Below are positions 1 through 64,000 of a DNA stretch of 64,000 bases, piece after piece. Positions within the stretch are counted from its first letter, which is position 1; every line of letters starts with the position of its first letter. The position numbers and the translations under genes were made by a program. Location: IMG/VR virus record IMGVR_UViG_3300031539_000005, positions 1 through 64,000 of that record. One strand, given 5' to 3'. Origin of the DNA: a virus. The notes under the pieces are model-generated. The model was not told the DNA's origin and made no database searches. It worked only from the letters and a program-made list of their open reading frames with translations.

Positions 1-236
1 CATCTTCTAGAAGTTCTTCTAGTTCATCTTCAAAGAGTAGTTCATCTTCTTCATCATCTTCAAGAAGTAGTTCATCTTCTTCTAGCTCTTCAAGAAGTTC
101 TTCAAGTTCATCTTCTAGAAGTTCTTCTAGTTCATCTTCAAAGAGTAGTTCATCTTCTTCAAGTTCTTCGAAAAGTTCTTCAAGTAGTAGTTCTAGTTTA
201 TCTTCATCTAGTTCTTCTAGAAGTTCTAGTTCTAGT
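1..236 (+). repeat. Ser-coding low-complexity repeat, first block
   Basis: Every complete codon from base 3 reads Ser (TCN and AGY mixed) with sparse Arg/Lys and one Leu. A 51-nt segment at 3-53 recurs exactly at 111-161, a 108-nt period. The block continues beyond the left edge of the window. Confidence 0.85.
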
Positions 237-1448
237 TGGCCTGGATACATGTTCCAGGATATTTATTATTTTGACGCTTATGATATTGGTGGAGAAGAAT
301 GGGAATCTGATCCAGAAGAAATGGTTGATGGAGATGAGGAAACACTTGCTTCTACAGTCACTGATGGGGATGTAGAACTATGTACGTCTAATACTTCGGG
401 CGGAATTGACTTAGGCGAAATATCCAAAGTAGAAATAAGAGCTTATGGTAATTCAAGTTCTGGAAACGCTACATATTTAAGACCAGTGTTTACAGGTGAC
501 GATGGAGATAATCATAATTCAGGACTTGGTGATTCTGGCGAATGGTCAAATTGGTTTGATATTACTTCCGACACTAACGCACCAGTTCCTTGGACTTGGA
601 CAGATTTAGATAATTTAGACTTGGATGTAGAGTTTAGTAAGAGCACAATCGGTGGCTCTAGTATAGGCATAATACAAATCAGGGTTACTTATTACTCAGA
701 TAGTAGCAGTAGTTCTTCTTCATCAAAATCATCAAGTTCATCAAGTTCTTCTAAAAGTTCAAGTTCCTCTAGTTCTTCAAGAAGTAGTTCTAGTTCATCT
801 TCTTCTCTATCCTCTAGTAGTAGTTCTTCTAGGAGTTCTTCAAGTTCATCTTCTTCAAGTTCTTCTAGCAGTTCTTCTTCTAGAAGTAGTTCATCTTCTT
901 CATCTTCATCAAGTTCGTCAAGAAGTAGTTCATCTTCTTCAAGTAGTTCATCGAGCAGTCGTTCTTCCAGTAGTTCTTCTTCTAGAAGTAGTTCATTTTC
1001 TTCAAGTTCTTCTAGCAGTTCTTCTTCTAGAAGTAGTTCATCTTCTTCTTCAAGAAGCAGTTCATCTTCTTCTAGCTCTTCAAGAAGCAGTTCATCTTCT
1101 TCTAGCTCTTCAAGAAGCAGTTCTTCCAGTAGTTCTTCTTCCAGAAGTAGTTCATCTTCTTCAAGTTCATTAAGTTCATCGAGTAGTTTTTCTTCTAAAA
1201 GCAGTTCTAGTTCTTCTTCATCTTCTAAAAGTTCTTCAAGTTCATCTTCTTCAAGTTCTTCTAGCAGTTCTTCTAAGAGTAGTTCAAGCAGCAGTTCTTC
1301 TAAGAGTAGTTCAAGCAGCAGTTCTTCTAAGAGCAGTTCATCTTCATCAACAAGCTTAGGAGCTCCTCATTTGATTTTAAAGGTTTCTAAGGGCAATGTG
1401 GAGTTTAAAGTACGAAAACAAACTGTGACAATAAAAGCAGAAAAGTAG
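1..1448 (+). CDS. Serine-repeat structural protein, 5' end outside window
   Basis: The frame is open from the first complete codon (base 3), so the ATG at 249 is internal and the gene is 5'-truncated by the window edge. What is visible is a Ser tract (to about base 236), a globular domain of roughly 150 residues (bases 237-702) rich in Asp, Gly and aromatic residues as in beta-sandwich carbohydrate-binding or fibre domains, a second Ser tract of about 215 residues (703-1352), and a short hydrophobic/basic beta-like tail (codons 369-399 counted from the ATG at 249). The Ser tracts carry a single Arg or Lys about every 7-10 residues. A second gene of the same design lies at 27081 in the tail region, so a fibre, whisker or head-surface role is inferred. 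The product is a plausible O-glycosylation substrate for the glycosyltransferases encoded just downstream. No named family is recognised. Confidence 0.8.
   Translation, partial: SSRSSSSSSSKSSSSSSSSSRSSSSSSSSSRSSSSSSSRSSSSSSSKSSSSSSSSSKSSSSSSSSLSSSSSSRSSSSSWPGYMFQDIYYFDAYDIGGEEWESDPEEMVDGDEETLASTVTDGDVELCTSNTSGGIDLGEISKVEIRAYGNSSSGNATYLRPVFTGDDGDNHNSGLGDSGEWSNWFDITSDTNAPVPWTWTDLDNLDLDVEFSKSTIGGSSIGIIQIRVTYYSDSSSSSSSSKSSSSSSSSKSSSSSSSSRSSSSSSSSLSSSSSSSRSSSSSSSSSSSSSSSSRSSSSSSSSSSSSRSSSSSSSSSSSSRSSSSSSSRSSSFSSSSSSSSSSRSSSSSSSRSSSSSSSSSRSSSSSSSSSRSSSSSSSSSRSSSSSSSSLSSSSSFSSKSSSSSSSSSKSSSSSSSSSSSSSSSKSSSSSSSSKSSSSSSSSKSSSSSSTSLGAPHLILKVSKGNVEFKVRKQTVTIKAEK
703..1352 (+). repeat. Ser-coding low-complexity repeat, second block
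   Basis: Codes for about 215 residues that are nearly all Ser with single Arg/Lys and a few Leu/Phe. Exact short tandem copies are visible: a 30-nt unit at 1051-1080 repeated at 1081-1110, and a 27-nt unit repeated about three times from 1263 to 1343. These indicate expansion by slippage or recombination while the frame is kept. Confidence 0.85.
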
Positions 1449-1457
1449 GGTCTAAAG

Positions 1458-1486
1458 ATTGTTGATGTTAGAAAGTCTTATATAAT
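1458..1486 (+). promoter_or_regulatory. Possible promoter before the GT9-MT-GT4 gene
   Basis: TATAAT at 1481-1486, preceded by the decamer context CTTATATAAT, lies about 46 nt before the ATG at 1532. No good -35 box is seen: TTGATG at 1462 leaves only 13 nt of spacer. The same decamer occurs at 7917-7926 in the other clear intergenic gap. Weak prediction. Confidence 0.25.
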
Positions 1487-1531
1487 CCTTGACAACATAA
1501 AATAAAATTAATCTCAGTAAAGGAGAGTTAA

Positions 1532-4500
1532 ATGTCAAGTTCGATAAAGAAATTCATGCTGGAAAGAGCAAAAGATTTAAGCAATGTAGAAGAAATTAGA
1601 GGGAAAGTTCCAGACGAATGTGTGATTAGTATTAAATATAAAGACGGAAGTTTTCATCATCTTCTCCCTTATTCTCTTGACCCTGCCGAATTCGTTGAAG
1701 ATTTAGTTCTAACTGAAGATATTCCCTTAGATCTTTTAGACAAAAAAGAAAAGACAGAAACTCTTCGAGAACAAAAGCCACTCATTCTGAAAAACAGACA
1801 AGCTTTTGGAGATATCTTAATGTTTACCTGTATGCATTATGCATCTCCAATTTTTCTTTCTAATGGAGATAAAAAGTTAATTGGGACAATAGTCAATGCT
1901 AAAGAAGAATTAAGTGTTAAATCTTTCAATTTTGAAACAAAGAAAATTGAAGACAAAAAAATAACGGGTTGGATTAAAAATAATCACAAGAGTAAAGAGT
2001 GGTATTATCTTTCTTTTGAAGGAGCAGCTCTTGTAAATAATGGCCCAGAAGTTCTTGCTGGAGTTTTTCTAACAGGAGATCATGAAGTATTTACCAAAAG
2101 AGGAAAAGTTAGAGTTGATTCATTAGATTTTGCAGAAAAAATTCTCGTGGATGAAAGAATTCCAAACAAAAGGCAAAAAGAGGTCTTTTTTGGTTCTCTA
2201 CTTGGCGATTCATCTCTGGGGAAAACCAATGGTAGCTTCACTCAGACAAGGGGAATATTTAGCTTTGGTCATTGTAAAGCCCAAGAAGAGTGGGCATTGT
2301 TAAAAGCAAAATGTTTTGAAGATTTTAGATTCGATTTTTCTGAAAGAGAATCTAATGGGAACAGACAAAATAGAGTTGGTGGATATACTCATTCTAATCC
2401 ATTCTTCGGAATTCAGAGAAGATTATGGTATAGAGAAATCAATGGAATAGAAAAAAAAATAGTTCCCGATTTTTTATCTAAGGAAAATTTTTCAACATTA
2501 GCTCTTGTCACTTGGTATCTTGATGATGGCACATTTCAGAAATCAAGGGAGTCAGGAGCCACATTTTGCAGCGAAAGCTTTACGGAAGAAGAAAATGAAA
2601 AACTTGCAAAAATTATAATGGAAAGATTTAATATCAAAGCCAGAGTTATTTCTGGCGATAAGAATGAAAAAACTTACTATAGAATCTATATTGGAAATGG
2701 ACACGATAAATCAGGAGATTCTGATGAATTCTTTAAACTTATAGCTCCTTATGTTCCATTATCTATGAGATTCAAGATACCAAATAAGTTTAAAGATATA
2801 CCTTTTAATGCAAGCCTTTGGGATCTTGGAGATTCATTGCCCTATTATGCCGAGTCAATAGTTGAGAAAAAAAGTCCATCTTCAAACTATCAACTTGATA
2901 AATCATATTGTATTAGTGTTGAGGATAATGAAAATTTCATAGTGAACAAAATGGTTGTTTCTAACTGCGCGGTTAGGGATATGAAAAGAGTTTTCCCAAA
3001 GTGGCCGATCAATGTTGCTTCTACGGCAATGCATATCTGGGATAATAATCCTTATTTGGATAGGAGTTTAACTCCTGAAAATGCAGAAGTCCTAGAAATT
3101 GGCCCTAGCTATTTGACTAATGCTAGTAATCGCGATGATAGACATTTTGCTAACGCTTTTAGAATAAGCATTGAACAAAAACTCGGGATTCAAATTCCAC
3201 AAGGGCTAATCAAACCAGATATTTGGATGACACAGGAAGAGATTGATACTCCTCCTATTGTCAATCCTCCTTATTGGATTATTCTTGCTGGCGAAAAAGG
3301 AGATTGGACAGCTAAAACTTATCCCTTCAACAGATGGCAGGAATTTGTTGAAAAGTTTGAGAATATGACTTTTGTCCAAATTGGAGGATCAGAGCATAAA
3401 CATCCTCTCCTGAAAGGCCCTAATATAATTAATTTCATCGGAAAAACTCAGGATAGAAATACTGGAATAAGAGATTTGTTTAAGCTTTTTTATCGCGCAG
3501 AGGGATCGATAGGGCTTGTGAGTTTCCAGATGCATCTTGCTGCTGCTTTTGGAATGCCTTGCATTGTTATTGCTGGAGCTAGGGAACCTGCAAGATTCAC
3601 CAGATATCCTGGTCATCAATATCTCTGTACGGATGGATGTCTTCCATGCGCAGAGGAGAAAGCTTGTTGGCACTGTAATTTAGAGAAAACATGTCCAAAT
3701 ATTGAAGAAGGAACGGATGGGCGAAAATATCCTAAGTGTGTGGAAATTATTCATACAGAAGATCTAGAACGCGCTTTTATCCAATTTTATGATGGAGGTA
3801 GATTAAGTTGGGAAAAAACAAGGAAGCTTACTTTACCTAATCCTCCTGTAATGGAAACTATCATCCATGCAATTGCTAAACCTGTTTCTTCTGAAAAAGA
3901 GGAAGGAGTAGCCGTTGACTTTTCTCCAGAAAAATATGGATTTGCCTGGGGAGGATCTTCAATTACTAAAGCTGATTGGATTTTTATAAAACCTATTCTT
4001 GAAAAATATGAAGTAGAAACCATTCTTGAATTTGGAGCTGGTTTATCTACTTTATTATTTGCAAGTCTTGGAATTAGAGTTATTTCTTTTGAATTGGATA
4101 AAGATGCAAAAGGTTCATGGTCAGATATGATATCAAGAAATAATCCGAATATTGATATTAGGATTTGGGATGGGAAAGATCTCCAAGGGCCACTTCCTCA
4201 TTTTGATCTTGTTTTTGTCGATGGTCCATCTGGAAGTCAGAACCGAGAAAGGTCTATTCAGCTTTCTTCTGAAATGGCTGATCTTATAATAGTTCACGAT
4301 GGAGGCAGAAAGCTTGAAAGTAAATGGCAAGCAGAATATATTGCTCCAAAATTTGCTTATACGGAAAATGGCGGAACAAGATCTGCTTTTTGGGCAAAGA
4401 CAAAGCCAGAAGAAGAAGCAGAACCACAAATTGTTTTTTCTCCTGAAAGATTGGTGAAAATGGTTTTTAATGGCAGAGGAGAAGGTGGAGCAGAAAGTTC

Positions 4501-5449
4501 TACAACATGGCTAATGAATAACTTTGTGGCATTAGGATATGATGTGGAATATATCCATACTCATGAAAAGCCATCTGGTACTTTTAGGAAGCAAGGTAAT
4601 CCCAAAATAGTTACAACGAACGATTTGGATGCTCTGACAGGGCCGTGCGAGCTCCTAATTTTATATACTAATGATTGGGTGTGGGATTTTAATAAAGAAC
4701 CTTTAGTGGATAAATTTCAACTAATTCACGCTAAACGTAAAGTTATGATTATCAATTATAGATTGGGAAAGATAGGTAAGATTCCATGGACTCAGGGATG
4801 GGATAAATACTTGTTTCTTAATTCTTCTCTCGAACAAGCTTTTATGGAATCAATTACAGAAGCTGTCGGAAGCAGTTGGAAAGGACTTACGAACTCTCTT
4901 AGTCCCCCTACTCTCTTGAATAGTTTTTTCGGTTCTCAAATTGATTATTCAGGAAGACTTAGACTCATTAGGCATGGCAGTCAGGGAGATTCAAAATATC
5001 CCAAAGATTTTAATCATATAGTAAAAACAATTCTGGAAGAGATTCCAGGTTGCGAAATTCATCTAATGCCTCCTCCTACTTTTCTTGCAGATTTTGGTGA
5101 AAGAGTTAAAAGCTATAAGAGAAATCAACCTCCTGTTTGGGAATTCTTGGAGAAGGGAAACTGTTTTTGGTATGCCTTGCCTCCAGGATATACAGACATG
5201 GGGCCAAAAGTTATCATGGAAGCTCAGGCTGCTGGCTTGCCAATAATTGCAGATAATCATAGTGGTCCAAAAGACAGAGTTGTGAGCAAAACTGGAATTC
5301 TGTGTGAAGATTTGGACGATTATATAGATGCTATGAAACTTTTCGATAATGAAAATATAAGAAAGGAAACAGGAATTAGGGCCAGAGATCATGCAATGAA
5401 AGAATATGATCCGGAAAGATGGATTAAAGAAATTATAGGAAATGAATAA
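1532..5449 (+). CDS. GT9 - methyltransferase-like - GT4 fusion protein, intein-containing precursor
   Basis: A 1305-residue precursor; removing the intein (100-478) leaves 926 residues. The first domain (about 80-99 plus 479-755) is GT9/heptosyltransferase-like: a GDILMFT loop, a late SFQMHLAAAFGMP segment matching the GT9 nucleotide-sugar site, and a Cys-rich C-terminal stretch. The second (about 785-930) is a class I SAM methyltransferase-like fold, with EFGAGLS at 833-839 and a VDGPSG strand near D897. The third (about 970-1305) is a GT4-type glycosyltransferase, with GRGEGGAES near 981-989 and the MEAQAAGLP donor motif at E1230. A Shine-Dalgarno AAAGGAGAG precedes the ATG, and the stop overlaps the next ATG by one base. 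Transfer and modification of sugars is supported by domain type only; donor and acceptor are unknown. It lies directly after the Ser-repeat gene, so that protein is a candidate acceptor. Confidence 0.85.
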   Translation: MSSSIKKFMLERAKDLSNVEEIRGKVPDECVISIKYKDGSFHHLLPYSLDPAEFVEDLVLTEDIPLDLLDKKEKTETLREQKPLILKNRQAFGDILMFTCMHYASPIFLSNGDKKLIGTIVNAKEELSVKSFNFETKKIEDKKITGWIKNNHKSKEWYYLSFEGAALVNNGPEVLAGVFLTGDHEVFTKRGKVRVDSLDFAEKILVDERIPNKRQKEVFFGSLLGDSSLGKTNGSFTQTRGIFSFGHCKAQEEWALLKAKCFEDFRFDFSERESNGNRQNRVGGYTHSNPFFGIQRRLWYREINGIEKKIVPDFLSKENFSTLALVTWYLDDGTFQKSRESGATFCSESFTEEENEKLAKIIMERFNIKARVISGDKNEKTYYRIYIGNGHDKSGDSDEFFKLIAPYVPLSMRFKIPNKFKDIPFNASLWDLGDSLPYYAESIVEKKSPSSNYQLDKSYCISVEDNENFIVNKMVVSNCAVRDMKRVFPKWPINVASTAMHIWDNNPYLDRSLTPENAEVLEIGPSYLTNASNRDDRHFANAFRISIEQKLGIQIPQGLIKPDIWMTQEEIDTPPIVNPPYWIILAGEKGDWTAKTYPFNRWQEFVEKFENMTFVQIGGSEHKHPLLKGPNIINFIGKTQDRNTGIRDLFKLFYRAEGSIGLVSFQMHLAAAFGMPCIVIAGAREPARFTRYPGHQYLCTDGCLPCAEEKACWHCNLEKTCPNIEEGTDGRKYPKCVEIIHTEDLERAFIQFYDGGRLSWEKTRKLTLPNPPVMETIIHAIAKPVSSEKEEGVAVDFSPEKYGFAWGGSSITKADWIFIKPILEKYEVETILEFGAGLSTLLFASLGIRVISFELDKDAKGSWSDMISRNNPNIDIRIWDGKDLQGPLPHFDLVFVDGPSGSQNRERSIQLSSEMADLIIVHDGGRKLESKWQAEYIAPKFAYTENGGTRSAFWAKTKPEEEAEPQIVFSPERLVKMVFNGRGEGGAESSTTWLMNNFVALGYDVEYIHTHEKPSGTFRKQGNPKIVTTNDLDALTGPCELLILYTNDWVWDFNKEPLVDKFQLIHAKRKVMIINYRLGKIGKIPWTQGWDKYLFLNSSLEQAFMESITEAVGSSWKGLTNSLSPPTLLNSFFGSQIDYSGRLRLIRHGSQGDSKYPKDFNHIVKTILEEIPGCEIHLMPPPTFLADFGERVKSYKRNQPPVWEFLEKGNCFWYALPPGYTDMGPKVIMEAQAAGLPIIADNHSGPKDRVVSKTGILCEDLDDYIDAMKLFDNENIRKETGIRARDHAMKEYDPERWIKEIIGNE
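1829..2965 (+). mobile_element. Intein with LAGLIDADG homing endonuclease domain
   Basis: Precursor residues 100-478 (379 aa). It begins with Cys100 and ends with Asn478 followed by Cys479 of the C-extein. Block B is seen as TGDHEVF (H184). Two dodecapeptide motifs typical of DOD homing endonucleases are present: LLGDSSLG (223-230) and WYLDDGTF (328-335). The C-terminal splicing block reads VVSN/C, so the usual penultimate His is replaced by Ser. Removing it joins GDILMFT to CAVRDMKRVFP, which aligns with the uninterrupted GT9 genes at 38207 (GDILFMTTGIKELKRRYP) and 55010 (GDVMFMLPLIRFLKK). Splicing activity is inferred; some inteins with a substituted penultimate His are active. Confidence 0.9.
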
Positions 5450-6471
5450 TGACTGAAGAAAAAAAAGTGTTCGTTAGAAATTGGGATGGGAATGGCGAAT
5501 TTGATCCTTGTTCCCTCTATAACTGGCGGCTAGGCTGGTTGGAAACAAGAGTGGCTCAACACCATAAAAGTGGAACAATCTTTCCTGATGATCAGTATCA
5601 GCGATGGTGGGATGAAGAAGAAAAAGTATATCAGAGTAACAAATTGTCTATGCAAAAGGTTGAAAAAATGAATGGCAAGGTTGGAATAATTGTTCCAGCT
5701 TGCTCTAATCATTTAAAGTTTTTGAAAGCTTGTCTTGAATCTTGTTCCGCAACGGGATATTATATTCTAGTTGCCTATGATAATCCTTTTTTTGACAAGA
5801 ATCACAAAACAGAATTGAGAATGCCTTCTGCTGAAACTTTTATGCTGGCAGATACCTTTTTAATGAAACATAAAACATGGGGAGGCGGAGTAGGAATTCC
5901 TCATGCCTGGAATATGTTCTATGGACTTAAGCTTTTACATTCTCTTGGATTTGAATATCTCTTTAATCTTAATGGGGATTGTATTTTGGAGAAGCCTGAA
6001 AATTTCCCAAAATTAATAGAGATGCTTGGAGATGCCGATATAATTGCTTGTGAATATATTCCAGAAAAGAAATATTGTGGAACTATGGCTTGGCTATGCA
6101 AAATGGAAATGGCTCTATCGGTTTGGACTTTATACATAGAAAAATTATATCACTTCAATATAGGAAATGCTGAACGTAGGATGGGTGAGTGGCTTTTTGA
6201 AAATAAAGCTAAAGTTGTCCCCGTTGTGAATCCGACAGAGGCCCATTTTAAACCACCTGGCTCTCAAGATGCTACTTTCAGAACTCTTTTGGGATTAAGA
6301 CATTTACATGCCGAACATAAAGTTCGGAAAACACTTAAGATGGAGCCCATTGAGAGAAAATATTTTGACTTTGGTCCTAATAATATTTTTATGAGCGGAT
6401 ATGATCAACAAACTCTTATGAAATATTGGGAAACAGGAGATCGTAAATTTCTAGAACAATGGTGGGGATAA
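5449..6471 (+). CDS. GT-A fold glycosyltransferase-like protein
   Basis: 340 aa. After an N-terminal extension of about 75 residues rich in Trp and charged residues, the segment KVGIIVPACSNHLKFLKACL is a family 2-like nucleotide-binding start, and LNGDCILE occupies the place of the DxD metal/sugar-nucleotide motif. GGGVGIPHAWN is the usual intervening loop. The C-terminus (FDFGPNNIFMSGY onward) is not recognised. The start overlaps the preceding stop by one base (TAATG), indicating translational coupling to the GT9-MT-GT4 gene. It may extend or alter a glycan made by that enzyme; specificity is unknown. Confidence 0.7.
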   Translation: MTEEKKVFVRNWDGNGEFDPCSLYNWRLGWLETRVAQHHKSGTIFPDDQYQRWWDEEEKVYQSNKLSMQKVEKMNGKVGIIVPACSNHLKFLKACLESCSATGYYILVAYDNPFFDKNHKTELRMPSAETFMLADTFLMKHKTWGGGVGIPHAWNMFYGLKLLHSLGFEYLFNLNGDCILEKPENFPKLIEMLGDADIIACEYIPEKKYCGTMAWLCKMEMALSVWTLYIEKLYHFNIGNAERRMGEWLFENKAKVVPVVNPTEAHFKPPGSQDATFRTLLGLRHLHAEHKVRKTLKMEPIERKYFDFGPNNIFMSGYDQQTLMKYWETGDRKFLEQWWG

Positions 6472-6474
6472 TCA

Positions 6475-7413
6475 ATGGAAAGAAAAGTAAACTATTACAT
6501 GGATGAAATTGATCAGATTGTATCTGGACAAATTGTTTATCCTATAACTTGTGAAATTGATCCAAGTAATGCTTGCAATCTTCATTGTTCTTTTTGTATG
6601 TATGCGGATTATTTGAAAAATCACCGCGAAAAGATGTCTCTTAGTACCTTTTCCTATTTAATAAGCGATCTCTATAAATTGAAAGTAAGAAGCATTACTT
6701 TCACAGGAGGAGGTGAACCTCTCTTTCATCCTTTAATTAATGAAATGATTGACTTGGCTCATAATTTAGGATTTAAATTAGGATTAGTTACAAATGGGAC
6801 TTTTCTTCACAGACTTATTCATCCAGAATATTTTACTTTCATTCGGATTAGCATTGATTCTTATGACGAATCTTCTTACAGAAAGGTTAAGGGAAAGAAT
6901 TTATTTACAAAAGTTATCAGTAATGTAGAATATCTTATTTCCCTGGGCGTAACAGATGTGGGATTAAGCTATGTAATTTGTGAAGATAATTGTGCTGGTC
7001 TTGAAATAGCACAGAATATCGCTAATAGTCTCGGAGTGTCCTACATTCAGTTTAAGCCAGCTTGGACTAAGAATGGAACCTTTAAAATTGCCGATATAAA
7101 AAATTCTGAAGATAGGGCTATTGTTACTTCTCGTTATCCGGCTACTGATAATTTGCCTTGTCTTATTGCAGGATTGATAGGAATAATTGGTGCAGATGGA
7201 AAAGTTTATTTTTGTTGTCAATTTAGGGGAAATTCTGATTTTGTCTTGGGGGACTTGGCAGAAAACTCTTTTAGTGAGATTTGGCCTAGACGATATAAAA
7301 AAGGATATGATATATCAAAATGTCCTAGATGTAGATATCAAAACTACGCAATAGGATATAGAGAATTTAGTAAGCCTAAATACATTTTTCTTAGACATAT
7401 TGATTTTCTATAG
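6475..7413 (+). CDS. Radical SAM enzyme, SPASM-like C-terminus
   Basis: 312 aa. The 4Fe-4S motif CNLHCSFC (Cys34, Cys38, Cys41) follows CEIDPSNA, and the SAM-binding GGE motif appears as FTGGGEPL. The barrel continues with LVTNGTFL and RISIDSYDESSY. Near the C-terminus are VYFCCQF, GDLAENSFSEIW and CPRCRYQN, the layout of a SPASM/twitch auxiliary cluster region. SPASM enzymes modify peptides or small substrates by radical chemistry; the target cannot be read here. It is coupled (3-nt gap) to the glycosyltransferase before it and lies in the same run as the Ser-repeat gene, so a role in sugar synthesis or structural-protein maturation is possible. Confidence 0.85.
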   Translation: MERKVNYYMDEIDQIVSGQIVYPITCEIDPSNACNLHCSFCMYADYLKNHREKMSLSTFSYLISDLYKLKVRSITFTGGGEPLFHPLINEMIDLAHNLGFKLGLVTNGTFLHRLIHPEYFTFIRISIDSYDESSYRKVKGKNLFTKVISNVEYLISLGVTDVGLSYVICEDNCAGLEIAQNIANSLGVSYIQFKPAWTKNGTFKIADIKNSEDRAIVTSRYPATDNLPCLIAGLIGIIGADGKVYFCCQFRGNSDFVLGDLAENSFSEIWPRRYKKGYDISKCPRCRYQNYAIGYREFSKPKYIFLRHIDFL

Positions 7414-7426
7414 AGGAGGAAGACTC

Positions 7427-7753
7427 ATGGCAACTGTAACTCCATCTAGTTTTACAAAACAGCCTTATGAAGAATTTGTTATAGAATTTAGGTTTGACCG
7501 ACGCTTAGATTCTGATGAGTTAATTACTGCAAAAATAGTCACTGCTGCTCTTGGCAATGTAGATGCAACATCGGATGTACTTGCCGGTTCTGGTTTAGAT
7601 TCTAGCTGTCAAAGAGTGGGTGTCGGAGTTAAGGCAGGAGTGACTGGTAATGACTATAAAATTTCTTGTAGAGTCACTACGGATAAAGTACTCCCAGACG
7701 GTTCTTTTTCCAAATACGAAGGAGATGTAATAATGGCCGTTAGGGAAATATAG
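7427..7753 (+). CDS. Small structural-type protein, unknown
   Basis: 108 aa from the ATG at 7427, which has a strong AGAGGAGG site just upstream; an ATG at 7400 in the same frame lacks one and would overlap the radical SAM gene. The sequence starts MATVTPSSFTKQPYEEF, is rich in beta-prone residues and contains GVKAGVTGNDYKISCRVTT, a style common in small head or tail proteins. It is the last gene before a strong terminator and sits directly ahead of the head genes, so a virion role is likely. No family is recognised. Confidence 0.6.
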   Translation: MATVTPSSFTKQPYEEFVIEFRFDRRLDSDELITAKIVTAALGNVDATSDVLAGSGLDSSCQRVGVGVKAGVTGNDYKISCRVTTDKVLPDGSFSKYEGDVIMAVREI

Positions 7754-7792
7754 ACTTTGTCCCTTTTGGAAAAATTTTTTTAAAAGTTTTGT

Positions 7793-7848
7793 CCCTCCGC
7801 TATTTAAGGCTTTTTTCTTGACTTTAAATGCGAGAGGGATTTTTTTTC
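7793..7848 (+). terminator. Rho-independent terminator
   Basis: TCCCTC-CGC-ATTTAA pairs with TTAAAT-GCG-GAGGGA (one-base bulge on each side), followed by a run of eight T at 7841-7848. It closes the Ser-repeat/GT/radical SAM transcript before the head operon. Confidence 0.85.
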
Positions 7849-7916
7849 TTGGTGATTTTAAATACTTATATTATCCTTTATTGTGTATTCTTATAGCTTT
7901 CGATTTCTTCTTTTAC

Positions 7917-7953
7917 CTTATATAATATAGCATCTCGAAAGGGGGTGATTTAA
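7917..7953 (+). promoter_or_regulatory. -10-like box and strong RBS ahead of the head operon
   Basis: CTTATATAAT at 7917-7926 provides a TATAAT box with no evident -35. It is followed by AAAGGGGGTGATT (7938-7950), a near-perfect Shine-Dalgarno sequence ending 3 nt before the ATT at 7954. The ribosome site is too far (about 40 nt) from the first in-frame ATG at 7990 to serve it, which decides the start of the protease gene. Confidence 0.45.
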
Positions 7954-9711
7954 ATTCCCGAAATCCTTGAACGTTGTGTTAAACAGGTAATGAAACAGGG
8001 CAAGAGTAAAAGCTCAGCATTCGCAATTTGTACTGAGAGTTTGAAGAAGAAAGGAAAGCTAACCGACGAAGAACTGGATGTTCTTTTGAATGATATCGCC
8101 GATGTTAATGAAGGGACTGTTGAGTTTAAAGAATTGATGACCTATATTGAGTGCGATGCTTTAGAGCTTTGGACTGCTCCTTCCAAGCGAAAAGATCTCT
8201 CCGAATCGCGTTTTTTTGATCCTAAAAACAAGAAATATATCTATAAGAATGTTGATGGGTCAATTAACCACGGTGGAGTAATGGCGGCTTGGAAAATGGC
8301 TAATGGGGCCAGAAGTGGGGAAAAAGCCGATCCTGGCATTATCAGTAAAATTAAACCTGTCAGAGATAATTGTCTCAAACAAAAGAAACAATCCGAAGTT
8401 TCTCACAAATTCACTTTTCCTATCTCCGAATCAATTCTCTCCGATATTGAACTTGCTGCAAACAAACCCCTTGAAGTTCAGATCTTAAAACCTGGAAGAT
8501 TTAAACATCCATGGTGGGGAGTTTTGCGCTTTGATGATGCTTTCTTCAGAAATATTATTAAGAATTTTGACACCGATATTCCTCAAGAGAAGATTGCTTT
8601 TGACTTTAGTCATAGGCCAGAACTTGGAGCGGCAGCTTGGGTTGACAAGCTTTTCACTAAGCCAGAAGGTTTATTTTCTCTCGTGGAACTAACGGATGAA
8701 GGGAAGAAAGCCATCAAAGGTGGACAGTTTAAGTATTTCTCTGCTGAATATGCGGATGATTTTACTGTAACTGAATTTGAGGACGAGATCGATGAGGAAG
8801 GACATGTAAGAGAAAAAGAGATCAAGTTTAATTATGGTCCTACCCTCATAGGAGGTGGACTTACCAACCGACCGTTTCTTAAGGGGATGAAGCCAGTTTC
8901 TCTTAGTGAAGATGGAACGGCTATTGAGATGGAAGAGATCAGTGACGATGAACTATTTAACCAAATGTCAGAGGAGGTGAAAGAGAAGATGAAAAAGACT
9001 TTAGATGAGTTGAAACTGGAACAAGGTAAACTCACTAAGCAACTCGAAGAGCTGACCGCCACCAAGAAAGAAGACGCCGAGACCAAAACAAAAATCGGAG
9101 GTCTTGAGGTGCAGTTAGAGGAAATCAAAGTCGAGATGAAAAAGCTTTCTGATACCAAGACCACTGGCGATGCTGATAAGGCAAAAAAAGAGCTTGCCGA
9201 TAAGGAAAAGGCTCTGGGCGAGGCCAATCAGAAGTTAGTGGAAAGGGATGCTGAGCTCAAGAGATTGAGTGAAGATATAAAATCCCTTACGGGATCGGTC
9301 AAAGGGCTGATGGATTCCAACAAGGAACTTCAGGAAGCTAGATTCAAAGCTCTAACTGAAAAGCGTCTTCAGGAATTTAAGATGTTGGGAGTATTTCCTT
9401 CGACTCTTAAGATCGTCGAACCAATTCTCTTATCTCCAGAAGCAAAGACTTTTACAGTCAAGCTTTCGGAGGGAGAAGGAGAAGCGAAAAAGGAAACGCT
9501 CAAGACCCTGGCGGATGTTCTCTTTGATGTCTTTACTTCTATCCCGGCCGATCATCGGTTCAGTGTAGAAGAATTGAGTGAGTCTGTTGTTGGCCCTTCC
9601 GGAGGAACGAAAGAACTTTCGGTGGAAGATGTGGAAAAATTTGCCAAGGACAATACTCTTTCCTATGACGATGCCTTGATTGAACTTTCAAGGCAGGGAA
9701 AAATCACGTAG
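7954..9711 (+). CDS. Prohead protease fused to scaffold (Mu I-like), probable AUU start
   Basis: About 585 aa. The front segment LERCVKQVMKQGKSKSSAFAIC is a conserved phage motif that begins upstream of the first ATG (7990). An in-frame TAA at 7951 bounds the gene, and between it and 7990 there is no ATG, GTG or TTG; ATT at 7954 has the strong RBS. The middle (about 175-315) matches Mu-like prohead I proteases: FDFSHRPELGAAAW, LTDEGKKAIKGGQFKYFSAEY, YGPTLIGGGLTNRPFLKG. Then comes a highly charged coiled coil (about 340-460), as expected of an internal scaffold, and a C-terminal segment of about 110 residues. It should process the prohead and guide assembly of the capsid protein encoded two genes downstream. 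Codons ending in C or G are more frequent than in neighbouring tail genes. Confidence 0.85.
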   Translation: MPEILERCVKQVMKQGKSKSSAFAICTESLKKKGKLTDEELDVLLNDIADVNEGTVEFKELMTYIECDALELWTAPSKRKDLSESRFFDPKNKKYIYKNVDGSINHGGVMAAWKMANGARSGEKADPGIISKIKPVRDNCLKQKKQSEVSHKFTFPISESILSDIELAANKPLEVQILKPGRFKHPWWGVLRFDDAFFRNIIKNFDTDIPQEKIAFDFSHRPELGAAAWVDKLFTKPEGLFSLVELTDEGKKAIKGGQFKYFSAEYADDFTVTEFEDEIDEEGHVREKEIKFNYGPTLIGGGLTNRPFLKGMKPVSLSEDGTAIEMEEISDDELFNQMSEEVKEKMKKTLDELKLEQGKLTKQLEELTATKKEDAETKTKIGGLEVQLEEIKVEMKKLSDTKTTGDADKAKKELADKEKALGEANQKLVERDAELKRLSEDIKSLTGSVKGLMDSNKELQEARFKALTEKRLQEFKMLGVFPSTLKIVEPILLSPEAKTFTVKLSEGEGEAKKETLKTLADVLFDVFTSIPADHRFSVEELSESVVGPSGGTKELSVEDVEKFAKDNTLSYDDALIELSRQGKIT

Positions 9712-9785
9712 CCAAGTTGGAATTCTAACCTTTTAAATGTAATTAATTACTTATCAAATTTTTTTCTAAAGGAGGTGTAACTAAT

Positions 9786-10280
9786 ATGGCATTGCCCACT
9801 GAAACAACTGGTTTTACATTTGGTTGGAGTCCTAATGATTTCGTCCAAAATTTCGTTTGTTACGGCGGTGACGCTAGGGGAGGAGCAGATAAGGGAGCCA
9901 ACGAAGGGAAACTTTCCATTCTGGAAGGAGATGTTGTCTGTCTTTATACCTCTACCTTTCGTGCTGTTCAGCCATACGACGGAGACGCTGGTACTACGAC
10001 TCCGATGATTGGAGTTGCCTTGGCAGATGCGAAACTTGGCGAATTGGTTCCTGTCGCTTGCGGCCCCATTGTCAAGTGTCTGGTTGGAACCACTACTGTC
10101 ACGGTCGGAAATAAGGTTGGTATTTCGGAAGTCGCCGGCGAAGACGGAGCAATCATCCCTGTGACTCCTACTGGTGGCGGGACTCTTACTGCAATGCTGG
10201 GAATTGCCCTTGCTACAGGTCAAGTTGATGACATCATTCCTGTATTGATGAAGGGTCCGGGATTTTGTTATACAGGTTAA
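9786..10280 (+). CDS. Capsid decoration protein (DUF2190-like cement)
   Basis: 164 aa, RBS AAAGGAGGTG. The pattern of short beta strands with DVVCLYTSTFRAVQPY, PMIGVALADAKLGELVPVACGPIVKC and a final IPVLMKGPGF matches small DUF2190-type decoration proteins. Its position between protease-scaffold and major capsid protein is the usual one. It should bind the outside of the expanded shell and stabilise it. Gly- and Thr-rich, without membrane segments. Confidence 0.75.
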   Translation: MALPTETTGFTFGWSPNDFVQNFVCYGGDARGGADKGANEGKLSILEGDVVCLYTSTFRAVQPYDGDAGTTTPMIGVALADAKLGELVPVACGPIVKCLVGTTTVTVGNKVGISEVAGEDGAIIPVTPTGGGTLTAMLGIALATGQVDDIIPVLMKGPGFCYTG

Positions 10281-10313
10281 TTCTAGCCAAAACGATGAGG
10301 AGGTGATACACGC

Positions 10314-11255
10314 ATGTATAACGTACAGAAAGGAAATGTTAGAGACGACAAGTTCCTTACCGGATTGGCGGTTCGTTATGCAAACAATGAATTTGTTGGA
10401 ACACAGTTCTTGCCAGAATATGGCGTCCAGAAGGAGTCTGACAAATACCGCATTTTCCGTAAGGACGGTTTCTACAAAGGCGCTCCGAAAAAAGCTGATG
10501 GAGCAATCACTGAAGAGGCGTCCCTGAGTTACGATGAGGGAACGTATAGCACTTACGAAAGAGCTATTAAAGACATCGTAACCGATAGAGCAGTACAGAA
10601 TGCTGATGCTCCTGTTCGCCCCAAAGTGGATACAACGAACTTTTTAACCGAAAAAATCCTGCTTTCTGAAGAGATTGATATTTGGGCCTTGATCCTTGGA
10701 ACTTCTGGCCTGGAAAATTCAGGATATTACAGCGATCTGACATCCACCACCGCTTGGATTGGTGGAACAAATCCTGATATCTTGAGTGACCTTTCGGATG
10801 CCATCGTGCTTATTTCTAAGGCGATTGGAAAGCGTCCGAACAAGATTGCTTTTACTACCGAAGTGTCAGAAGCAATCGTGCAGGATTCGGTCATTCGTGA
10901 AATTCTCAAGTACCATACAACCAACATGATCACTGGAAATGGACTCCCGGCCACTCTGCGAAACATGCAGGTGATTCTGGCTGACGGTCTGTGGAACAGC
11001 GCGGATGAGGGGCAGACTGCGGCTTACGAGTATATCGTTAAGTACCGAGTCGCCATTGCGTATGCCAGCCCTGGTGATAATTTGACTCTTGGCCGAACTT
11101 TTGTGAGTAGGGGTTTTAAGGTTGTTCGCTGGAGAGATGATGATCGTGAAGGCGAGTTCATCAAAGTGAACAAAGTCTATAGTCCCAAGATCACAAATGT
11201 GGATGCGGCTTATATGTATAAGAGAGTCCACACCGGAACGTCTGACGACGATTAA
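10314..11255 (+). CDS. Major capsid protein (HK97-fold type)
   Basis: 313 aa, with GAGGAGGTGAT upstream. Location after protease and decoration genes, followed immediately by a strong terminator, fits a capsid protein. Internal features fit phage major capsid proteins of the Mu T/HK97 class: an N-terminal arm, YSTYERAIKDIVTDRAVQNAD (spine-helix-like), NFLTEKILLSEEIDIWALI, PNKIAFTTEVSEAIVQD (A-domain-like) and a final beta region VVRWRDDDREGEFIKV. Codon choice is richer in C-ending codons than in most of the window, as expected for an abundant product. Classed by context and pattern rather than by alignment. Confidence 0.8.
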   Translation: MYNVQKGNVRDDKFLTGLAVRYANNEFVGTQFLPEYGVQKESDKYRIFRKDGFYKGAPKKADGAITEEASLSYDEGTYSTYERAIKDIVTDRAVQNADAPVRPKVDTTNFLTEKILLSEEIDIWALILGTSGLENSGYYSDLTSTTAWIGGTNPDILSDLSDAIVLISKAIGKRPNKIAFTTEVSEAIVQDSVIREILKYHTTNMITGNGLPATLRNMQVILADGLWNSADEGQTAAYEYIVKYRVAIAYASPGDNLTLGRTFVSRGFKVVRWRDDDREGEFIKVNKVYSPKITNVDAAYMYKRVHTGTSDDD

Positions 11256-11265
11256 TTCTAGACAG

Positions 11266-11292
11266 AGCCCCCGCCTGGGGTTTGGGCTTTTT
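11266..11292 (+). terminator. Rho-independent terminator after capsid gene
   Basis: AGCCC (11266-11270) pairs with GGGCT (11284-11288) around a short inner C/G hairpin, followed by TTTT. It sits 10 nt after the capsid stop and would keep capsid mRNA in excess over the downstream connector and tail genes. Confidence 0.75.
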
Positions 11293-11334
11293 ATACTCCC
11301 AATTAAATCTGTATATAGAATGTAGGAGGATATC

Positions 11335-11646
11335 ATGGGCGACACGAGATACTTGTGGGGAAGATCCAAGATGAATAAGATTTATGTCTTGGATTACATT
11401 GATTTTAAGCCTCAAGCAAGTGCTCCTACCGCTAGTTCTGGACGTATGTATATGGATGACAAGTATGTCATTCAGGTATGTGCTGATGGAACAACTTGGG
11501 CTTCTCTCTGGCACATGGTTAATACAGCGAATCCTCCGTGGATTAGGAGAGGAGCGTTGTATTTACATGCTGCGGATTCTAATGGTCTTAGCAAGCTCAA
11601 GATCTGCGAAGATGGAAGCACTTACAGAACAGTGACCACCGGATAA
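11335..11646 (+). CDS. Small two-repeat structural protein
   Basis: 103 aa, RBS TAGGAGG. Two similar modules are visible: SGRMYMDDKYVIQVCADGTTW (about 36-58) and RGALYLHAADSNGLSKLKIC (about 72-91). Both carry a G-x-(M/L)-Y-(M/L) start and a C-x-DG-(T/S) end, like short beta modules of phage head fibres or fibre heads. It lies between the capsid and connector genes, so a head-surface or neck role is plausible. No named family is recognised. Confidence 0.6.
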   Translation: MGDTRYLWGRSKMNKIYVLDYIDFKPQASAPTASSGRMYMDDKYVIQVCADGTTWASLWHMVNTANPPWIRRGALYLHAADSNGLSKLKICEDGSTYRTVTTG

Positions 11647-11670
11647 TTCATATCTCAGAAGGAGAGTATC

Positions 11671-11895
11671 ATGAAGGTCATAGTAATTAAACCTAACTTG
11701 AAATACAGAGTACCTGAATTGAATAAGGGAAGATCATTTATGCCAAAGGTTGGACAAATAATTGATCTTCCCATCCCAATAGTCAAAAAGGAACTCAAAT
11801 CAAGAAATGTCAGAAGACCTCTGGAAGAAGAAATTACAGAAATTAAGGCTAAAAAAGAAAAGAAATTGAAAAGGACGATTGTAGCCGATGAGTGA
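11671..11895 (+). CDS. Small basic protein, unknown
   Basis: 74 aa, RBS AGAAGGAGAG. It opens with a beta-like segment (MKVIVIKPNLKYRVP) and ends in a Lys/Glu-rich helix. Its end overlaps the next start by 8 nt, tying it to the connector gene. Comparable short proteins occur in head-tail joining clusters, but no family is recognised. Confidence 0.55.
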   Translation: MKVIVIKPNLKYRVPELNKGRSFMPKVGQIIDLPIPIVKKELKSRNVRRPLEEEITEIKAKKEKKLKRTIVADE

Positions 11896-12646
11896 TAGGA
11901 TCTATTGTGATCTCGATGATGTAAAAAGGCTCTTACGCTCTGTTGGTGTCAGAGAGTCCAAAGTAAGATTTTCTTCTGCCTATAAAGAATTAAAAGCTGA
12001 TTCAGGAAACGCGGGGACCATTGTTCTTAGCGGTGTTACTTTTGAAAGTTGTTTTGCAGATCATGAGATGTACACTTTCACATTTACCGATTCTACTTCC
12101 TTTTCGGTTGTTGGAGATGTTGTTGGTTCTTTAGGGAGTGGAACAGTAAGAGCTAAGTTCACTTCTACTGATCGATTTTCTGTTCCTCTTGCCAACTGGT
12201 CCGGTTCGGCAAATGCTGGCGATAAATGGTATATAACAGCAAATTCTGACGTCAGCGACGATGATGGCGATGATTTCATAGACGATGTTTGTGGAAAAAT
12301 CAATTCTAGTCTTGAAGCGAGATATGGATCATTAGCAAGCGTTCCTTTTATTGCTGATCTTTCTGTAACTATTCCAGATGCAATAAAGTATGCCTGTATT
12401 CGTCTTTCTGCTTATGAGATTTTTAATTCAGTATTTGCCGGAATAGGAGAAGGAGATTCTCCAGTGGCACATTGGAGAGACGATGCAGAAAAAGCTCTCA
12501 ATGGATATCTAGATAGTCATGGCAAAGGGCCAATTTGGAGATCAAGAGAAATAATGATTACAAAAATTGGCATAACTGGAGTTGGAGAGGGAGTTGTGGA
12601 TATCGATGAACTAACAGGCGATGAAGCCAAGGATTATAGTCGATAA
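11888..12646 (+). CDS. Head-tail connector, Mu gp36/DUF1320-like, with an inserted beta domain
   Basis: 252 aa. The ends match gp36-like adaptors: YCDLDDVKRLL at the start, then DDVCGKINSSLEARYGS, VPDAI-like IPDAIKYACIRLSAYEIF and WRDDAEKALNGYL. Between them (about 38-118) is an inserted beta-rich domain (MYTFTFTDSTSF, GSLGSGTVRAKF, VPLANWSGSANAGDKWYI) that is absent from the typical short family member. It closely resembles a segment of the tail protein at 25026. The family joins the portal ring to the tail. Confidence 0.75.
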   Translation: MSDRIYCDLDDVKRLLRSVGVRESKVRFSSAYKELKADSGNAGTIVLSGVTFESCFADHEMYTFTFTDSTSFSVVGDVVGSLGSGTVRAKFTSTDRFSVPLANWSGSANAGDKWYITANSDVSDDDGDDFIDDVCGKINSSLEARYGSLASVPFIADLSVTIPDAIKYACIRLSAYEIFNSVFAGIGEGDSPVAHWRDDAEKALNGYLDSHGKGPIWRSREIMITKIGITGVGEGVVDIDELTGDEAKDYSR

Positions 12647-13209
12647 TGTTTACTTTTTCTGTCGAAATGGTTGGTCATAAGCAATTAATTCTAGCTTTGC
12701 GAGGGCTTTTAGAACCGAGGTTTCCGGAAAGCATGTGGGATATAACCCGAACAAGACTTGAAAAGTTTATGAGGGCTAGAGTAAGACATATTACTAACTA
12801 CAGAACAAGACCTTCTACGTATAAATGGAGACAAAGCATGTCCAAACATGGACATTCCGTGGAAGCTCATATTGGAACTCTTTCTCCAGTCCTCCGAAGT
12901 GATCGCGTAGGGAGAAGAACAGGAACTTTCTTAAATGATGTAAGAGAGAGTCAGCCTCCAGGAGTTAGTTTAAAAATAGGTCTAAGTCCCAAAGATGGAG
13001 TTACAAATGGAGTTCTTGTGTATGAAATTGTTCCTTCAGCTTTTGCAAGAGTGAGGGGACAAGGTTATCCGATCCGATTTAATAAATATCTCATAGAAAG
13101 AAGTATTGTTCCTGAAGAAGGTATTTTGGGAATGGATTCTTCGGAAGAAGAAGCATTATTGGATACTCTTGAAAATTCTGTCGCTGATGTTCTTATGAGT
13201 AGGTGGTAA
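12646..13209 (+). CDS. Tail completion / virion morphogenesis protein
   Basis: 187 aa, one-base overlap with the connector gene. Position and features (an Arg-rich N-terminal half with RTRLEKFMRARVRHITNY, then VGRRTGTFLNDVRES and a C-terminal helix) resemble Mu gpG-like/HK97 gp10-like head-tail joining proteins. No catalytic motif is visible. Assigned mainly by order. Confidence 0.55.
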   Translation: MFTFSVEMVGHKQLILALRGLLEPRFPESMWDITRTRLEKFMRARVRHITNYRTRPSTYKWRQSMSKHGHSVEAHIGTLSPVLRSDRVGRRTGTFLNDVRESQPPGVSLKIGLSPKDGVTNGVLVYEIVPSAFARVRGQGYPIRFNKYLIERSIVPEEGILGMDSSEEEALLDTLENSVADVLMSRW

Positions 13210-13214
13210 AGTAA

Positions 13215-13694
13215 ATGGCAACTATTAATTTCAGGGGAGAAAATAATCATTTCACAAATGCAGTTCTTAATTGCATTGAAGTTCTGAAAAAGTTTCCTAC
13301 TGAATCCGGAAGACAGATTAGACAATATTATGAAGAGGATCCCGCTGTTCCCATAACTCCTTCGTTTGTTGTTTTAGTAGCATCGTCAAAAGATGAAATG
13401 AGATCATCTCAGAATCTAACACAAATTCGATATACAATTCATATCGGATTGGAAGTTTGGTACTATCATGCTGATCTCACGGAAGAAACGAAGAGAAATG
13501 AAATTACTTATGTTCTTTGGGAAGTGAGTGAGCTTCTCAAGAAAAATATAACTCTGAATGGCTTTGTCCCCAAACTTGGTATTCAGATTACCGGAACGAG
13601 ATTTGTTGCTCAAGCTAGAGGAAGTGCAGTTTTAGCTGGTGGGGTCATTAGTCTTCTGGCGAGAAAACTGCATACTACGACTGTAACTTCATGA
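13215..13694 (+). CDS. Tail terminator-like protein
   Basis: 159 aa, starts 5 nt after the previous stop. It has an N-terminal helix (HFTNAVLNCIEVLKKFP), central strands (YTIHIGLEVWYYHADLTEET) and a final strand, the order seen in small tail terminator proteins encoded just before the tail tube. Assigned from gene order and secondary-structure pattern only. Confidence 0.5.
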   Translation: MATINFRGENNHFTNAVLNCIEVLKKFPTESGRQIRQYYEEDPAVPITPSFVVLVASSKDEMRSSQNLTQIRYTIHIGLEVWYYHADLTEETKRNEITYVLWEVSELLKKNITLNGFVPKLGIQITGTRFVAQARGSAVLAGGVISLLARKLHTTTVTS

Positions 13695-13728
13695 ATTTTA
13701 TTTTTAGGGAAAAGGAGGTGGGAATCAG

Positions 13729-15705
13729 ATGACACTATATACTGGACCTGCTGTAGGAGCAAAAGCACAGATTGGCTTTGCCGAAGAAGGCGCTTGGGGA
13801 TGCCAGAATCAGACACCAACGACTTTTGTCGAAATGACAAATGAATCAATTGTATCTGATATTGGAAGTCTTGTTTCAGGCGCTTTACGTGCAGACAGGG
13901 CAGTCCACAAGAGAGTTGGAGGAGTAGAAGCTGCTGGTGGAGATGTGAATTTTGAAGTATCTCCTCGTGGATTTGAGACATGGTTCAAACATGCGCTTGG
14001 AGAAGTGGTAACTACGAGAGTAGATACAGCCTTTATTATTGAATGCACAAATCCAGATGAGACGAGTGCCGTTTTAACGATTACCCATACAGAGGGAGAA
14101 GCGACTGCATTAGTGGTTACAATGGCTGTTGGTGCAACGCTCACTTTGGATTTGACCAATGCAAGCTATGATACTCTGGGCGAAGTAATGGCCGCTATTA
14201 ATGCTCATGCAAATTTGGCTGCCTGGAGTCCCTATCAAGCTACCCAAGGAGTATGGCAAACAACTCTCCATGCCAGTGACTACAACGCTGCTTCTGCAAA
14301 TAGCAATGTGCTGGAAGCTACAGCTAACATTGAACTTTTAAGATCCCCCAATCGAAGATGGACTATCGGCTGTTCGTGGAATATTCATTCTCATCAAATT
14401 CAATGTGCAACTGATTTACCTAAAGGAATGAGTGTTGAGGTCGGAAGAGATGTGGCTGCATTCCTATATGCGGGAATGAAAGTCAATACTCTGGAACTCA
14501 ATGCGACTCCTGGTGAGTTTTTCACTGGAACATTTGGTCTTATGGGCAAGGGTGGTACGACTGCGGATACTCCGGCTGCTGCTTCGGCTAATACTGGAAA
14601 TGCAAAGAATGCTTTCAAGATCAGATATACTGGAACTGGAGCTACTGCCACTCTGCAAATTGATTCCAGCAATTATCTCATTGTGCTTGAAATCGACGGT
14701 ACATCAGAAGATATCGTTCACAATATAAACATGCCTTATGTCGATCCTGAGACGGGAGTAGTCACCTGTGTCAATAGGATAGGAGGATTGGTTGGATACC
14801 TTAATAGCCAAACTTTCCTCGATGTTCAACTTGGTGACTATGTTGATCCCTATGCATTGAGCATTAATCTGAATCACTATTTAGCAACGGATATAACCTC
14901 AACTGACTATACATGGTTCAACTTTGAATTCACTGATACAAAGGCTCTTCCAGTTCTTTGGGGAGATTATACAGGTACGGATTCAGGGGATTCAACTATC
15001 TTTTATGTCAAGGTAGTCACTGGAGGTGCTCCGGGAACCGCCACGATTCAATTCAAGATTCATGGCGGAGCTTATGGAAATACGGTAACGACATCTGCCT
15101 CGGTTCCGAGTGAAATTCGATACGGTAGCAATGTTGATTCAGGGTATACAGTGTTCTTCCCTGATAATACAGAGCTTGTGGCCGGTGACGTTTGGACTTT
15201 TGAAACCATTAGACCTGCATCTGATGCTACGTATTCAGATGTTGATCCCTATTCGGGTTATGAAGGTGCGCTTACCATTGATGATGAAGTTACGGCTATC
15301 ATGGGATGGACTTGTACCTTGAATAATAACCTGTTTGGAGATAAGTATCATTTGGGTGATAGAACAAGGGCCAAATTACCTGAGCAGAAAAGAAACGTTG
15401 AAGGAACAATTACTGCTGAATTTGACAATTTGGATCTGTATAGGAAGTTTCTTAACGGGACTCAGGGCGACTTGCAGATGATCTTCACCTCATCTACCTA
15501 CATTTCAACCACTGCATTAGGAAACTCTGCTTCTCAGTACAGTCTGACGATAAGACAGCCAGAAATTGAGTTTGATGGAGAAACTCCTACTGCTTCTGAC
15601 GAAGGGATCATAACGACTGATATGCCGTACATTGCATTGTGGGACGACACGAATGATATTCCGGAACTCCGGATAACCATCGTTTCCAATGTGGCATATA
15701 TTTAA
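13729..15705 (+). CDS. Major tail tube protein with inserted beta domains
   Basis: 658 aa, RBS AAAGGAGGTG. The first 100 residues (GPAVGAKAQIGFAEEGAWG, SLVSGALRADRAVHKR, GDVNFEVSPRGFETWFKHALGE) and the last 150 (SGYEGALTIDDEVTAI, AKLPEQKRNVEGTITAEFDN) frame a tube-type protein. The middle holds at least three beta modules of the kind inserted into tail proteins: about 105-200, about 285-345, and about 410-500 ending AGDVWTFET. Typical tube proteins are 150-350 aa, so the modules would project from the tube surface. A shorter relative lies at 23098, on the other side of the tape measure gene. Confidence 0.75.
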   Translation: MTLYTGPAVGAKAQIGFAEEGAWGCQNQTPTTFVEMTNESIVSDIGSLVSGALRADRAVHKRVGGVEAAGGDVNFEVSPRGFETWFKHALGEVVTTRVDTAFIIECTNPDETSAVLTITHTEGEATALVVTMAVGATLTLDLTNASYDTLGEVMAAINAHANLAAWSPYQATQGVWQTTLHASDYNAASANSNVLEATANIELLRSPNRRWTIGCSWNIHSHQIQCATDLPKGMSVEVGRDVAAFLYAGMKVNTLELNATPGEFFTGTFGLMGKGGTTADTPAAASANTGNAKNAFKIRYTGTGATATLQIDSSNYLIVLEIDGTSEDIVHNINMPYVDPETGVVTCVNRIGGLVGYLNSQTFLDVQLGDYVDPYALSINLNHYLATDITSTDYTWFNFEFTDTKALPVLWGDYTGTDSGDSTIFYVKVVTGGAPGTATIQFKIHGGAYGNTVTTSASVPSEIRYGSNVDSGYTVFFPDNTELVAGDVWTFETIRPASDATYSDVDPYSGYEGALTIDDEVTAIMGWTCTLNNNLFGDKYHLGDRTRAKLPEQKRNVEGTITAEFDNLDLYRKFLNGTQGDLQMIFTSSTYISTTALGNSASQYSLTIRQPEIEFDGETPTASDEGIITTDMPYIALWDDTNDIPELRITIVSNVAYI

Positions 15706-15750
15706 GATTTCCCGTGCATGACCTTACCGATGCTGCGGTGCCTGCAACTT

Positions 15751-15780
15751 GAGAGGAAGGAATTTAAAAACCTTCCTCTC
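15751..15780 (+). terminator. Perfect 10-bp hairpin after tail tube gene
   Basis: GAGAGGAAGG pairs perfectly with CCTTCCTCTC across a 10-nt AT-rich loop. It is followed by CCTTCCTTT rather than a long T run, so it may act as an inefficient terminator or 3' mRNA stabiliser that lowers expression after the tube gene. Confidence 0.6.
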
Positions 15781-16017
15781 CCTTCCTTTAAATTCAATCA
15801 AGGTAAGACTGTGGTAAGAGAGCTTTTCTATGTGTTCTGGGCACCATATATCTACGTTATTCACTTTTTCGGTGTTTTGAGGAAGTTTTGTTTTTGGCTA
15901 TTTTTCATGAGAGGCTTTAACAGTGTCTTAATTTATAGGCTTTTAGTTTTTTTCCGGGCAAAACAGTATTCACTTCTTAAAGACTTAGTTACTTTTTATT
16001 TGAAGGAGGACGAAAGG
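15781..16017 (+). other. Untranslated leader of tail chaperone gene
   Basis: An open frame runs through here from 15718, but it starts ahead of the hairpin without a ribosome site, and its translation is a T-rich hydrophobic string unlike the protein after 16018. I regard it as non-coding. No convincing promoter was found. Confidence 0.5.
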
Positions 16018-16425
16018 ATGGCTAAAATATTTGGTTTAAGGTCAGATCAAGTCCATGATTATACTCCTAAGGGACAAGAAGATGTTCCTAAGGAAGAACA
16101 ACTTTCTTTTCAGGTAAGATTTCTCGATGTAAAACTCACCGCCGATATCACCGATCAAGTCTATACGGCAAAAGGATTCGGAAATAAACGGGAAGAACTT
16201 CTGAGAGCTGGAAGTCAAGAGCTGAAAATTCTCCGCAGAGGAATTGTTGGGTGGACAAATTTCACCTATGATGATGGAACGGCTATAGAATGGGAGGAAA
16301 TTCCTAGGTCAAGCACCCAAAAGCAAACGGAAGTAATGGACAGAAATCTTAACAAGATTCCTCCGGAGATCAGAGGGGAAATTGCAGATTATGTCAGGGG
16401 AGTGAGTACAGCAGACCAGGACTGA
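16018..16425 (+). CDS. Tail assembly chaperone, upstream frame
   Basis: 135 aa from the ATG at 16018, chosen because GAAGGAGG precedes it. It lies between tail tube and tape measure, the standard place for the paired chaperone genes. Visible: LSFQVRFLDVKLTADITDQVY, a middle beta region, and a C-terminal helix PPEIRGEIADYVRGV. The next frame (-1) is open from 16353 through the end of this gene into the following ORF, suggesting that a fraction of ribosomes shift to make a fused product. No classical X-XXY-YYZ heptamer was recognised. Confidence 0.6.
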   Translation: MAKIFGLRSDQVHDYTPKGQEDVPKEEQLSFQVRFLDVKLTADITDQVYTAKGFGNKREELLRAGSQELKILRRGIVGWTNFTYDDGTAIEWEEIPRSSTQKQTEVMDRNLNKIPPEIRGEIADYVRGVSTADQD

Positions 16426-16445
16426 TTGAAGAGTTACGTCTCGCT

Positions 16446-16922
16446 GTGAGATGGGGCGTAGCTACGAGGTATCTCAAAGATCCTGCTACTTGGGATTGTG
16501 ATTATTGTTCTGAGCATGAAGCCATTAGAGAAGCTCGGAATTGTGATTGGGAAAAACCTGGAGAATGTAAAGTCTGTGGCCTTATTCCTTTTAAGGATAT
16601 TTCTAGGGATTCAAAAAATGGCCGTTTCTTATGTCCTTCTTGTGATCAACGGATAACTTTTGGTAAATCTGAATTTCTCCTTGGAAGAACGTACAGAGCT
16701 CCAGGTTGCCCCAAGTCACATATAACGCCTAGAGCAATTCTTTTGCTTCAACTTGTAGAGTGGTCAGATACTACAGGAAAATTGCCAACGGCTCAAACCC
16801 TATTTGATGAAAGTGCGCTTTTTTTTGAAATAAGAAGTTTTATAGTGTCCGAAAAAAATGTTGCTGAACTAGAAATGGAACCTAAAGAAAAAACTTCTAT
16901 TAAAAGAAAAGGAAGTAAATAA
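16446..16922 (+). CDS. Tail chaperone downstream frame / zinc-finger protein
   Basis: 158 aa if begun at the GTG at 16446, but no good Shine-Dalgarno precedes it and the frame is open back to 16353, overlapping the end of the previous gene in the -1 frame (LIEELRLAVRWGVATRYL spans the junction). Expression as a frameshift extension of 16018-16425 is therefore more likely. It contains three CxxC knuckles: CDYC, CKVC and CPSC, plus single Cys residues, so two zinc sites are probable. The Lys-rich end overlaps the tape measure start by one base. Zinc knuckles are not a usual feature of this gene position. Confidence 0.55.
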   Translation: MRWGVATRYLKDPATWDCDYCSEHEAIREARNCDWEKPGECKVCGLIPFKDISRDSKNGRFLCPSCDQRITFGKSEFLLGRTYRAPGCPKSHITPRAILLLQLVEWSDTTGKLPTAQTLFDESALFFEIRSFIVSEKNVAELEMEPKEKTSIKRKGSK

Positions 16923-19900
16923 TGGCAGAAACTTCTAGGGAGCTTAAGCTTATTCTTCGATTGCTTCGGGATAAAAAAAGCAATACTGAAATTAAGAAGC
17001 TTGAAGAACAGATTACGGAGATACATAAAAAGTTAGCCAAAACTCCTTCTTTTGGATCTAAGTTAAGAGGAGATGTTGACAAAACCTCTACATCTATTAA
17101 TAAGCTCAGGGGAGTTATAGATAAAACTGCCATTAGTCTTGGGGGATTAGGTCAAGCTGCTGGCAAAATAGACCTTCGCGGACTTGCTGAAAGAGCTGCC
17201 ACTAGCCTTGGAAAGCTCATAGAACATACTCGTCGTGCTAAAGGCGAAATGGGAAGGTGGGCAAAGGAGGCTCCGGAGGAGATTTCAAAAATATCGGCCG
17301 CTCTAGATCCAGCCACCAATGCTATGCTTGAAATGGCGAATGTAGCAACCAGAGTAGAGCGTCATTCAACTTCTCTCGCCGGACATGTTAATAATCTCAG
17401 AACAGAATTTTACAGTTTAAGAGCTCCTGTTGCGGAAGCAAGCGGTCTTTTGGATATTTTTGGCAAGAATATCCTTGAGGCTGAATCTCCAATTCCTCTC
17501 TTTGTTAAAGAACTTACCAGATTAGAAATAAAGTTGCGAGATGTTCAAGCTCTAGGGCAACTTAAGAGAATCTTTTCTTTTGAACAAGATATTCAAACTA
17601 TTAAAATTTTTCAACAAGAAGTTGAAAATCTGCGATTACGTTTAGCTCAACTTTCTCAGCAAGGGTTTTCTCCTAAGACTGTAGGAGTAACCCAAGACAT
17701 GATTGTAGCCTTTAAAAAAGCTGAGTCTGAAGTTAGAAAACTCGCGACTGCCTTTGAAACTCTTCCTGATCAGATTCAGCAGTTAAAAAAGCTAGAATTA
17801 GGCATTAATCAAATTAAATCTTCAACAGAATTTGCTTCAGAGAAACTCAAGGCTCTAGCTGTTCGCTTTCAGGAAGCCGGAACAGTAGGAGTTCCAGAAC
17901 TTGATAAACTTATTAACAAATATTTGCAACTCAGAACGGAGGTAACTTCTAGTTTAAAGAATATCGGAGTAGCTTATGCTGACCTAATCTATTATCCTAG
18001 CACCTTTGCCCAAGCTCACCAAAAAGCAACAGAACAGATTCAAGGCCAAACTTCTAAAACAGAAGCTACGATAAATCAGTTAAGGACAACGTATGACACT
18101 TCTATGAAGCAAATGATTCAGAATACTCTTGCTTTATCCCAGACATCAGTAGATACTTTCCATAAACAACAACAAGATTTAACTGCTCAAGTTGAACTTA
18201 CTGGTAAACTTCGTGGAAGTCTAGAGAGTCTATTGGGACAATATAGACAACTCAGAGCAGGACTTCAGTTATTTGGCAAAGAATGGAAGACGACCGCTAT
18301 GGCGGGAGAGCTGCAAGAAAGTGTTCTTAAGAAGATTATGGCTCTCCAAGGCCAACTTCCTGCTCAATATCAACGTTTATCATCTAGTATTCAAGCTTGG
18401 ATTACTCAACAGTTCAGAGCAGTTTCTGATACTGAATTACTGGATAAAACTGTTAAGCAATTAGAAATTGATCTCTCAATGCTTGCACAGAGAGAACAAG
18501 TCTTAATTTCTGCAAATGAATATCTTGCAAATTCAGAAACCATTCTGTCTAAAAGAGTTGATCTTGCAAGAGAATCTACGAAGCGCTATGCAGACACCAT
18601 TATTCTGCTTACTGAAATGCTCCAAAGAATGAAATCTGTTTCTGGAGCAAGTGAAGCAGAAATGCAAAGAATAAGAAAATCCTTAGAACAATTATCTTAT
18701 CAGGCAACTGGAGCAGGGGCTAATCTCCAGAATCTAAGTAATAATTTAGATCAAGTTAGAAGAAGAGGAGCGGATACAGCTAGAGCTCTAGAGCGCGTGA
18801 CTGCTCGTGGTTTTGCCAATATGATTGTGAGTCAAGCTGCATGGATGGCTGGATTTCAAGTCATTTTTGGAACTCTAGATAAATTTAAAAAGGCATTAGG
18901 CGCAACTGTTGAAACACAAGAAGCTGTTGTTCGCGCCATGAGAACCGCCAGGAGTGAAACAAAGTCTTACATTGATGTATATAGACTTTATGCTCAAGCT
19001 ATAACGGAAGCTAGGGCTGAAACCGGAGCTGCAATAGCTGATCTTGGAGAAATCCTATATCAATTAGGTTCTGCTGGTCTTAGTGCAGAAGAATCTCTCG
19101 CCGCACTTACTTCAACTCTTGCTAATATCATAGGCACTGAAGCAGAAGTGAGAGATATTACAAAACTCGTTGCTGGTCTTTACAATAATTTTAAAGATCA
19201 AATTGTTAAAGTCGACGGAAGACTTAGAGCTCTTTCTGCCACAACAAGACTTTATGCAGACACACTTATAGAAACTGCTAGTCTACAAGATAAATTTAGA
19301 TATATTAATGATCTCTTGGTTGCAGGGTTTAGGGACAACCAAGTAGAAATGATGGAATTGAGGGATGGCCTCAAATTCATGGCTCAGTCTGCTCGGGCTG
19401 CCAATCTTGCTCTTGACGAACAAGTTGGAATTCTAGCGTACCTGAATAACCACTTAATCAAAGCAGGTATGGCTGGACGAGCAATGCGTGTAATTCTCAG
19501 TAAATTGTCTACAGATGCTACTGGTTTTGCAGAAGCATTTAATATCAATATTGATTTATCTAAACCTCTTAATTTCTTTGAAATAATGGGGAAATTGAAT
19601 GAACGCTATAAAGGTCAGACTCTTGCCATAGAAGAACTTGGTAAGGTTTTCAAGAAGTTAGGACTAAGAGGTGCTGAAGCTTTTAACCTCTTAATGAAGA
19701 ATATAGATGAAGTTGAATCTACTATAGGTCAACTTCGTGATTCCGCAGATGGGGCAGCGGAAGAAATGCAAAAAATTAGATTGTCAGATTTAGCTTCTCA
19801 GGCGGCTATTGCTGCTGCCGAAGTTGAAACCCTTCTTAAGACCGCTCTTAATCCTTTAGCGCAAACTCTCGGAATTGTTGTTGGATTAGTAAACACTTTG

Positions 19901-22900
19901 TATAAAGCGTTAGCCTTTATTGATAAAAGTCTTGGAGGAGTTATTGGTTCAATTATAACTATGATTGGTCGGCTAGTGGCAGTCGGTCTTTTATTTGCTG
20001 TCTTCACGAATTTTGGAAGAATACTTAATTGGATTGTTGCTGTGTTTATTAATATTGGAGCGGCAATGGGACAATTTGGAGCTCTAGCAACCACAGCGAC
20101 ATCTGCGACGGCGAGACTAACTAGTTCTCTTTGGACGCTAAAGGGAGCGACCATTATGTATTCCCGGAGTGTCACCAGTGCTGCTCAGGGAATGGCAGTA
20201 GCAGGGACAGCGGCAGCTCCTATGCTTATTCAACTTAAAGGAATTAGTAAATGGGTCAATGTGGCAAAAGTGGCTTTCATGGGATTAAGTATGATCTTAA
20301 GAGGAGGATTAGTTTTTTTAGGAATTGAAGTCCTTATAAAATCAATTCAATATTTTGCTACTGCAACTGAAAGAGCGAAGAAAGCTGCTGAAGAACAAAA
20401 GAAAATTTATCAAGAACAGAGTGCTTATGTCAACAAACTTGAAACTCTCGTAGCTTGCCTTGGTACTTATAACAAAATTACTGAAGAAAATAGAGCTATC
20501 CTTTATGAACTTGCTTTGCAAACTGGAATTACAATAAAAGCTGATGAGAGTCATATTGTAGTAATTGAGAAGGTGGTGAATGCTACAAAAATTCTCATAA
20601 AAGCAAGACAGGCATTAGCAGATGAAATGGCAAGAGTTATGTTTGAGAAGGAAGGAGCAGTTATAGATAAACTTACTGACCAAGTAGAAAAATACGGAAG
20701 AACAGGAGTCAGTGTATGGGGGAAACTAGCTTTTCAGATTAGAGAAACTTATTGGCCTCTTGCAAAATTGTATGATTGGATTTTTAAATTAAGCAATAGT
20801 AAGAAAAAAGTGGTTGAACTTGCGAGCAGTCTTGCCGATGTTGAAAAAGCCGTCAGAGGTCATAACATTCAAGAAGAAAGACAGAAAAAACTTGGCATGG
20901 AAGATGCTTGGAAAAAACGAAAGGAAGCACTTGATAAACAGAGAGAAAGTATTCTTTTAGCCAGTAAAGCTCATTTAGAATACATTAGGACGCATCGGGA
21001 TGGAAAACCAGTTCTTGGAGAAACTGCTGAAGCGATTAAAAGACTTGATAAAGATCTTCGTGTTGTAACTTCGTCTACAGTAGATACAATTAAAGAATTT
21101 AAGAAATTGAATCAGGAAATTCTTAATTTCAGAGAAGCAGTTAGAATGTATGAAGGATATGAAAAATCATTATCCTTTGTTATTGATTCCAGTGCTCTTG
21201 TTAATTTTGCCGAAACTTTAGAAGAATTTAGAAGAAAAGCTTCTTTGGAATCTATGATAGATCAAACAAAAATGTTGATTACTGAATTTCAGGCTTTGAA
21301 TGAGGAAGGATTAAATCTTGAGGCATTTCAAAAAGTAGTTGCGGATGCAAATAAGCAATTTGGAACTTTACAAAAAGAAATAGATGGTGTGGTTAAGAAG
21401 GTTATCTCTCTGCGAGATGAGAATATTAAACTTGGAGAGTCTGTATTTACAATTAGAACTGAAGCTTTGCAAAGACAATTTGATCTACTTGCATCCAAAA
21501 TTGAATCTAATGTAGACGAATTTGAAAAACTAATGTCTGCTACAGATAAATACGATACTTCAGTCAGAGGGGTAAGGGATACAATAAGCCAGACTAAAAT
21601 GAAAGTTTCTGAATTAAGTGTTGAAGTGAATCGAGTTTCAAGAGGTACCGAAGAATGGAAAAAAGCAAGTTCAGATTTACGTGCTGAAGAAGAAATTTTA
21701 TTGGTCTATACCGAAAGATTGAACAGAGCAGAAGCTCAGAGAACCGCACAGGTTGGAAGTGGAATAAGAAATCTTGAAACAATGAGAAGCAGAACAGAAG
21801 AATTAGTTAGAGAAATAGAAGAATTGACTATTACAAAAATAAGGGCAGATGCTGAATTAAATAGAACCAATCGTGGAACAGAGGAATGGAGATCAGCATT
21901 AGCAAATGTTCGTCAAATTCAAGAAAGTATTTACATAAAGCAGGAACAATTAACTGAACATCAGAAAGAAGAAGTTCAAAATCAAGAAAGAGTAGCAGCT
22001 TTTGTAAGAGAAATGACGACTCTCTATGGAAACCAAATAGATTCACTCAAGGGACGAGATAGATTACTTAATCAAGCTGTAGCGTGGAATGAAGGTCTAG
22101 TGAGAAGCTTACGCGCTTCTGCTGGATACAATGCAGAGTCTCAAGAATCAATAAGAAAAGAAAGTGAATTGATGGAGAAAACAAAGGCCAAGCTTACGGA
22201 AAAAATAGGCATATTAGATCAAATTAAAAAATCTCAGCAAAGCCTAATAGACTTGGAAGAAAAAACTGGAAAGATTACAGAGCTAGAAGCTTCTAGAAGA
22301 AGAGCATTGGCAGAAGTAGAATATGGCAGAGAAGCAGGAAAAATTAAGAACATCTTGGATGCAGTAGGGGAGAAACAAATTGAAATTGCTCAACAGATAC
22401 AAAGAGCCAATGAGGAAATGATCTCTAACCTTGTTCAAAGTTTAGATCAATTAAAGGCTTCTATGCAAAGCATTATTGATTTCTTTAGCAGAACTGAATT
22501 GAAAGTAACCCTCAGCACCACTCAAATGGAATATTTCAAAAATTGGTATGAACAATTTTTCGGAAGAGACAGGATTCATCTTTTTAGATTTAAATATGTA
22601 GCTGTGAATGCTCCTCCTAAAGAAGAAGCAATGTATCGAGGAGGTGCGCTTGGGAGAGCTTCAGGAGGATTAATTCCTGCAAGAGTAACTGCTGGAGAAG
22701 GTTATGTTCCTCCGAGTAAAGCTATGGGAAATCTGAACCTCTTAAATTCTCTTAATGGAGGTAGGTCTGTTCCAGGATTACCTTTTGGTGTTGCTAAATT
22801 CGCTGGACGGGGCGGAGTAGATGCGATCCATACCTTATTGCCAAAGGGTTCTTATATAATTTCTAAAAAAGGAATGCAAGCATTTGAACAATCAATGCCT

Positions 22901-23095
22901 TTTGCTGAAGGCGGAGAAGTTAACGAAGACTTTATTAAAGAAGAGTCTTCTGAAAGAGAAGAAAAGATTGGCAGTTTTACAATAATTGTTCAAAAAGATG
23001 GGGTCACTAAGGAATTTCCGGTGCAGGGCAGAATTTCTGTCCTTAGAAAATTACAAGATGAACTTGAAGAAGAACGAATGACAAAGTTGCATTAA
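16922..23095 (+). CDS. Tape measure protein
   Basis: 2057 aa, the longest gene in the window. An N-terminal coiled coil (about 1-620) leads to a TP901-type core (about 630-960: QAAWMAGFQVIFGTL, LGEILYQLGSAGLSAEE, LAGLYNNF-like motifs). A hydrophobic stretch (about 980-1060, LLFAVFTNFGRILNWIVAVF) could enter the host membrane. A long second coiled coil follows, with an internal repeat RGTEEW at about 1575 and 1650. The C-terminus (GGLIPARVTAGEGYVPP, RGGVDAIHTLLPKGSYIIS) is typical of tape measures. Using the usual ~0.15 nm per residue, the tail would be roughly 300 nm. The start overlaps the previous gene by one base. Confidence 0.92.
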   Translation: MAETSRELKLILRLLRDKKSNTEIKKLEEQITEIHKKLAKTPSFGSKLRGDVDKTSTSINKLRGVIDKTAISLGGLGQAAGKIDLRGLAERAATSLGKLIEHTRRAKGEMGRWAKEAPEEISKISAALDPATNAMLEMANVATRVERHSTSLAGHVNNLRTEFYSLRAPVAEASGLLDIFGKNILEAESPIPLFVKELTRLEIKLRDVQALGQLKRIFSFEQDIQTIKIFQQEVENLRLRLAQLSQQGFSPKTVGVTQDMIVAFKKAESEVRKLATAFETLPDQIQQLKKLELGINQIKSSTEFASEKLKALAVRFQEAGTVGVPELDKLINKYLQLRTEVTSSLKNIGVAYADLIYYPSTFAQAHQKATEQIQGQTSKTEATINQLRTTYDTSMKQMIQNTLALSQTSVDTFHKQQQDLTAQVELTGKLRGSLESLLGQYRQLRAGLQLFGKEWKTTAMAGELQESVLKKIMALQGQLPAQYQRLSSSIQAWITQQFRAVSDTELLDKTVKQLEIDLSMLAQREQVLISANEYLANSETILSKRVDLARESTKRYADTIILLTEMLQRMKSVSGASEAEMQRIRKSLEQLSYQATGAGANLQNLSNNLDQVRRRGADTARALERVTARGFANMIVSQAAWMAGFQVIFGTLDKFKKALGATVETQEAVVRAMRTARSETKSYIDVYRLYAQAITEARAETGAAIADLGEILYQLGSAGLSAEESLAALTSTLANIIGTEAEVRDITKLVAGLYNNFKDQIVKVDGRLRALSATTRLYADTLIETASLQDKFRYINDLLVAGFRDNQVEMMELRDGLKFMAQSARAANLALDEQVGILAYLNNHLIKAGMAGRAMRVILSKLSTDATGFAEAFNINIDLSKPLNFFEIMGKLNERYKGQTLAIEELGKVFKKLGLRGAEAFNLLMKNIDEVESTIGQLRDSADGAAEEMQKIRLSDLASQAAIAAAEVETLLKTALNPLAQTLGIVVGLVNTLYKALAFIDKSLGGVIGSIITMIGRLVAVGLLFAVFTNFGRILNWIVAVFINIGAAMGQFGALATTATSATARLTSSLWTLKGATIMYSRSVTSAAQGMAVAGTAAAPMLIQLKGISKWVNVAKVAFMGLSMILRGGLVFLGIEVLIKSIQYFATATERAKKAAEEQKKIYQEQSAYVNKLETLVACLGTYNKITEENRAILYELALQTGITIKADESHIVVIEKVVNATKILIKARQALADEMARVMFEKEGAVIDKLTDQVEKYGRTGVSVWGKLAFQIRETYWPLAKLYDWIFKLSNSKKKVVELASSLADVEKAVRGHNIQEERQKKLGMEDAWKKRKEALDKQRESILLASKAHLEYIRTHRDGKPVLGETAEAIKRLDKDLRVVTSSTVDTIKEFKKLNQEILNFREAVRMYEGYEKSLSFVIDSSALVNFAETLEEFRRKASLESMIDQTKMLITEFQALNEEGLNLEAFQKVVADANKQFGTLQKEIDGVVKKVISLRDENIKLGESVFTIRTEALQRQFDLLASKIESNVDEFEKLMSATDKYDTSVRGVRDTISQTKMKVSELSVEVNRVSRGTEEWKKASSDLRAEEEILLVYTERLNRAEAQRTAQVGSGIRNLETMRSRTEELVREIEELTITKIRADAELNRTNRGTEEWRSALANVRQIQESIYIKQEQLTEHQKEEVQNQERVAAFVREMTTLYGNQIDSLKGRDRLLNQAVAWNEGLVRSLRASAGYNAESQESIRKESELMEKTKAKLTEKIGILDQIKKSQQSLIDLEEKTGKITELEASRRRALAEVEYGREAGKIKNILDAVGEKQIEIAQQIQRANEEMISNLVQSLDQLKASMQSIIDFFSRTELKVTLSTTQMEYFKNWYEQFFGRDRIHLFRFKYVAVNAPPKEEAMYRGGALGRASGGLIPARVTAGEGYVPPSKAMGNLNLLNSLNGGRSVPGLPFGVAKFAGRGGVDAIHTLLPKGSYIISKKGMQAFEQSMPFAEGGEVNEDFIKEESSEREEKIGSFTIIVQKDGVTKEFPVQGRISVLRKLQDELEEERMTKLH

Positions 23096-23097
23096 TC

Positions 23098-24264
23098 ATG
23101 TACTTTACCTTTTCAGAAGAATCAGTCTATGGTTTAGATTCAACTTCTCAAGATTATGTAGCTGATCTTGTGTCGGATGAAGTAATAGATAATATTAATT
23201 ATGAGAAGAATAAAGAATTTACTTCCGGTACAAATGAATCCAGAACAAAACGAATTAAATCAATTGATGGAAGAGTTGGTTTGGAACTTACTTACGGAAA
23301 TCTTGGGTGGAACATTCTATTTAAGACCTTAATGGGCCAAAAAATAAATCTTCCTGATCTCTCTCTTGCTCAGAGTAGTGAAAAATGGAATATCATTACT
23401 GGAATGTTAGCTGCTGACCTTAGTGTGTCTGGTACTTCTTTCATTATTACTGAATATAAGTCAGGAGAATTTGACAATGTAGTAGGCGTGATTATTAATA
23501 GCGAATATATTGTGATAAATGCCATTGCCGGTGGGGTAGTAACAAGCTCCACAAGGGGTCAGATCGATACCACAGCCGTTCCTCACAACCAAAATGCCCT
23601 TGTGTATGGGGTAGTAAATTCTGGAGGCCAAAGCATAGATATAATTTCGAGATATCGTAACGGATTTTGTTACCAATTACCAACAAGTCTGACCTGCATG
23701 ATTTATAGAGCTGGAGATTATTTTACCTTTACGGGGGTACAGTTCTCTGACTTTGTGCTAAATCTCCGACCGACAGAAGGAATCACTGCTAGTTTTAATA
23801 TAAATGGAAGAGATTCTAAAGTTGTTAATGTTAATGATCCATCGACTGCGACAGATGAGAACGTACTCACGGATACAGACCATGTTAATTGCTACAGCAT
23901 GAATGTCGGAATAGATATTGCCAAGTTCTATTTTGAAATTAGCAATACTCTTCAGCCAGGAAAAGGTAAATTTTTGGACAGCACTTTAGGAAAAATGTTT
24001 TTGAAGAGTTTTTCTACCTATGGTCAATTTTCGGCGGTATCCTCTGACATTTCTTATTATCAAGATTATATTGATGATGTCGGTAAGAATCTTAGTATAA
24101 CGATATGTAATGACCGAAAATTTACAAAAGCCTATGTTTTATCTTTTAATGATCTTAAATGGGGAACAATGCAGCACATTCTTAGAACAACAAGATTGAT
24201 TCATGATTCAATTCCTTTCTATTGTTATGGAAGTAATAGCTTTAATATTTTGATTCAGAATTAG
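23098..24264 (+). CDS. Tail-tube-like distal tail protein
   Basis: 388 aa, 2 nt after the tape measure. MYFTFSEESVYGLDS, EVIDNINYEKNKEFTSG and RIKSIDGRVGLELTYGNLGWNILFKTLMG follow the tube-family pattern and parallel the start of the 13729 product. A beta insert (about 110-180) precedes a second tube-like half (FTFTGVQFSDFVLNLRP). It could cap the tube or start it at the baseplate. Confidence 0.6.
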   Translation: MYFTFSEESVYGLDSTSQDYVADLVSDEVIDNINYEKNKEFTSGTNESRTKRIKSIDGRVGLELTYGNLGWNILFKTLMGQKINLPDLSLAQSSEKWNIITGMLAADLSVSGTSFIITEYKSGEFDNVVGVIINSEYIVINAIAGGVVTSSTRGQIDTTAVPHNQNALVYGVVNSGGQSIDIISRYRNGFCYQLPTSLTCMIYRAGDYFTFTGVQFSDFVLNLRPTEGITASFNINGRDSKVVNVNDPSTATDENVLTDTDHVNCYSMNVGIDIAKFYFEISNTLQPGKGKFLDSTLGKMFLKSFSTYGQFSAVSSDISYYQDYIDDVGKNLSITICNDRKFTKAYVLSFNDLKWGTMQHILRTTRLIHDSIPFYCYGSNSFNILIQN

Positions 24265-24275
24265 GAGGTTTTGAA

Positions 24276-24698
24276 TTGACTTATCAATACGCACAAAATA
24301 TTGAAATTGCAGGACTCACTCTTGCTGTTAACCCTGATCAATACGAGCAGAGATTTAAGAAGTATGGAGAATTCAGGAGAACAGTTGGTGGAGGGATTGT
24401 GGATGTAGATGTTAATGGAAGTAAGTTAATTATAGAACTAAAAGGACTGACTCAAACACAAGTTGAAGACATTAAAAAACGCTGTGCTCTCAAGAAAGAA
24501 GTTTCCTTTGTTGACTTTGTTCCTATAGCCGAAAAGGACAGACAATCAAGAACAGTGTATGAATCTCTTTCTTCGGAAACAATTGATTCGGAAACGATTT
24601 ACTTATATATTCCAACTTATACTATTGTCATTTTTGACTTCATCCCAACTTATGCCGACAATATTCTCAGCTACGCTATTGTAGGAGAAGAGGTATAG
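24276..24698 (+). CDS. Distal-tail-type protein, TTG start
   Basis: 140 aa. Starts at TTG 24276 with TAGGAGG about 7 nt upstream; no ATG in frame fits better. Opens YAQNIEIAGLTLAVNPDQYEQ and contains DVNGSKLIIELKGLTQTQVEDIKKRC, like small Dit-domain or tail-hub adaptor proteins. Three strands at the end are strongly hydrophobic. Role inferred from its position between the tube-like gene and the fibres. Confidence 0.55.
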   Translation: MTYQYAQNIEIAGLTLAVNPDQYEQRFKKYGEFRRTVGGGIVDVDVNGSKLIIELKGLTQTQVEDIKKRCALKKEVSFVDFVPIAEKDRQSRTVYESLSSETIDSETIYLYIPTYTIVIFDFIPTYADNILSYAIVGEEV

Positions 24699-24699
24699 T

Positions 24700-24822
24700 G
24701 TGAATTGTCCAAAATGCAAGAGACCTATGGATAAAACACCTGCAATCTGAGGAGATAAGAGAATAGGGTACAGGATTGTATTCAGATGCAGAAAGTGTGG
24801 AAAAAGAATTAAGACGAAATAG
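24700..24822 (+). pseudogene. Zinc-ribbon mini-gene interrupted by in-frame UGA
   Basis: GTG at 24700 with AGAGG upstream reads VNCPKCKRPMDKTPAI, then TGA (24748-24750), then in the same frame GDKRIGYRIVFRCRKCGKRIKTK and TAG. The two halves together make one CPKC...CRKC zinc ribbon of 41 codons, resembling an NrdR/Ogr-type ribbon. A single C-to-T change in CGA (Arg) would create the stop. It may be a broken gene, a readthrough gene or a sequence error; UGA ends other genes here (44658, 58488), so general recoding of UGA is unlikely. Confidence 0.55.
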
Positions 24823-24834
24823 AAAAGGAATAAA

Positions 24835-25023
24835 ATGTTATTAACCTGTTCGACTTGTGAAAAGACAAATGAGAAGAAAAAGTTAAAGTTTTACAAGATA
24901 GGTTTAAGATTAGTATGTGAGAACTGTTATCCTAATGAGGGAAGGCTTGCTAAAGAATTAAGCATAGAGATTATACAATTTGATGATCCGGTATGGGCAC
25001 AAATATCTAGAAAAGGAGACTAA
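24835..25023 (+). CDS. Small zinc-ribbon protein
   Basis: 62 aa, RBS AAAAGGA. CSTC near residue 5 and CENC near residue 28 form a CxxC-CxxC site in a basic first half; the second half is acidic. It lies next to the interrupted zinc ribbon and just ahead of the fibre genes. Function unknown; nucleic-acid or protein binding is possible. Confidence 0.6.
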   Translation: MLLTCSTCEKTNEKKKLKFYKIGLRLVCENCYPNEGRLAKELSIEIIQFDDPVWAQISRKGD

Positions 25024-25025
25024 AA

Positions 25026-26009
25026 ATGGAGAACACAGACATTGTCTTGATGAAGTCAGTTACAGTGAATGATAATGCTGCGAATGGAGGTAGGATGTCA
25101 AATAATCAAGTAACCTCCAATGTGCTAAATAATATGTTTCCAAACGTTACTCAGTCCGAAAGAACGAATGGCACAACGAGATATCGCAAATTCTTCTTCA
25201 GAAATAAGAATTCATCTTTAGAAACCGCCACGAATTCTAGAATTTGGGTATCGCAGCGATCAACTGGCGAAGACTATTTTCGAATCAAAGCCGGAACAAA
25301 TACCGATGTTCAGAGCGACGCTACAGGTTATTCAAGTTGGCTCGGGACAGGTTATCTGAAATCTGTTTTGGCCGCTGATGCTACCACCATTGAAGCTATC
25401 TTTGATGCCAACAATGGAGTTTATAATGGCAGTCTCTTGAGAGTTACAGATAGTAGTGGTGGAGAAGAATTTCTTACTGTTAAATCTTCTGGAGGGGTTA
25501 GTTGGATAGGAAATACAGCGACAATCATCGTTACTACTTCGGCCAGAGCAACTTATCCGGCAAGTCAGAATTGTCTTGTTTCGGCAGTTATTGATTTGGG
25601 AAATTTGGTTGCTTCTTCTGATAGTTGGGATGAGACTTCTGTTTCTGGTACGTATGATGAATCGACTTATCCTGTCGTGGTTAATAATGTAGGAACAGTA
25701 GAAGACAGTTGGACTATAACCTTTACTAGCGCATCAGCATTCCTTTGTTCTGGATCGAGTATCGGTTCGGTTGGCGTTGGGAGCATAAGCGCAGACTTCA
25801 ATCCAGTTAATCCGAATGTCGGAACTGGAGATTATTACTTTCAAGTTCGTCTTGCTGGATGGGGAGGAACCTGGGCCATTGGAGATACTGTAACTTTTGA
25901 TACTCATCATGGTGCTGCTGGAGCATGGGTGAAAGAAGTAGTTCCTGCCGGAATTGCTTCAAAGACTAATAATCAACTTAAGATTAAGCTTTATACTGAA
26001 GGAGCATAA
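25026..26009 (+). CDS. Tail/fibre structural protein
   Basis: 327 aa, RBS AAAAGGAGAC. Ser/Thr/Gly/Asn-rich beta protein with no enzymatic motif. Residues about 95-190 form one beta unit; residues about 225-300 (EDSWTITFTSASAF, GSVGVGSISADF, RLAGWGGTWAIGDTVTF) closely parallel the inserted domain of the connector at 11888. It is the first of a set of fibre-type genes leading to the Ser-repeat protein at 27081. Confidence 0.6.
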   Translation: MENTDIVLMKSVTVNDNAANGGRMSNNQVTSNVLNNMFPNVTQSERTNGTTRYRKFFFRNKNSSLETATNSRIWVSQRSTGEDYFRIKAGTNTDVQSDATGYSSWLGTGYLKSVLAADATTIEAIFDANNGVYNGSLLRVTDSSGGEEFLTVKSSGGVSWIGNTATIIVTTSARATYPASQNCLVSAVIDLGNLVASSDSWDETSVSGTYDESTYPVVVNNVGTVEDSWTITFTSASAFLCSGSSIGSVGVGSISADFNPVNPNVGTGDYYFQVRLAGWGGTWAIGDTVTFDTHHGAAGAWVKEVVPAGIASKTNNQLKIKLYTEGA

Positions 26010-26023
26010 GAGGAGGGTAGACA

Positions 26024-26662
26024 ATGAGCGCTCCGAACATAACAATTCTCTGGAATTCGAGTAGTAATGACACTCCTAATACAGGAGGTGCTTCAGGAGA
26101 TGCTAACTGGAAAGTTCTTGATACTGTTAACGACAAAATTGCTTTTCTTGGATCAGCAACAGTAGATCAGGATGCTAACACTTCCAAGGATGTTTTTATT
26201 ATCCCCGAAACAGGTAATCAAGAAGTTCCAAAGCAATTTGTTAATGATTATTCTGAAGCTAAATGGGATAGAGTCTGGCTTGCTGGGTCAGATGCTGATC
26301 AGGGAGGAGGAGGAAATAATCGTTATGCGTATGGAGTCTATATAGATGGAACTACTGCATCAGCTCCTGTTCTTCAAGCATGGGATTCAACTACTCATTC
26401 CACTTATAATCTAGCGGTTTTGGGATCGGGTACTCCGTCTGACTCAATGCTGCGAGCAATAAAGACAACTCATGGAGCACCTGGAGCTAGTTGGTCCGGA
26501 ACACCCATAGCAGGAAGTGGAGGATCAAATAGTGTAGCTTTAGATTCTACTGCGATAATTGCTGCTAAAATGCTTTATTGGAATATGAGAATGCTTGTTC
26601 CTAGTTCTGCTAATCCTTTTACGGCTGAGCCTGTTCTCTCAATATATTTAACCTATGCATAG
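26024..26662 (+). CDS. Tail structural protein, unknown family
   Basis: 212 aa, RBS AGAGGAGGG. Gly/Ser/Thr/Asn-rich with aromatic residues, beta-rich by pattern (NITILWNSSSNDTPNTGG; WDRVWLAGSDADQGGGG). No transmembrane segment or catalytic motif. It sits in the fibre cluster; a side-by-side fibre or baseplate component is inferred. Confidence 0.5.
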   Translation: MSAPNITILWNSSSNDTPNTGGASGDANWKVLDTVNDKIAFLGSATVDQDANTSKDVFIIPETGNQEVPKQFVNDYSEAKWDRVWLAGSDADQGGGGNNRYAYGVYIDGTTASAPVLQAWDSTTHSTYNLAVLGSGTPSDSMLRAIKTTHGAPGASWSGTPIAGSGGSNSVALDSTAIIAAKMLYWNMRMLVPSSANPFTAEPVLSIYLTYA

Positions 26663-26679
26663 TTCAAATGGAGAAAGTT

Positions 26680-27081
26680 ATGTATAATCAAATTTACAAA
26701 GTAATTTTTGAGGATGATACAGAATTCATCGGAGGAAGCTTAGATGCCCCCAAATGGAGTAAATGTCCTGATAATACCATCAAGGCATTAGAGATTAATC
26801 TTCCCTATGGAGATAAAATTGTCCTTTCGGAATACGAACAGTTTAACTTTTTCATAGGAGCAATTAAATCTCTTAATGCTGGAAGATTGGTAATTAGTCA
26901 TCTATTTGCTCTAGGGTGCAAGAATGACTTAGTCACTTCCTATCGAATCACACTTACTTCCAGAAATGCTTCTAATAAATATCAAGTTGGAGATATGACA
27001 GTAAGGCAATTTGCTTTTGGAAAAGAGGGTATAGGTAAGACATCCACGACTGGTTGGAGAAAAGGAACAAAGGTTGATTAA
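26680..27081 (+). CDS. Small tail protein, unknown
   Basis: 133 aa from the ATG at 26680, which has GGAGA 5-6 nt upstream; an ATG at 26668 in the same frame has no ribosome site. Sequence starts MYNQIYKVIFEDDTEFIGG, with a central hydrophobic strand FNFFIGAIKSLNAGRLVISHLFALG and a basic end. Overlaps the start of the Ser-repeat fibre gene by one base, so the two are probably coupled; a chaperone or anchor for that fibre is possible. Confidence 0.5.
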   Translation: MYNQIYKVIFEDDTEFIGGSLDAPKWSKCPDNTIKALEINLPYGDKIVLSEYEQFNFFIGAIKSLNAGRLVISHLFALGCKNDLVTSYRITLTSRNASNKYQVGDMTVRQFAFGKEGIGKTSTTGWRKGTKVD

Positions 27082-28643
27082 TGGCAAAGTTTACTCCAGA
27101 TCATGGATTATATCTAGAGCCAGATACTAGTCCGTATACGAGTAAAGCACTGAGTGTCGATGACGATCTCATTGATGAAAATTTATATACAGCAGCTACT
27201 TCAAATTTCTGTGAAACAAGTTTTAGTTATGGTCTAGACTTAGGAAGCGCTCAGACCGTTGGGACTATTCGGGTTTGTTGGCAGACTTATGGGGATGTAA
27301 CTCCTGTGAGCTGGTCCAGTAGCGGGACAGATAGTGTCAAAGTTTTTAAGTCATCTGATAATACTACTTGGGTAGCGGTAGAACAATTTGATGGTCCCGC
27401 TTTTATTCATACAGGATATAAAGAACTTGCTTTTGATTGTGTTCTAACTACTCCTGCCTCTGCTAGATATTGGAAAGTAGTTGCTTTAGAAATATTGAGA
27501 ATTGAACCTGGGACAGGAGTTCTGTATGCTGGTGAAGTAGAAGCTTATCCTGAAGAAGCCAGTTCTTCTTCCTCAAGTTCATCTAGAAGTTCTTCTAGTT
27601 CGTCATCTAGAAGTTCTTCCAGTTCATCTTCGTCATCCAGGAGTTCTTCCAGTTCATCTAGAAGCTCATCTTCTTCTAGTTCATCTAGGAGCAGTTCCTC
27701 CTCTTCAAGTTCTTCAAGAAGTTCTTCATCTTCATCTTCTAGAAGTTCTTCGAGTTCATCTTCCAGAAGTAGCTCTTCTTCATCAAGTTCATCTAGAAGT
27801 TCTTCAAGTTCATCTTCTTCAAGTTCATCTAGAAGTAGTTCAAGTTCTTCATCTAGAAGTTCTTCAAGTTCATCTTCGTCAAGAAGTAGTTCCAGTTCTT
27901 CTAGCCATTCATCTAAAAGCAGTTCAAGCAGTTCAAGTTCATCTTCTTCAAGTTCTTCTAGAAGTAGTTCAAGTTCTTCTAGCCGTTCATCTAAAAGCAG
28001 TTCAAGCAGTTCAAGCAGTTCAAGCAGTTCTTCATCCAGAAGTAGTTCTAGCTCATCTAGTTCATCTTCATTATCTAAGAGTTCTTCTAGCTCATCTTCT
28101 AGTTCTAAAAGTTCAAGTAGCTCAAGTTCATCTTCTTCAAGTTCTTCTAGAAGCTCTTCTAGTTCTTCTTCTAGCAGTTCTTCTAGTTCATCATCATCTC
28201 AATCTAGTTCATCTTCATCCAGTAGTGCTCCTGCTCACAGGGCAGATTTCTATCTAGATACAAAAGTTTATAAAGTTCACAGAGCGGATATTCGTTTTGA
28301 TTCTGCAATAAAACTTGGAACGAGACATTTACTTAAACTTGATTGTGAAATAGCTGCTACGAGTAGAGTATGGGGATATGTAAGAGATTGGAGGGGGCAC
28401 ATTGTTAGAAAAGAATGTAAGATAATTATTTCTTCTTCTGATGGAGCAACTATTTATGGAGCTACGATATCATCTTGGACAACTGGATATTATAATGCTC
28501 AAGTTAATTTACCAAAGGGATCACAAGTTCTGGTAACTGTTTTCTATACTGGAACTTTTAGGAATCAAACAAACATGGCAGGATCTGATATTGTTACTAC
28601 AGCAAGTTCTTCATCAAGTAGTAGTTCACTTTCAGCGAGCTAA
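27081..28643 (+). CDS. Serine-repeat tail fibre-like protein
   Basis: 520 aa. N-terminal domain (about 1-158) looks like a discoidin/F5-8C-type beta sandwich (YGLDLGSAQTVGTIRVCWQ, VKVFKSSDNTTWVAVEQF, ARYWKVVALEI). Residues about 160-381 are Ser with a single Arg, Lys, His or Gln every few residues. The C-terminal domain (about 384-505) begins HRADFYLDTKVYKVHRAD and ends with a carboxypeptidase-regulatory-like fold (SRVWGYVRDWRGHIVRKEC), then a short Ser tail. The last fold is repeated at the C-terminus of the 29200 product. Architecture fits a fibre with binding heads joined by a flexible, probably glycosylated stalk; see also the gene at 1. Confidence 0.75.
   Translation: MAKFTPDHGLYLEPDTSPYTSKALSVDDDLIDENLYTAATSNFCETSFSYGLDLGSAQTVGTIRVCWQTYGDVTPVSWSSSGTDSVKVFKSSDNTTWVAVEQFDGPAFIHTGYKELAFDCVLTTPASARYWKVVALEILRIEPGTGVLYAGEVEAYPEEASSSSSSSSRSSSSSSSRSSSSSSSSSRSSSSSSRSSSSSSSSRSSSSSSSSSRSSSSSSSRSSSSSSSRSSSSSSSSSRSSSSSSSSSSSRSSSSSSSRSSSSSSSSRSSSSSSSHSSKSSSSSSSSSSSSSSRSSSSSSSRSSKSSSSSSSSSSSSSSRSSSSSSSSSSLSKSSSSSSSSSKSSSSSSSSSSSSSRSSSSSSSSSSSSSSSSQSSSSSSSSAPAHRADFYLDTKVYKVHRADIRFDSAIKLGTRHLLKLDCEIAATSRVWGYVRDWRGHIVRKECKIIISSSDGATIYGATISSWTTGYYNAQVNLPKGSQVLVTVFYTGTFRNQTNMAGSDIVTTASSSSSSSSLSAS
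27559..28224 (+). repeat. Ser-coding low-complexity repeat in fibre gene
   Basis: About 220 codons of Ser in mixed TCN/AGY codons with AGA/AGG/CGT Arg and AAA/AAG Lys interruptions. Longer near-copies are visible around 27900-28010, where TCTAGCCATTCATCTAAAAG and its CGT variant recur. Confidence 0.85.
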
Positions 28644-28645
28644 GT

Positions 28646-29197
28646 ATGGCTATCATTAAACAACAAAATAATTGGAACGATTATATAGATTATGGTAAAC
28701 AATCTGGGGAATATCTTTGCCAGTCTCTATTCTTTGATCGATCCTTTATTTTAGATTCAATTACTTTGAGATTTGATTCTACAAATGTAGATGTAGTGAA
28801 TGATATTAAGTTCAGGGCAGAAGTTAGACCATCTTCTGGTTCAGCAAATCAATTGGATCTAACAGATACTATAGCCGATTATTCAAGTTGGTATAATGAT
28901 GAAAATATTCCTCCTACGGAATTTACATTTCCTCTTAATGGATTGTCTTTTCCGGCCGGTTATTATTACTTTGCTTTGGTTAGCAATCTCAGAGTTCCCA
29001 AAATAATGCGTGTTGCTTTTCAAAAAGGTGGATCTTTTTTTGGTAAATTCATTCATATAAAGAATAGTACGGGAATTTATAGGTCCGATTATGGACTGAT
29101 GATTAAAATTAATGGAACTTGGAATGAAATTCCTCCTAAGCTACAGACTTTGGATATCAACACTTATGTCATTACGACAATTCAGGATGAATCTTAG
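28646..29197 (+). CDS. Tail structural protein, unknown
   Basis: 183 aa, 2 nt after the Ser-repeat fibre gene. Beta-rich: SFILDSITLRFDSTNVDVVND, FTFPLNGLSFPAGYYYFALVS, the layout of a jelly-roll accessory domain. No membrane or catalytic motif. Likely a fibre or baseplate component by position. Confidence 0.5.
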   Translation: MAIIKQQNNWNDYIDYGKQSGEYLCQSLFFDRSFILDSITLRFDSTNVDVVNDIKFRAEVRPSSGSANQLDLTDTIADYSSWYNDENIPPTEFTFPLNGLSFPAGYYYFALVSNLRVPKIMRVAFQKGGSFFGKFIHIKNSTGIYRSDYGLMIKINGTWNEIPPKLQTLDINTYVITTIQDES

Positions 29198-29199
29198 TC

Positions 29200-30132
29200 A
29201 TGGCAATTGCAGAAACAGTTATAGAAACTTGGAACTATTGGAATTATTATAAAAGGGTTCTAAGAAATATTTCAACTGGAGGAGAATATACCCTAGACAC
29301 AGGGCCTTACTCTCCATCTATTACTGGACTTTTAAGAGTAGGAGTTAGAATAGCAGAATCTAGTTCAACAGAAGAGGTGAGAGAATATTATGTTCTAGTT
29401 CTTCGGCCAGATAAAAAACGCCTTGCTAATCAAGATTTTCCTATAGATGTCAAATTAGAATTAGATATTTCCACTTGTGTTTTATCAGAAGGACAATCAA
29501 TTGTAACTCTAAGAGTAAAACCTTGGGCTAATCCTAATGGATTACGTTGGATAACATCCAGTTTGATTAGCTATGAACAAATTATTGAACATTATATTCC
29601 TTTTGATATTTCTGCTGTTGATTATGCTATTGCTACTTATGAAGAAACTAAAACTGTGAGTCCAACTACGGGTTCCGTCGAGTTCATTAGTCTTGAACAG
29701 AGCTTCTGGAAATTCATGAGAGATAAAACAATTGGATTCGCAATTTCTGGGACGGAAGGGTACTGTGAAATCTTTGGTCCAACTTATGTTGCTACTTCTG
29801 TGAGACCAAAATTTACAATCGATCAGAGTCAGGCTGCCAGAGTGCAAGGGTATGCAAAACTCACGACAGAAATTAAAGCTCAGTCGAGAGTGAAAGGGGT
29901 ATGTAAAGATAGAGAGGGAGATCTTATTACTGGAGTACAATGTAGAATTATTGTTTTTAATCCTGACGATTATAGAATAGTGGGAACAGGAGTATCAACT
30001 GCTGCTGATGGCTCTTTTTTAATTGATGTAGATTTCAGAGTGGGATCATCGGTAGTGGTAAGTTTTGTAGAAACTGGACAAAGTATTTACGGAAGCGAAA
30101 TAATGACTACAGTTTCTCGGAGTACAGTGTAA
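29200..30132 (+). CDS. Tail/fibre protein with carboxypeptidase-regulatory-like C-terminus
   Basis: 310 aa. The first 200 residues form a beta-rich domain similar in style to DNRLRE/TGF-propeptide-like adhesion domains (YYVLVLRPDKKRL, SFWKFMRDKTIGFAISG). The C-terminal 90 residues (KAQSRVKGVCKDREGD, CRIIVFNPDDYRIVGTGVSTAADGSF, GSSVVVSFVETG) align by eye with the end of the 27081 product, so the two share a module. One-base overlap with the hub gene that follows. Confidence 0.55.
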   Translation: MAIAETVIETWNYWNYYKRVLRNISTGGEYTLDTGPYSPSITGLLRVGVRIAESSSTEEVREYYVLVLRPDKKRLANQDFPIDVKLELDISTCVLSEGQSIVTLRVKPWANPNGLRWITSSLISYEQIIEHYIPFDISAVDYAIATYEETKTVSPTTGSVEFISLEQSFWKFMRDKTIGFAISGTEGYCEIFGPTYVATSVRPKFTIDQSQAARVQGYAKLTTEIKAQSRVKGVCKDREGDLITGVQCRIIVFNPDDYRIVGTGVSTAADGSFLIDVDFRVGSSVVVSFVETGQSIYGSEIMTTVSRSTV

Positions 30133-31745
30133 TGACTGACATTATTATTAAAGTTTCATATCCCTTTAGAGATGAAAGACTTTTCCCTACAGGATGGAGA
30201 AGTTTTAATCAAGATTTATGGAGTATTAATTCCATAGAAGCCGAAAATGAAATAATTGGATTAAATAAGATTAATGATGAAATAGATACAGAAATTATTG
30301 CCATAAATGATCTTACCACTATGGTTTTTGCTGATATTCTTGGCCTGAATGAATTAGAAATTACCTTAGAAATGATTAGTGTGAATCATATTCTGGATGC
30401 CATAACCCATGAATATATAGGATCAAATGTTCTCGCAGTTGCATATACTCCAGAAATAATAGCCATTAATGATATTTTAACTTATCATCTCAGAGAAAAT
30501 GAAATAATTGGCATCAATAGAATTGGACAAAGTACCTATACAACCTATTCTTATACTGTCACAATTCTTCTTGATAATGTGAATATTACGGATTACATTC
30601 TCAGTTGGGAAATTAATATTTCTGAGGATTCCTATGTGAATTCTGCAAGGCTTATGTTTACTGACAAAAGTTTCTTTACCCAATGTGATCCGACAATATT
30701 GATCGGAGAAAAAAGAATTAAGATTACAATAGATGGGATTAGCTATGAATTTTTGTTAGAGAAAAGAAATCTGAATCGCAGTCCAACAGAAGGAGATTTT
30801 GATATATGGGGGCGTTCTCATCTCTGTACTCTGGACATGCCTTACAGTACTCCATTGATAGATAAGGATATTGTTCAGGATCCGGATACGCTTGAATGGT
30901 CTTGTCCGGACGATGATACCTATATTCCTCATATCTGGCAAACAGGAGACCATACTGCCAGTGAAATAATTGAAAATATTATTGGAGCTGATCACACATT
31001 GTCAATGGAGATTGATGATTTTGTAATAAAGCAAGGAACTGTTTCAGTGACTGGAGAGGCCCCTATAGAATTTGTAAATAAAATTGCCAAAATCGTTGGC
31101 GCTCATGTAAGGACAGATTTAGATGATCAATTAATTGTTAGGTATTGGAAATTCAATGAGACAGGAACTACAGTTGCCACCTTTACCGATCTAGAATCTA
31201 TTTTTATGTTGAATGAAAGTCTAGAATTTCCGGAAGGATATAATAGAGTTTTGGTAAGAGGCTATGAAGATGTGCTTGAAGATTCTTCTGTTCAATTTTC
31301 AATTGTCCTCGATGCTGAATTGAATAATAGCCGAAATCAATTTTCTTTTGGAACAGATTGCTGGTTTAGAATTTATAAGTCTCCATTGAATGTAGACTAT
31401 ACAATTTCCTCTACTCTAGGAGATGTTGCTCTGAATAGCTCAAATGTTTCTGAAGATATTTCACAAGAAGTTTCTGGCTTTGGTGGGAAAACTCTACAGG
31501 CAGATAAACCTATTGTCACAATAACAAAGATAGAACTTTATGATTGTTCCATTGTGGGTTCAGATCAATATAGTTTTTCCCGAGGATATAAGACTGTAAC
31601 TGCTGAATCTGTAGTCATAGAAGATACTCCTGTGCTAATAAGTTATACTTCTCAATATGATCTATATAAACTTACAGTTTCGAAACCTTGTGATCCGTTA
31701 ATTACTGATGAAATAATTTCAAGAATCAATCTTATTGAAACATAG
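30132..31745 (+). CDS. Baseplate hub-like protein with N-terminal EIIxxN repeats
   Basis: 537 aa. Residues about 39-132 contain roughly seven copies of a short unit of the form (E/x)-I-I-(G/A)-(I/L)-N-x-(I/L), e.g. EIIGLNKIND, EIIAINDLTT, EIIAINDILT, EIIGINRIGQ. Residues about 135-390 follow the hub/gp27-like pattern: VTILLDNVNITDYILSWEI, FLLEKRNLNRSPTEGDF, then ASEIIENIIG, VSVTGEAPIEFVNKIAKIVG and a DDQLIVRYW strand. The C-terminal 140 residues form a beta module (WFRIYKSPLNVDYTI to SYTSQYDLYKLTV) shared with the 31754 and 33400 products. Probably the central hub of the tail tip. Confidence 0.65.
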   Translation: MTDIIIKVSYPFRDERLFPTGWRSFNQDLWSINSIEAENEIIGLNKINDEIDTEIIAINDLTTMVFADILGLNELEITLEMISVNHILDAITHEYIGSNVLAVAYTPEIIAINDILTYHLRENEIIGINRIGQSTYTTYSYTVTILLDNVNITDYILSWEINISEDSYVNSARLMFTDKSFFTQCDPTILIGEKRIKITIDGISYEFLLEKRNLNRSPTEGDFDIWGRSHLCTLDMPYSTPLIDKDIVQDPDTLEWSCPDDDTYIPHIWQTGDHTASEIIENIIGADHTLSMEIDDFVIKQGTVSVTGEAPIEFVNKIAKIVGAHVRTDLDDQLIVRYWKFNETGTTVATFTDLESIFMLNESLEFPEGYNRVLVRGYEDVLEDSSVQFSIVLDAELNNSRNQFSFGTDCWFRIYKSPLNVDYTISSTLGDVALNSSNVSEDISQEVSGFGGKTLQADKPIVTITKIELYDCSIVGSDQYSFSRGYKTVTAESVVIEDTPVLISYTSQYDLYKLTVSKPCDPLITDEIISRINLIET

Positions 31746-31753
31746 GAAGCAGA

Positions 31754-32254
31754 ATGGCATTAATCGCTAAAGCCAGTTTGGATGTTGTTTTTGTTGTCTC
31801 GTATGTGGATACAAGTCTTATTGAGGCATCTCTTGTTCCAGATGATAATGGTGGAGCTAGTTGCTATTTACCTAATGAGAATTATTATATTCGTTTATAT
31901 AAGTCCAATAGCAACCTTGCCGTCTCTGCGAAAGCTAATTTCGGCAGTATAACGAAACATGCATCGGATGTTATCGAAAATGTTACAGAAGAGATTGTAT
32001 TTTCTGGAACAGACACTGTTTCTTTACTCAAGATTCTTAGAGGAAGTTTTACTCTTACTTATAATGGTCTTGTTTACACTTTGGATCATACTGAACATAC
32101 TCCATCAATTGCTTCTGAAATAGGTTCTAAAGCTTTAGCTTCTGATGTCTCTATCTTTGGAGCATTTAGTGTAAGCTATGTTTCCTTATATGATCTATAT
32201 TTATTTAGACCTAGTCGATTTGGAAAACTCCTATTATCTTTTGTGGGTACTTAA
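31754..32254 (+). CDS. Single-module tail tip protein
   Basis: 166 aa. Almost the whole protein is one copy of the beta module at the end of the hub protein: CYLPNENYYIRLYKSNSN, VTEEIVFSGTDTVSLLKILRG and a closing VSYVSLYDLYLFRP. It sits 8 nt after the hub gene. Suggests duplication of a hub C-terminal domain into a separate subunit. Confidence 0.55.
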   Translation: MALIAKASLDVVFVVSYVDTSLIEASLVPDDNGGASCYLPNENYYIRLYKSNSNLAVSAKANFGSITKHASDVIENVTEEIVFSGTDTVSLLKILRGSFTLTYNGLVYTLDHTEHTPSIASEIGSKALASDVSIFGAFSVSYVSLYDLYLFRPSRFGKLLLSFVGT

Positions 32255-32256
32255 TT

Positions 32257-32583
32257 ATGATAGAGATCATTTGCAGACGAGGAGCTGGCGATAAAGAAAT
32301 GGATTCAGTAGATGATCCTTTAATAAACACGAACGCTATGGCGGTTAAAAGAGGAACCTATGAAATAGATCGCCAGTGGTTTTTAATTCATGATCAAACA
32401 ATAGAAGTTCCACATAAAAAAAGAGATGCTGGAACTGCTTTGATGGATAATGATATAGTTGAACTCGAAGATCTCCTCATTGGACTTACTGGAAAAAGAA
32501 AAATAAAATCTTTGGTTATCAGTGGATCTCCTTCGCGCGTTATAGCGACAATTACAGTGGCTAAATATAGAGAATTTGTATAA
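32257..32583 (+). CDS. Small tail protein, unknown
   Basis: 108 aa, 2 nt after the previous gene. Contains MAVKRGTYEIDRQWFLIHDQ and ends with a hydrophobic strand VIATITVAKYREFV. Resembles the small baseplate proteins found beside hub genes in long-tailed phages, but no named family is recognised. Confidence 0.5.
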   Translation: MIEIICRRGAGDKEMDSVDDPLINTNAMAVKRGTYEIDRQWFLIHDQTIEVPHKKRDAGTALMDNDIVELEDLLIGLTGKRKIKSLVISGSPSRVIATITVAKYREFV

Positions 32584-32607
32584 ACTAAAATTAGGGAGTT
32601 TATTGTT

Positions 32608-33126
32608 ATGTCATCTTGGCCGATTATTGATAATTTAGCAGGGATTATTCTAAAGAATGTTGAAGGATGCGTAGTAGAAATCGGAATGGGCTCTTCTACG
32701 TATGCTCTCGCCACTCCTGCAATAAAGTTTAAAAGGAAATTATATACTTGTGATATTAAATTGAGAGCAGCTTCTCTTTTTGAGGATCATATTCAATTTG
32801 AAGGAAAGTCTGAAGATTTCATAAAGTTTTTTGATGATACTCCAGCTATAGTTTTTCTAGATGGATGTCATGATTTTGATGTAGTTTTTATGGAATATCT
32901 TTTTTTTAGGGAAAAATTGCTTCCCGGAGGAGTTATCTTCTTTCATGATACTTTGCCTCCTACAGAAAAACACCTGAGCCGAGGAGCCTGTTCTAATTCC
33001 TATTTGGTCAGACAAGAACTAGAACAAATAGAACCAAATTGTTTCACCTGGCCCTATTCCGATGGAAAATGTGGATTAACAATGATTTTGAAAAGAGAAG
33101 ATTCTCCTCCTTATTACCGAGCATAA
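32608..33126 (+). CDS. SAM-dependent methyltransferase-like protein
   Basis: 172 aa, RBS TAGGGAG. Rossmann-type methyltransferase pattern: CVVEIGMGSSTYAL (motif I), YTCDIKLR (motif II acid), AIVFLDGCHDFDVVF and PGGVIFFHDT. Closely related by eye to the gene at 47479, with shared LDGCHD(F/Y)DVV, FFHDT/FIHDT and FTWPY signatures. It sits inside the tail-tip gene run, which suggests that its substrate is a tail component or a glycan attached to one. The substrate is unknown. Confidence 0.7.
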   Translation: MSSWPIIDNLAGIILKNVEGCVVEIGMGSSTYALATPAIKFKRKLYTCDIKLRAASLFEDHIQFEGKSEDFIKFFDDTPAIVFLDGCHDFDVVFMEYLFFREKLLPGGVIFFHDTLPPTEKHLSRGACSNSYLVRQELEQIEPNCFTWPYSDGKCGLTMILKREDSPPYYRA

Positions 33127-33127
33127 A

Positions 33128-33397
33128 ATGAAATCAAAAAGTATCCAAGTTGGATTTGTCCAAAATGTTCCTTCTTATGCTGATGCTAAAGTGACAAAAG
33201 TATATGAAGATTCTTATGATATCCGATTATCTAACGGAAAGATCTATAAACATATTCCAAATGCTTCTAGCACTACTTTTGTCACTGGAGATTATGTAGC
33301 GGTTATTTTTTCAGATATAGAGAGAAAAGATTGTAGGATAGTTGGAAGAGGTAAAAAGATTACTACTTTAAGTTCAGTCACAATTGTGGATGTATAA
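33128..33397 (+). CDS. Small OB-fold-like tail protein
   Basis: 89 aa. The strand pattern DAKVTKVYEDSYDIRLSNGKIYKHIPN followed by TTFVTGDYVAVIFSD resembles small OB domains of baseplate spike or adaptor proteins. One base after the methyltransferase gene, 2 nt before the next. Confidence 0.5.
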   Translation: MKSKSIQVGFVQNVPSYADAKVTKVYEDSYDIRLSNGKIYKHIPNASSTTFVTGDYVAVIFSDIERKDCRIVGRGKKITTLSSVTIVDV

Positions 33398-33399
33398 AA

Positions 33400-34731
33400 A
33401 TGGCTATTTCATCCAGTATCATAACGATTTCTCAAGTTTGCGAAGCTGAAAGTTGTCTTCTGCAATGGTCGGTAGTACATGAAGACAATAATAGTCCAGA
33501 TTGTTTTCTTGCAGATACAGCTTATTATATAAGATTATATAGGACTCCTTTGACTTTACTTCCGGCTGACATAACGGTCTTTAATACAAGCGGGAGTGTA
33601 ACCTATGTATCTACTGAAGAAGAATCTGTAATTGAAGAATTTGTTACTTTTCAAGGAGATCAAGTAGCACGTCTTGATAAGCCATTCTATCAAACTTTTA
33701 CTTTTACTACTCTGGGAATTTACAATGCAAGCGGTCAGCCTTCCGAAGCTATCACTTTCGGTGTAACCGAAGGCAGTAATGAAATCAGAGCTTCTGCTCC
33801 TTGCTTTGGAACTATTCTTGTAAACTATATTACTCAATATCTTAGATATAGATTTGTTGGAACATTCTATGAATCTACTCCTATAGTTGTGGTAAGTCGT
33901 CAAATCGTGATTGGAGCTCTGGCAATTTGTAATAATGAAACTATCCGCGATGCTGCAATTGTAGAAATAATGAAACGCTGTGCGGCTGACGATTCAGGAT
34001 GCTTGGAATTAACTGATCCAGAAGTGGATACAAGTAGTGATGAAGGAGCGGCTTATGACAAACAAGGAAAAAAATTAATTAAAGTCTATGTTGAAGATCC
34101 TTCTTATATTGCGGCATATTGTACTAGAGGATCTATAACATGGCTTGGAACAGATGAAGATACAATAGAAGAAGAAATTGCTGGCATGGGTGGCAATTTT
34201 AGTGCTTCTTTTCATGTCTATAATTTGATATCTCAAGAGGTGAGTGGAGGAAATGTAAACACTCTTGAAGTTATAAATGGAAATCTTTCAATGATTAGAA
34301 CTCCGGAAGATGCTGTTATAAATGGAATTCCCATTGGATATGGAACAGTAAGAATAAAATATCTTACTCGCTATCAAAAATATCTAATTGCTGCCGCAGT
34401 TACAGGAATGGGAGTATTCATTGTTCATGACCTAGTCGGAATAAATTGTGACTATGCAAGCACAACTTATCAACTTGGAGTAGAGACTGTAACAAATAGA
34501 TATGATATTACTCTTGTCTTTAAAGATTTTGTAACTGGAGAACCTGTTCCATTGGCCGATGTATGGGTTGATGATGTTCCTGTTGGTCAGACAGATGGCA
34601 ATGGAGAAGTTTTTATCAGACAAGTCCTTGTTGATGTAGATCATACAGTGAGAGCGAAGAAAGAAGGCTATATTGATACTTATTCAGATAGTCTTGCAAA
34701 CGATGTTTTTAGAATTACAAGTCCTTCTTAA
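33400..34731 (+). CDS. Multi-module tail tip protein
   Basis: 443 aa. Two copies of the hub-type beta module: about 25-150 (CFLADTAYYIRLYRTPL, VIEEFVTFQGDQVARLDKP, VNYITQYLRYRF) and about 222-345 (KLIKVYVEDPSYI, IEEEIAGMGGNF, IKYLTRYQKYLIAA). The last 80 residues form a carboxypeptidase-regulatory/PEGA-like domain (VPLADVWVDDVPVGQTDGNG). A short helix with KRCAADDSG links the modules. Likely a tail-tip subunit binding host surface or other fibres. Confidence 0.6.
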   Translation: MAISSSIITISQVCEAESCLLQWSVVHEDNNSPDCFLADTAYYIRLYRTPLTLLPADITVFNTSGSVTYVSTEEESVIEEFVTFQGDQVARLDKPFYQTFTFTTLGIYNASGQPSEAITFGVTEGSNEIRASAPCFGTILVNYITQYLRYRFVGTFYESTPIVVVSRQIVIGALAICNNETIRDAAIVEIMKRCAADDSGCLELTDPEVDTSSDEGAAYDKQGKKLIKVYVEDPSYIAAYCTRGSITWLGTDEDTIEEEIAGMGGNFSASFHVYNLISQEVSGGNVNTLEVINGNLSMIRTPEDAVINGIPIGYGTVRIKYLTRYQKYLIAAAVTGMGVFIVHDLVGINCDYASTTYQLGVETVTNRYDITLVFKDFVTGEPVPLADVWVDDVPVGQTDGNGEVFIRQVLVDVDHTVRAKKEGYIDTYSDSLANDVFRITSPS

Positions 34732-34749
34732 CGCACATGAGATCAAAAG

Positions 34750-35958
34750 ATGCCAACATATATCAGAGAAGAACATTTGAGATTTTTCGAGAGTCAGTAC
34801 GCTTACCTGTACCATCCTTTCCATTCTAATCTTTACTATCAATATATGGGTCCGATAATTGATGACAAGGGCTTTCATGTCAGCACGAATGTAAGGCTAT
34901 ATGGAGTTCGAAATTCTGATCGGATAACCGCAAATCATATAATCACTGGAACATTTAGGATCTCTTATTTTGCCTTTAGGGTAGGAGAAGAATATACTGC
35001 TTTTGGGCAAAGTTTAACTATGAATATGCTTTCTAATGGATTTCATGGAGATGGATATGCTATTTTTCACATGCTAAAAAAAGGGGTCAGAGGAATTAAG
35101 CCGACGGATGTAAGTATGGCTTTTGAAGAACTCTTCTTAGGAAGTAGACTTTGGGCATTAATGGTGATTGTAAGAATAGAAGAAGATCCAAGACTTAAAG
35201 CTATATCCATATCTAATTCGCTTACGGGATTACAAATCACATACATAAAACATGCTCCGACCACTATGAGAAGTGGACCATATACATACGTTTACCGTCC
35301 CGGAGAAAGAAGACCTGCATTTGATGATGCTTGCGATGTAGTTGTCAAAGACGTTTTCCCTAAGAACGAATTTGGAACATCCGGTGGAGATATTGGCATG
35401 TTAAGAGGAGGATGGGAAGCTGATAATCTTGGTTCTTACTATAATAGTGATACTCAATCAGTTCCAGTATCACTGTTTAAGACTGGAACGGCAAGAGAGT
35501 ACAATCAATTTGGATTTGGATTACCTTCTTTTAATCCCTTATGCGATCAGGATATATACATAATCGATTTTAATCCAATGCCTTCTACTGTCTATAGTGT
35601 GAGAGGGTATTACAATGATGCTAGACTATTACCTCCCGAATATCAAGTAAGACTCAGAAATAATCCAAAGGATCGACCAGAAAATTATCCAATTTTGATT
35701 GCTTATCAACAATTTGAAGTCGCTTATATGAAAGGTGGAAAGATAATTTCTCAAGAATATGTAGGGAATCATTATTATCATTATGGAATTCTTACAGAAA
35801 ATGAAGAACAGATCACTGCAATAGGGCAATATTCTGTCTATCGCATTGGGCAATGGGTTATTATTAACAAAGCGGAAAACGGAAATTGGTATATTAGCCC
35901 AACGTCTTATTTGTATTACCAAAACCAACTCGGGGATGGAAAGCCCCAGATAGGATAA
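34750..35958 (+). CDS. Tail tip protein, unknown, Tyr-rich
   Basis: 402 aa, very rich in Tyr, Phe and Gly; beta-rich throughout (YAYLYHPFHSNLYYQYMGP; GNHYYHYGILTENEEQI). No catalytic motif, coiled coil or membrane segment. Its place between module proteins and the spike gene suggests a receptor-binding or baseplate wedge subunit. Confidence 0.5.
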   Translation: MPTYIREEHLRFFESQYAYLYHPFHSNLYYQYMGPIIDDKGFHVSTNVRLYGVRNSDRITANHIITGTFRISYFAFRVGEEYTAFGQSLTMNMLSNGFHGDGYAIFHMLKKGVRGIKPTDVSMAFEELFLGSRLWALMVIVRIEEDPRLKAISISNSLTGLQITYIKHAPTTMRSGPYTYVYRPGERRPAFDDACDVVVKDVFPKNEFGTSGGDIGMLRGGWEADNLGSYYNSDTQSVPVSLFKTGTAREYNQFGFGLPSFNPLCDQDIYIIDFNPMPSTVYSVRGYYNDARLLPPEYQVRLRNNPKDRPENYPILIAYQQFEVAYMKGGKIISQEYVGNHYYHYGILTENEEQITAIGQYSVYRIGQWVIINKAENGNWYISPTSYLYYQNQLGDGKPQIG

Positions 35959-35963
35959 GAAGG

Positions 35964-37853
35964 ATGAGTCATTTTCAATATAGAGATATAGATCTAAATG
36001 CCGGAAATATAGTTCAAGGCAGAATTTCTAATATTGACTATGATCGTTTAACGGCTAGTGTCGATAGAATTGGACAAAATATTCCTATTCATTATCATTG
36101 TGCAGATTTTGAGCCAACAGGAATTATAGCTCCCTTCGATCAAATCTATCCGGATGAAAATGATATGCAGGGAGCTTACGCTTTTCGGGAAGGGGATATT
36201 GTCCTTGTTATGTATCGCAGGGCTGGAAATAGGATTCCTGTAATTATAGGTTTTCCTTCTGGAACAAGAGCTTGTGGAATTCAAGGAATATTCATTATCG
36301 ATCTTTACTTTCTTAGAGGGTATGCATACAGAATAGCCTGGGATGGAAGATCTGGTGATTATTTATGTGGAGTCGTTGATGAAGGTGGAAATGCAATTTC
36401 TTTTCCAGAAAAAGTAGAAATTGAAGATCTTGAAGCTCATTCTGTGACTGTGTTTCCTTCGGATGCTTGGATTTCAAAAAACTTAAAAGTTTCTGCTGAT
36501 AATAATTTGTGGAATCCAATAAGTGGTTCTAATTTTACTTGGAATCCTGAGCCAAACACTTACGATGAATCTGATAATGTAATAGCAGTTAATGGAATGA
36601 AATGGGCTCAGGATGTTGTGAGAGTCTCTAGTTCTGGCCTTCTTTCTCTCACAACAATGCCAAGTTGTGCTTATCCGCATACAACTGGTCATGACTATGG
36701 CGAAAGTGGTGCTATAGATGGAGTAATGAGACCGGTAGAACAAATTGATTATGATATTATTGTTATTGCAGGAGGGATGTCTGATATCTATCCTAATGTT
36801 CCGGGTTCTGGATCCATTACAATTTCATTTAATGCAAATGGAGATTCGGCAAGCGGAATAAGAGAATCAGAGGAATCTCTTGATGAATGTGAGGTTATGT
36901 TTATAAATGGTCTTGCAACTTGGGCTAGAGGAGCAGCGGCTACACTTTCAATTTCTTCTATTAATGCTAAGTTTTCATGGTGTTCTGGAGCTGATTATCC
37001 TCTGCATGGGGATTGTACTCCTTATATAAATTTTAAGGGATATGCTGTTACTAGATCTCTATATATCGAAGGAGGTTCCGAAAGTGAATATGATGGTTCA
37101 GGATGTGATCGTTTGGGAAATTCTTTATCTCAATCTTATAGATCTTTTGCAAAAGCGAAACTCTATGGTTCTGGAAACCCACCTCATAATGTTAGAGGCT
37201 ATTGGGCCATGTATGGAGAGGAGGGTCCATTTTTCTATCGTGATGATTGGGTTGGAGATTGGTATAATCAAGCATATACTTCAATTGAAGAAACTTCAGA
37301 AATGGTAGATGATTCCGAGGATGGCTATGATGCTTTTTATATGACAAGTCAGAGCTTGCAAGCTCAAAATGGAAGTTTGAGAAAGACATGTAATAGACTA
37401 AAGCGCTCAATTTCTCTAAGCCATTATGATAATGCAATGAATTATATTCATACAATGTTTACTGAACAAATGAGTCTTGGACTAATTAATCACGGAACTT
37501 GGGAGACAAGAGGAGCTAGAAGTAGTTATCAGCCTGGAGTTGCCAGTGTTATTACTTATACGAATTATTGGACAATGCCTTGTGCAAGGACGATTGGGGC
37601 CTTCAGTTCTATCTCTCTTATTCATATTGAAACTTGGACTCTTATGAGAAATCCGGGTTCTGCTCGTTCTTTCACTTATGGCTGTCATGTTCGGGTAGAG
37701 GAAACTGATTTATCAATAGATCCAAACAATGCTTCTAGAGAAACCGATATTGAGAATGCTATTAATTCTGTTTTTTCACTTGAAGCATCAGAAAGTCTTA
37801 ACGATGAAGATATGTTTCATATATCAGATGTTAAAATTTACGAAGCACTTTAA
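35964..37853 (+). CDS. Baseplate spike protein (gpV-like OB N-terminus)
   Basis: 629 aa. Residues about 14-105 form the OB domain of phage spikes: GNIVQGRISNIDYDRLTASVD, a polar loop, FREGDIVLVMYRRAGN and IPVIIGFPSGTRAC. The remainder is a long beta-rich, Ser/Tyr/Asn-rich region with SITISFNANGDSASG and helical stretches near 450-500, which could form a tip or receptor-binding domain. Last large gene of the tail module. Confidence 0.6.
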   Translation: MSHFQYRDIDLNAGNIVQGRISNIDYDRLTASVDRIGQNIPIHYHCADFEPTGIIAPFDQIYPDENDMQGAYAFREGDIVLVMYRRAGNRIPVIIGFPSGTRACGIQGIFIIDLYFLRGYAYRIAWDGRSGDYLCGVVDEGGNAISFPEKVEIEDLEAHSVTVFPSDAWISKNLKVSADNNLWNPISGSNFTWNPEPNTYDESDNVIAVNGMKWAQDVVRVSSSGLLSLTTMPSCAYPHTTGHDYGESGAIDGVMRPVEQIDYDIIVIAGGMSDIYPNVPGSGSITISFNANGDSASGIRESEESLDECEVMFINGLATWARGAAATLSISSINAKFSWCSGADYPLHGDCTPYINFKGYAVTRSLYIEGGSESEYDGSGCDRLGNSLSQSYRSFAKAKLYGSGNPPHNVRGYWAMYGEEGPFFYRDDWVGDWYNQAYTSIEETSEMVDDSEDGYDAFYMTSQSLQAQNGSLRKTCNRLKRSISLSHYDNAMNYIHTMFTEQMSLGLINHGTWETRGARSSYQPGVASVITYTNYWTMPCARTIGAFSSISLIHIETWTLMRNPGSARSFTYGCHVRVEETDLSIDPNNASRETDIENAINSVFSLEASESLNDEDMFHISDVKIYEAL

Positions 37854-37868
37854 TTAAAGGAGAAGAGG

Positions 37869-38210
37869 ATGACAGAAAAGTCAGAAGAAATTGTCATAGC
37901 AGAATCAGAAGAAACAAAGCTACTGAATGCTGATATGGCCTCGGTTGTATTTAGTAACTTAAAGCTTTTCATTAATGATTATATGAAAAGGTTTGATCCT
38001 ATCTTTAAGATTGTAGAAGATACAAAGCTAAATTTAGCAACTCTTTCTACTTTACTTTCTGAAAAGAAAGTGTTTAATTTAGAAGAATTTAAAGAATGCT
38101 TTGATAAAATTTACCAGTCTTTTGGGGTAGTTCTAGATGACGGAAGTATGAATGGAACAGTTATCCTTACTAAATATAATTGGGAAAGTGAAAGGAGCAC
38201 AGATAAATGA
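37869..38210 (+). CDS. Small protein paired with GT9 (cassette copy 1)
   Basis: 113 aa, RBS AAAGGAGAAGAGG. Helical middle and a distinctive end (EFKECFDKIYQ, VVLDDGSMNGTVILTKYNW) that parallels the end of the 54668 product (EFFAEFQEYELK, IVDATGNMTGTPIFSLYNF). Both genes lie immediately before a GT9 gene; here the overlap is ATGA-type (4 nt). A partner or regulator of the glycosyltransferase is inferred from this conserved pairing. Confidence 0.6.
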   Translation: MTEKSEEIVIAESEETKLLNADMASVVFSNLKLFINDYMKRFDPIFKIVEDTKLNLATLSTLLSEKKVFNLEEFKECFDKIYQSFGVVLDDGSMNGTVILTKYNWESERSTDK

Positions 38211-39328
38211 GAGTAGTTCAGATGGCAAAGGGCTGTGAAATTAAATCTGGCGACAGAGTAGTCGGGAATTTTGAAGAAGAAAAATTCTATATAATGTCAG
38301 ATGCTTTTCATGAACAGCTTACTATGATAACAGAAAATCTTTTTGGTCTTGAAATTCCCTTTAGGGAAGTTTACAGAGGCTATAATGGAGAGGATCTCAA
38401 CAACAAAAAGGTGATCATGTTAAGACATGGCGGCGGAGGAGATATTCTTTTTATGACTACTGGCATTAAGGAATTAAAGAGAAGATATCCAGAAGCTCAT
38501 TTTTCCATAGCAGTCGGGCAGCAATATTTAGGATTAGTCAAAAATGAACCTGAGATAGAAGCCATCTATGATTTGCCTTTGCTTTTAGATGTGTGGAACA
38601 ATTTTCACTACCATTTAATATTCGAAGGCATTATTGAAAACAATCCCGAGGCATCAAGAGTTAATGCTTATGATCTTTTTATGGACAAAATGCATTTGGA
38701 TTTAACTGGAGTTCCTGCTGAACACAAAATTCCCACCATCCATATAGCTCTCGCTGATCGGACCAAGTTCTTTCCTTCTATGAAAGATTACAATCTAGAA
38801 AGAACTCAGGTTGGAATTCAAGTTGAAGCCAGTAGTCCTATTCGTAATTACCCTCCGGCGAATTATATTGAAATATCCAGAGGACTGATTGAAAGAGGAT
38901 GTGATATATTTTTATTTGGCAGCGGTCAACAAACTTTAATCATTGAATCTTTAGTCAAGAAACTAGGTTCGCCACATGTTTTCCCCAAAATTTGTGAAAG
39001 TATTACTGAAGCTATAGTCGTTGCGAGCTATATGGACTATTTCATTGCTCCAGACTCGCTTTTCATCCATATAGCAGGAGCCTTTCAGATTCCAGTAATT
39101 GGAATTTATGGGCCATTTCATTCTGAATTAAGAATGAAATATTTTAAAAATGCTATAGGAATCGATTTAGAAACTGGATGCTCGCCATGTTTTCAACATG
39201 GTCACAGCCCATGTCTAAGAGGAAGTCCAAGTCCATGTTTTTCTTTAGTTAAACCAGAGATCGTTTTAATGGCATTTGATAAACTCAGAATAGAAGTAAA
39301 AGGAGAGAGGAATGAACAGAAAAGTTAG
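38207..39328 (+). CDS. GT9 family glycosyltransferase (heptosyltransferase-like)
   Basis: 373 aa. MLRHGGGGDILFMTTGIKELKRRYP is the GT9 acceptor-domain loop; VGIQVEASSPIRNYPP starts the donor domain; IFLFGSGQQ and IAPDSLFIHIAGAFQIPVIGIYG are the nucleotide-sugar motifs. The C-terminus has the Cys pattern CSPC...SPC...SPCF often present in this family. It lacks an intein, so it marks the uninterrupted form of the loop invaded at 1829. It resembles the product at 55010 throughout. GT9 enzymes usually add heptose or related sugars to glycolipids; the phage substrate is unknown. Confidence 0.85.
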   Translation: MRVVQMAKGCEIKSGDRVVGNFEEEKFYIMSDAFHEQLTMITENLFGLEIPFREVYRGYNGEDLNNKKVIMLRHGGGGDILFMTTGIKELKRRYPEAHFSIAVGQQYLGLVKNEPEIEAIYDLPLLLDVWNNFHYHLIFEGIIENNPEASRVNAYDLFMDKMHLDLTGVPAEHKIPTIHIALADRTKFFPSMKDYNLERTQVGIQVEASSPIRNYPPANYIEISRGLIERGCDIFLFGSGQQTLIIESLVKKLGSPHVFPKICESITEAIVVASYMDYFIAPDSLFIHIAGAFQIPVIGIYGPFHSELRMKYFKNAIGIDLETGCSPCFQHGHSPCLRGSPSPCFSLVKPEIVLMAFDKLRIEVKGERNEQKS

Positions 39329-40046
39329 CTTTATTATCGTTGCCTATGATAATCCTGATCATCTTGGGCGCACAGTAGAAACTATTCAATCCCATACGGA
39401 TTATCTGAACAAAGAGATTATTGTATCTCATAACAAATCCGACACCATTGCGGATGAGAAGATTAAAGAGTTGTTGACCGTCTGGAATTCTAATTGGGAC
39501 AATTTCAAGTTTGTGGTAAATGATGAAAATCTTTATCATGGTAAAGGATGTATGAATGGCTATGCCTTAATTGATCCTGAAACAGAATTTGTTGTTTTTT
39601 GCAATGATGATATCTTCATTCCTGCTAGTCAATCTGATTGGCTTGATAAGATGCTTGGGTTTATGGAAGAGCATCCCGAAGTGGCGACCCTTACTCCTTC
39701 TCTTTATTCTGCAAAAGAAACTCTTTACTGGTGTGGTAAGCAAGATCCATCTGCTCCATATCATGATTTTTTACATTTTCCCAAAGGCGATATCCGAATC
39801 CCGACGAGAGTTTTGGAAACTTGTTACAATAATTTTGCTGTTTTGTTGACTCGTAGGTTTTTGGTAGATGAAATTCCTATAGGTCAAAGCTGTCCCCACT
39901 ATGGTTCCGATAGCGAATTCTGTAACAGAATAAAAGAGAAATATCCTGTAATGATTCACATGGTCATTCCAGAGATAAAGTTGTATCATTACAATATATT
40001 CAATCTGCGAACCAATTACGGAAAGGATAATGTGGTGAAAGGATAG
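39312..40046 (+). CDS. GT2 family glycosyltransferase
   Basis: 244 aa, overlapping the GT9 gene by 17 nt. Standard GT2 start KVSFIIVAYDNPDHLGRTVETI, then VVFCNDDIFIP with the DD of the DxD region, and YGSDSEFCNRIKEKY as the late acceptor-side motif. No membrane segment, so a soluble cytoplasmic enzyme. Probably works with the neighbouring GT9. Confidence 0.8.
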   Translation: MNRKVSFIIVAYDNPDHLGRTVETIQSHTDYLNKEIIVSHNKSDTIADEKIKELLTVWNSNWDNFKFVVNDENLYHGKGCMNGYALIDPETEFVVFCNDDIFIPASQSDWLDKMLGFMEEHPEVATLTPSLYSAKETLYWCGKQDPSAPYHDFLHFPKGDIRIPTRVLETCYNNFAVLLTRRFLVDEIPIGQSCPHYGSDSEFCNRIKEKYPVMIHMVIPEIKLYHYNIFNLRTNYGKDNVVKG

Positions 40047-40050
40047 ACGC

Positions 40051-40632
40051 ATGACTCCTTCTCAGATTCGGAGATTGCAATATCTGACAGACAATATTAT
40101 CTATTGTAGAAAATGTGACAGACTAAGACTTAATGGAATAGCTATTCCGTATTGGAATCCTAAAAGTAAATATGTCATATTAGCTGAAGGTCCAGGAAGA
40201 AATGAAGTAGAGGATATGACTCCATTAGTTGGAGATGCTGGCAAATTGACTTTCAGAGAGATCCGGAAAATTATAGGATTAAAGCGTGAAGACTTTTTTC
40301 TAATTAATAGCGTTCAATGCAGACCTCTAACTCCAGAAGGAAGGAATGGAAAGCCTACTTTTGGCGAGATAGAAAATTGTAGTTTTTGGATAAATAAATA
40401 TCTAGAAACAATTAAGCCAAAGTATCTATTAGCTTTTGGAAATTATGCTATGGACTTTCTCTTTCGTGAAAATACTGGCATCGTAAGTAAATGCGGAACT
40501 CATAGATTATATGATCTATGTGGAAATAAAATTAATGTCTTTCCTTGTATTCATCCCGCTAATGTAATTTACAATCCAGAAAATATTGAACTCTTCAGAA
40601 AATCTCTAAGGAGATTTAGAAAGGAAATTTAG
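40051..40632 (+). CDS. Uracil-DNA glycosylase superfamily protein (family 4-like, Fe-S)
   Basis: 193 aa. CRKC at 19-22 plus two later Cys (NSVQCRP, IENCSFW) match the Fe-S ligands of family 4 UDGs. LAEGPGRNEVED and PLVGDAGKL correspond to the active-site and uracil-binding motifs, and FPCIHPAN is the C-terminal His motif. It could excise uracil or a modified base, or process base analogues in phage or host DNA. It is the only DNA-repair-type gene inside the sugar-enzyme island; the 4-nt gap to the GT2 gene implies co-transcription. Confidence 0.8.
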   Translation: MTPSQIRRLQYLTDNIIYCRKCDRLRLNGIAIPYWNPKSKYVILAEGPGRNEVEDMTPLVGDAGKLTFREIRKIIGLKREDFFLINSVQCRPLTPEGRNGKPTFGEIENCSFWINKYLETIKPKYLLAFGNYAMDFLFRENTGIVSKCGTHRLYDLCGNKINVFPCIHPANVIYNPENIELFRKSLRRFRKEI

Positions 40633-40634
40633 AA

Positions 40635-41645
40635 ATGACTACTATGAAATTCTATGATGTTGTGTTGTTTGCGAAGTATAATTTTCATTTATCTTGTTTA
40701 TCTCCAATCAGTGTGGAGCTTACCAAACTTGATATAGACCATCTACTCACCACAAAGCGCTATCAAATATATGATATGTGTACAGAGCATAACCGTAAGA
40801 TAAAGATCTTTGTTATGTCAGATGAATGGATTGACTTATTCAGGACTGCTGCTGAAATTATTATTACCACCGGACATTCTCTAGCAAGCAAGAATACAAC
40901 TTTCAATCAGCGTAATGTAAATGCTGATTATATCTGTGCTACAAGCGAATGGCAAAAAGAAGAATTCTCTATAAGAAGTATAAGGCCCCGAAAAGAAATT
41001 TGGACTACTGGTTATCCGGCAGCAGATAGGATTCTTCTAAAAAAATTGAATCCAAAGTCCAACTGGTCGAATTTATTTTATGATAATGGTAAAAAGAATA
41101 TTCTATTTGCTCCTACCTATAATAGAGATCTTAATTTCATGGATAACTTGGTTCAAAACCCTTTGATCTTTGAAAAATTACAAAAGTATAATGTAGCTTT
41201 CAAGTTACATCCGGTATTGATTAAGAAATATCCCGAATATGAATCATTTCTTCTAGATATAGTTCATAAATGGTCTAATGTTTTTTGGGATCAAAATAGT
41301 CATGGTGATATAAGTGATGCTATTCTCTGGGCAGATACTATTGTAGGCGATTGTAGTGGAGCACTCTTCTTGAGCCTTGCAAAAAATATTCCTATTGTAG
41401 CATTCAATAATCCGAGAAAGGCAGAAAGTCCCTATTTTGATCCTATCGGCCCCGAGTGGATTTTCAGAGATGAGTATGCCTATACCATTGACGATATGGA
41501 AAATCTGTTCGGTACTCTGGAAGAAATCTTCAATATAGACTGGAAGAACAAAAGGAGAGAAGGAGTAAGGAATACAGTTTTTGGAAATTCAATAGATGGT
41601 CTCTCAGCTATGAGAATTGCAAGAAATATTAGAGCTCTTCTATAA
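40635..41645 (+). CDS. CDP-glycerol:poly(glycerophosphate) transferase-like protein
   Basis: 336 aa. Features match the C-terminal domain of TagB/TagF-type enzymes: WTTGYPAADRIL, NILFAPTYNRDLNF, VAFKLHPVL, and DTIVGDCSGALFLSLAKNIPIVAF. These enzymes transfer glycerol- or polyol-phosphate from a CDP-activated donor. The TagD-like nucleotidyltransferase at 44224 could provide that donor, which would give the phage a two-step teichoic-acid-like decoration path. No signal peptide or membrane segment. Confidence 0.75.
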   Translation: MTTMKFYDVVLFAKYNFHLSCLSPISVELTKLDIDHLLTTKRYQIYDMCTEHNRKIKIFVMSDEWIDLFRTAAEIIITTGHSLASKNTTFNQRNVNADYICATSEWQKEEFSIRSIRPRKEIWTTGYPAADRILLKKLNPKSNWSNLFYDNGKKNILFAPTYNRDLNFMDNLVQNPLIFEKLQKYNVAFKLHPVLIKKYPEYESFLLDIVHKWSNVFWDQNSHGDISDAILWADTIVGDCSGALFLSLAKNIPIVAFNNPRKAESPYFDPIGPEWIFRDEYAYTIDDMENLFGTLEEIFNIDWKNKRREGVRNTVFGNSIDGLSAMRIARNIRALL

Positions 41646-41656
41646 GGAGGAATGAT

Positions 41657-41791
41657 ATGTTTAGTAGCCAGAAAGGAAATACCAGAGGACCTACTCGAAA
41701 GGGGGGGAAGTCCATGAAGCCAATCGGACCACCTAAGAACGCCCCTGGGAATAAGCCTTCTAAGGGGAAAGAAAAAGAGGAAAAGAAGTAG
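41657..41791 (+). CDS. Small basic Gly/Pro/Lys-rich protein
   Basis: 44 aa starting MFSSQKGNTRGPTRKGGKS, RBS AAGGAGG 5 nt upstream. Rich in Lys, Gly and Pro, ending in alternating Lys/Glu; likely disordered and nucleic-acid-binding or a virion-associated peptide. Too short for family assignment, but the ribosome site and clean frame support it. Confidence 0.5.
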   Translation: MFSSQKGNTRGPTRKGGKSMKPIGPPKNAPGNKPSKGKEKEEKK

Positions 41792-42323
41792 ACTTCTTGT
41801 TGTCTCTTCTTATTTCTTATGTATTTTCTTTTAGTTTCTGATATATATAGTCGAAATTTCTTTAATTCAGAATTAGAGAGAAGCTTGATTGAATCTGAAT
41901 TACGGTTATAGCTAAAAAAACAGTAACTCTAAAAGTTATCTAATTTATATAACATATATATAAAAATTCTCTCTTATCTCTTATCGAATTTTTATATATT
42001 AGTTTAACAAACTAGCTTACCTCTTTAAGAGTTTCTATGTCGTTCTCTTTAAAGTTTTCTTTATCTATAACCAGAAAAATTCTGAATCCCGACGTCTGAC
42101 GAGGATTAGAAATAAATATTAAGGACAGTTCACGAACGTAAATTTGGCAATCTGAACCCCCTAAAAAAGCCCATGTATCCGGTTAAAGTTTCGATTATGC
42201 CCCTTTTTTTAGTATGAGTCCTGACATGCAGATAAGAATAAATGTGAATATTAAGGACAGTTCCTTGAATTTAATTCTAAAAACTAAACTTTTAAAAACT
42301 GAAATTTTGAGGAGGTAAAGGAA
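41792..42323 (+). other. 532-nt non-coding region with repeats and structure
   Basis: No open frame with a ribosome site. The first half is very AT-rich. Two copies of a 17-nt direct repeat (42115, 42247) flank a segment in which CTAAAAAAG (about 42161) can pair with CTTTTTTTAG (about 42203-42212). The end carries the RBS TGAGGAGG of the next gene. A regulatory RNA, promoter region or origin-like element is possible; none is established. Not a tRNA. Confidence 0.5.
42115..42263 (+). repeat. Direct repeat pair AATATTAAGGACAGTTC
   Basis: Exact 17-nt copies at 42115-42131 and 42247-42263, spaced 132 nt, each preceded by AATAAAT-like sequence. I did not see it elsewhere in the window. Could be a protein-binding site or the ends of a small inserted element. 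Confidence 0.7.
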
Positions 42324-42896
42324 ATGAAATCTTTTATATCAGGTGATGTTCTTGGTCTTTCCGATCAGAAACAATGTGTTTTTGTAATCATAAATGAGGA
42401 ACTCGTGGGATATATCCCTTCATCAATCTTTTATCTTAAGGTAAGAGATGATGAACTTCTTCCTCCTACTTCTAAAAATCAGGAAGAATTTATTAAATAT
42501 AAGAATTTTGGAGGAGTCATTCCTGAAGGATTAGTTATATCAGGAAATGTTAGGTCAACGATAGATCTAAAAAAGATGATGAGGGATACTCTACAAGAAG
42601 AAAAGAAAGAAGAAGAAGTTATTCAGGTTGTTGTTCCAGAAAAAGTTATTGTAGATACTCCAAAAGAAGTTGAGATAGAACCTATACAAGAAGTTGACTT
42701 AGTCATTCCGGAAAGAGATTCCAAAATTAAGCCTGAAGCTCCTATTGAAATCATTCCTGAAGCCCCTATTGAAATTGTTCCGCATCATACTATTTCAACA
42801 CACGAAAAAAAAACAAAAGAATCAAAAAAGATTAAAAAAGCTAGACTGAAGTCCCAAAAAATATCTGAAGAAAGAGAAACTAAGTTTAGAAAATAG
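42324..42896 (+). CDS. Unknown protein with EAPIEI repeats
   Basis: 190 aa, strong RBS GAGGAGG. The first 75 residues look folded (CVFVIINEELVGYIPSSIFYL). A charged, Glu/Val/Pro-rich middle contains a tandem PEAPIEIIPEAPIEIVP unit. The end is a Lys-rich helix. The low-complexity half is probably extended. First gene of the downstream part of the sugar-enzyme island; no family is recognised. Confidence 0.55.
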   Translation: MKSFISGDVLGLSDQKQCVFVIINEELVGYIPSSIFYLKVRDDELLPPTSKNQEEFIKYKNFGGVIPEGLVISGNVRSTIDLKKMMRDTLQEEKKEEEVIQVVVPEKVIVDTPKEVEIEPIQEVDLVIPERDSKIKPEAPIEIIPEAPIEIVPHHTISTHEKKTKESKKIKKARLKSQKISEERETKFRK

Positions 42897-42947
42897 AAAT
42901 TAGTATTATTGGGTAGTGGCAAACTAAAAAATAACTTATCTATCAAA

Positions 42948-43279
42948 ATGTCAAAAGCTACCAAAAAAAAATGTAAATGTGGCGAAACCACTTATACTCA
43001 AAGTGGTATTTGCAAAAAATGTCAACCTCCTAAAAGTAAAAAAAAATACTTGAACTTGAGCCTGAAGCAGAAATAAATAATTTTGAACAAATACTCCTAG
43101 AAGTAAATCTTACAAATAAACCAAATGTCTTAAAGGCTTTAGAACAAATTGCTAATCGGGATATAAGAACAGTGGAAGAACAAGCTTTGTATTATATTAT
43201 CTCTTGTTTAAAAGATGAAGTAGATGTGCGCTTGCTCTTAAATAATAAAGATAAATCTCTAAAAGGAGAAAAGTCATGA
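42948..43279 (+). CDS. Zinc-ribbon protein split by a -1 shift at an A9 run
   Basis: The frame from ATG 42948 reads MSKATKKKCKCGETTYTQSG, then CKKCQPPKSKKK, and stops at 43076. The -1 frame opens at 43040, within the A9 run 43038-43046, and continues ILELEPEAEINN... to a TGA at 43277 that overlaps the next ATG (ATGA). The second frame has no early start codon, so the two are best read as one protein of about 110 residues made by -1 slippage on A-AAA-AAA or disrupted by an indel. Zinc site C-x-C / C-x2-C in front, acidic helical region behind. No Shine-Dalgarno was seen at 42948. Confidence 0.5.
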
Positions 43280-44214
43280 ATGACAGTTTATTTATTTCTA
43301 TTGTTATGCCTACCCATGAACATGGTTGGGAAGTTGAACAAGCAATGAAGAGTCTAGAGAGGCAGACCGGAATATATCCATCCGAATATGAAATTGTTAT
43401 TGTAGATTCTGCTCCAGATGAAGGCTATACAAGGAGGATTGCTGCTGAAAACTATAGAAAATATGGAAATGTCAGGTATATAGAAGTCTATGACATCAAG
43501 GAAAGAGGAATTACCAACGCAGGATACTGTGGAAACATTGGAGCAAGAATGTTTGCTGAATTCCCTATCCTGATTCTCATAGTAGATTCTGCAAGACTTG
43601 TAACTCCTGGAGCAATCAGGAAAACCAGAGATGCCTTTGCACGTTGGGGAAATGATATCACTACTACAATTCCTCCTTATCACATTGGTAAGCATTATGA
43701 TGATTCCAGTTGGACTGTTAAGCAATGTAGAGAATTGATGTCAACGCTTCGTTGGGAAATTGACGCATACCATTTATTTGATGCTGCTGCACATACCAAA
43801 ATTAGCAGTACTGGAAATATCGGTGAATCTACCTTCCAAGGAATTACCAAGGAAAACTTTATCAAAATTGGTGGATGGAATGAGGTCTACAAATCATGGG
43901 GCGTTCATAATCTTGATTTGTGGAGACGTAGTACTCGTCCTCTTCCAGAAGGTGGTCTTGACAATCAGTTAAAGAATGTCATAGGACGATGGGGGAAAGT
44001 TGGTTTGGGATTAAAGGTGATTAACATAGAAGATGAAGGGACTTTTCACATTCATCATAAAATATCTATTCCACGAAATCATGGAAATTTTGCTACAGAT
44101 AATGAATCGGCATGGTCTGAATATGATTCTCTAAATGAATGTATTGTCGCCAATATTAATCGTCCAAATTGGGGACAGGGTAATTGTCAAGAAATCAACC
44201 TTTCAAAAATATAG
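43276..44214 (+). CDS. GT2 family glycosyltransferase
   Basis: 312 aa, start overlaps the preceding TGA, RBS AAAGGAG. Starts LFISIVMPTHEHGWEVEQAM with VIVDSAPDEGY as nucleotide-binding acid. LILIVDSARLV sits in the DxD place but is an unusual variant. Late motifs IGGWNEVYKSWGVHNLDLWRR fit a GT2 acceptor region. The C-terminal 60 residues are His/Asn-rich and unassigned. Confidence 0.75.
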   Translation: MNDSLFISIVMPTHEHGWEVEQAMKSLERQTGIYPSEYEIVIVDSAPDEGYTRRIAAENYRKYGNVRYIEVYDIKERGITNAGYCGNIGARMFAEFPILILIVDSARLVTPGAIRKTRDAFARWGNDITTTIPPYHIGKHYDDSSWTVKQCRELMSTLRWEIDAYHLFDAAAHTKISSTGNIGESTFQGITKENFIKIGGWNEVYKSWGVHNLDLWRRSTRPLPEGGLDNQLKNVIGRWGKVGLGLKVINIEDEGTFHIHHKISIPRNHGNFATDNESAWSEYDSLNECIVANINRPNWGQGNCQEINLSKI

Positions 44215-44223
44215 GGGACAATT

Positions 44224-44658
44224 ATGAAAGTAGTCGCAGTAAGCGGGGGATTTGATCCTATTCATCCAGGACATATAGACTTGTTTAGACAAGCTAAAGA
44301 ATATGGAAATCATCTTTTGGTAATTTTGAATAATGATAACTGGCTCATGAAGAAAAAAGGGTATGTCTTTATGCCTCAGAATTACAGAAGAAAGATATTA
44401 GAATCTATTCGTTATGTAGATCTTGTTGTTTATTCTTATCACAGTGAAGATGATACTGATCTTTCTGTACGGAGAGAATTAATCATCCTTCATCCACAGA
44501 TATTTTGTAATGGGAAAAGCTATGATGTCAATAATTGTCCAGAAACAGAGGTATGTAGAGAATTAGGAATCGAAATGATTTTTGGACTTACGAGTTCTAC
44601 AACGATAGGAATTTCAAGTACAGATCTTTTAAAGCAAGTCTCAGGCTTCATTATTTGA
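44224..44658 (+). CDS. Cytidylyltransferase-like nucleotidyltransferase (TagD/HldE-C type)
   Basis: 144 aa. GGFDPIHPGHIDLF contains the HxGH motif (His14-His17) of class I nucleotidyltransferases; KKKGYVFMP corresponds to the substrate Lys loop; GISSTDLL matches the C-terminal (I)SSTxLL motif. Such enzymes activate glycerol-3-phosphate with CTP or heptose-1-phosphate with ATP. Both readings suit the window: a CDP-glycerol-type transferase is encoded at 40635 and GT9 (heptosyltransferase-like) genes are present. Which substrate is used cannot be decided from sequence alone. Length is typical of TagD. Confidence 0.85.
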   Translation: MKVVAVSGGFDPIHPGHIDLFRQAKEYGNHLLVILNNDNWLMKKKGYVFMPQNYRRKILESIRYVDLVVYSYHSEDDTDLSVRRELIILHPQIFCNGKSYDVNNCPETEVCRELGIEMIFGLTSSTTIGISSTDLLKQVSGFII

Positions 44659-44670
44659 AAAGGATTTCTG

Positions 44671-45402
44671 ATGTTGCTTTCAATAATAATAAGAACTTGG
44701 AATAGACTGGAATATACAATCAGGACAATTGTAAGTATTTCTGAACACTGCGGTCTTCCTAAAGACCGATACGAAATAATTTGTGTTGACCAGAATTCCA
44801 ATGATGGAACTAAAGAATGGCTACGTGATGCTTCTTGTTGTGGCTATTACCCCATAAAACCTATAATTCTTTCAGAGAATGTTGGAGATGGTTGCGGAAT
44901 GAATGTTGGATTTAGTGCAGCTAAAGGAGAGTTTTTTGCTCAGCATGATAATGATATTGAGCTTATTACTCCTTACTACTATGCTAAACTAATTTCTCTC
45001 TATAAGGGGCTTGAATTTAACAGAATTAAATTATGTGCTCTCTCTGGAAGCCATAAGCAAGGAATTAATTTAGAATCTACTCCTATGAGATTTGCAAGAG
45101 AAAGGCATGGTCATACTTTTTTTAGGCATGGAATCCATGATGTTCATTATTCATCTTGGGTAACAGCCAGTTTTATTTTTAGGAAAGAATTTTCTTCTCT
45201 TGAATTTACGAAAGGAATGTGTAATAGCTGGTGTGGAGAATGGTTTGATCGTGGGTATGAAAATATTCTTTGTGATGATTTAAAGTTCTGGCATATTGAT
45301 TCAGATTCAGAAGGAGGAGAATACGTACAAGAACAATATAAGAAATTTCCCACCTATACTTACATCAAGCGTCATTATAGACCATTTCTAAAAGTGAAAT
45401 AA
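44671..45402 (+). CDS. GT2 family glycosyltransferase
   Basis: 243 aa. MLLSIIIRTWNRLEYTIRTI opens a GT2 domain; IICVDQNSNDGT is the nucleotide-binding loop, SENVGDGCGMNVGFSAAKGEF the conserved middle, and AQHDNDIELI the DxD motif. Starts 12 nt after the nucleotidyltransferase gene. Soluble; probably part of the same glycan pathway. Confidence 0.85.
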   Translation: MLLSIIIRTWNRLEYTIRTIVSISEHCGLPKDRYEIICVDQNSNDGTKEWLRDASCCGYYPIKPIILSENVGDGCGMNVGFSAAKGEFFAQHDNDIELITPYYYAKLISLYKGLEFNRIKLCALSGSHKQGINLESTPMRFARERHGHTFFRHGIHDVHYSSWVTASFIFRKEFSSLEFTKGMCNSWCGEWFDRGYENILCDDLKFWHIDSDSEGGEYVQEQYKKFPTYTYIKRHYRPFLKVK

Positions 45403-45411
45403 GAGGATAGT

Positions 45412-46188
45412 ATGTTTGAAAGCAGACTAACAACTTTCATTTGTGGAATTTCGTCCAAAAAATTGGAACCCTTAATTCAAATAGGGGTTCTTTTACCCAC
45501 CAGAGGAAGATATGAACCTCTTTTTCATACTCTTCTTTCGCTTGTTGGAAGCAATTATTCTCATTTGCTTGAAGTAATTGTAGTTTGCGATGCGGATATG
45601 GCTTCTTATGAAGTTGCAAATAATTTTCATTCAGCGGAATACTTTGCCTCCTATACAGTTTATCTTTCTAGAGAAAGACTTTATCCTGTAAGCGCTTTTA
45701 ATGTTGCTTACAATCTCTGTTCTTCTGAAATCTTTACCTGGATGAATGATGAAAATACTTATAATCGGGATTGGTTGAAGAATGCTCTAGTTAGATTTAT
45801 GGATGAATTTCCTGATGGAGTAGGAGTTCTTTCTTTATATAAAAAGAAAAAAGCTGGTCTAGGAATGTCAACAAAAAGATTTGTTGAATATAACAATCAT
45901 GAATTCTTTCATGATGGCTATACTGTTTATTTTCCTGATGATGAGCTAACTTGTAGAGCTATTTTGCTAGGACGTTACGCCTGGATAGAACAGAGTGGAA
46001 TCATGCATGATTTAACAATTACTGAATCTATTCCTGTGATTCCTCCAGATGAAAAAATTGCATGGAAAAAGACTGATCGTGGAATCTACTATGCCCGATC
46101 GGAAACTAACTATGGTCTTAATCCTGAAAAACTTTATCCTTGGCCCGGATTTAAAGAAGTTAATCTTCCATTGAGAGAAAACAAATGA
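45412..46188 (+). CDS. GT2-like glycosyltransferase (tandem copy 1)
   Basis: 258 aa. IQIGVLLPTRGRYEPLFHTLL, VIVVCDADMASYEVA and FTWMNDENTYNRDW (DxD-like) mark a GT2 fold. The middle and end (FPDGVGVLSL, LGMSTKRFVEYNNHEFFHDGY, AILLGRYAWIE) are close to those of the next gene, so the two are tandem paralogues. Overlaps the next start by 4 nt (ATGA). Confidence 0.75.
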   Translation: MFESRLTTFICGISSKKLEPLIQIGVLLPTRGRYEPLFHTLLSLVGSNYSHLLEVIVVCDADMASYEVANNFHSAEYFASYTVYLSRERLYPVSAFNVAYNLCSSEIFTWMNDENTYNRDWLKNALVRFMDEFPDGVGVLSLYKKKKAGLGMSTKRFVEYNNHEFFHDGYTVYFPDDELTCRAILLGRYAWIEQSGIMHDLTITESIPVIPPDEKIAWKKTDRGIYYARSETNYGLNPEKLYPWPGFKEVNLPLRENK

Positions 46189-47489
46189 TAAGTATTCTTA
46201 TTCCTACCTGTAAAAGACTAAGTTCTCTACTTAATTGTATTGACAGTTTAATGCGAATAGATGATCCTAGTGGTTTAGAAGTCATTGTTGCTGTTGATGC
46301 AGATCCTTCTACGAAAGAACTTGTTGAGATATATTTATCTCGGCATACTAGCTTTGGTGCTTTTAAAGTAGTCCTTTCAGAAAAAAGACAATATTCTATT
46401 GGAATTTATAATCTTGCCTTTAAAGCATCTACTCAGGAAGTATTCATTTGGTTAGCCGATGATGTAATAATCAGAAAAACTGATTTCATTACTAGGTTCA
46501 CTAAATGGTTCTATGAAGATTTTCCTGATGGAATTGGAGTTATGAGTCTCTCAGCTCAGGGGGGGGCTGGTTTCGGGATATCTACTAAGAGCTTTGTTAT
46601 ATATAATGATGATGAATTTTTCCATAGTGGATATAGAGATCACTATGCTGATACAGAGTTAACCAAAAGAGCAATTCTGATGGGACGTTATTCTTGGGCG
46701 CATAATTCTAATATGATTGAACATGATGGAAATTTGTCAGAAGTAGATGAAAAAATAAGATATGATATAAAGAGGACAGATGGAGTTCTATTTGGTAAAC
46801 GTCAAGAACTGCGATTTATGTTAGATCCTAGCAAAATACTCTATCCAGATTATAATTGTAAAGAATGGGAAAAAGTGATAATGGTATTGCCTGAAAAACT
46901 TGGAACAAAAGTTCTCCCAATAAGCGTGGGGAGAAGAACTGAGAAGCTGCTTATAGATGATCCTGGTGGTAAAATTAGATTCTATCAAAGTCCTGGTTGT
47001 TCTTTTCATGGTTTGTTAATCTTATGGTGGATTCATTTTGGTCTAGAAGGCCATGGAGCAATGATAGGAGATACTCCTCTCGTGGGAGAGGAACTTTTAA
47101 AGCAATTTCCTAAAATCACGAAATTGGATTTCATTAATTTAGAGAAAGTAGCTCATACTCTTGTTTGGGATATTACAAAGCCAATTAGTGAATTTATGGA
47201 TCCTCCATACCCCGAATATGATTGGATTATATGTCAGGCAGTATTGGAGCATGTCATTGATCCCTATGGAGCTGTAAAGAATCTTGTATCTGTTCTTAAG
47301 CCAGGAAAATTATTGTTTCTTCATACAGTTGGCCCCGAATTTCCTTATCATAGATATCCAATAGATTGTTATAGATTCTTTAGAGATATATTTATAAAAT
47401 ATGCTGAAGAATTTGATTTAGAAATAGAAGATATTTATTCTAATTTGATACATACTTTTGTTGCATATAGAAAAAAAAATGGCAATTGA
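46185..47489 (+). CDS. GT2 - SAM methyltransferase fusion (tandem copy 2)
   Basis: 434 aa. The first 250 residues parallel the preceding gene (MISILIPTCKRLSSLL, VIVAVDADPSTKE, FIWLADDVIIRKTDF, FGISTKSFVIYNDDEFFHSGY). The last 170 residues are a Methyltransf_11-like domain lacking a sharp motif I, with WDITKPISEF, WIICQAVLEHVIDPYGA and LKPGKLLFLHTVGPEF. Fusion of sugar transfer and methylation suggests that the added sugar is O-methylated, a common chain-end cap; this is inference. Overlaps the next gene by 11 nt. Confidence 0.75.
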   Translation: MISILIPTCKRLSSLLNCIDSLMRIDDPSGLEVIVAVDADPSTKELVEIYLSRHTSFGAFKVVLSEKRQYSIGIYNLAFKASTQEVFIWLADDVIIRKTDFITRFTKWFYEDFPDGIGVMSLSAQGGAGFGISTKSFVIYNDDEFFHSGYRDHYADTELTKRAILMGRYSWAHNSNMIEHDGNLSEVDEKIRYDIKRTDGVLFGKRQELRFMLDPSKILYPDYNCKEWEKVIMVLPEKLGTKVLPISVGRRTEKLLIDDPGGKIRFYQSPGCSFHGLLILWWIHFGLEGHGAMIGDTPLVGEELLKQFPKITKLDFINLEKVAHTLVWDITKPISEFMDPPYPEYDWIICQAVLEHVIDPYGAVKNLVSVLKPGKLLFLHTVGPEFPYHRYPIDCYRFFRDIFIKYAEEFDLEIEDIYSNLIHTFVAYRKKNGN

Positions 47490-48009
47490 AGATTGGACTA
47501 TAATTAGAAAATTGGCAGGATCTATTTTAAGCAATACGGCAGGAAATTGTATTGTGGAAATAGGGAGAGGACATTCAACTTCTCTTTTCCGTTCTTATTC
47601 TATGATATTTGGAATTCCTTTGTTTAGTTGCGATATTAATTATAAAAAAGAAGTCAACGAGCCACTTTTCAAAACAATTGCTAAATCTTCTGTTGATTTT
47701 ATGAAATCTTTCAATGGGATCCCTTCTCTTGTATTGTTAGATGGGTGTCATGATTATGATGTTGTAATAGAAGAAGCAAATTTCTTTATTAAGAAGCTTG
47801 TTGTTCATGGAGTTTTATTTATTCATGATACCTATCCTTGTCTTCCTGGTTATTTGGTGCATGAAAGTTGTAGCGATTGCTATAGAGTTCGCATAGAATT
47901 AGAAAAGCGAACGGATATATATTGTTTCACTTGGCCTTATACGGCAAATAATCAAGGACTAACGATGATTTTAAAAAAAGATTTTAATAGACCATTTTAT
48001 AGGGAGTAA
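47479..48009 (+). CDS. SAM-dependent methyltransferase-like protein, paralogue of 32608
   Basis: 176 aa from ATG 47479 (MAIEDWTIIRKLAG), which aligns with the start of the 32608 product (MSSWPIIDNLAG); a TTG at 47458 is possible but adds unmatched residues. CIVEIGRGHSTSLF, LFSCDIN, LVLLDGCHDYDVV, VLFIHDTYPC and CFTWPY parallel its homologue. One copy is in the tail-tip cluster and one in the sugar island, linking the two regions. Confidence 0.7.
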   Translation: MAIEDWTIIRKLAGSILSNTAGNCIVEIGRGHSTSLFRSYSMIFGIPLFSCDINYKKEVNEPLFKTIAKSSVDFMKSFNGIPSLVLLDGCHDYDVVIEEANFFIKKLVVHGVLFIHDTYPCLPGYLVHESCSDCYRVRIELEKRTDIYCFTWPYTANNQGLTMILKKDFNRPFYRE

Positions 48010-48011
48010 AG

Positions 48012-48230
48012 ATGAGTTTTCCTTCGAAAAGTATACAAGAAGCAGTGGAAAGAGCTAAAGAAAATATAACTAAACTTAATTCATGTTCTAAACCTCATGA
48101 TTTTTCTATTCCCACAAGCGAGAGTCCTTTTTTTGCGAAGCATGAATGTTCAAAGTGTGGAGGTAAAGTGGATTCAGCAAGCAAAATCTGGTATGAAAGA
48201 GGACTTGAGGATGCGAAAGAAAGTAGTTAA
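48012..48230 (+). CDS. Small Cys-containing protein
   Basis: 72 aa, 2 nt after the methyltransferase. Helical N-terminus (SIQEAVERAKENITKLN), then HECSKCGG, a CxxC with flanking Cys/His that could hold zinc. The end overlaps the GT4 start by 20 nt. Function unknown. Confidence 0.5.
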   Translation: MSFPSKSIQEAVERAKENITKLNSCSKPHDFSIPTSESPFFAKHECSKCGGKVDSASKIWYERGLEDAKESS

Positions 48231-49263
48231 ACTAATAGATTATGTTTTTCAACATCACTTTCAGCTCACAGAAGCTTACGATGATTCTAATTCGATGAGA
48301 TATTTGAGTGATGAATTTGATATAGAAATCATTGGTCGTTTTATCCAGAACAAAATAACTGAACATAGGGTTAAAGGCCCTTCTACGGATTATAAGGTCA
48401 CTTTTTTACCAAAATCTTTTAGCATTCAAGCTGTAGTGGATTATATTTTAAAGCTTAATCCTAATGTGATCCACATGCATGGTAATCACGGGTGGCCCCA
48501 ATATCCAATTTATGCTTCTGCTTTTGTTAATAAAGGAATTAAGCTTATCTTTAGTCCAGCAGGAGCTAGTTGTGGAACTCATGAATTTTTAGAGTGCTTT
48601 GATACTGTGATTGTAAATCATGTAGAACAAATTAAACGAATGCGTTGTCCTCCGGCAAAGGTTCTCGTTAGACATAGGGGAGCAGATCCTAGCGTATTTT
48701 ATCCTGTTCCTGGAGGGAAGAAGAAATATAATTTTGTATATGTGGCTGGTTTTGTTCCGCAAAAGAGACTAGATTTCATGATTGAATGTGTAAAGAATAC
48801 TCCTTATAACATGGTTATCTTAGGAGACTTTACTAGATTAACAGAACATTATATTTTAATTCGTGATATAATTAAACTACAGCGCCTTGAAAATAAAATA
48901 TTCTTACATGACTTTATTCCTCAGACACAAATGTCTCAATTTTTAGGACAATGTAAGGTGTGGGTATGGCCTAATATTAAGCCAGAGAACCCTGAGACGA
49001 CCACCAATCGCTCCATTATCGAAGCTTTAGGTTGTGGTATGCCTTTATTGGTTGGAGAACGAGCCTTTAAGAATTCTCATTTTTTGATTACGGGCATTAA
49101 CGGATATAGTTATTCTACAAAGGAAGAGTTCCAAGAAAAAGCTAATTTAATAATGGAAGATTATCTTTCTTTTGGAAAAAATAGTGTAATTCTTGGCAGA
49201 GTTAAATTCTCATTTCAGGAAAATTTTATTGATTTCTATAAAAATTGCTATAATTCTTCATGA
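48211..49263 (+). CDS. GT4 family glycosyltransferase
   Basis: 350 aa from ATG 48211, preceded by GAGGACTTGAGG; an upstream in-frame ATG at 48097 would run through the previous gene in another frame. GT-B features: IHMHGNHGWPQ, VYVAGFVPQKRLDFMIE and the donor motif RSIIEALGCGMPLLVGE. Soluble, no signal peptide. Overlaps the next gene by 4 nt. Confidence 0.8.
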   Translation: MRKKVVKLIDYVFQHHFQLTEAYDDSNSMRYLSDEFDIEIIGRFIQNKITEHRVKGPSTDYKVTFLPKSFSIQAVVDYILKLNPNVIHMHGNHGWPQYPIYASAFVNKGIKLIFSPAGASCGTHEFLECFDTVIVNHVEQIKRMRCPPAKVLVRHRGADPSVFYPVPGGKKKYNFVYVAGFVPQKRLDFMIECVKNTPYNMVILGDFTRLTEHYILIRDIIKLQRLENKIFLHDFIPQTQMSQFLGQCKVWVWPNIKPENPETTTNRSIIEALGCGMPLLVGERAFKNSHFLITGINGYSYSTKEEFQEKANLIMEDYLSFGKNSVILGRVKFSFQENFIDFYKNCYNSS

Positions 49264-49475
49264 CCAGAGCGAATCCTATAAAGCTTAATCGCCCTATTAA
49301 CATGGTTGAATTAGATGTACATAGGCATCCGGACTGTTCTGATTATGAAAAATGTTTAGATAAAGCGGTCTATAAGAGATGGAGAGGATTTAGTTGTTTA
49401 AAATGTACTTTTTTCCGAAAATATAAGAAGATAAGAAAGAGGTTAGATCAGCTTTATGGAAAGGGAGGAATATAA
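49260..49475 (+). CDS. Small Cys-motif protein
   Basis: 71 aa. C-x5-C (CSDYEKC) followed after 14 residues by CLKC gives a likely metal site in the segment HPDCSDYEKCLDKAVYKRW. Short proteins with a CxxxxxC...GFSCxxC pattern are frequent in phage genomes, without known function. Basic C-terminus. Confidence 0.6.
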   Translation: MTRANPIKLNRPINMVELDVHRHPDCSDYEKCLDKAVYKRWRGFSCLKCTFFRKYKKIRKRLDQLYGKGGI

Positions 49476-50256
49476 AGAGTATTGGGAAAAGAGATCAAAC
49501 ACTTATAAGTCTTTAGATGATGTGAGTAGTAAGCGGACGGCTTATAAGATTGTGAATTTAGCTAAATCTCTTGGATTGCCTTTTGCTCCTTCCATACTGG
49601 ATGTCGGTTGTGGCCCAGGAATAATTACTCGAGTCTTGCGAGAGAACTTTAGACATTCTACAGTTTGGGGGATTGATTTTTCAGAAAAAATGATTCAAAA
49701 AGCTCAGCAAAATTGTCTTCCTGATTTAAAATTTACTTGCGAAGACTTCTTGAGTTCTTCTTTTATTCCAGATCAAAAATTTGATTTTATTTTAATGAGC
49801 CTTGTTTTGCATCATTTACTTGATGGGAAAGATTTTGTTGCTCTTCTTAAGGCAAATTCTTTATTGGCAAAGAATGGATCCATTATTGTTGCAGAGGCAG
49901 TTCCTCCGGAAGATGAAATTTTTGAGGAATATAGGAATGTTTTTTTACTCAAAGAAAGAAGGAACTGCTATCTTGTTAATCATCTTGTGGCAATGCTTCG
50001 GTCTGCTGAATTTGTGAGAGTGAGATCTACTACTTATAGATTCTGGATAAGGATGTTCAAATGGCTGAATGACGATACATTGTCTAAAGAGAAGAAACGA
50101 CTAATTTGGAGTTTACATCTCAATGGCTCTGCTAGATGGAAATTGGCCTACCAAATGACATCAGTAAAGAGTAATGTGCGGGGTTTTGAATTTGACGACT
50201 ATGAGCTTAAGTGCAAAATGGCACTTATTACAGGCAGGAAGATAGTGGAAAAATAG
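49456..50256 (+). CDS. Class I SAM-dependent methyltransferase
   Basis: 266 aa. Clear motif I SILDVGCGPGIITRVL, motif II WGIDFSEKMIQKAQ, and FDFILMSLVLHHLLDG with AKNGSIIVAEAVPP. A C-terminal 90-residue region (FWIRMFKWLNDDT) may bind substrate. Small-molecule or sugar O/N-methylation is more likely than DNA methylation because the catalytic NPPY/DPPY motif is missing. Last gene before a strong terminator. Confidence 0.8.
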   Translation: MEREEYKEYWEKRSNTYKSLDDVSSKRTAYKIVNLAKSLGLPFAPSILDVGCGPGIITRVLRENFRHSTVWGIDFSEKMIQKAQQNCLPDLKFTCEDFLSSSFIPDQKFDFILMSLVLHHLLDGKDFVALLKANSLLAKNGSIIVAEAVPPEDEIFEEYRNVFLLKERRNCYLVNHLVAMLRSAEFVRVRSTTYRFWIRMFKWLNDDTLSKEKKRLIWSLHLNGSARWKLAYQMTSVKSNVRGFEFDDYELKCKMALITGRKIVEK

Positions 50257-50284
50257 AAAGTGGTATATTACTTTGCAGTGTGTG

Positions 50285-50306
50285 TGTGGCCTTGTCATGG
50301 GCCACA
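50285..50306 (+). other. Hairpin TGTGGCC/GGCCACA
   Basis: Perfect 7-bp stem with an 8-nt loop, 28 nt after the methyltransferase stop and ahead of the main terminator. May protect the 3' end of the upstream mRNA. Confidence 0.5.
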
Positions 50307-50349
50307 TGATTCTTCCTTATTTTTTCACTCGTTACTTTCCTTCTCGTTG

Positions 50350-50390
50350 ACCCCCAAGCATTTATCGTCTTTGCTTGGGGGTTGTTTTTT
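50350..50390 (+). terminator. Strong rho-independent terminator
   Basis: ACCCCCAAGCA (50350-50360) pairs with TGCTTGGGGGT (50372-50382), followed by TGTTTTTT. It separates the sugar-enzyme island from the replication module. The short open frame crossing it (50260-50454) is not a gene. Confidence 0.9.
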
Positions 50391-50401
50391 GAAGAGGTTT
50401 C

Positions 50402-51886
50402 ATGCTAGAAATTGTTGTATCTTCTATAAAAAGCAAAATTTTGAATTGTTCTGATGATATTGCAAAAAAGCTATGGAAATATTTGTCTTATCAATCTTAT
50501 AACTATGAATATTCTACAGCATATCTATTTGGGGGATGGGATGGAAAAGTTCATAAATTTGCCCAAAAAGGTCGAACTTTTCCCACAGGGCTTTTATATA
50601 GGGTCGGCAAGTGGCTCAAACGGAATAAGGTTGCGTTCAAAGTAACTGATTATAGGCAAGCCTTAATTTTCGACGAAAAGACTGTTGTGCGTAATATAGA
50701 CAATCTTAAACATGCCCTTCGGCCTTATCAGATTGATGGTTTAATCAAGGGTCTCTATAACCCATATATCATGTATTGGTGGGCGACTTCTTCTGGAAAG
50801 ACAGTATTATTTTCTTCTATAATTCAGGCTCTTAAGAAAAAAGATTATATGATGACTCTTATTCTTGTTGCTACAAAAGATTTAGCTGCGCAACATCGTG
50901 AAGAATTACAGAGTATGATGGGAATAGATGTAGGCTATATAGAGGAAGGAAAATTTGATCCTAAGAGAATTTCTGTAGCTGTAATCAATACTTTATGGGC
51001 TAAGGCAAAGAGACGTAGGGACAGCAAGGTTCTTAATTATCTGAATAGTGTTCAGCATCTTATAATTGATGAGGCCCATAGATCAATTGATAGCAAAATG
51101 TTTAGAAACACTATAGGTCTTTGTAAGAATACTGTCATTAGGCATGGATTTTCTGCTTCTCCATATAGTCTAACTACTGACGATATAGAGTTAGAGAGCG
51201 TTACAGGTCCTCCTCTTTCCAGAGTTACAATGTCGCAACTCATACGAGAAGGATGGGTCTCTAGGCCATATATATTTTTTATTGATTATGAAGAATCTTG
51301 GAAGATGAGCGGTACATTTGCTAGAGTCTATGAAGAAAAGATAGTAAAAGGAGCTAGAAGAAACGAGATTATTATAGATTTGATTAAAAAGGAATTTGAA
51401 AACGAAAAATCTATACTTGTATTGATAAGGATAATTAAGCATGGCAGAATCTTGTCTGATATGTTAATTAATGAAGGTTTTTTACCTGATGAATTTGCCT
51501 TTGTTCATGGACAGACCAATAAGCATATAAGAAATCAAGTGAAAGACGCATTCAGAAGAAGAGACTTGAAGTTAGTAATTGCAAGTCAAATTTGGAACGA
51601 AGGAATTGATATACCGTCCATAGATGTTTTGATTAAAGCTGATGCGGGAGGAGGTCTTGAAATAAAACAAAACAAGGGCATTAGATCTGTAGTACAGCAG
51701 ACCGGAAGAGTTATTCGCAAACCTATTCTGCCAGGGGAAAAAGATGTACGCATTGATATAGAACATACTGTTACTATTTATGATTTTAATGATAAAGTTC
51801 ATAAAGATTTGGCTCATCATTCTAAAAATAGATTTAGCACGTTTGCTATGGAACCTGAATTTGTCATAAGGAGAATAAAATTATGA
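50402..51886 (+). CDS. Superfamily 2 DNA helicase, UvsW-like
   Basis: 494 aa. Q-like region LRPYQIDGLIKGL, Walker A ATSSGKT (128-134), motif II DEAH (223-226), motif III FSASPY, C-terminal RecA domain with FVHGQTNK, IASQIWNEGIDIPSIDVLI and motif VI VVQQTGRVIRKP. The N-terminal 100 residues (YLFGGWDGKVHKFAQKGRTFPTG) match the UvsW/phage SF2 accessory domain. Such helicases unwind recombination or fork structures during phage replication. First gene after the terminator, so it may have its own promoter, which I could not locate. Confidence 0.85.
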   Translation: MLEIVVSSIKSKILNCSDDIAKKLWKYLSYQSYNYEYSTAYLFGGWDGKVHKFAQKGRTFPTGLLYRVGKWLKRNKVAFKVTDYRQALIFDEKTVVRNIDNLKHALRPYQIDGLIKGLYNPYIMYWWATSSGKTVLFSSIIQALKKKDYMMTLILVATKDLAAQHREELQSMMGIDVGYIEEGKFDPKRISVAVINTLWAKAKRRRDSKVLNYLNSVQHLIIDEAHRSIDSKMFRNTIGLCKNTVIRHGFSASPYSLTTDDIELESVTGPPLSRVTMSQLIREGWVSRPYIFFIDYEESWKMSGTFARVYEEKIVKGARRNEIIIDLIKKEFENEKSILVLIRIIKHGRILSDMLINEGFLPDEFAFVHGQTNKHIRNQVKDAFRRRDLKLVIASQIWNEGIDIPSIDVLIKADAGGGLEIKQNKGIRSVVQQTGRVIRKPILPGEKDVRIDIEHTVTIYDFNDKVHKDLAHHSKNRFSTFAMEPEFVIRRIKL

Positions 51887-52587
51887 CCCCTCTTGATGCG
51901 AGGCAGCGTGTGATTGAATTCATTGATGATCTTTCGGGGGGATCGAGTGAGGCTATTATTTCTAAACATAGAGTTCAGCTTAAAGAGTTAGCTGATAAAT
52001 TACCTGTCAAGTTTAAGACCAGAAAACAAATAGATGAATATTTAGGTTATGTAATTGATGAAATGGTAAATCTTAATGCATATTTTAAATCGCGGAAGCA
52101 GGGGAGTATTCCTTTTTCTAAAATTTTGTCTTTTGCAAACAGTGATGAAAGACTGGCAGCTTTTCTGCTTAGAAAAGGGGCAGAAAGAAGAAAAAAAGAA
52201 ATGGGTTTGGGGAATTTAACCATAGCTGGATATCATGGAGTAGAAAGTTCAGAAAGATTAGAAAACTTTATTCTTACTCATAAGAAAAATGAATATGGAT
52301 TTGTTCATTCTGAAGGAGGAGCCCTTTTTTTCTTTTCTTTGGAGGCTAATGAGATTCTTGTTGAATTGCCAGGTGGAAAAATTTTGGCTTACACAGATTA
52401 TAAGGAACAATGGAAGATTAAGGGAAAAATGCCAGTGAGAATGCTTTTTATTTATAGGGGTATTAGGGCTAGGGAAGATCAGACAGAAGTAATGAAAGCT
52501 TGTTGCATTTTCATCAGGCAAGCTTTGACAGTGCTTAGGAATAAAAGCTATGAGAGAGAGCGTAAGAATAGAGCTAGTAAGGAATGA
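51883..52587 (+). CDS. Unknown protein of replication operon
   Basis: 234 aa, 4-nt overlap with the helicase. Helical N-terminal half (ARQRVIEFIDDL, KLPVKFKTRKQIDEYLGYVIDEM), a short beta centre (EYGFVHSEGGALFFFSLEANEILV) and a charged helix at the end. No catalytic motif was recognised. Position between helicase and helicase loader suggests a replication or recombination accessory role. Confidence 0.5.
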   Translation: MTPLDARQRVIEFIDDLSGGSSEAIISKHRVQLKELADKLPVKFKTRKQIDEYLGYVIDEMVNLNAYFKSRKQGSIPFSKILSFANSDERLAAFLLRKGAERRKKEMGLGNLTIAGYHGVESSERLENFILTHKKNEYGFVHSEGGALFFFSLEANEILVELPGGKILAYTDYKEQWKIKGKMPVRMLFIYRGIRAREDQTEVMKACCIFIRQALTVLRNKSYERERKNRASKE

Positions 52588-53389
52588 AATAGAACAGGCT
52601 CGGATAGAAATTGTTTCTAGGCACAGAGTTTGCAAGGGGAAAGGCGTTATAGAAGTTTTGAAAAAAGATGATCATTCGTCGGTTATAAGTTCTAAAGTTC
52701 GTATATGTTCTTGTCTAACAAAATTTGAATTAGTTTCTCGCTTTATTCTTTCAAACATTCCTTATAAGAATGTAATAAATCAACAAATCTATAAAAAAAT
52801 GGTCTTTGATGAAATAACTAAGGAAACTTTAAATCTTCGAAGAGATATTATTCATCCCTATATTAGACATATTCGACCTGCGATGAAACATCCTTATGGA
52901 ATGTTGTTTCTAGGGAAAAATGGGACTGGGAAAACATTTGTAGGGTGGAAAGTTTTATACTATGCTATTATCAACGGCTTTACTGCTCATTATATTTCGC
53001 TTTCAGATTTACTTAAGATTATTATCAAAAATTATGATCATGATCTTGACGATTTGGTTGCTGAAATTTCAAATGTAGATATTCTAATGATAGATGAAGT
53101 TGGGAATGAAAGTAGAAGAAGTGATTTCACTGTAAGTGAATTTAAGATGGTCTATAAGAAGAGGATTGAAATTGGTAAGCCAACGATTATGGTGAGTAAT
53201 TTTTCCTATGAAGAATTTAAAGAAGCTTACGGTAAATCTGTAGATGACGTGATATCTTCTTATGCAAAAATATTAAATTTCAAAGACACAGTGAATGTGA
53301 GACAACTTAAAGGCTCTACTGAAATGAATGGATTCTTTAAGCAAATAAAGAGGAAAAGTGTGAAGAAGAAGGAAAAAAATGGCGCTTGA
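52550..53389 (+). CDS. DnaC-like helicase loader (AAA+ ATPase)
   Basis: 279 aa. Walker A GKNGTGKT (122-129), Walker B ILMIDEVGNE, sensor-1-like TIMVSNFS and an Arg-bearing C-terminus, as in DnaC/DnaI/IstB ATPases. A Cys pair and KGKGVIEVL near the N-terminus could be the remnant of a zinc or helicase-binding domain. Overlaps the preceding gene by 38 nt and the DnaB-like gene by 11 nt, the expected partner order. Confidence 0.85.
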   Translation: MRESVRIELVRNEIEQARIEIVSRHRVCKGKGVIEVLKKDDHSSVISSKVRICSCLTKFELVSRFILSNIPYKNVINQQIYKKMVFDEITKETLNLRRDIIHPYIRHIRPAMKHPYGMLFLGKNGTGKTFVGWKVLYYAIINGFTAHYISLSDLLKIIIKNYDHDLDDLVAEISNVDILMIDEVGNESRRSDFTVSEFKMVYKKRIEIGKPTIMVSNFSYEEFKEAYGKSVDDVISSYAKILNFKDTVNVRQLKGSTEMNGFFKQIKRKSVKKKEKNGA

Positions 53390-54668
53390 ACATTTTGAAG
53401 CTGACCTTTTGGCTCTTTTTCTCAAAGATAAGAATAAATATATTAAGTTTTCAAAGAATCTTGAGCCAAAACATTTTAGAAATAAAATTTTCAAATGGGC
53501 TTTTGAAGTTCTTATTGAATTTTTTAATAAATACAAAGACTTACCTACTTTAGAAGTTTTTAAATCTGAGTTGATGAAAACATCACTGGAAACAGGTGAC
53601 AAGAAATTATATTATGCTGGAATTAAGAAATTATTAAAACGTACTTCTAAGATTAATCCCAAATATCTGGAAGAAAATGTTAGAGAAAAAATAGATGAAG
53701 AAGAATTTTTAAAGGCAGTGGATCAGGCCCTTAGAGATACTGAATCGGAGGGAATAAGTAAAGCGAAGCGAGATCTACTTAAGAAACTTATTTTGGGAGA
53801 AAAAACTGAATCCTTTGAACTTGTCTATATTCTTAAAGATTGGAAATTACGCCAGATTCTCAGAGAAAAGCTTTCAAAACTTGCTATTAAGAAGCGTTTT
53901 GTTTCTACTCCCTATAGTGCAATCAATAAAGCTACAAGTGGAATTCAAATATCGGAAGCTGCTACTATTGCAGGATTGACTTCCATGGGTAAATCTATTA
54001 TTGCAGGTGAATTTGGAGTTAATAGTCTCTTAGATGGCCTTAATGTTTTACATTTTTCTCTAGAAAATACAGCCGAACAGACTGCTCAGAGATATGATAC
54101 TCGGCTTACAGAAATTGAATATGATACTTTAAAATTTTACAAATTTGATCCTAGCCAATTAGCTCATTTTAAAAAAGTATTTGAAGCCTTGGGTAAAGGA
54201 TTATCAAATGATATAGTGGTAAAAGAAACGGTAAGGAATGAGGCAGATTTTGCATTTATTGATAAGACTATTGAAACACTCAAGCTAGATGGATTCGAAA
54301 CTAATCTTCTCGTAATAGATTCTTGTGATATAATGCGGTCTATGCATTCCTATAGGGATTATAGGTTAGAAAGAGCTTCTGTCTATTGGGATCTAAAAGA
54401 CTATTGTAAGATCAAGCGCATTCCAGGTCTCACTACTACTCAACTTAAGGTTACTTCTAAATGGAAACTTTCAACATCTGAAGATCTTGCAGAAGCATAC
54501 GATAAAGCTAGAATTTTAGATATTGTTTATATTATGAGTCAAACAGAAGAAGATTATAAACGAAATATTATTCGTTTTTCTATTGATAAAAATAGAGATG
54601 GAGAAGGAGGAGCAGTAATTAAACTTTTTAAAGATGCTGCGAAAATGAGATTTCTGGAGGTAGTCTAA
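53379..54668 (+). CDS. Replicative DNA helicase, DnaB-like
   Basis: 429 aa. An N-terminal helical domain (about 1-150) resembles DnaB-N. RecA-type core: Walker A GLTSMGKS (199-206), VLHFSLENTAEQTAQRYD (motif 1a), LLVIDSCDIMRS (Walker B) and a QLKVTS sensor strand, with KNRDGEGGAVIKL near the end. It should travel on the lagging strand with the primase encoded at 56600 and be loaded by the preceding product. Confidence 0.85.
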   Translation: MALEHFEADLLALFLKDKNKYIKFSKNLEPKHFRNKIFKWAFEVLIEFFNKYKDLPTLEVFKSELMKTSLETGDKKLYYAGIKKLLKRTSKINPKYLEENVREKIDEEEFLKAVDQALRDTESEGISKAKRDLLKKLILGEKTESFELVYILKDWKLRQILREKLSKLAIKKRFVSTPYSAINKATSGIQISEAATIAGLTSMGKSIIAGEFGVNSLLDGLNVLHFSLENTAEQTAQRYDTRLTEIEYDTLKFYKFDPSQLAHFKKVFEALGKGLSNDIVVKETVRNEADFAFIDKTIETLKLDGFETNLLVIDSCDIMRSMHSYRDYRLERASVYWDLKDYCKIKRIPGLTTTQLKVTSKWKLSTSEDLAEAYDKARILDIVYIMSQTEEDYKRNIIRFSIDKNRDGEGGAVIKLFKDAAKMRFLEVV

Positions 54669-55006
54669 TGTCTAAAAAGAATAAAAGAGAAAAGAGTAAA
54701 CATTCTGTTCCAAAAAAAACAAAAAGTTTTCTTATAGATCCTCGTTTGGATAACTATATTCGGAACTTGATGAATTTAGTAGCGTGGCCTTTGGAACAAA
54801 GGATAAATATTTTGTTGTCCGAGATTGATACTGTTAGGTCTAATGTGATGATCGCCAACACAATGCTGGAAAGAAAGGGCATAATTGATAGAGCTGAGTT
54901 TTTTGCAGAATTTCAGGAATATGAACTTAAAGAACGAGGTATTGTGGATGCTACTGGAAACATGACAGGAACTCCCATTTTTAGTCTTTATAATTTTGGA
55001 GAATAG
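54668..55006 (+). CDS. Small protein paired with GT9 (cassette copy 2)
   Basis: 112 aa, one-base overlap with the DnaB-like gene. Lys-rich start, helical middle, and an end with the same signature as the 37869 product (GIVDATGNMTGTPIFSLYNFGE versus VVLDDGSMNGT...YNW). It lies 3 nt before a GT9 gene, as its relative does. Probably a partner of that enzyme rather than a replication protein. Confidence 0.6.
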   Translation: MSKKNKREKSKHSVPKKTKSFLIDPRLDNYIRNLMNLVAWPLEQRINILLSEIDTVRSNVMIANTMLERKGIIDRAEFFAEFQEYELKERGIVDATGNMTGTPIFSLYNFGE

Positions 55007-55009
55007 AAA

Positions 55010-56221
55010 ATGAGAATAGTTAAAACTCTTATAGAAATGAAGATTTATGACGATTTAATTCTGAGAAGAGACGAAGAATATGTTATGGCGGGAGCAGTTC
55101 TGAAGCAGTTGTCAAAGATTTATCCAGGAGGAATTATAGAAACTGGGAACTTTGATGACCACTATAGACCTATAAATGTCAAAACTCTTGAAAAGAATAA
55201 ACGCTTATTTATTTTTAGGAGCGGAGGAATTGGAGATGTTATGTTCATGTTGCCTCTTATTCGTTTTTTAAAAAAGCAATTTGGAACACGAATTAAGGCG
55301 GGAACTTCTCCTCAGTATAGAGATGTTTTGCAAAACAATCCCTATATTGATGAAATTATCAGTGTTCCTTTTCTGTTAAGGGAAATGGATACTGATTATC
55401 ATTTAATGTTTGAAGGAATTATTGAAGATCCTAGTGAAAAACCTAAGAAATATCATGCAGTGGATTTATTTTTAGAAGAAGCTGGAGTTAATCCAGAGGA
55501 TATTCCTTGGGATGAAAAAATTCCACCTCTTTTTTTGAGTCAAGAAGAAAAAACGTGGAGTAAAAATAGGCTTTCTAAACTTGATATTCCTTTGGGAGCT
55601 AAAATTGGGATTCAAGTACAAGCAAGTTCACCAGTTCGAACTTTCCCTTTGGATAAAACAGTTGGAATTATTAAATTGTTGATTAATCAGGGAAACAATA
55701 TTTTTCTTTTTGGCGGACCAAGGCAAGCTGAATTTACAAATTATTTAACAAGTCTCCTGGGAGAAGCTAGGAGACTCATTAATTTAGTTCATAAGGATAT
55801 TACTCTCCGTCAATCAATAATTTGGGCGAGCATGATGGATTTGATTATTGCTCCAGATTCAGCTTTTATTCATATAGCTGGAAGTTTGGGCGTTCCACTA
55901 ATTGGACTCTATGGGTGTTTTCCTTCTCTATTGCGTATGAAATATTATAGGAATGCAATTGGCATTGATTGTAATGTAGCTTGTGCTCCTTCTTTTATTC
56001 ATGGACATCTGCCTTGCTATAAAGGAGATCCATCTCCTTGCTTTTCTGTAGTGAAAGTCCAGAATGTTCTTGATGCTGTTGAACATATTCTTGGGATTAA
56101 GAAAATTCCCAATGAGTATCCTGCTTATAATGAATTTAGAGATAGCGTTTTATCTCATTCTCCTTTTATTCAAATTTCTGAAGCGCTTAAGGAAACAGCG
56201 GGTCTTAAGGATGGGAATTAA
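55010..56221 (+). CDS. GT9 family glycosyltransferase (cassette copy 2)
   Basis: 403 aa. IFRSGGIGDVMFMLPLIRFLKK is the GT9 loop; IGIQVQASSPVRTFP, NIFLFGGPRQAE and IIAPDSAFIHIAGSLGVPLIGLYG form the donor site; the end has CAPSF...LPCYKGDPSPCF. It is similar to the 38207 product over its whole length but carries a C-terminal extension of about 45 residues. It is transcribed with replication genes, so it is probably made earlier than the other sugar genes. Confidence 0.85.
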   Translation: MRIVKTLIEMKIYDDLILRRDEEYVMAGAVLKQLSKIYPGGIIETGNFDDHYRPINVKTLEKNKRLFIFRSGGIGDVMFMLPLIRFLKKQFGTRIKAGTSPQYRDVLQNNPYIDEIISVPFLLREMDTDYHLMFEGIIEDPSEKPKKYHAVDLFLEEAGVNPEDIPWDEKIPPLFLSQEEKTWSKNRLSKLDIPLGAKIGIQVQASSPVRTFPLDKTVGIIKLLINQGNNIFLFGGPRQAEFTNYLTSLLGEARRLINLVHKDITLRQSIIWASMMDLIIAPDSAFIHIAGSLGVPLIGLYGCFPSLLRMKYYRNAIGIDCNVACAPSFIHGHLPCYKGDPSPCFSVVKVQNVLDAVEHILGIKKIPNEYPAYNEFRDSVLSHSPFIQISEALKETAGLKDGN

Positions 56222-56600
56222 TCCAAAAGCATCAGTACCGATAGCGCGAGTAACAATTGATAAAGATGTCATTATGGAAATCTTTGAACGCTTTTGCACT
56301 TATGATTTCCACCAGAAAATTCTAATAAATAATTTACGATGGGTAAAGGAAGAGGGATGTTTTGTAGCAGAAATATATGGAAAAGGAGAACGTAGCGGTG
56401 GAGAGAAGACTCTTGTTCCTACTTTTCATTACGGGGGGAGAGATAATCTTCCCACCATTGAACTTCAAAACCGAGATCTTCTGCCTCCTTCGGATGCTTT
56501 TAAACGTAGTAGAAAACTCATAAAAGAAGTTGAAAAAATTCATAAAAGAGTAAAGAGAACAGCAAAGGAATTTTGGTCTCCTAAAAAGAGAGAAATTTAA
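56211..56600 (+). CDS. Unknown small protein of replication operon
   Basis: 129 aa from ATG 56211 (MGINPKASVPIARVT), overlapping the GT9 end by 11 nt; upstream in-frame ATGs back to 56064 would read through the GT9 gene in another frame. Beta-like first half, a basic helix at the end (SRKLIKEVEKIHKRVKRTAKE). No family is recognised; the basic end and its position directly before primase suggest nucleic-acid contact. Confidence 0.55.
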   Translation: MGINPKASVPIARVTIDKDVIMEIFERFCTYDFHQKILINNLRWVKEEGCFVAEIYGKGERSGGEKTLVPTFHYGGRDNLPTIELQNRDLLPPSDAFKRSRKLIKEVEKIHKRVKRTAKEFWSPKKREI

Positions 56601-57598
56601 TGTTCAGCATTACTTCTTTACTAGATAAAAAGAAAATAGAATATAAAAGAATAGGAGAAGAACTCTTTTTTGATTGTCCTATTTGTGGCCGAGAAAAACA
56701 TTTCTATTATAATGTGAAAAAGGATTTATGCCTTTGTCAGCGTTGTAAGTGGGAAGGGAATCGTGTTGGTTTTCTAATTAGTGGACTTGGCTATTCTAGA
56801 AAAGAGGCTATGGCCCTTATTAAATCTGAAGAAAGTTTGAATTTCGCAGATTTACATTCTCGAATTACCTCGATGTTAACCTCGAAAACGAAAGTGGATT
56901 TCTTTATTGAACCAATTTATTTCAAAATTCCTTTGCCTGATCGTATATTATCGGTTACGAAAAAAAATTTTCCAAAAGCAGTGGCTGAACGTGGAATCAA
57001 TTGGAAGCTTGCGAACGCTTTACATTTATATACTTCTGTTGCGAGTCATGGGAGATTTTTTAATAGAATAATTGTTCCTGTTGAGACTCTCAAAAGTAAA
57101 TGTTTTGTAGGGATAACCGCATTCACTAGAGAAAAAGCTAAAAAAGTAAAGGAAGCTCAAAGAAAAAGAGGCCTTGAATTTAGGAAGTCTTTGTTTCCAA
57201 AAGGCTCAATTATGTCTGAAATGCTTTACCTTTATAATAGGGTGGCCCACCGTAAAAATAGATTGTTTGTCGTAGAAGGAGTCTGGGATGTCTGTAGCTT
57301 ACTTCGCTTGAGAGAATTTGCAACTTGCACTTTTGGAGATAAGGTCAGTAAGTCACAGGCTTTATTACTTGCGAATACTGAGGCAGAGAGCATTTATTTA
57401 ATGCTTGATGGGGATGTGCCTTTAAAGAGACTAAGAAAGTATTATGAATTATTAAGGCTTATTTGTTTTGATAAAAAAGTATACATGTGTAGACTTCCAG
57501 AAGAAAAAGATCCAGATGATTTGGCAGAGGATGAGTTAAGAGAAGTAATTAACGCAGCAGAGAAAAGAGGTTATTCATTATGGACGGTAGGGAAATAA
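56600..57598 (+). CDS. DNA primase, DnaG-type
   Basis: 332 aa. CHC2-like zinc motif CPICG (26-30) with CQRC (46-49), a central basic region, and a Toprim domain with FVVEGVWDV (catalytic Glu) and LMLDGDVP (DxD), then EEKDPDDLAED. Shorter than bacterial DnaG because the C-terminal helicase-interaction domain is missing. Makes RNA primers with the DnaB-like helicase at 53379. Confidence 0.88.
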   Translation: MFSITSLLDKKKIEYKRIGEELFFDCPICGREKHFYYNVKKDLCLCQRCKWEGNRVGFLISGLGYSRKEAMALIKSEESLNFADLHSRITSMLTSKTKVDFFIEPIYFKIPLPDRILSVTKKNFPKAVAERGINWKLANALHLYTSVASHGRFFNRIIVPVETLKSKCFVGITAFTREKAKKVKEAQRKRGLEFRKSLFPKGSIMSEMLYLYNRVAHRKNRLFVVEGVWDVCSLLRLREFATCTFGDKVSKSQALLLANTEAESIYLMLDGDVPLKRLRKYYELLRLICFDKKVYMCRLPEEKDPDDLAEDELREVINAAEKRGYSLWTVGK

Positions 57599-58488
57599 AG
57601 AAGCAATTTAGTAGAATATTACGCTATCCTAAACTGGAAACGGATAGGCATGAAGAAGTTAAGGTTACTGGGAATAATCTTTTATATTCTCTGACAAAAC
57701 ATGATGAAAATATAAATGAATCTGGAATAGAGAATCTTGGAACGGATTGGATGCTGTTAAATATGGGTCAAGGGAATTTTAAGTTTTCAAGAAGATGGGC
57801 ATGGATTTTTAGGCATTACATTTGGGCTTCTAGAGTTCCTTCTTTCGAACAGAGAAGGGCAAGGCTTGTTGATATCGGGTGTGATGTCGGCGAAATACGA
57901 AAGCTAATAAGTAAATCCTTTTATACGAAAAATCCTCTCTATGTAGGTATTGATCTTGATCATAGGAGATTGGAACAAGGTGCTGAAAGAATACAAATGA
58001 AGATTCCCGCAGTTTATATTCAGGAAGATGTTACTCTTGGACTTCATTTCATTCAATCACATTCTATTGATCTTATTTTTTGCGGAGAGATAATAGAACA
58101 TTTTTCAAAGAAGTTTGGGATTCGGATGCTTAAGGAAATGTATAGGATATTGAAGCCAGGAGCATCTTTTTTGTTATCTACTCCTAATAGAGATAATACA
58201 AAGGGATTCAAATTTCATGTTTATGAATATTCAATTCCCGAACTAAAACAATTGATTTCAAAATGTGGATTTGAAATAACAAATGTTTGGGGGTGGACTA
58301 CTACAGAAAGACGTATTTTACAAGGTACATCTAGGGCAGTTTCTAAAATATACAGTCTATTAAAAGAAAGTGTGCATAAGGATATAGTGGTCCCGCTCAT
58401 GGCATTTATTGATCCATCTATTTCGGAAGCATTTTGTATTGAAGCTAAGAAGCCGGAGTTGCCAAATAAAAAAAGTGTGGATGGATGA
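57580..58488 (+). CDS. Class I SAM-dependent methyltransferase
   Basis: 302 aa, overlapping primase by 19 nt. Motifs RLVDIGCDVGEIRKLI, YVGIDLDHRRLEQG, DLIFCGEIIEHFSKKFG and YRILKPGASFLLSTPNRDN are those of Methyltransf_11/UbiE-like enzymes acting on small molecules or sugars. The GxGxG loop is IGCDVGE, lacking one Gly. It ends the replication transcript; why it is co-transcribed with primase is unclear. Confidence 0.8.
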   Translation: MDGREIKKQFSRILRYPKLETDRHEEVKVTGNNLLYSLTKHDENINESGIENLGTDWMLLNMGQGNFKFSRRWAWIFRHYIWASRVPSFEQRRARLVDIGCDVGEIRKLISKSFYTKNPLYVGIDLDHRRLEQGAERIQMKIPAVYIQEDVTLGLHFIQSHSIDLIFCGEIIEHFSKKFGIRMLKEMYRILKPGASFLLSTPNRDNTKGFKFHVYEYSIPELKQLISKCGFEITNVWGWTTTERRILQGTSRAVSKIYSLLKESVHKDIVVPLMAFIDPSISEAFCIEAKKPELPNKKSVDG

Positions 58489-58638
58489 ACTTCTTTTTAA
58501 AGAAGGTCGTATATACAATTAATGGTCAATGGTGAATAAAAAAATTAAAGAAGAGGAGGGCAATGTGCAGTATAGGTGAGGGATAGTGAAGTTTAAGGGA
58601 TTTTAATTCTAAATTTGAATTCAATCAGGAGGAAAGGT

Positions 58639-59592
58639 ATGGTTAAGAAGAAAGATGAAGAAGAAGATTTTGAACTTGATGAAGATCTTGAGTTAGAAGA
58701 AGGTCTTGACGAGTTGGAAGATTCAGAGGATTTTGAAGAAAGCGTCGAAGAAGGAGAAGAGGGCGCGGAAGAGGAAGGTACAGAAGAAGAAACTACGGAA
58801 GAAGAAGGTACGGAAGAAGAAGGTACCGAGGAAGAAGGTACCGAGGAAGAAGGTGAAGAAGAGGAAGGCGAAGAAGAAGCCGGAGAAGAGGAAGGCGCAG
58901 AGGAAGAAGGTGTAGAAGAAGGGGAAGAAGAACTTCCCGGAGAAGAAGCTCGTTTTCCTGGAGAAAAGATAGCTCCGCAGAAATCAAAGAGGGCAGGAGG
59001 AGGAGCAAAGGTTAGCCGTTTGATAATCGGGGAAAAGCAAACCGTTGTTCCTTTGGCTTTCAAGCCTCTCGTTAGAGGTCTTGAAAAGTTTGGAAAAGTT
59101 GTCCATAAGTCTTCAATCACCGCTGTTCTTCTGGAGTCGAAAGATGGTGCCAATTTCGTCAGTATTGTTCCTCAATTATCAACTGCCGAAACAACAAACC
59201 TCTGGCTTAATCAGTCCGTAAAGGGAGATGCCGTCTTCGCACCTTCCAAAAAGTCTTTACAGAAAATGTGTACTTTTTGGGAGAAGCCCAGACGAGCGGT
59301 AAGGGTCATTGTTACCAAGGACACTATAGAAGAAGCTCTGGCTATCGTAGCCGAATATGCGACATGGTTTAAAGCCAACGCAATGAGTACTGCTAAGAAA
59401 AAAGAAGAGACGAAACCTGAAACAGGAAAAAAGGGACCGGTGGTAAGTAAACCTGCACCGGCTGGAGCTGGCGGCAAAGTGATTACCAAGAAAAAAGCTC
59501 CACCTCCGCCTCCAGTGGCAGCAAAGAAGACGGTTGCATCCAAACCTGGAACCGCTGGTAAGGTGTTAGTCAAGAAGAAACTTACCAAGTAG
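58639..59592 (+). CDS. Acidic-headed, Lys/Ala/Pro-tailed protein
   Basis: 317 aa from ATG 58639 with CAGGAGG upstream. Residues about 5-110 are almost all Glu/Gly/Asp/Thr in EEGTEE-type units; about 115-245 is a folded domain (KVSRLIIGEKQTVVPLAFKPLV, SITAVLLESKDGANFVSIVPQ, DTIEEALAIVAEYATWFKANA); the rest is Lys/Pro/Ala-rich (GGKVITKKKAPPPPPVAAKK). It has its own terminator and more C-ending codons than its neighbours, both signs of an abundant product. Candidates are a single-stranded-DNA-binding, scaffold-like or virion-internal protein; none can be chosen. Confidence 0.6.
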   Translation: MVKKKDEEEDFELDEDLELEEGLDELEDSEDFEESVEEGEEGAEEEGTEEETTEEEGTEEEGTEEEGTEEEGEEEEGEEEAGEEEGAEEEGVEEGEEELPGEEARFPGEKIAPQKSKRAGGGAKVSRLIIGEKQTVVPLAFKPLVRGLEKFGKVVHKSSITAVLLESKDGANFVSIVPQLSTAETTNLWLNQSVKGDAVFAPSKKSLQKMCTFWEKPRRAVRVIVTKDTIEEALAIVAEYATWFKANAMSTAKKKEETKPETGKKGPVVSKPAPAGAGGKVITKKKAPPPPPVAAKKTVASKPGTAGKVLVKKKLTK

Positions 59593-59616
59593 GTTAGGAA
59601 TTGCATTTTTGGTCGG

Positions 59617-59646
59617 AAAGGGGCAGCTTGTCTGCCCCTTTTTATT
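59617..59646 (+). terminator. Rho-independent terminator
   Basis: AAAGGGGCAG pairs with CTGCCCCTTT around the loop CTTGT, followed by TTATT. It lies 25 nt after the acidic-protein stop. Confidence 0.9.
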
Positions 59647-59658
59647 GGAGAGAGGCCC

Positions 59659-61002
59659 ATGAGAGAAGTTTTTCTAGATAAGGATAGCGCCAGAGATTTT
59701 CTTACGAGAAAGAAAGTTCAAGATTATAAGTTTATGGATAGATATAATCTTGAATTATTGGTTAATTCAAAACTTTCATCAGGTAAAATACACGCTAATG
59801 TTTTACCAGATCTTCTTAATCATTGTTTGGGAACCAGAGTAGCTTATGGATTCAACTATTGTCTTTCACATCCTATCACCAATAGAAATGTTACTGAAAA
59901 CCTTTTAGAAATTCCTGTTCTGAAAGAGTTTCTAGCTAGAGGATGTAAGATTTCTTTTATTGGGAAATCTAGTAAGAAGTTTGAAGGTTTTCATCCTGAT
60001 ATGAAAGACTATAGTGGAGAATGGAAAAAACTTCCTACTCCATATAAGCCTATTGCTGATTGGATAGAAGACTGTTTGGAAAACTATGAGACTCGCTATG
60101 GAATGGAATTTCCTAAAGCAGACGTGGTAGTAACGAATGCTTTTCCTTCCTTTTTCTTTTCAAACATGATGTTTTATTTGATCAATTTGCATTATGCAAA
60201 AACTCATACCCCTGTTTTCTTGTGGGATTATGAATTGAGGACTCTTAGAACAAGTGAAAAAGATAATCTTCCCAAGAAATATTTCAGATATTCTGGAGCA
60301 GATAAAATCTTTTCAGTTGATCAATTCAAAACTATTGCTGATAATGCTTATTGGCTATTACAAATTCCTGGTGAAGCTCTAGATAGAATCAAGAGTCTTA
60401 ATCCTAGAATAAGAATTTTGCCATTTTTCCCACCTTATAGCTTTCAATTTGGTCAGTATAATATATGCCCAAAGACTATATATCGTCTTGCATACATCGG
60501 TAACGATTCAGAAAGAAGACAAACTTTTAGAAAGTTCTTTACTCCATTGGAGAAGAAGAATAGATTAGATCTTTTTGGAGGAGGGATGTCTAGAAGGGCA
60601 GAAGGCTACGAAAATTTTGAAAAGTATATAGGTAATACAGAGATGCATGGCCCTATTCCGCAAGGGGATGTATGGAAGACATATAATCAAGCAAGAACTT
60701 GTTTATCTATTGCAAGGCCCAGATATTATGAAATGGGATGGATTGTTCATCGCTGGTTTGAAGTGATTCTCAGTGGTTGCATTTTGTTAGTCCCAGGAGA
60801 GATGCATGGAATCAGGCGGTATATGAGTAAATATTTTATTGTCAATGATGCGAAAGAGCTAGATGAAAAAATTCAGTTCTTTAATGATAAACTCACACAT
60901 TCAAAGCTATTGCAATTCCATCAATGGCAAAAGAGATTTATCTATCGACTCTTCAATTCAGAACGCTGTGTTGATGTTATCCTGAGGGTAATAGGAAAAT
61001 GA
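59659..61002 (+). CDS. CgeB-like / GT-B glycosyltransferase
   Basis: 447 aa. The second half (RLAYIGNDSERRQTFRKFF, RLDLFGGG, HGPIPQGDVWKTYNQARTCLSIARP, HRWFEVILSGCILLVPGEMHG) matches the donor domain of the CgeB/glycosyltransferase-family-1_2 group, with a terminal Glu in RWFEVILSGC. The first half is a GT-B acceptor-type fold with KADVVVTNAFPSFFF and FLWDYELRTL. Soluble. It starts a short operon after the terminator and overlaps the next gene by 4 nt. Confidence 0.75.
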   Translation: MREVFLDKDSARDFLTRKKVQDYKFMDRYNLELLVNSKLSSGKIHANVLPDLLNHCLGTRVAYGFNYCLSHPITNRNVTENLLEIPVLKEFLARGCKISFIGKSSKKFEGFHPDMKDYSGEWKKLPTPYKPIADWIEDCLENYETRYGMEFPKADVVVTNAFPSFFFSNMMFYLINLHYAKTHTPVFLWDYELRTLRTSEKDNLPKKYFRYSGADKIFSVDQFKTIADNAYWLLQIPGEALDRIKSLNPRIRILPFFPPYSFQFGQYNICPKTIYRLAYIGNDSERRQTFRKFFTPLEKKNRLDLFGGGMSRRAEGYENFEKYIGNTEMHGPIPQGDVWKTYNQARTCLSIARPRYYEMGWIVHRWFEVILSGCILLVPGEMHGIRRYMSKYFIVNDAKELDEKIQFFNDKLTHSKLLQFHQWQKRFIYRLFNSERCVDVILRVIGK

Positions 61003-61625
61003 AAAAATTAGCTTATACAGAAACTAAAAACTTTCCTCCTTTTTTGGATCAAATTGTGCTTATGGATCCTAAGGATTTGGTGATTGATGCTTATGCCAGA
61101 ATTCTGTGTACTAATTGCGGATTATATAATCGCGGAATTCTTTGCCCTCCTTTGCTTCCTCTCACTTATCCACAATTTAAAACCATAGATTCTTCAAGGG
61201 AATATTTTGATTCTTTTGATGAAGCCTACCTTTATGTGTTTAAAAATGATGGAAGAAGGAGATGGTGGTATCAAAAAGAGTGGGGAGACTTTGCTCACAT
61301 TAAACTTCAGGTTAGATTAGGAAGGCAGTTGAAGGGAGTAGAGGCGAGTAGTGCTCGGAAGCTAACGCATTTAATGAAGAAAGCTGAATTAGTGAATAAA
61401 AAGAGAGGCTTTACTGTTGCCACTTTTATTCAAGGCCACTGTGACAAGTGTGGCAAATGTCCTAATAGAAGCAATCCTCCTTGCAAAAAAGGAGGCCTTC
61501 CTAGTCTTGAAGCTACAGGCATCAATGTATATTCTCTTCTTAAAAAGTTAGGTATTCCTTATGAGTATCCGGTTCGTAATTATCTTACGCAAGTAGCATT
61601 AATGGTGAAAAAAAATGATTCTTGA
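60999..61625 (+). CDS. DUF2284-type metal-binding protein
   Basis: 208 aa. CTNCGLYNRGILCPPLLPL near 38-55 and CDKCGKCPNRSNPPC with the following PSLEATGINVYSLLKKLG are the paired Cys blocks of DUF2284 proteins, thought to bind a metal or Fe-S cluster. The family occurs mainly in anaerobic bacteria and archaea (family knowledge). A role in redox or in supporting the radical SAM enzyme is possible but unproven. Confidence 0.75.
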   Translation: MKKLAYTETKNFPPFLDQIVLMDPKDLVIDAYARILCTNCGLYNRGILCPPLLPLTYPQFKTIDSSREYFDSFDEAYLYVFKNDGRRRWWYQKEWGDFAHIKLQVRLGRQLKGVEASSARKLTHLMKKAELVNKKRGFTVATFIQGHCDKCGKCPNRSNPPCKKGGLPSLEATGINVYSLLKKLGIPYEYPVRNYLTQVALMVKKNDS

Positions 61626-62187
61626 TTTAGTAGACCATATAGAAATTAAAGAATGGATTCCTGAATTAAAAAAGCCTCATCCATGCTATCTGTATGATTT
61701 TAAGGCAATGGGGATTACTCCGTATCAACTCGGAGAGATCTTGTGGGGAAAGGAAGCGCTTCTTTTTGAGCGTCCCTTTAGAGAAAAAATAGGAGGGGTG
61801 AAATGTCCCTGGTGTGACTACGATTCTCGAAAAATGATAAGAGGAATAAGAAGAGAATACTGGCGTGGATATAGACTCCAAGATCACATCCAACAGCATA
61901 AGAAAAACATTCTTCATTATCAGATTTTGAAATTTCAGGGAGATTTATATTCCTTAAGATTAGGATTAGTGAGGCAAGGATGGCATGAATGTATGATGTT
62001 CATGGTGCAGTATACTTGCCAACTTTGTCTTAACCCCAGAACAGAAGGTAGAATAGGAATGTGTGCTATTCCTTCTTCGACCAGGAATCGTCCTCGGTGT
62101 CTAAAAGTTCTTGGCTATCCCATTGAACATATAAAGAAAATGAGAAAACATGACTGGTCTGTCCTTGGAATAATTGTGTTGATGTAA
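61615..62187 (+). CDS. Cys-rich protein, unknown
   Basis: 190 aa, 11-nt overlap with the DUF2284 gene. CPWC near 63-66 with later His residues (LQDHIQQHKKN) and CQLC plus single Cys near the end suggest two metal sites, the first like a C2H2 finger. No family is recognised. Co-expressed with the metal-binding protein before it. Confidence 0.5.
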   Translation: MILDLVDHIEIKEWIPELKKPHPCYLYDFKAMGITPYQLGEILWGKEALLFERPFREKIGGVKCPWCDYDSRKMIRGIRREYWRGYRLQDHIQQHKKNILHYQILKFQGDLYSLRLGLVRQGWHECMMFMVQYTCQLCLNPRTEGRIGMCAIPSSTRNRPRCLKVLGYPIEHIKKMRKHDWSVLGIIVLM

Positions 62188-62265
62188 ACCTTGCCTACAG
62201 AATTTCGTATATGGGTTAGTAAAATGGTTTATTGTTTTTTTTTATCTCTAAAAGAGGATGACACA

Positions 62266-62508
62266 ATGAAGGATGAAAAGCTCACAGACTCTGAAATTCA
62301 TGTAAGCGACAATTACAAAGATATTCTGAAATCGGTAGGGTGTGCTTTTATCTCTGGTTCACTTCTTACCAGAGGCTACGATTATTTTTTACATCCTGGT
62401 ACAACGGTTCCGATAATGCTTTACTTTGGATCATCTTTGTTTATCTTTTTCTTAGCTATTATTTTTGGAGCAAAGCACTTATTTCCCAGTGAGGCGAATC
62501 ATGAGTAA
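62266..62508 (+). CDS. Small membrane protein
   Basis: 80 aa from ATG 62266, with AAAGAGG 7-8 nt upstream; an in-frame TTG at 62191 lacks a site. One clear membrane segment at about 48-70 (VPIMLYFGSSLFIFFLAIIF) and a weaker hydrophobic stretch at about 22-38. Could be a holin-like or host-membrane protein, but there is no lysis cluster nearby. Confidence 0.5.
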   Translation: MKDEKLTDSEIHVSDNYKDILKSVGCAFISGSLLTRGYDYFLHPGTTVPIMLYFGSSLFIFFLAIIFGAKHLFPSEANHE

Positions 62509-62734
62509 CGCAAAGGATCCTATTAATAATGATCCAATGGCCTCTATTTCAGAAATAATTAGTCTGGATTATATATCAATTCGCATTAGAATTTCAGATT
62601 TTTCTCGTTTTGCCAATATGGTCATGGGATTGAAAGACGGAGGGACTTTCTTTCTTGAAAGACGGAAAGAATATCGTGTAGTTAAGGTCATCTTTGAACA
62701 CAATCTGGATGAAAGTAAAATAATCATTGCATAA
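62501..62734 (+). CDS. Small unknown protein
   Basis: 77 aa from ATG 62501 (MSNAKDPINND), overlapping the membrane-protein end by 8 nt. Contains ISIRIRISDFSRFANMVMGLKDGGTFF and a basic ERRKEYRVVKVIFEH stretch. No family is recognised; in the same short operon as the thymidylate-synthase-like gene. Confidence 0.5.
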   Translation: MSNAKDPINNDPMASISEIISLDYISIRIRISDFSRFANMVMGLKDGGTFFLERRKEYRVVKVIFEHNLDESKIIIA

Positions 62735-62757
62735 TGCATGAATAATGGAGGTAGGTA

Positions 62758-63984
62758 ATGGATGCTGATCTTACCAACTACGGGATAATAGAAGCTGATG
62801 GCGTGAATGATTGTTATTTACAAACAGTCAAGAGTCTTGTTCAATTTGGAGACATAGTTGTTTCAAGAGGAATGGAAACGAAAGAAGTCAGACCTGTAGT
62901 TCTTATTCTTTCAGATCCTAGAAAAAGATTTTTAACTTGTCCTGGCCGATGGATTAATCCTTATTTTCAGGTAATGGAAGCTATTTGGATTCTTTCAGGT
63001 GGGTCGTCGGTAGAGTGGATTTCTTATTATCTGAAAGATATAGAAAAGTATTCAGATGGAGAAAAAGAATTTCATGCTCCGTATGGAAAGCGAATTCGTG
63101 ATTTTGGGGCTTACCGGGATGCGGTTTATACTCTTCGATCCGTAGTTGGTTATCCCCCCGATCAGTTAAAGAATTGTTTTGACTATCTTGATATTGATCC
63201 TGATACTCGCCATGCGCTTGTTACACTTTGGAACCCTGCTTTTGACAATATTGGGATGGCTACTATTGATAGACCATGTAATTTTGCTCTTCATTTTTTG
63301 ATTCGCGAATCTGCTCTTCAGCTTACTGTCTATAACAGATCAAACGATATCCACTTGGGATTGTTTAATGCGAATGTAGTACAATTCAGTGTTATACTTG
63401 AAGCGCTCACTATGTGTCTCGGAAGACCTTTAGGTAAGCAGATTCATTTAATTAATTCTCTCCATTTTTATACAGATAGCCCAATAACATCGCGAATTTT
63501 AGCCGAGGATCTTGAAAAAAGGCCCTTCAGTGTATATGATTACGTTGCTCCTAAGCCTTTTTGGCTAAATTTCAGAAGATATAAAGATCTTGGTATGAAT
63601 TATTCAAATTATCAAATTTTAGACATAGAGCTTAAGAAATTTATGGCTCTTGAACAGGCGATAAGAAATGGTGACTCAGAAGAGATTGTGGAAAACTACA
63701 CAAGGGAGACTCTGTTCTTTAATTTTCTAATTGATGCAATTTTCTTGGCTCTATCCTATAGAGCTCTTAAGAAAGGGGATTTATCCTTGGCGTTCATGTG
63801 TTTAGATAAGGTTGTGGCAGCCGATATTTTTATTTCTTGTCTTGAATATTTGGTCAGGAAAGGAACGAAGGAGAATTTAATTTCTCCTGAAGTAATTATT
63901 GCAAAAGCTATGATTCATGATCATTTTTCTTTTCTTGGTCCTGAAAAAATAGCTAAAATAGATGAATATATTTTCCATCATTAA
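62758..63984 (+). CDS. Thymidylate synthase / pyrimidine hydroxymethylase superfamily protein
   Basis: 408 aa, RBS TGGAGGTAGG. Core motifs: PGRWINPYFQVMEAIWILSGG, a DRPCNFALHF segment with the nucleophile Cys174 (PCN instead of the usual PCH), and YNRSNDIHLGLFNANVVQFS (192-211) for RSxD and the Asn that in the family contacts dUMP. A C-terminal extension of about 120 residues is extra. It could make dTMP or a 5-hydroxymethyl pyrimidine nucleotide for modified phage DNA; the sequence does not settle this. Confidence 0.75.
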   Translation: MDADLTNYGIIEADGVNDCYLQTVKSLVQFGDIVVSRGMETKEVRPVVLILSDPRKRFLTCPGRWINPYFQVMEAIWILSGGSSVEWISYYLKDIEKYSDGEKEFHAPYGKRIRDFGAYRDAVYTLRSVVGYPPDQLKNCFDYLDIDPDTRHALVTLWNPAFDNIGMATIDRPCNFALHFLIRESALQLTVYNRSNDIHLGLFNANVVQFSVILEALTMCLGRPLGKQIHLINSLHFYTDSPITSRILAEDLEKRPFSVYDYVAPKPFWLNFRRYKDLGMNYSNYQILDIELKKFMALEQAIRNGDSEEIVENYTRETLFFNFLIDAIFLALSYRALKKGDLSLAFMCLDKVVAADIFISCLEYLVRKGTKENLISPEVIIAKAMIHDHFSFLGPEKIAKIDEYIFHH

Positions 63985-63990
63985 AAAGAT

Positions 63991-64000
63991 ATGTCTACCA
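63991..64000 (+). CDS. Possible start of next gene, cut by window end
   Basis: ATG TCT ACC at 63991, 6 nt after the previous stop. Only three codons are visible and the upstream AAAAAGAT is a poor ribosome site. Confidence 0.2.

Follow-up and report, generated by a model that had tools for sequence, protein, structure and literature searches.

The DNA analysed here (the window) comprises bases 1-64000 of the 122,493-bp IMG/VR record IMGVR_UViG_3300031539_000005, which derives from an uncultured virus. Based on family matches, genes in the window include a head maturation protease, a major head protein, a tape measure, and tail proteins, and sugar-transfer enzymes lie mixed among them, as an earlier note on this DNA had described. 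A direct DNA search of GenBank phages with window bases 20000-32000 returned zero matches, and the major capsid protein had distant matches only (~25 % identity), to Ruegeria, Arthrobacter, Vibrio, and other phages. Close relatives were found via the major capsid protein at 24 loci (77-100 % identity), and five longer records (G002, G005, G008, G012, and G013) are syntenic with the window. No relatives were found when the tail protein at 30132-31745 was tried as a marker. The records compared are incomplete fragments.

Both Ser-tract proteins that had been proposed are encoded by real ORFs on the + strand. The first (3-1448; 59 % Ser), whose 5′ end is cut by the end of the record, has Ser tracts on either side of a domain that looks beta-rich. 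The second (27081-28643; 45 % Ser) is in the tail region, surrounded by genes that match tail families, and consists of an N-terminal domain judged from its sequence to be discoidin-like, a Ser tract, and a conserved beta domain. All six Ser codons are used in both ORFs, in approximately the background proportions of other genes, therefore the tracts are not an artefact of DNA triplet slippage. A Ser-tract gene is also present at the 27081-28643 locus in all five of the longer relatives. In these comparisons the tract remains Ser-rich, the punctuating residues vary (R/K in the window, G012, and G002; L, N, Y, and V in others), and different N-terminal domains are attached to the tract. As a search probe, the conserved beta domain of the second protein recovers its own lineage only.

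The first Ser-tract gene and two glycosyltransferase genes, which serve here as markers of a module, are consecutive in the window. Starting 84 bp after the Ser-tract gene, 1532-5449 (+ strand) encodes a fusion of GT9, methyltransferase-like, and GT4 domains that is interrupted by an intein. The GT9 domain scores 19 bits, under the Pfam cut-off of 22, and the region aligns with intein-free orthologues; the central methyltransferase domain was identified by reading of the alignment, and the C-terminal GT4 is a weak match. Orthologues without the intein share ~50-52 % identity with the fusion, and fusion homologues are present at 23 IMG/VR loci. The intein (LAGLIDADG_2, Intein_splicing; 1829-2965, + strand) occupies amino acids 100-478, between GDILMFT and CAVRD, and is missing from all four of the aligned fusion relatives. 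It is identified as such by a strong endonuclease match, weak splicing-motif matches, and homologous exteins that are uninterrupted.

The second marker, 5449-6471 (+ strand), has no Pfam match. Its AlphaFold model (pLDDT 89) has GT-A enzymes as structural neighbours, in agreement with the GT-A type suggested previously. The family has 35 homologues, an NGDC motif, and invariant D111, D177, and E242, and the gene is represented at 41 IMG/VR loci. No relatives of solved structure were detectable by sequence. Based on the predicted fold, this protein founds a new family of GT-A-fold glycosyltransferases. Next to it is a radical SAM/SPASM enzyme (6475-7413, + strand), the orthologue of which adjoins the 5449-like gene in G002 too.

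Further transferases and methyltransferases are encoded on the + strand of the window. A class I methyltransferase (PF13578; 32608-33126) is a recurrent member of the module. Between 38207 and 61002 there are a GT9 with a Pfam match, a beta-rich N-terminal domain, and a C-terminal Cys/His finger of the form C-x2-C ... HGH ... C ... C (38207-39328), a GT2 (39312-40046), a CDP-glycerol glycerophosphotransferase-like transferase (Glyphos_transf; 40635-41645), a GT2-like enzyme (43276-44214), two GT2s (44671-45402 and 45412-46188), a GT2 with a C-terminal methyltransferase (46185-47489), a PF13578 methyltransferase (47458-48009), a GT4 (48097-49263), a methyltransferase (49456-50256), a second GT9 with a Pfam match and the Cys/His finger (55010-56221), another methyltransferase (57580-58488), and a CgeB-type glycosyltransferase (PF13524; 59659-61002). 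Together with the fusion, this agrees with the earlier inventory of three GT9, two GT4, and five GT2 enzymes, one CgeB-type and one CDP-glycerol-type transferase, and six methyltransferase domains, the third GT9 and the second GT4 being the sub-cut-off and weak matches in the fusion. The block of GT2, GT4, GT9, CgeB, and CDP-glycerol-type genes from 38207 to 61002 is common to G005 and G024, at roughly 35-64 % identity, and as a block is found solely within the phage lineage of the window; the linked module probably takes in only part of the listed enzymes. The highest 19-residue hydropathy among the glycosyltransferases of the window is 1.73 and none of them resembles an integral membrane protein, which is consistent with soluble cytoplasmic enzymes.

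For comparison across phages, a Ser tract was defined as a stretch of 20 or more residues that includes 15 or more Ser, counted at the ORF level. Contigs were regarded as module-bearing if the fusion or a 5449-like glycosyltransferase was present, and were clustered into lineages on genes other than the module genes. A WSN codon pattern was rejected as the sole test for Ser tracts, since antisense poly-Glu gives false matches. Many of the records with the fusion or a 5449-like gene, including those of 273, 188, 132, and 120 kb, have few or no other genes in common with the phage of the window. Ser tracts are present in 37 of the 52 module-bearing contigs, representing 16 out of 21 lineages. 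None was present in 30 neutral contigs, a small sample chosen by a neutral 16-mer, with ORFs checked at the locus and codon patterns over whole records. By lineage, the association has a Fisher p of 3e-9. Given partial homology between lineages in the flanking domains of the Ser proteins, the lineages cannot be treated as fully independent. A tract is in reach of the 5449-like GT-A gene at 22 loci; the distance to the closest one has a median of 1.8 kb, and gene and tract share a strand in every case (22/22). Glycosyltransferase genes of these phages are tied to virion protein genes, as would be expected for phage virion glycosylation. Among bacterial genomes, one MAG contig has both the fusion and a Ser-tract gene.

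The association between the phage genes is real and recurrent, but not strict. The link between Ser tracts and glycosyltransferases that the earlier note had drawn is supported, although not as a strict rule, and the case that it had named beforehand as counter-evidence, glycosyltransferases kept and the Ser tract missing, does occur. This is G016, a single 120-kb record that may be incomplete, which has the fusion, three 5449-like glycosyltransferases, methyltransferases, a DegT-type aminotransferase (assigned by resemblance to a G018 protein), and tail proteins at the matching locus, with no Ser tract. Likewise, Ser tracts are absent from the shorter module fragments G020, G021, L262, L270, L285, and L294. 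The retention of the module in G016 would suit a module directed at other virion proteins, such as the capsid, the tail tube, or binding domains adjacent to the tracts, the Ser tracts being merely correlated; capsid and tail-tube proteins are glycosylated in mycobacteriophages, according to PMC12363180. By itself, however, such targeting leaves the recurrence of Ser tracts as the neighbour unexplained, and it is considered improbable. A separate scan of DNA for polyserine found 31 contigs, five of which, from one phage group, are shared with the 41-locus list of 5449-like genes, and a sixth of which carries a fusion-like GT9. The long tracts of G037 and G060 are accompanied by other sugar genes, an HldE kinase and a GT4 in the former and a GT2, a GT4, and an epimerase in the latter.

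Polyserine linkers are a known type of linker in bacteria, and it could be that the tracts are no different, serving unmodified between binding domains, with glycosyltransferases nearby because tail-fibre loci are hot spots of exchange. The tracts of relatives do connect lectin-like or beta domains, and G062 and G064 have Ser tracts and no recognised glycosyltransferases. The linkers of Saccharophagus and Teredinibacter carbohydrases are similar in being nearly pure Ser between binding domains; in contrast to these, the phage tracts are often far longer, are punctuated by R/L/K/E/V/I, and are linked to a glycosyltransferase module. The linkage to one specific module in most lineages, close by and on the same strand, argues against simple linkers, and none of five other phage GT9 loci has a tract. 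Composition also argues against them. Module-bearing phages provided 214 distinct tracts (14,495 Ser codons and 1,647 interruptions), in which Gly, Pro, Ala, and Thr, the residues common in linkers, are ~7- to 30-fold below the expectation for one-step mutation from Ser codons; the frequent interruptions are R, L, K, V, E, and I, some of which are two mutations away. Counted over 78 Ser proteins, the tracts contain 15,378 Ser compared with 35 Thr. This depletion, combined with the frequent bulky or charged punctuation, argues for selection on Ser-only segments, unlike ordinary flexible linkers. In a small set of 13 module-free tracts, Pro and Ala are also missing, although Gly is present, therefore dependence of the tract grammar on the module is not proven. 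Overall, it is unlikely that the tracts are unmodified linkers, and it is reasonably probable that the module glycosylates the Ser-tract proteins.

Candidate genes for sugar donors are found within and beyond the window. The nucleotidyltransferase at 44224-44658 (+ strand) had been described as TagD/HldE-like; of the two, HldE domain II is the best match (TIGR02199, 68.4 bits, against a cut-off of 181) and TagD is less good (57.8 bits). Outside the window, the record has an HldE-type heptose-7-phosphate kinase (87260-88273; TIGR02198, 312 bits, against a cut-off of 345) with a DVTGAGDTV motif and, within 87260-89275 together with this kinase, an RmlB-like dTDP-glucose 4,6-dehydratase. These HldE matches fall under the equivalog cut-offs. 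The HldE kinase is present in four Ser-tract lineages. In G018, HldE-N (236 bits) and HldE-C (154 bits) are adjacent, and the fusion adjoins the HldE kinase, the HldE adenylyltransferase, RmlB, and a DegT aminotransferase; its neighbours also include a rhamnosyl-O-methyltransferase-like enzyme and two 5449-like glycosyltransferases. No GmhA homologue was found in any record searched, thus the sugar phosphate precursor of a heptose would need to be supplied by the host. Combined, the HldE-type kinase, the HldE-II-like nucleotidyltransferase, RmlB, and the three GT9 domains suggest that an ADP-heptose-type donor is likely, this being the simplest guess from the gene families. A heptose-type donor did not feature in the earlier proposal. 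That heptose is also the first sugar on Ser can be suggested only tentatively, as we think it rather less than an even prospect.

The GT9 at 38207-39328 can be compared with the BAHT family of Ser heptosyltransferases, AAH and TibC. TibC, which carries an N-terminal beta-barrel and an iron finger formed by four Cys (339, 342, 358, and 370), hyper-heptosylates Ser but leaves Thr unmodified (PMC4358343). A Pfam GT9 score of 69 bits and a fold match to TibC (E 9e-9) identify the phage enzyme as GT9-like with a GT-B fold. In its model (pLDDT 86), residues 1-50 are beta-rich, and the best fold matches are to LPS heptosyltransferases and a Veillonella GT9, then to TibC; WaaF and GT9 outrank TibC. 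Sequence profile searches with the phage GT9 recover 1psw and 3tov, but not TibC. C325, C336, C344, and the HGH of the phage finger are invariant, and the position of the fourth Cys is variable, in a region of low model confidence; the finger is C-terminal, as in TibC, with shorter spacing. The phage enzymes resemble AAH/TibC (PMC4358343) in their GT9-like GT-B fold and, putatively, in a beta-rich N-terminus, a Cys finger in the C-lobe, and an ADP-heptose donor. They differ in finger spacing and in their proposed substrates, which are Ser tracts rather than beta-helical autotransporters. By analogy, the phage GT9s may work like BAHT enzymes, however membership of that family is not supported.

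Two other roles for the enzymes were considered. A thymidylate-synthase-like gene (62758-63984) could make a modified base, with the glycosyltransferases acting on hydroxymethylated phage DNA; genes of this family occur in the record of the window, G005, G024, G015, and G018, with a sub-cut-off match in G014. As a discriminator this gene is not decisive, being common in larger records. The 120-kb G016 has the module without a thymidylate synthase match, five GT2s, three GT9s, a CDP-glycerol-type transferase, and methyltransferases are more than glucosylation of DNA needs, and the linkage to Ser-tract genes would have no reason. Modification of DNA is therefore very improbable. Even less probable is an effect on host surface glycans, by serotype conversion or superinfection exclusion. 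The GT9 and CDP-glycerol-type enzymes do resemble those of LPS and teichoic acid, but no flippase or polymerase was recognised among the genes scanned, the glycosyltransferases of the window have no clear membrane segments, and the enzymes are interspersed with structural genes and linked to those for Ser-tract proteins.

Glycosylation of the Ser-tract proteins is thus the preferred reading, in which a cytoplasmic, phage-encoded system would glycosylate the virion fibres of the phage itself. The HldE-type kinase, the 44224-44658 nucleotidyltransferase, and RmlB would supply activated sugars, among them probably a donor of the ADP-heptose type. The GT9 domains and the GT-A enzyme would place first sugars onto Ser in the tracts of both proteins, and the GT2, GT4, and methyltransferase enzymes would then extend and methylate the glycan. 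The phage may benefit through masking, or through a linker that joins its binding domains and is bristle-like or resists proteases. Methyl-capping of the glycan, stiffness, and altered receptor binding, which the earlier note had put forward, would be further putative features.

Gram-positive serine-rich repeat adhesins are glycosylated, and the gene for the long Ser-rich protein adjoins a cluster of glycosyltransferase genes. The phage genes share this arrangement, however neither a GtfA/GtfB-type pair nor SecA2/SecY2 was noticed among the genes scanned, and the phage tracts are runs of ~7-16 Ser with single punctuating residues, unlike the SASTS-type repeats of the adhesins. Virion glycosylation is reported for mycobacteriophages Che8, Corndog, and Myrna (Freeman et al., 2023, as cited in PMC12363180 and PMC11256854). 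As described there, these also encode their glycosyltransferases and have modified virion proteins, the targets here being proposed from the genes; they differ in having capsid and tail-tube proteins as targets, whereas the present system has polyserine proteins, its own set of enzymes, and a sugar pathway of the HldE type. Most likely, the system is a variant of known phage virion glycosylation (PMC12363180). A literature search for a polyserine phage fibre with glycosyltransferases found none.

To our knowledge, glycosylation of virion proteins has been demonstrated in few cultured phages only. Neither marker enzyme was found in the 50,697 GenBank phage records searched, so that the phenomenon described here cannot be seen among cultured phages. 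It is possible, with a likelihood that we place a little short of even, that this is a horizontally spread O-glycosylation cassette, in which the new GT-A family and the GT9-methyltransferase-GT4 fusion, using phage heptose chemistry, have polyserine virion fibres as dedicated substrates and convert them to mucin-like bristles. If glycosylation of the tracts is true, virion glycosylation would be a widespread strategy, with a module tied to polyserine fibres in ~16 lineages, and these phages would provide a new glycosyltransferase family and a simple co-expression system for the hyperglycosylation of pure Ser tracts.

Module genes and Ser tracts also occur on other contigs. On a bacterial MAG contig (CAJVXN010000005.1, 67 kb), possibly a binned phage, the GT9-methyltransferase-GT4 fusion is accompanied by a 912-aa protein that is 48 % Ser (L177:18824-21562), and in one phage group (loci L190, L195, L196, L202, and L205) two 5449-like GTs, homologues of the predicted GT-A-fold enzyme of the module, adjoin a lone Ser tract of approximately 420-935 residues. 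In the window, the GT9 domain of the fusion is interrupted by a LAGLIDADG intein (window 1829-2965), which is absent from all four of the fusion orthologues aligned. Separately, a sugar epimerase in another Ser-tract phage (G060, L246:5682-7763) has an internal intein-splicing match below the cut-off.

The Ser tract is already under way at the first bases of the record (window 1-3), probably due to an assembly break in the repeat. No portal or terminase genes were recognised in the 122,493-bp record, therefore the genome of this phage looks incomplete.

Two radical SAM enzymes are encoded, one adjoining the module (window 6475-7413), with an orthologue in phage contig G002, and one at record 121233-122108. 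Towards the record end there is also a tandem pair of mutually homologous proteins of approximately 190-205 aa (record 118501-120278, L006/L007). A 408-aa thymidylate-synthase-family protein (window 62758-63984), likewise carried by the same-lineage contigs G005 and G024, could be a nucleotide-modifying variant.

Follow-up and report, generated by a model that had tools for sequence, protein, structure and literature searches.

A phage gene for a glycosyltransferase with a GT9-type N-terminal domain is interrupted in frame by an intein carrying the two motifs of a LAGLIDADG homing endonuclease, and we consider it highly probable that this is a mobile, self-splicing class 1 intein that homed into the gene. 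The intein lies in the first 64,000 nucleotides (hereafter the window) of viral record IMGVR_UViG_3300031539_000005, which comprises 122,493 bases. The precursor ORF (positions 1532-5449, + strand) encodes 1305 residues in one uninterrupted frame with no stop, and subtraction of the intein's 379 residues gives a computed spliced product of 926 residues. An earlier reading of the sequence alone (the sequence-only reading) had placed the intein at 1829-2965 and numbered its key residues Cys100, Ser477 and Asn478 in the precursor (Cys1, Ser378 and Asn379 of the intein): both coordinates and numbering are correct, and Cys479 as the +1 residue and the length of the spliced product also agree.

Table 1. 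Positions of the intein, its motifs, the host gene and related features (window coordinates unless a locus is named).
Feature	Position	Strand	Remarks
Intein with LAGLIDADG homing endonuclease	1829..2965	+	379 aa, codons 100-478; Pfam/NCBIfam profiles, relatives, predicted fold
N-extein	1532..1828	+	99 aa, ending ...NRQAFGDILMFT; alignable to the N-terminal part of intein-free relatives
C-extein	2966..5446	+	827 aa; remainder of the GT9-fold domain plus further domains
Cys1, first splicing nucleophile (block A)	1829..1831	+	invariant in alignment A5 (35 rows)
Block B, T-G-D-H	2072..2083	+	Thr82 and His85 both invariant in A5
LAGLIDADG motif 1, FGSLLGDSSLG	2189..2221	+	Gly126, Asp127 invariant in A5; Pfam PF03161
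LAGLIDADG motif 2, LVTWYLDDGTF	2504..2536	+	Asp232, Asp233, Gly234 invariant in A5
Block F, YCISVEDNENF	2906..2938	+	F:4 is Cys361; F:13 is Glu368, not His
Block G, VVSN/C	2954..2968	+	penultimate Ser378, terminal Asn379, +1 Cys (codon 2966-2968, C-extein)
Asp94 codon, conserved GD motif	1811..1813	+	Asp invariant in 29/29 aligned relatives
Cys-rich stretch	3647..3739	+	four Cys invariant in 29/29 relatives and in alignment A2 (includes the window)
Poly-serine ORF	3..1448	+	282/481 residues Ser; cut by contig start; directly upstream of the glycosyltransferase
Intact GT9 paralogue 1	38207..39328	+	GGGGDILFMTTGIKELKRR; 69.7 bits
Intact GT9 paralogue 2	55010..56221	+	SGGIGDVMFMLPLIRFLKKQ; 53.1 bits
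DegT-type aminotransferase intein	L236:1060-3273	-	
DegT-type aminotransferase intein	L237:1057-3288	-	
DegT-type aminotransferase intein	L024:2743-4983		

Intein anatomy and empty sites

The endonuclease portion of the intein is matched by Pfam LAGLIDADG_2 (PF03161) with an E-value of 6.1e-24 and 85.3 bits (cut-off 25), whilst Intein_splicing reached 36.4 bits (cut-off 35.8) with the intein submitted alone and remained below its cut-off with the whole precursor (31.6 bits) and in a six-frame search (18 bits). NCBIfam intein_Cterm was above its cut-off (18.1 bits; 15.6) and intein_Nterm under it (17.9 bits; 24.5). Profile and six-frame searches of the phage record gave a single match each: a second intein of the same family elsewhere in the phage was therefore dropped as a candidate. 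Viral contigs searched with the intein as a single sequence yielded no relative. The predicted structure of the intein (pLDDT 92.5) superposes on HINT splicing domains with Z-scores of about 20 over some 136 residues, including the Ssp DnaB intein (1mi8; Z 20.6, rmsd 1.8 over 136 residues), and on I-SceI (Z 22.1, rmsd 2.3 over 193 residues).

Cys1, Cys+1, Thr82 and His85 of block B and the terminal Asn379, which is invariant across 35 aligned inteins (A5), together place the intein in class 1; the presence of Cys1 rules out class 3. Two histidines that are usual but not obligatory in class 1, at positions G:6 and F:13, are here Ser378 and Glu368. Membership of the LAGLIDADG_2 homing endonucleases is given by the profile score and by the motif acids Asp127 and Asp232/233, and because the motif residues are invariant in the 35 inteins and the model superposes on I-SceI, the endonuclease is likely to be active. 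Thus an intein with two LAGLIDADG motifs, as the sequence-only reading had it, is backed by profiles, predicted fold, annotated relatives and, as described below, 45 of 45 empty sites, and an ordinary GT9 insertion devoid of intein blocks is ruled out by the intein profiles, the HINT fold and the empty sites.

Related genes were retrieved with patterns taken from the C-extein sequence, and there was therefore no selection against occupied copies. None of the viral contigs in a first set retrieved with the C-extein carried an insert (13/13), and a second set of 45 contigs from an alignment-based search, which includes all 13 of the first, gave the same picture: in each of these 45 other contigs with the host gene the site is empty, the junction lying at an identical codon position (typically IGDILMFT^CAVRDF). 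The search for this insertion point in related genes, as the sequence-only reading had proposed, hence identified the window as the sole occupied copy among the contigs found. Counted by eye, the 45 empty sites have 34 Cys, 9 Ala and 2 Ser at +1 (Cys 24, Ala 3 and Ser 2 in a script count over 29 relatives), and the Cys acting as second nucleophile therefore belongs to the old gene. A tblastn search with the C-extein against 50,697 phage records gave no match.

The host glycosyltransferase and its poly-serine neighbour

Sequence profiles identify the host family only faintly: on the C-extein, Pfam Glyco_transf_9 scored 16.7 bits (cut-off 22) and Glyco_trans_1_4 24.3 bits, also below its cut-off, and amongst 29 relatives Glyco_transf_9 matched 7 at an E-value of 0.01 and the NCBIfam heptosyltransferase III model 25 at 0.1 or better. 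A profile of the glycosyltransferase domain compared by sequence with solved chains found no match. We modelled the intein-free relative L104 (pLDDT 80.5), and this model superposes on the GT9 structure 3tov with a Z-score of 22.7 (rmsd 3.0 over 267 residues), followed by TibC (Z 20.8), WaaC (Z about 19), NDH-PSI subunits (Z 16) and remaining GT-B enzymes and epimerases (Z about 11 or lower; the first GT-B enzyme of a type other than heptosyltransferase at 11.1). The two intact GT9 paralogues that the sequence-only reading had noticed are indeed present in the window (Table 1). Taken from modelled fold, paralogues and weak profile matches, the N-terminal domain of the host is assigned a divergent GT9 fold; downstream of it, the C-extein comprises a stretch recognised by eye as methyltransferase-like and, at its C-terminus, a glycosyltransferase group 1 domain (sub-cut-off in Pfam).

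TibC and the bacterial autotransporter heptosyltransferases share with the phage domain a GT9-type GT-B fold, four conserved cysteines and a conserved Asp, whereas the phage enzyme carries extra C-terminal domains. The report on TibC describes Asp-110 as catalytic base, an iron finger of four cysteines (Cys-339, 342, 358 and 370) and serines of autotransporters as substrates (PMC4358343). Judged by its position, Asp94 is the probable counterpart of Asp-110, and the Cys-rich stretch of the host is comparable to the iron finger described there, although the spacing of the cysteines differs. An equivalog of TibC was ruled out, as TIGR04414 scored 15.4 bits on L104 against a cut-off of 200. In the L104 model the insertion junction corresponds to the bond linking residues 70 and 71, within a helix spanning residues 63-79 and five residues past the invariant Asp65. 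The earlier placement of the intein in the GD loop thus holds in so far as the junction is close to this conserved loop, but the junction itself lies in the following helix. Given this distance from the conserved Asp, the intein divides the active site, and with the insertion right after this residue the precursor is probably inactive until splicing.

Directly upstream of the host gene lies an ORF in which more than half of the residues are serine (Table 1). Poly-serine, defined here as an ORF stretch in which serine accounts for 50% or more of 60 residues, occurs on the same strand close to the glycosyltransferase gene at 21 of the 45 loci, with runs such as SSSSSSSSRSSSSSSSSS (besides the window: L111, L112, L115, L117, L119-L124, L126, L128, L135, L137, L140-L143, L145, L146 and L148). 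Control loci showed such stretches in 2/80 viral cases, both on the opposite strand (53% and 63%), and in 3/80 bacterial cases (53-58%). This linkage suggests, as the simplest reading, that the host gene encodes a protein O-glycosyltransferase acting on a poly-serine virion protein, with the product of the upstream ORF as candidate acceptor. No report of such a glycosyltransferase/poly-serine pair was found in literature titles and the opening parts of abstracts. Directly 3' of the glycosyltransferase cassette, the window encodes a radical SAM protein (6475-7413).

A splicing centre lacking both usual histidines

The replacement of the penultimate His by Ser (VVSN/C) had already been pointed out from the sequence; to this can be added that the His of block F (F:13, defined as the residue preceding N-F/Y) is replaced as well, by Glu. 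In a comparison of 131 inteins, with the window counted and the others drawn from the best 80 of 270 viral and the best 80 of 389 genome relatives, 104 have His at both positions, 22 are without one and 5 without both; as these are best-scoring subsets, the frequencies differ in scope from those over all inteins. Of the 80 viral loci, 55 were used, since the other 25 matches stopped short of the intein C-terminus, and four partial rows (L044, L045, L054 and L056) were left out of the 55 before counting; from the genome loci L203 was omitted, its match being short of the C-terminus. None of 79 bacterial inteins (from the best 80 of the 389) is without both histidines. The five inteins with double loss represent 3 of 43 clusters at 60% identity (the window; L030; L086/L088/L089), and all five have Cys at F:4 and at +1. 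The window, L030 and L086 stand apart in the tree, and the losses of both histidines therefore look independent.

According to a review, neither His is needed in every intein, and G:6 is a residue other than His in about 5% of functional inteins (PMC4031507), whilst a mycobacteriophage study describes that the block F His can assume the role of the penultimate His (PMC5050341). The window intein resembles the class 1 inteins without penultimate His of these reports in that G:6 is not His, but differs from them in that the stand-in His of block F is missing too (PMC5050341). Because both usual histidines are absent, another residue, perhaps Glu368 or Cys361, must aid Asn cyclisation, or else this step is slow; C-terminal cleavage may thus be slow or impaired in this intein.

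In the pathway that we propose, Cys1 would attack the Thr99-Cys100 bond, the acyl group would be transferred to Cys479 of the extein, Asn478 would cyclise and the exteins would ligate to the 926-residue enzyme. Prior to splicing, the intein would part Asp94, the probable catalytic base, from the remaining active site and so leave the precursor inactive; we propose that selection on the enzyme therefore maintains splicing, and the endonuclease domain would cleave intein-free alleles and in this manner spread the element. Counted against this explanation are the two missing histidines, the sub-cut-off scores of the whole precursor for the intein profile and of GT9 in Pfam, and the single occupied copy.

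The missing histidines could also be read as signs of decay: their loss would have impaired splicing, and the phage would get by with an inactive or cleaved glycosyltransferase thanks to its paralogues or to other domains. The rarity of the double loss in the best-scoring subsets (5/131 inteins, 3/43 clusters) and the two GT9 paralogues elsewhere in the genome speak for such decay, yet the other residues for splicing and DNA cleavage are all preserved in an uninterrupted frame, the two other double-loss lineages reside in open-frame ORFs that encode UDG-type or polymerase domains, and according to the review neither histidine is indispensable throughout the inteins (PMC4031507): we thus regard decay as unlikely. 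The histidine-poor C-terminal centre might instead render splicing slow or conditional and so turn it into a post-translational switch, which would hold the enzyme back until a late stage of infection or until the cysteines (Cys1, Cys361 and Cys+1) respond to a redox or pH cue. Such a switch would fit an active site split by the insertion and the report that the penultimate residue affected precursor accumulation in a mycobacteriophage intein (PMC5050341), but with 45 of 45 related genes free of intein there is no general need for regulation by an intein, and we give this proposal a small chance. Little weight attaches to a composite version, in which Glu368, Ser378 and Cys361 would form a His-free centre, a slow or cue-dependent step would time the activation of a phage O-glycosyltransferase acting on a poly-serine virion protein, and glycan cassettes would constitute a recurrent niche.

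A chimera, in which metagenome assembly joined the intein to the host gene, is very improbable: the allele is present on one contig and the viral contig searches found no independent copy, but both junctions are in frame and codon-exact with the correct splicing nucleophiles, the GC content of the intein (32%) is close to that of the N-extein (34%), and direct repeats are absent at the junctions. The mobile class 1 intein in a glycosyltransferase gene hence remains the explanation that we favour.

Related inteins and phage glycan genes as hosts

Annotated inteins in the DNA polymerases of T5-like phages align with the window intein over its full length (28-29% identity). These inteins, for example that of Escherichia phage SelmaRatti (MZ501103), share the alignment over residues 1-379, Cys1, the F:4 Cys, the terminal Asn and the LAGLIDADG domain, and differ in their DNA polymerase host and in having kept both C-terminal histidines (DNHNF, VVHN). 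The nearest relatives among the best 80 of 270 viral matches are found in a DegT/DnrJ/EryC1 sugar aminotransferase (L024, 33% identity), whose neighbours by eye are glycosyltransferase-like and methyltransferase-like ORFs, and in a phage portal protein (L025, 35%). A tree of 38 inteins places the window in a firm clade of 15 rows (100/99) together with L024, L025, L026, both other DegT inteins and others, whilst its closer grouping with L024, L025 and L026 is weak (80/67). The tag 'RNRlike' borne by some inteins of this tree is probably wrong: their CRPPGNR flanks seem to resemble uracil-DNA glycosylase, and neither assignment carries weight here. Among the 55 viral inteins, the Pfam scan of host genes covered 19. 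At L086:1636-6870, a 1745-residue ORF for a phage DNA polymerase holds two or more intein-like inserts, of which one gives a LAGLIDADG match and another an HNH match.

In three phages, related inteins interrupt the gene of a DegT-type sugar aminotransferase; two different positions are occupied, each of which is by eye empty in the other gene. In records G002 and G003 the glycosyltransferase site is empty, yet related inteins (33-34% identity over the aligned part) occupy the DegT gene (Pfam 266 and 260 bits; cut-off 19.8) at MR^CEAD, by our reckoning at most about 2 kb from the glycosyltransferase gene. As in the window, the host is a phage glycan gene, with L024 a nearest relative and L236 and L237 in the same wider clade; host enzyme and insertion sites are different, identity is 29-34%, and these inteins keep the penultimate His, F:13 being Lys in L236 and L237 (by eye). 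The searched part of the window's own record contained no DegT match. The related inteins in DegT genes of three phages indicate, on sequence comparison, that glycan genes of phages have served as intein hosts repeatedly.

The 45 records with extein relatives, of which an earlier intein search had covered 25 and a later one all, were compared with the alignment of the intein family: six match at an E-value of 0.001, G002 and G003 strongly and four weakly. For the four weak records, Pfam identifies the hosts in G017 as a ribonucleotide reductase as well as a radical SAM enzyme and points to a trypsin-like protease in G045 at 23.6 bits, below its cut-off; by eye, the host is a polymerase in G010 and in G006 a DNA methylase. 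The radical SAM intein of G017 (L244:1-2034, - strand) splits the N-terminal cysteine cluster (CTYC / CFEKN, by eye; Radical_SAM 35.9 bits, LAGLIDADG_3 38.8 bits, Intein_splicing 34.1 bits and just under its cut-off). That of G045 (L241:1213-2664, - strand) is short, has no endonuclease match and lies beside the GNSGG motif of the protease (Intein_splicing 42.1 bits).

The sequence-only reading had called a glycosyltransferase host rare, since inteins sit mostly in nucleic-acid enzymes. Rarity is plausible: no intein in a glycosyltransferase was found in literature titles and the opening parts of abstracts, nor in the portions of PMC7468147 and PMC3706429 consulted, which leaves absence unproven. 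The general statement needs the rider that the hosts of the nearest relatives are a sugar aminotransferase and a phage portal protein. The window intein is a new allele of a known kind of intein in an unusual host protein and at an unusual site, and it adds a sugar-transferring enzyme to the known intein hosts. Where the absence of both histidines is concerned, the catalyst of Asn cyclisation becomes testable in three separate natural lineages. Together with the aminotransferase cases, phage glycan genes have been invaded more than once, and we argue that what an intein needs is therefore a useful gene with a conserved site in its coding sequence, and not a host with a nucleic-acid function.
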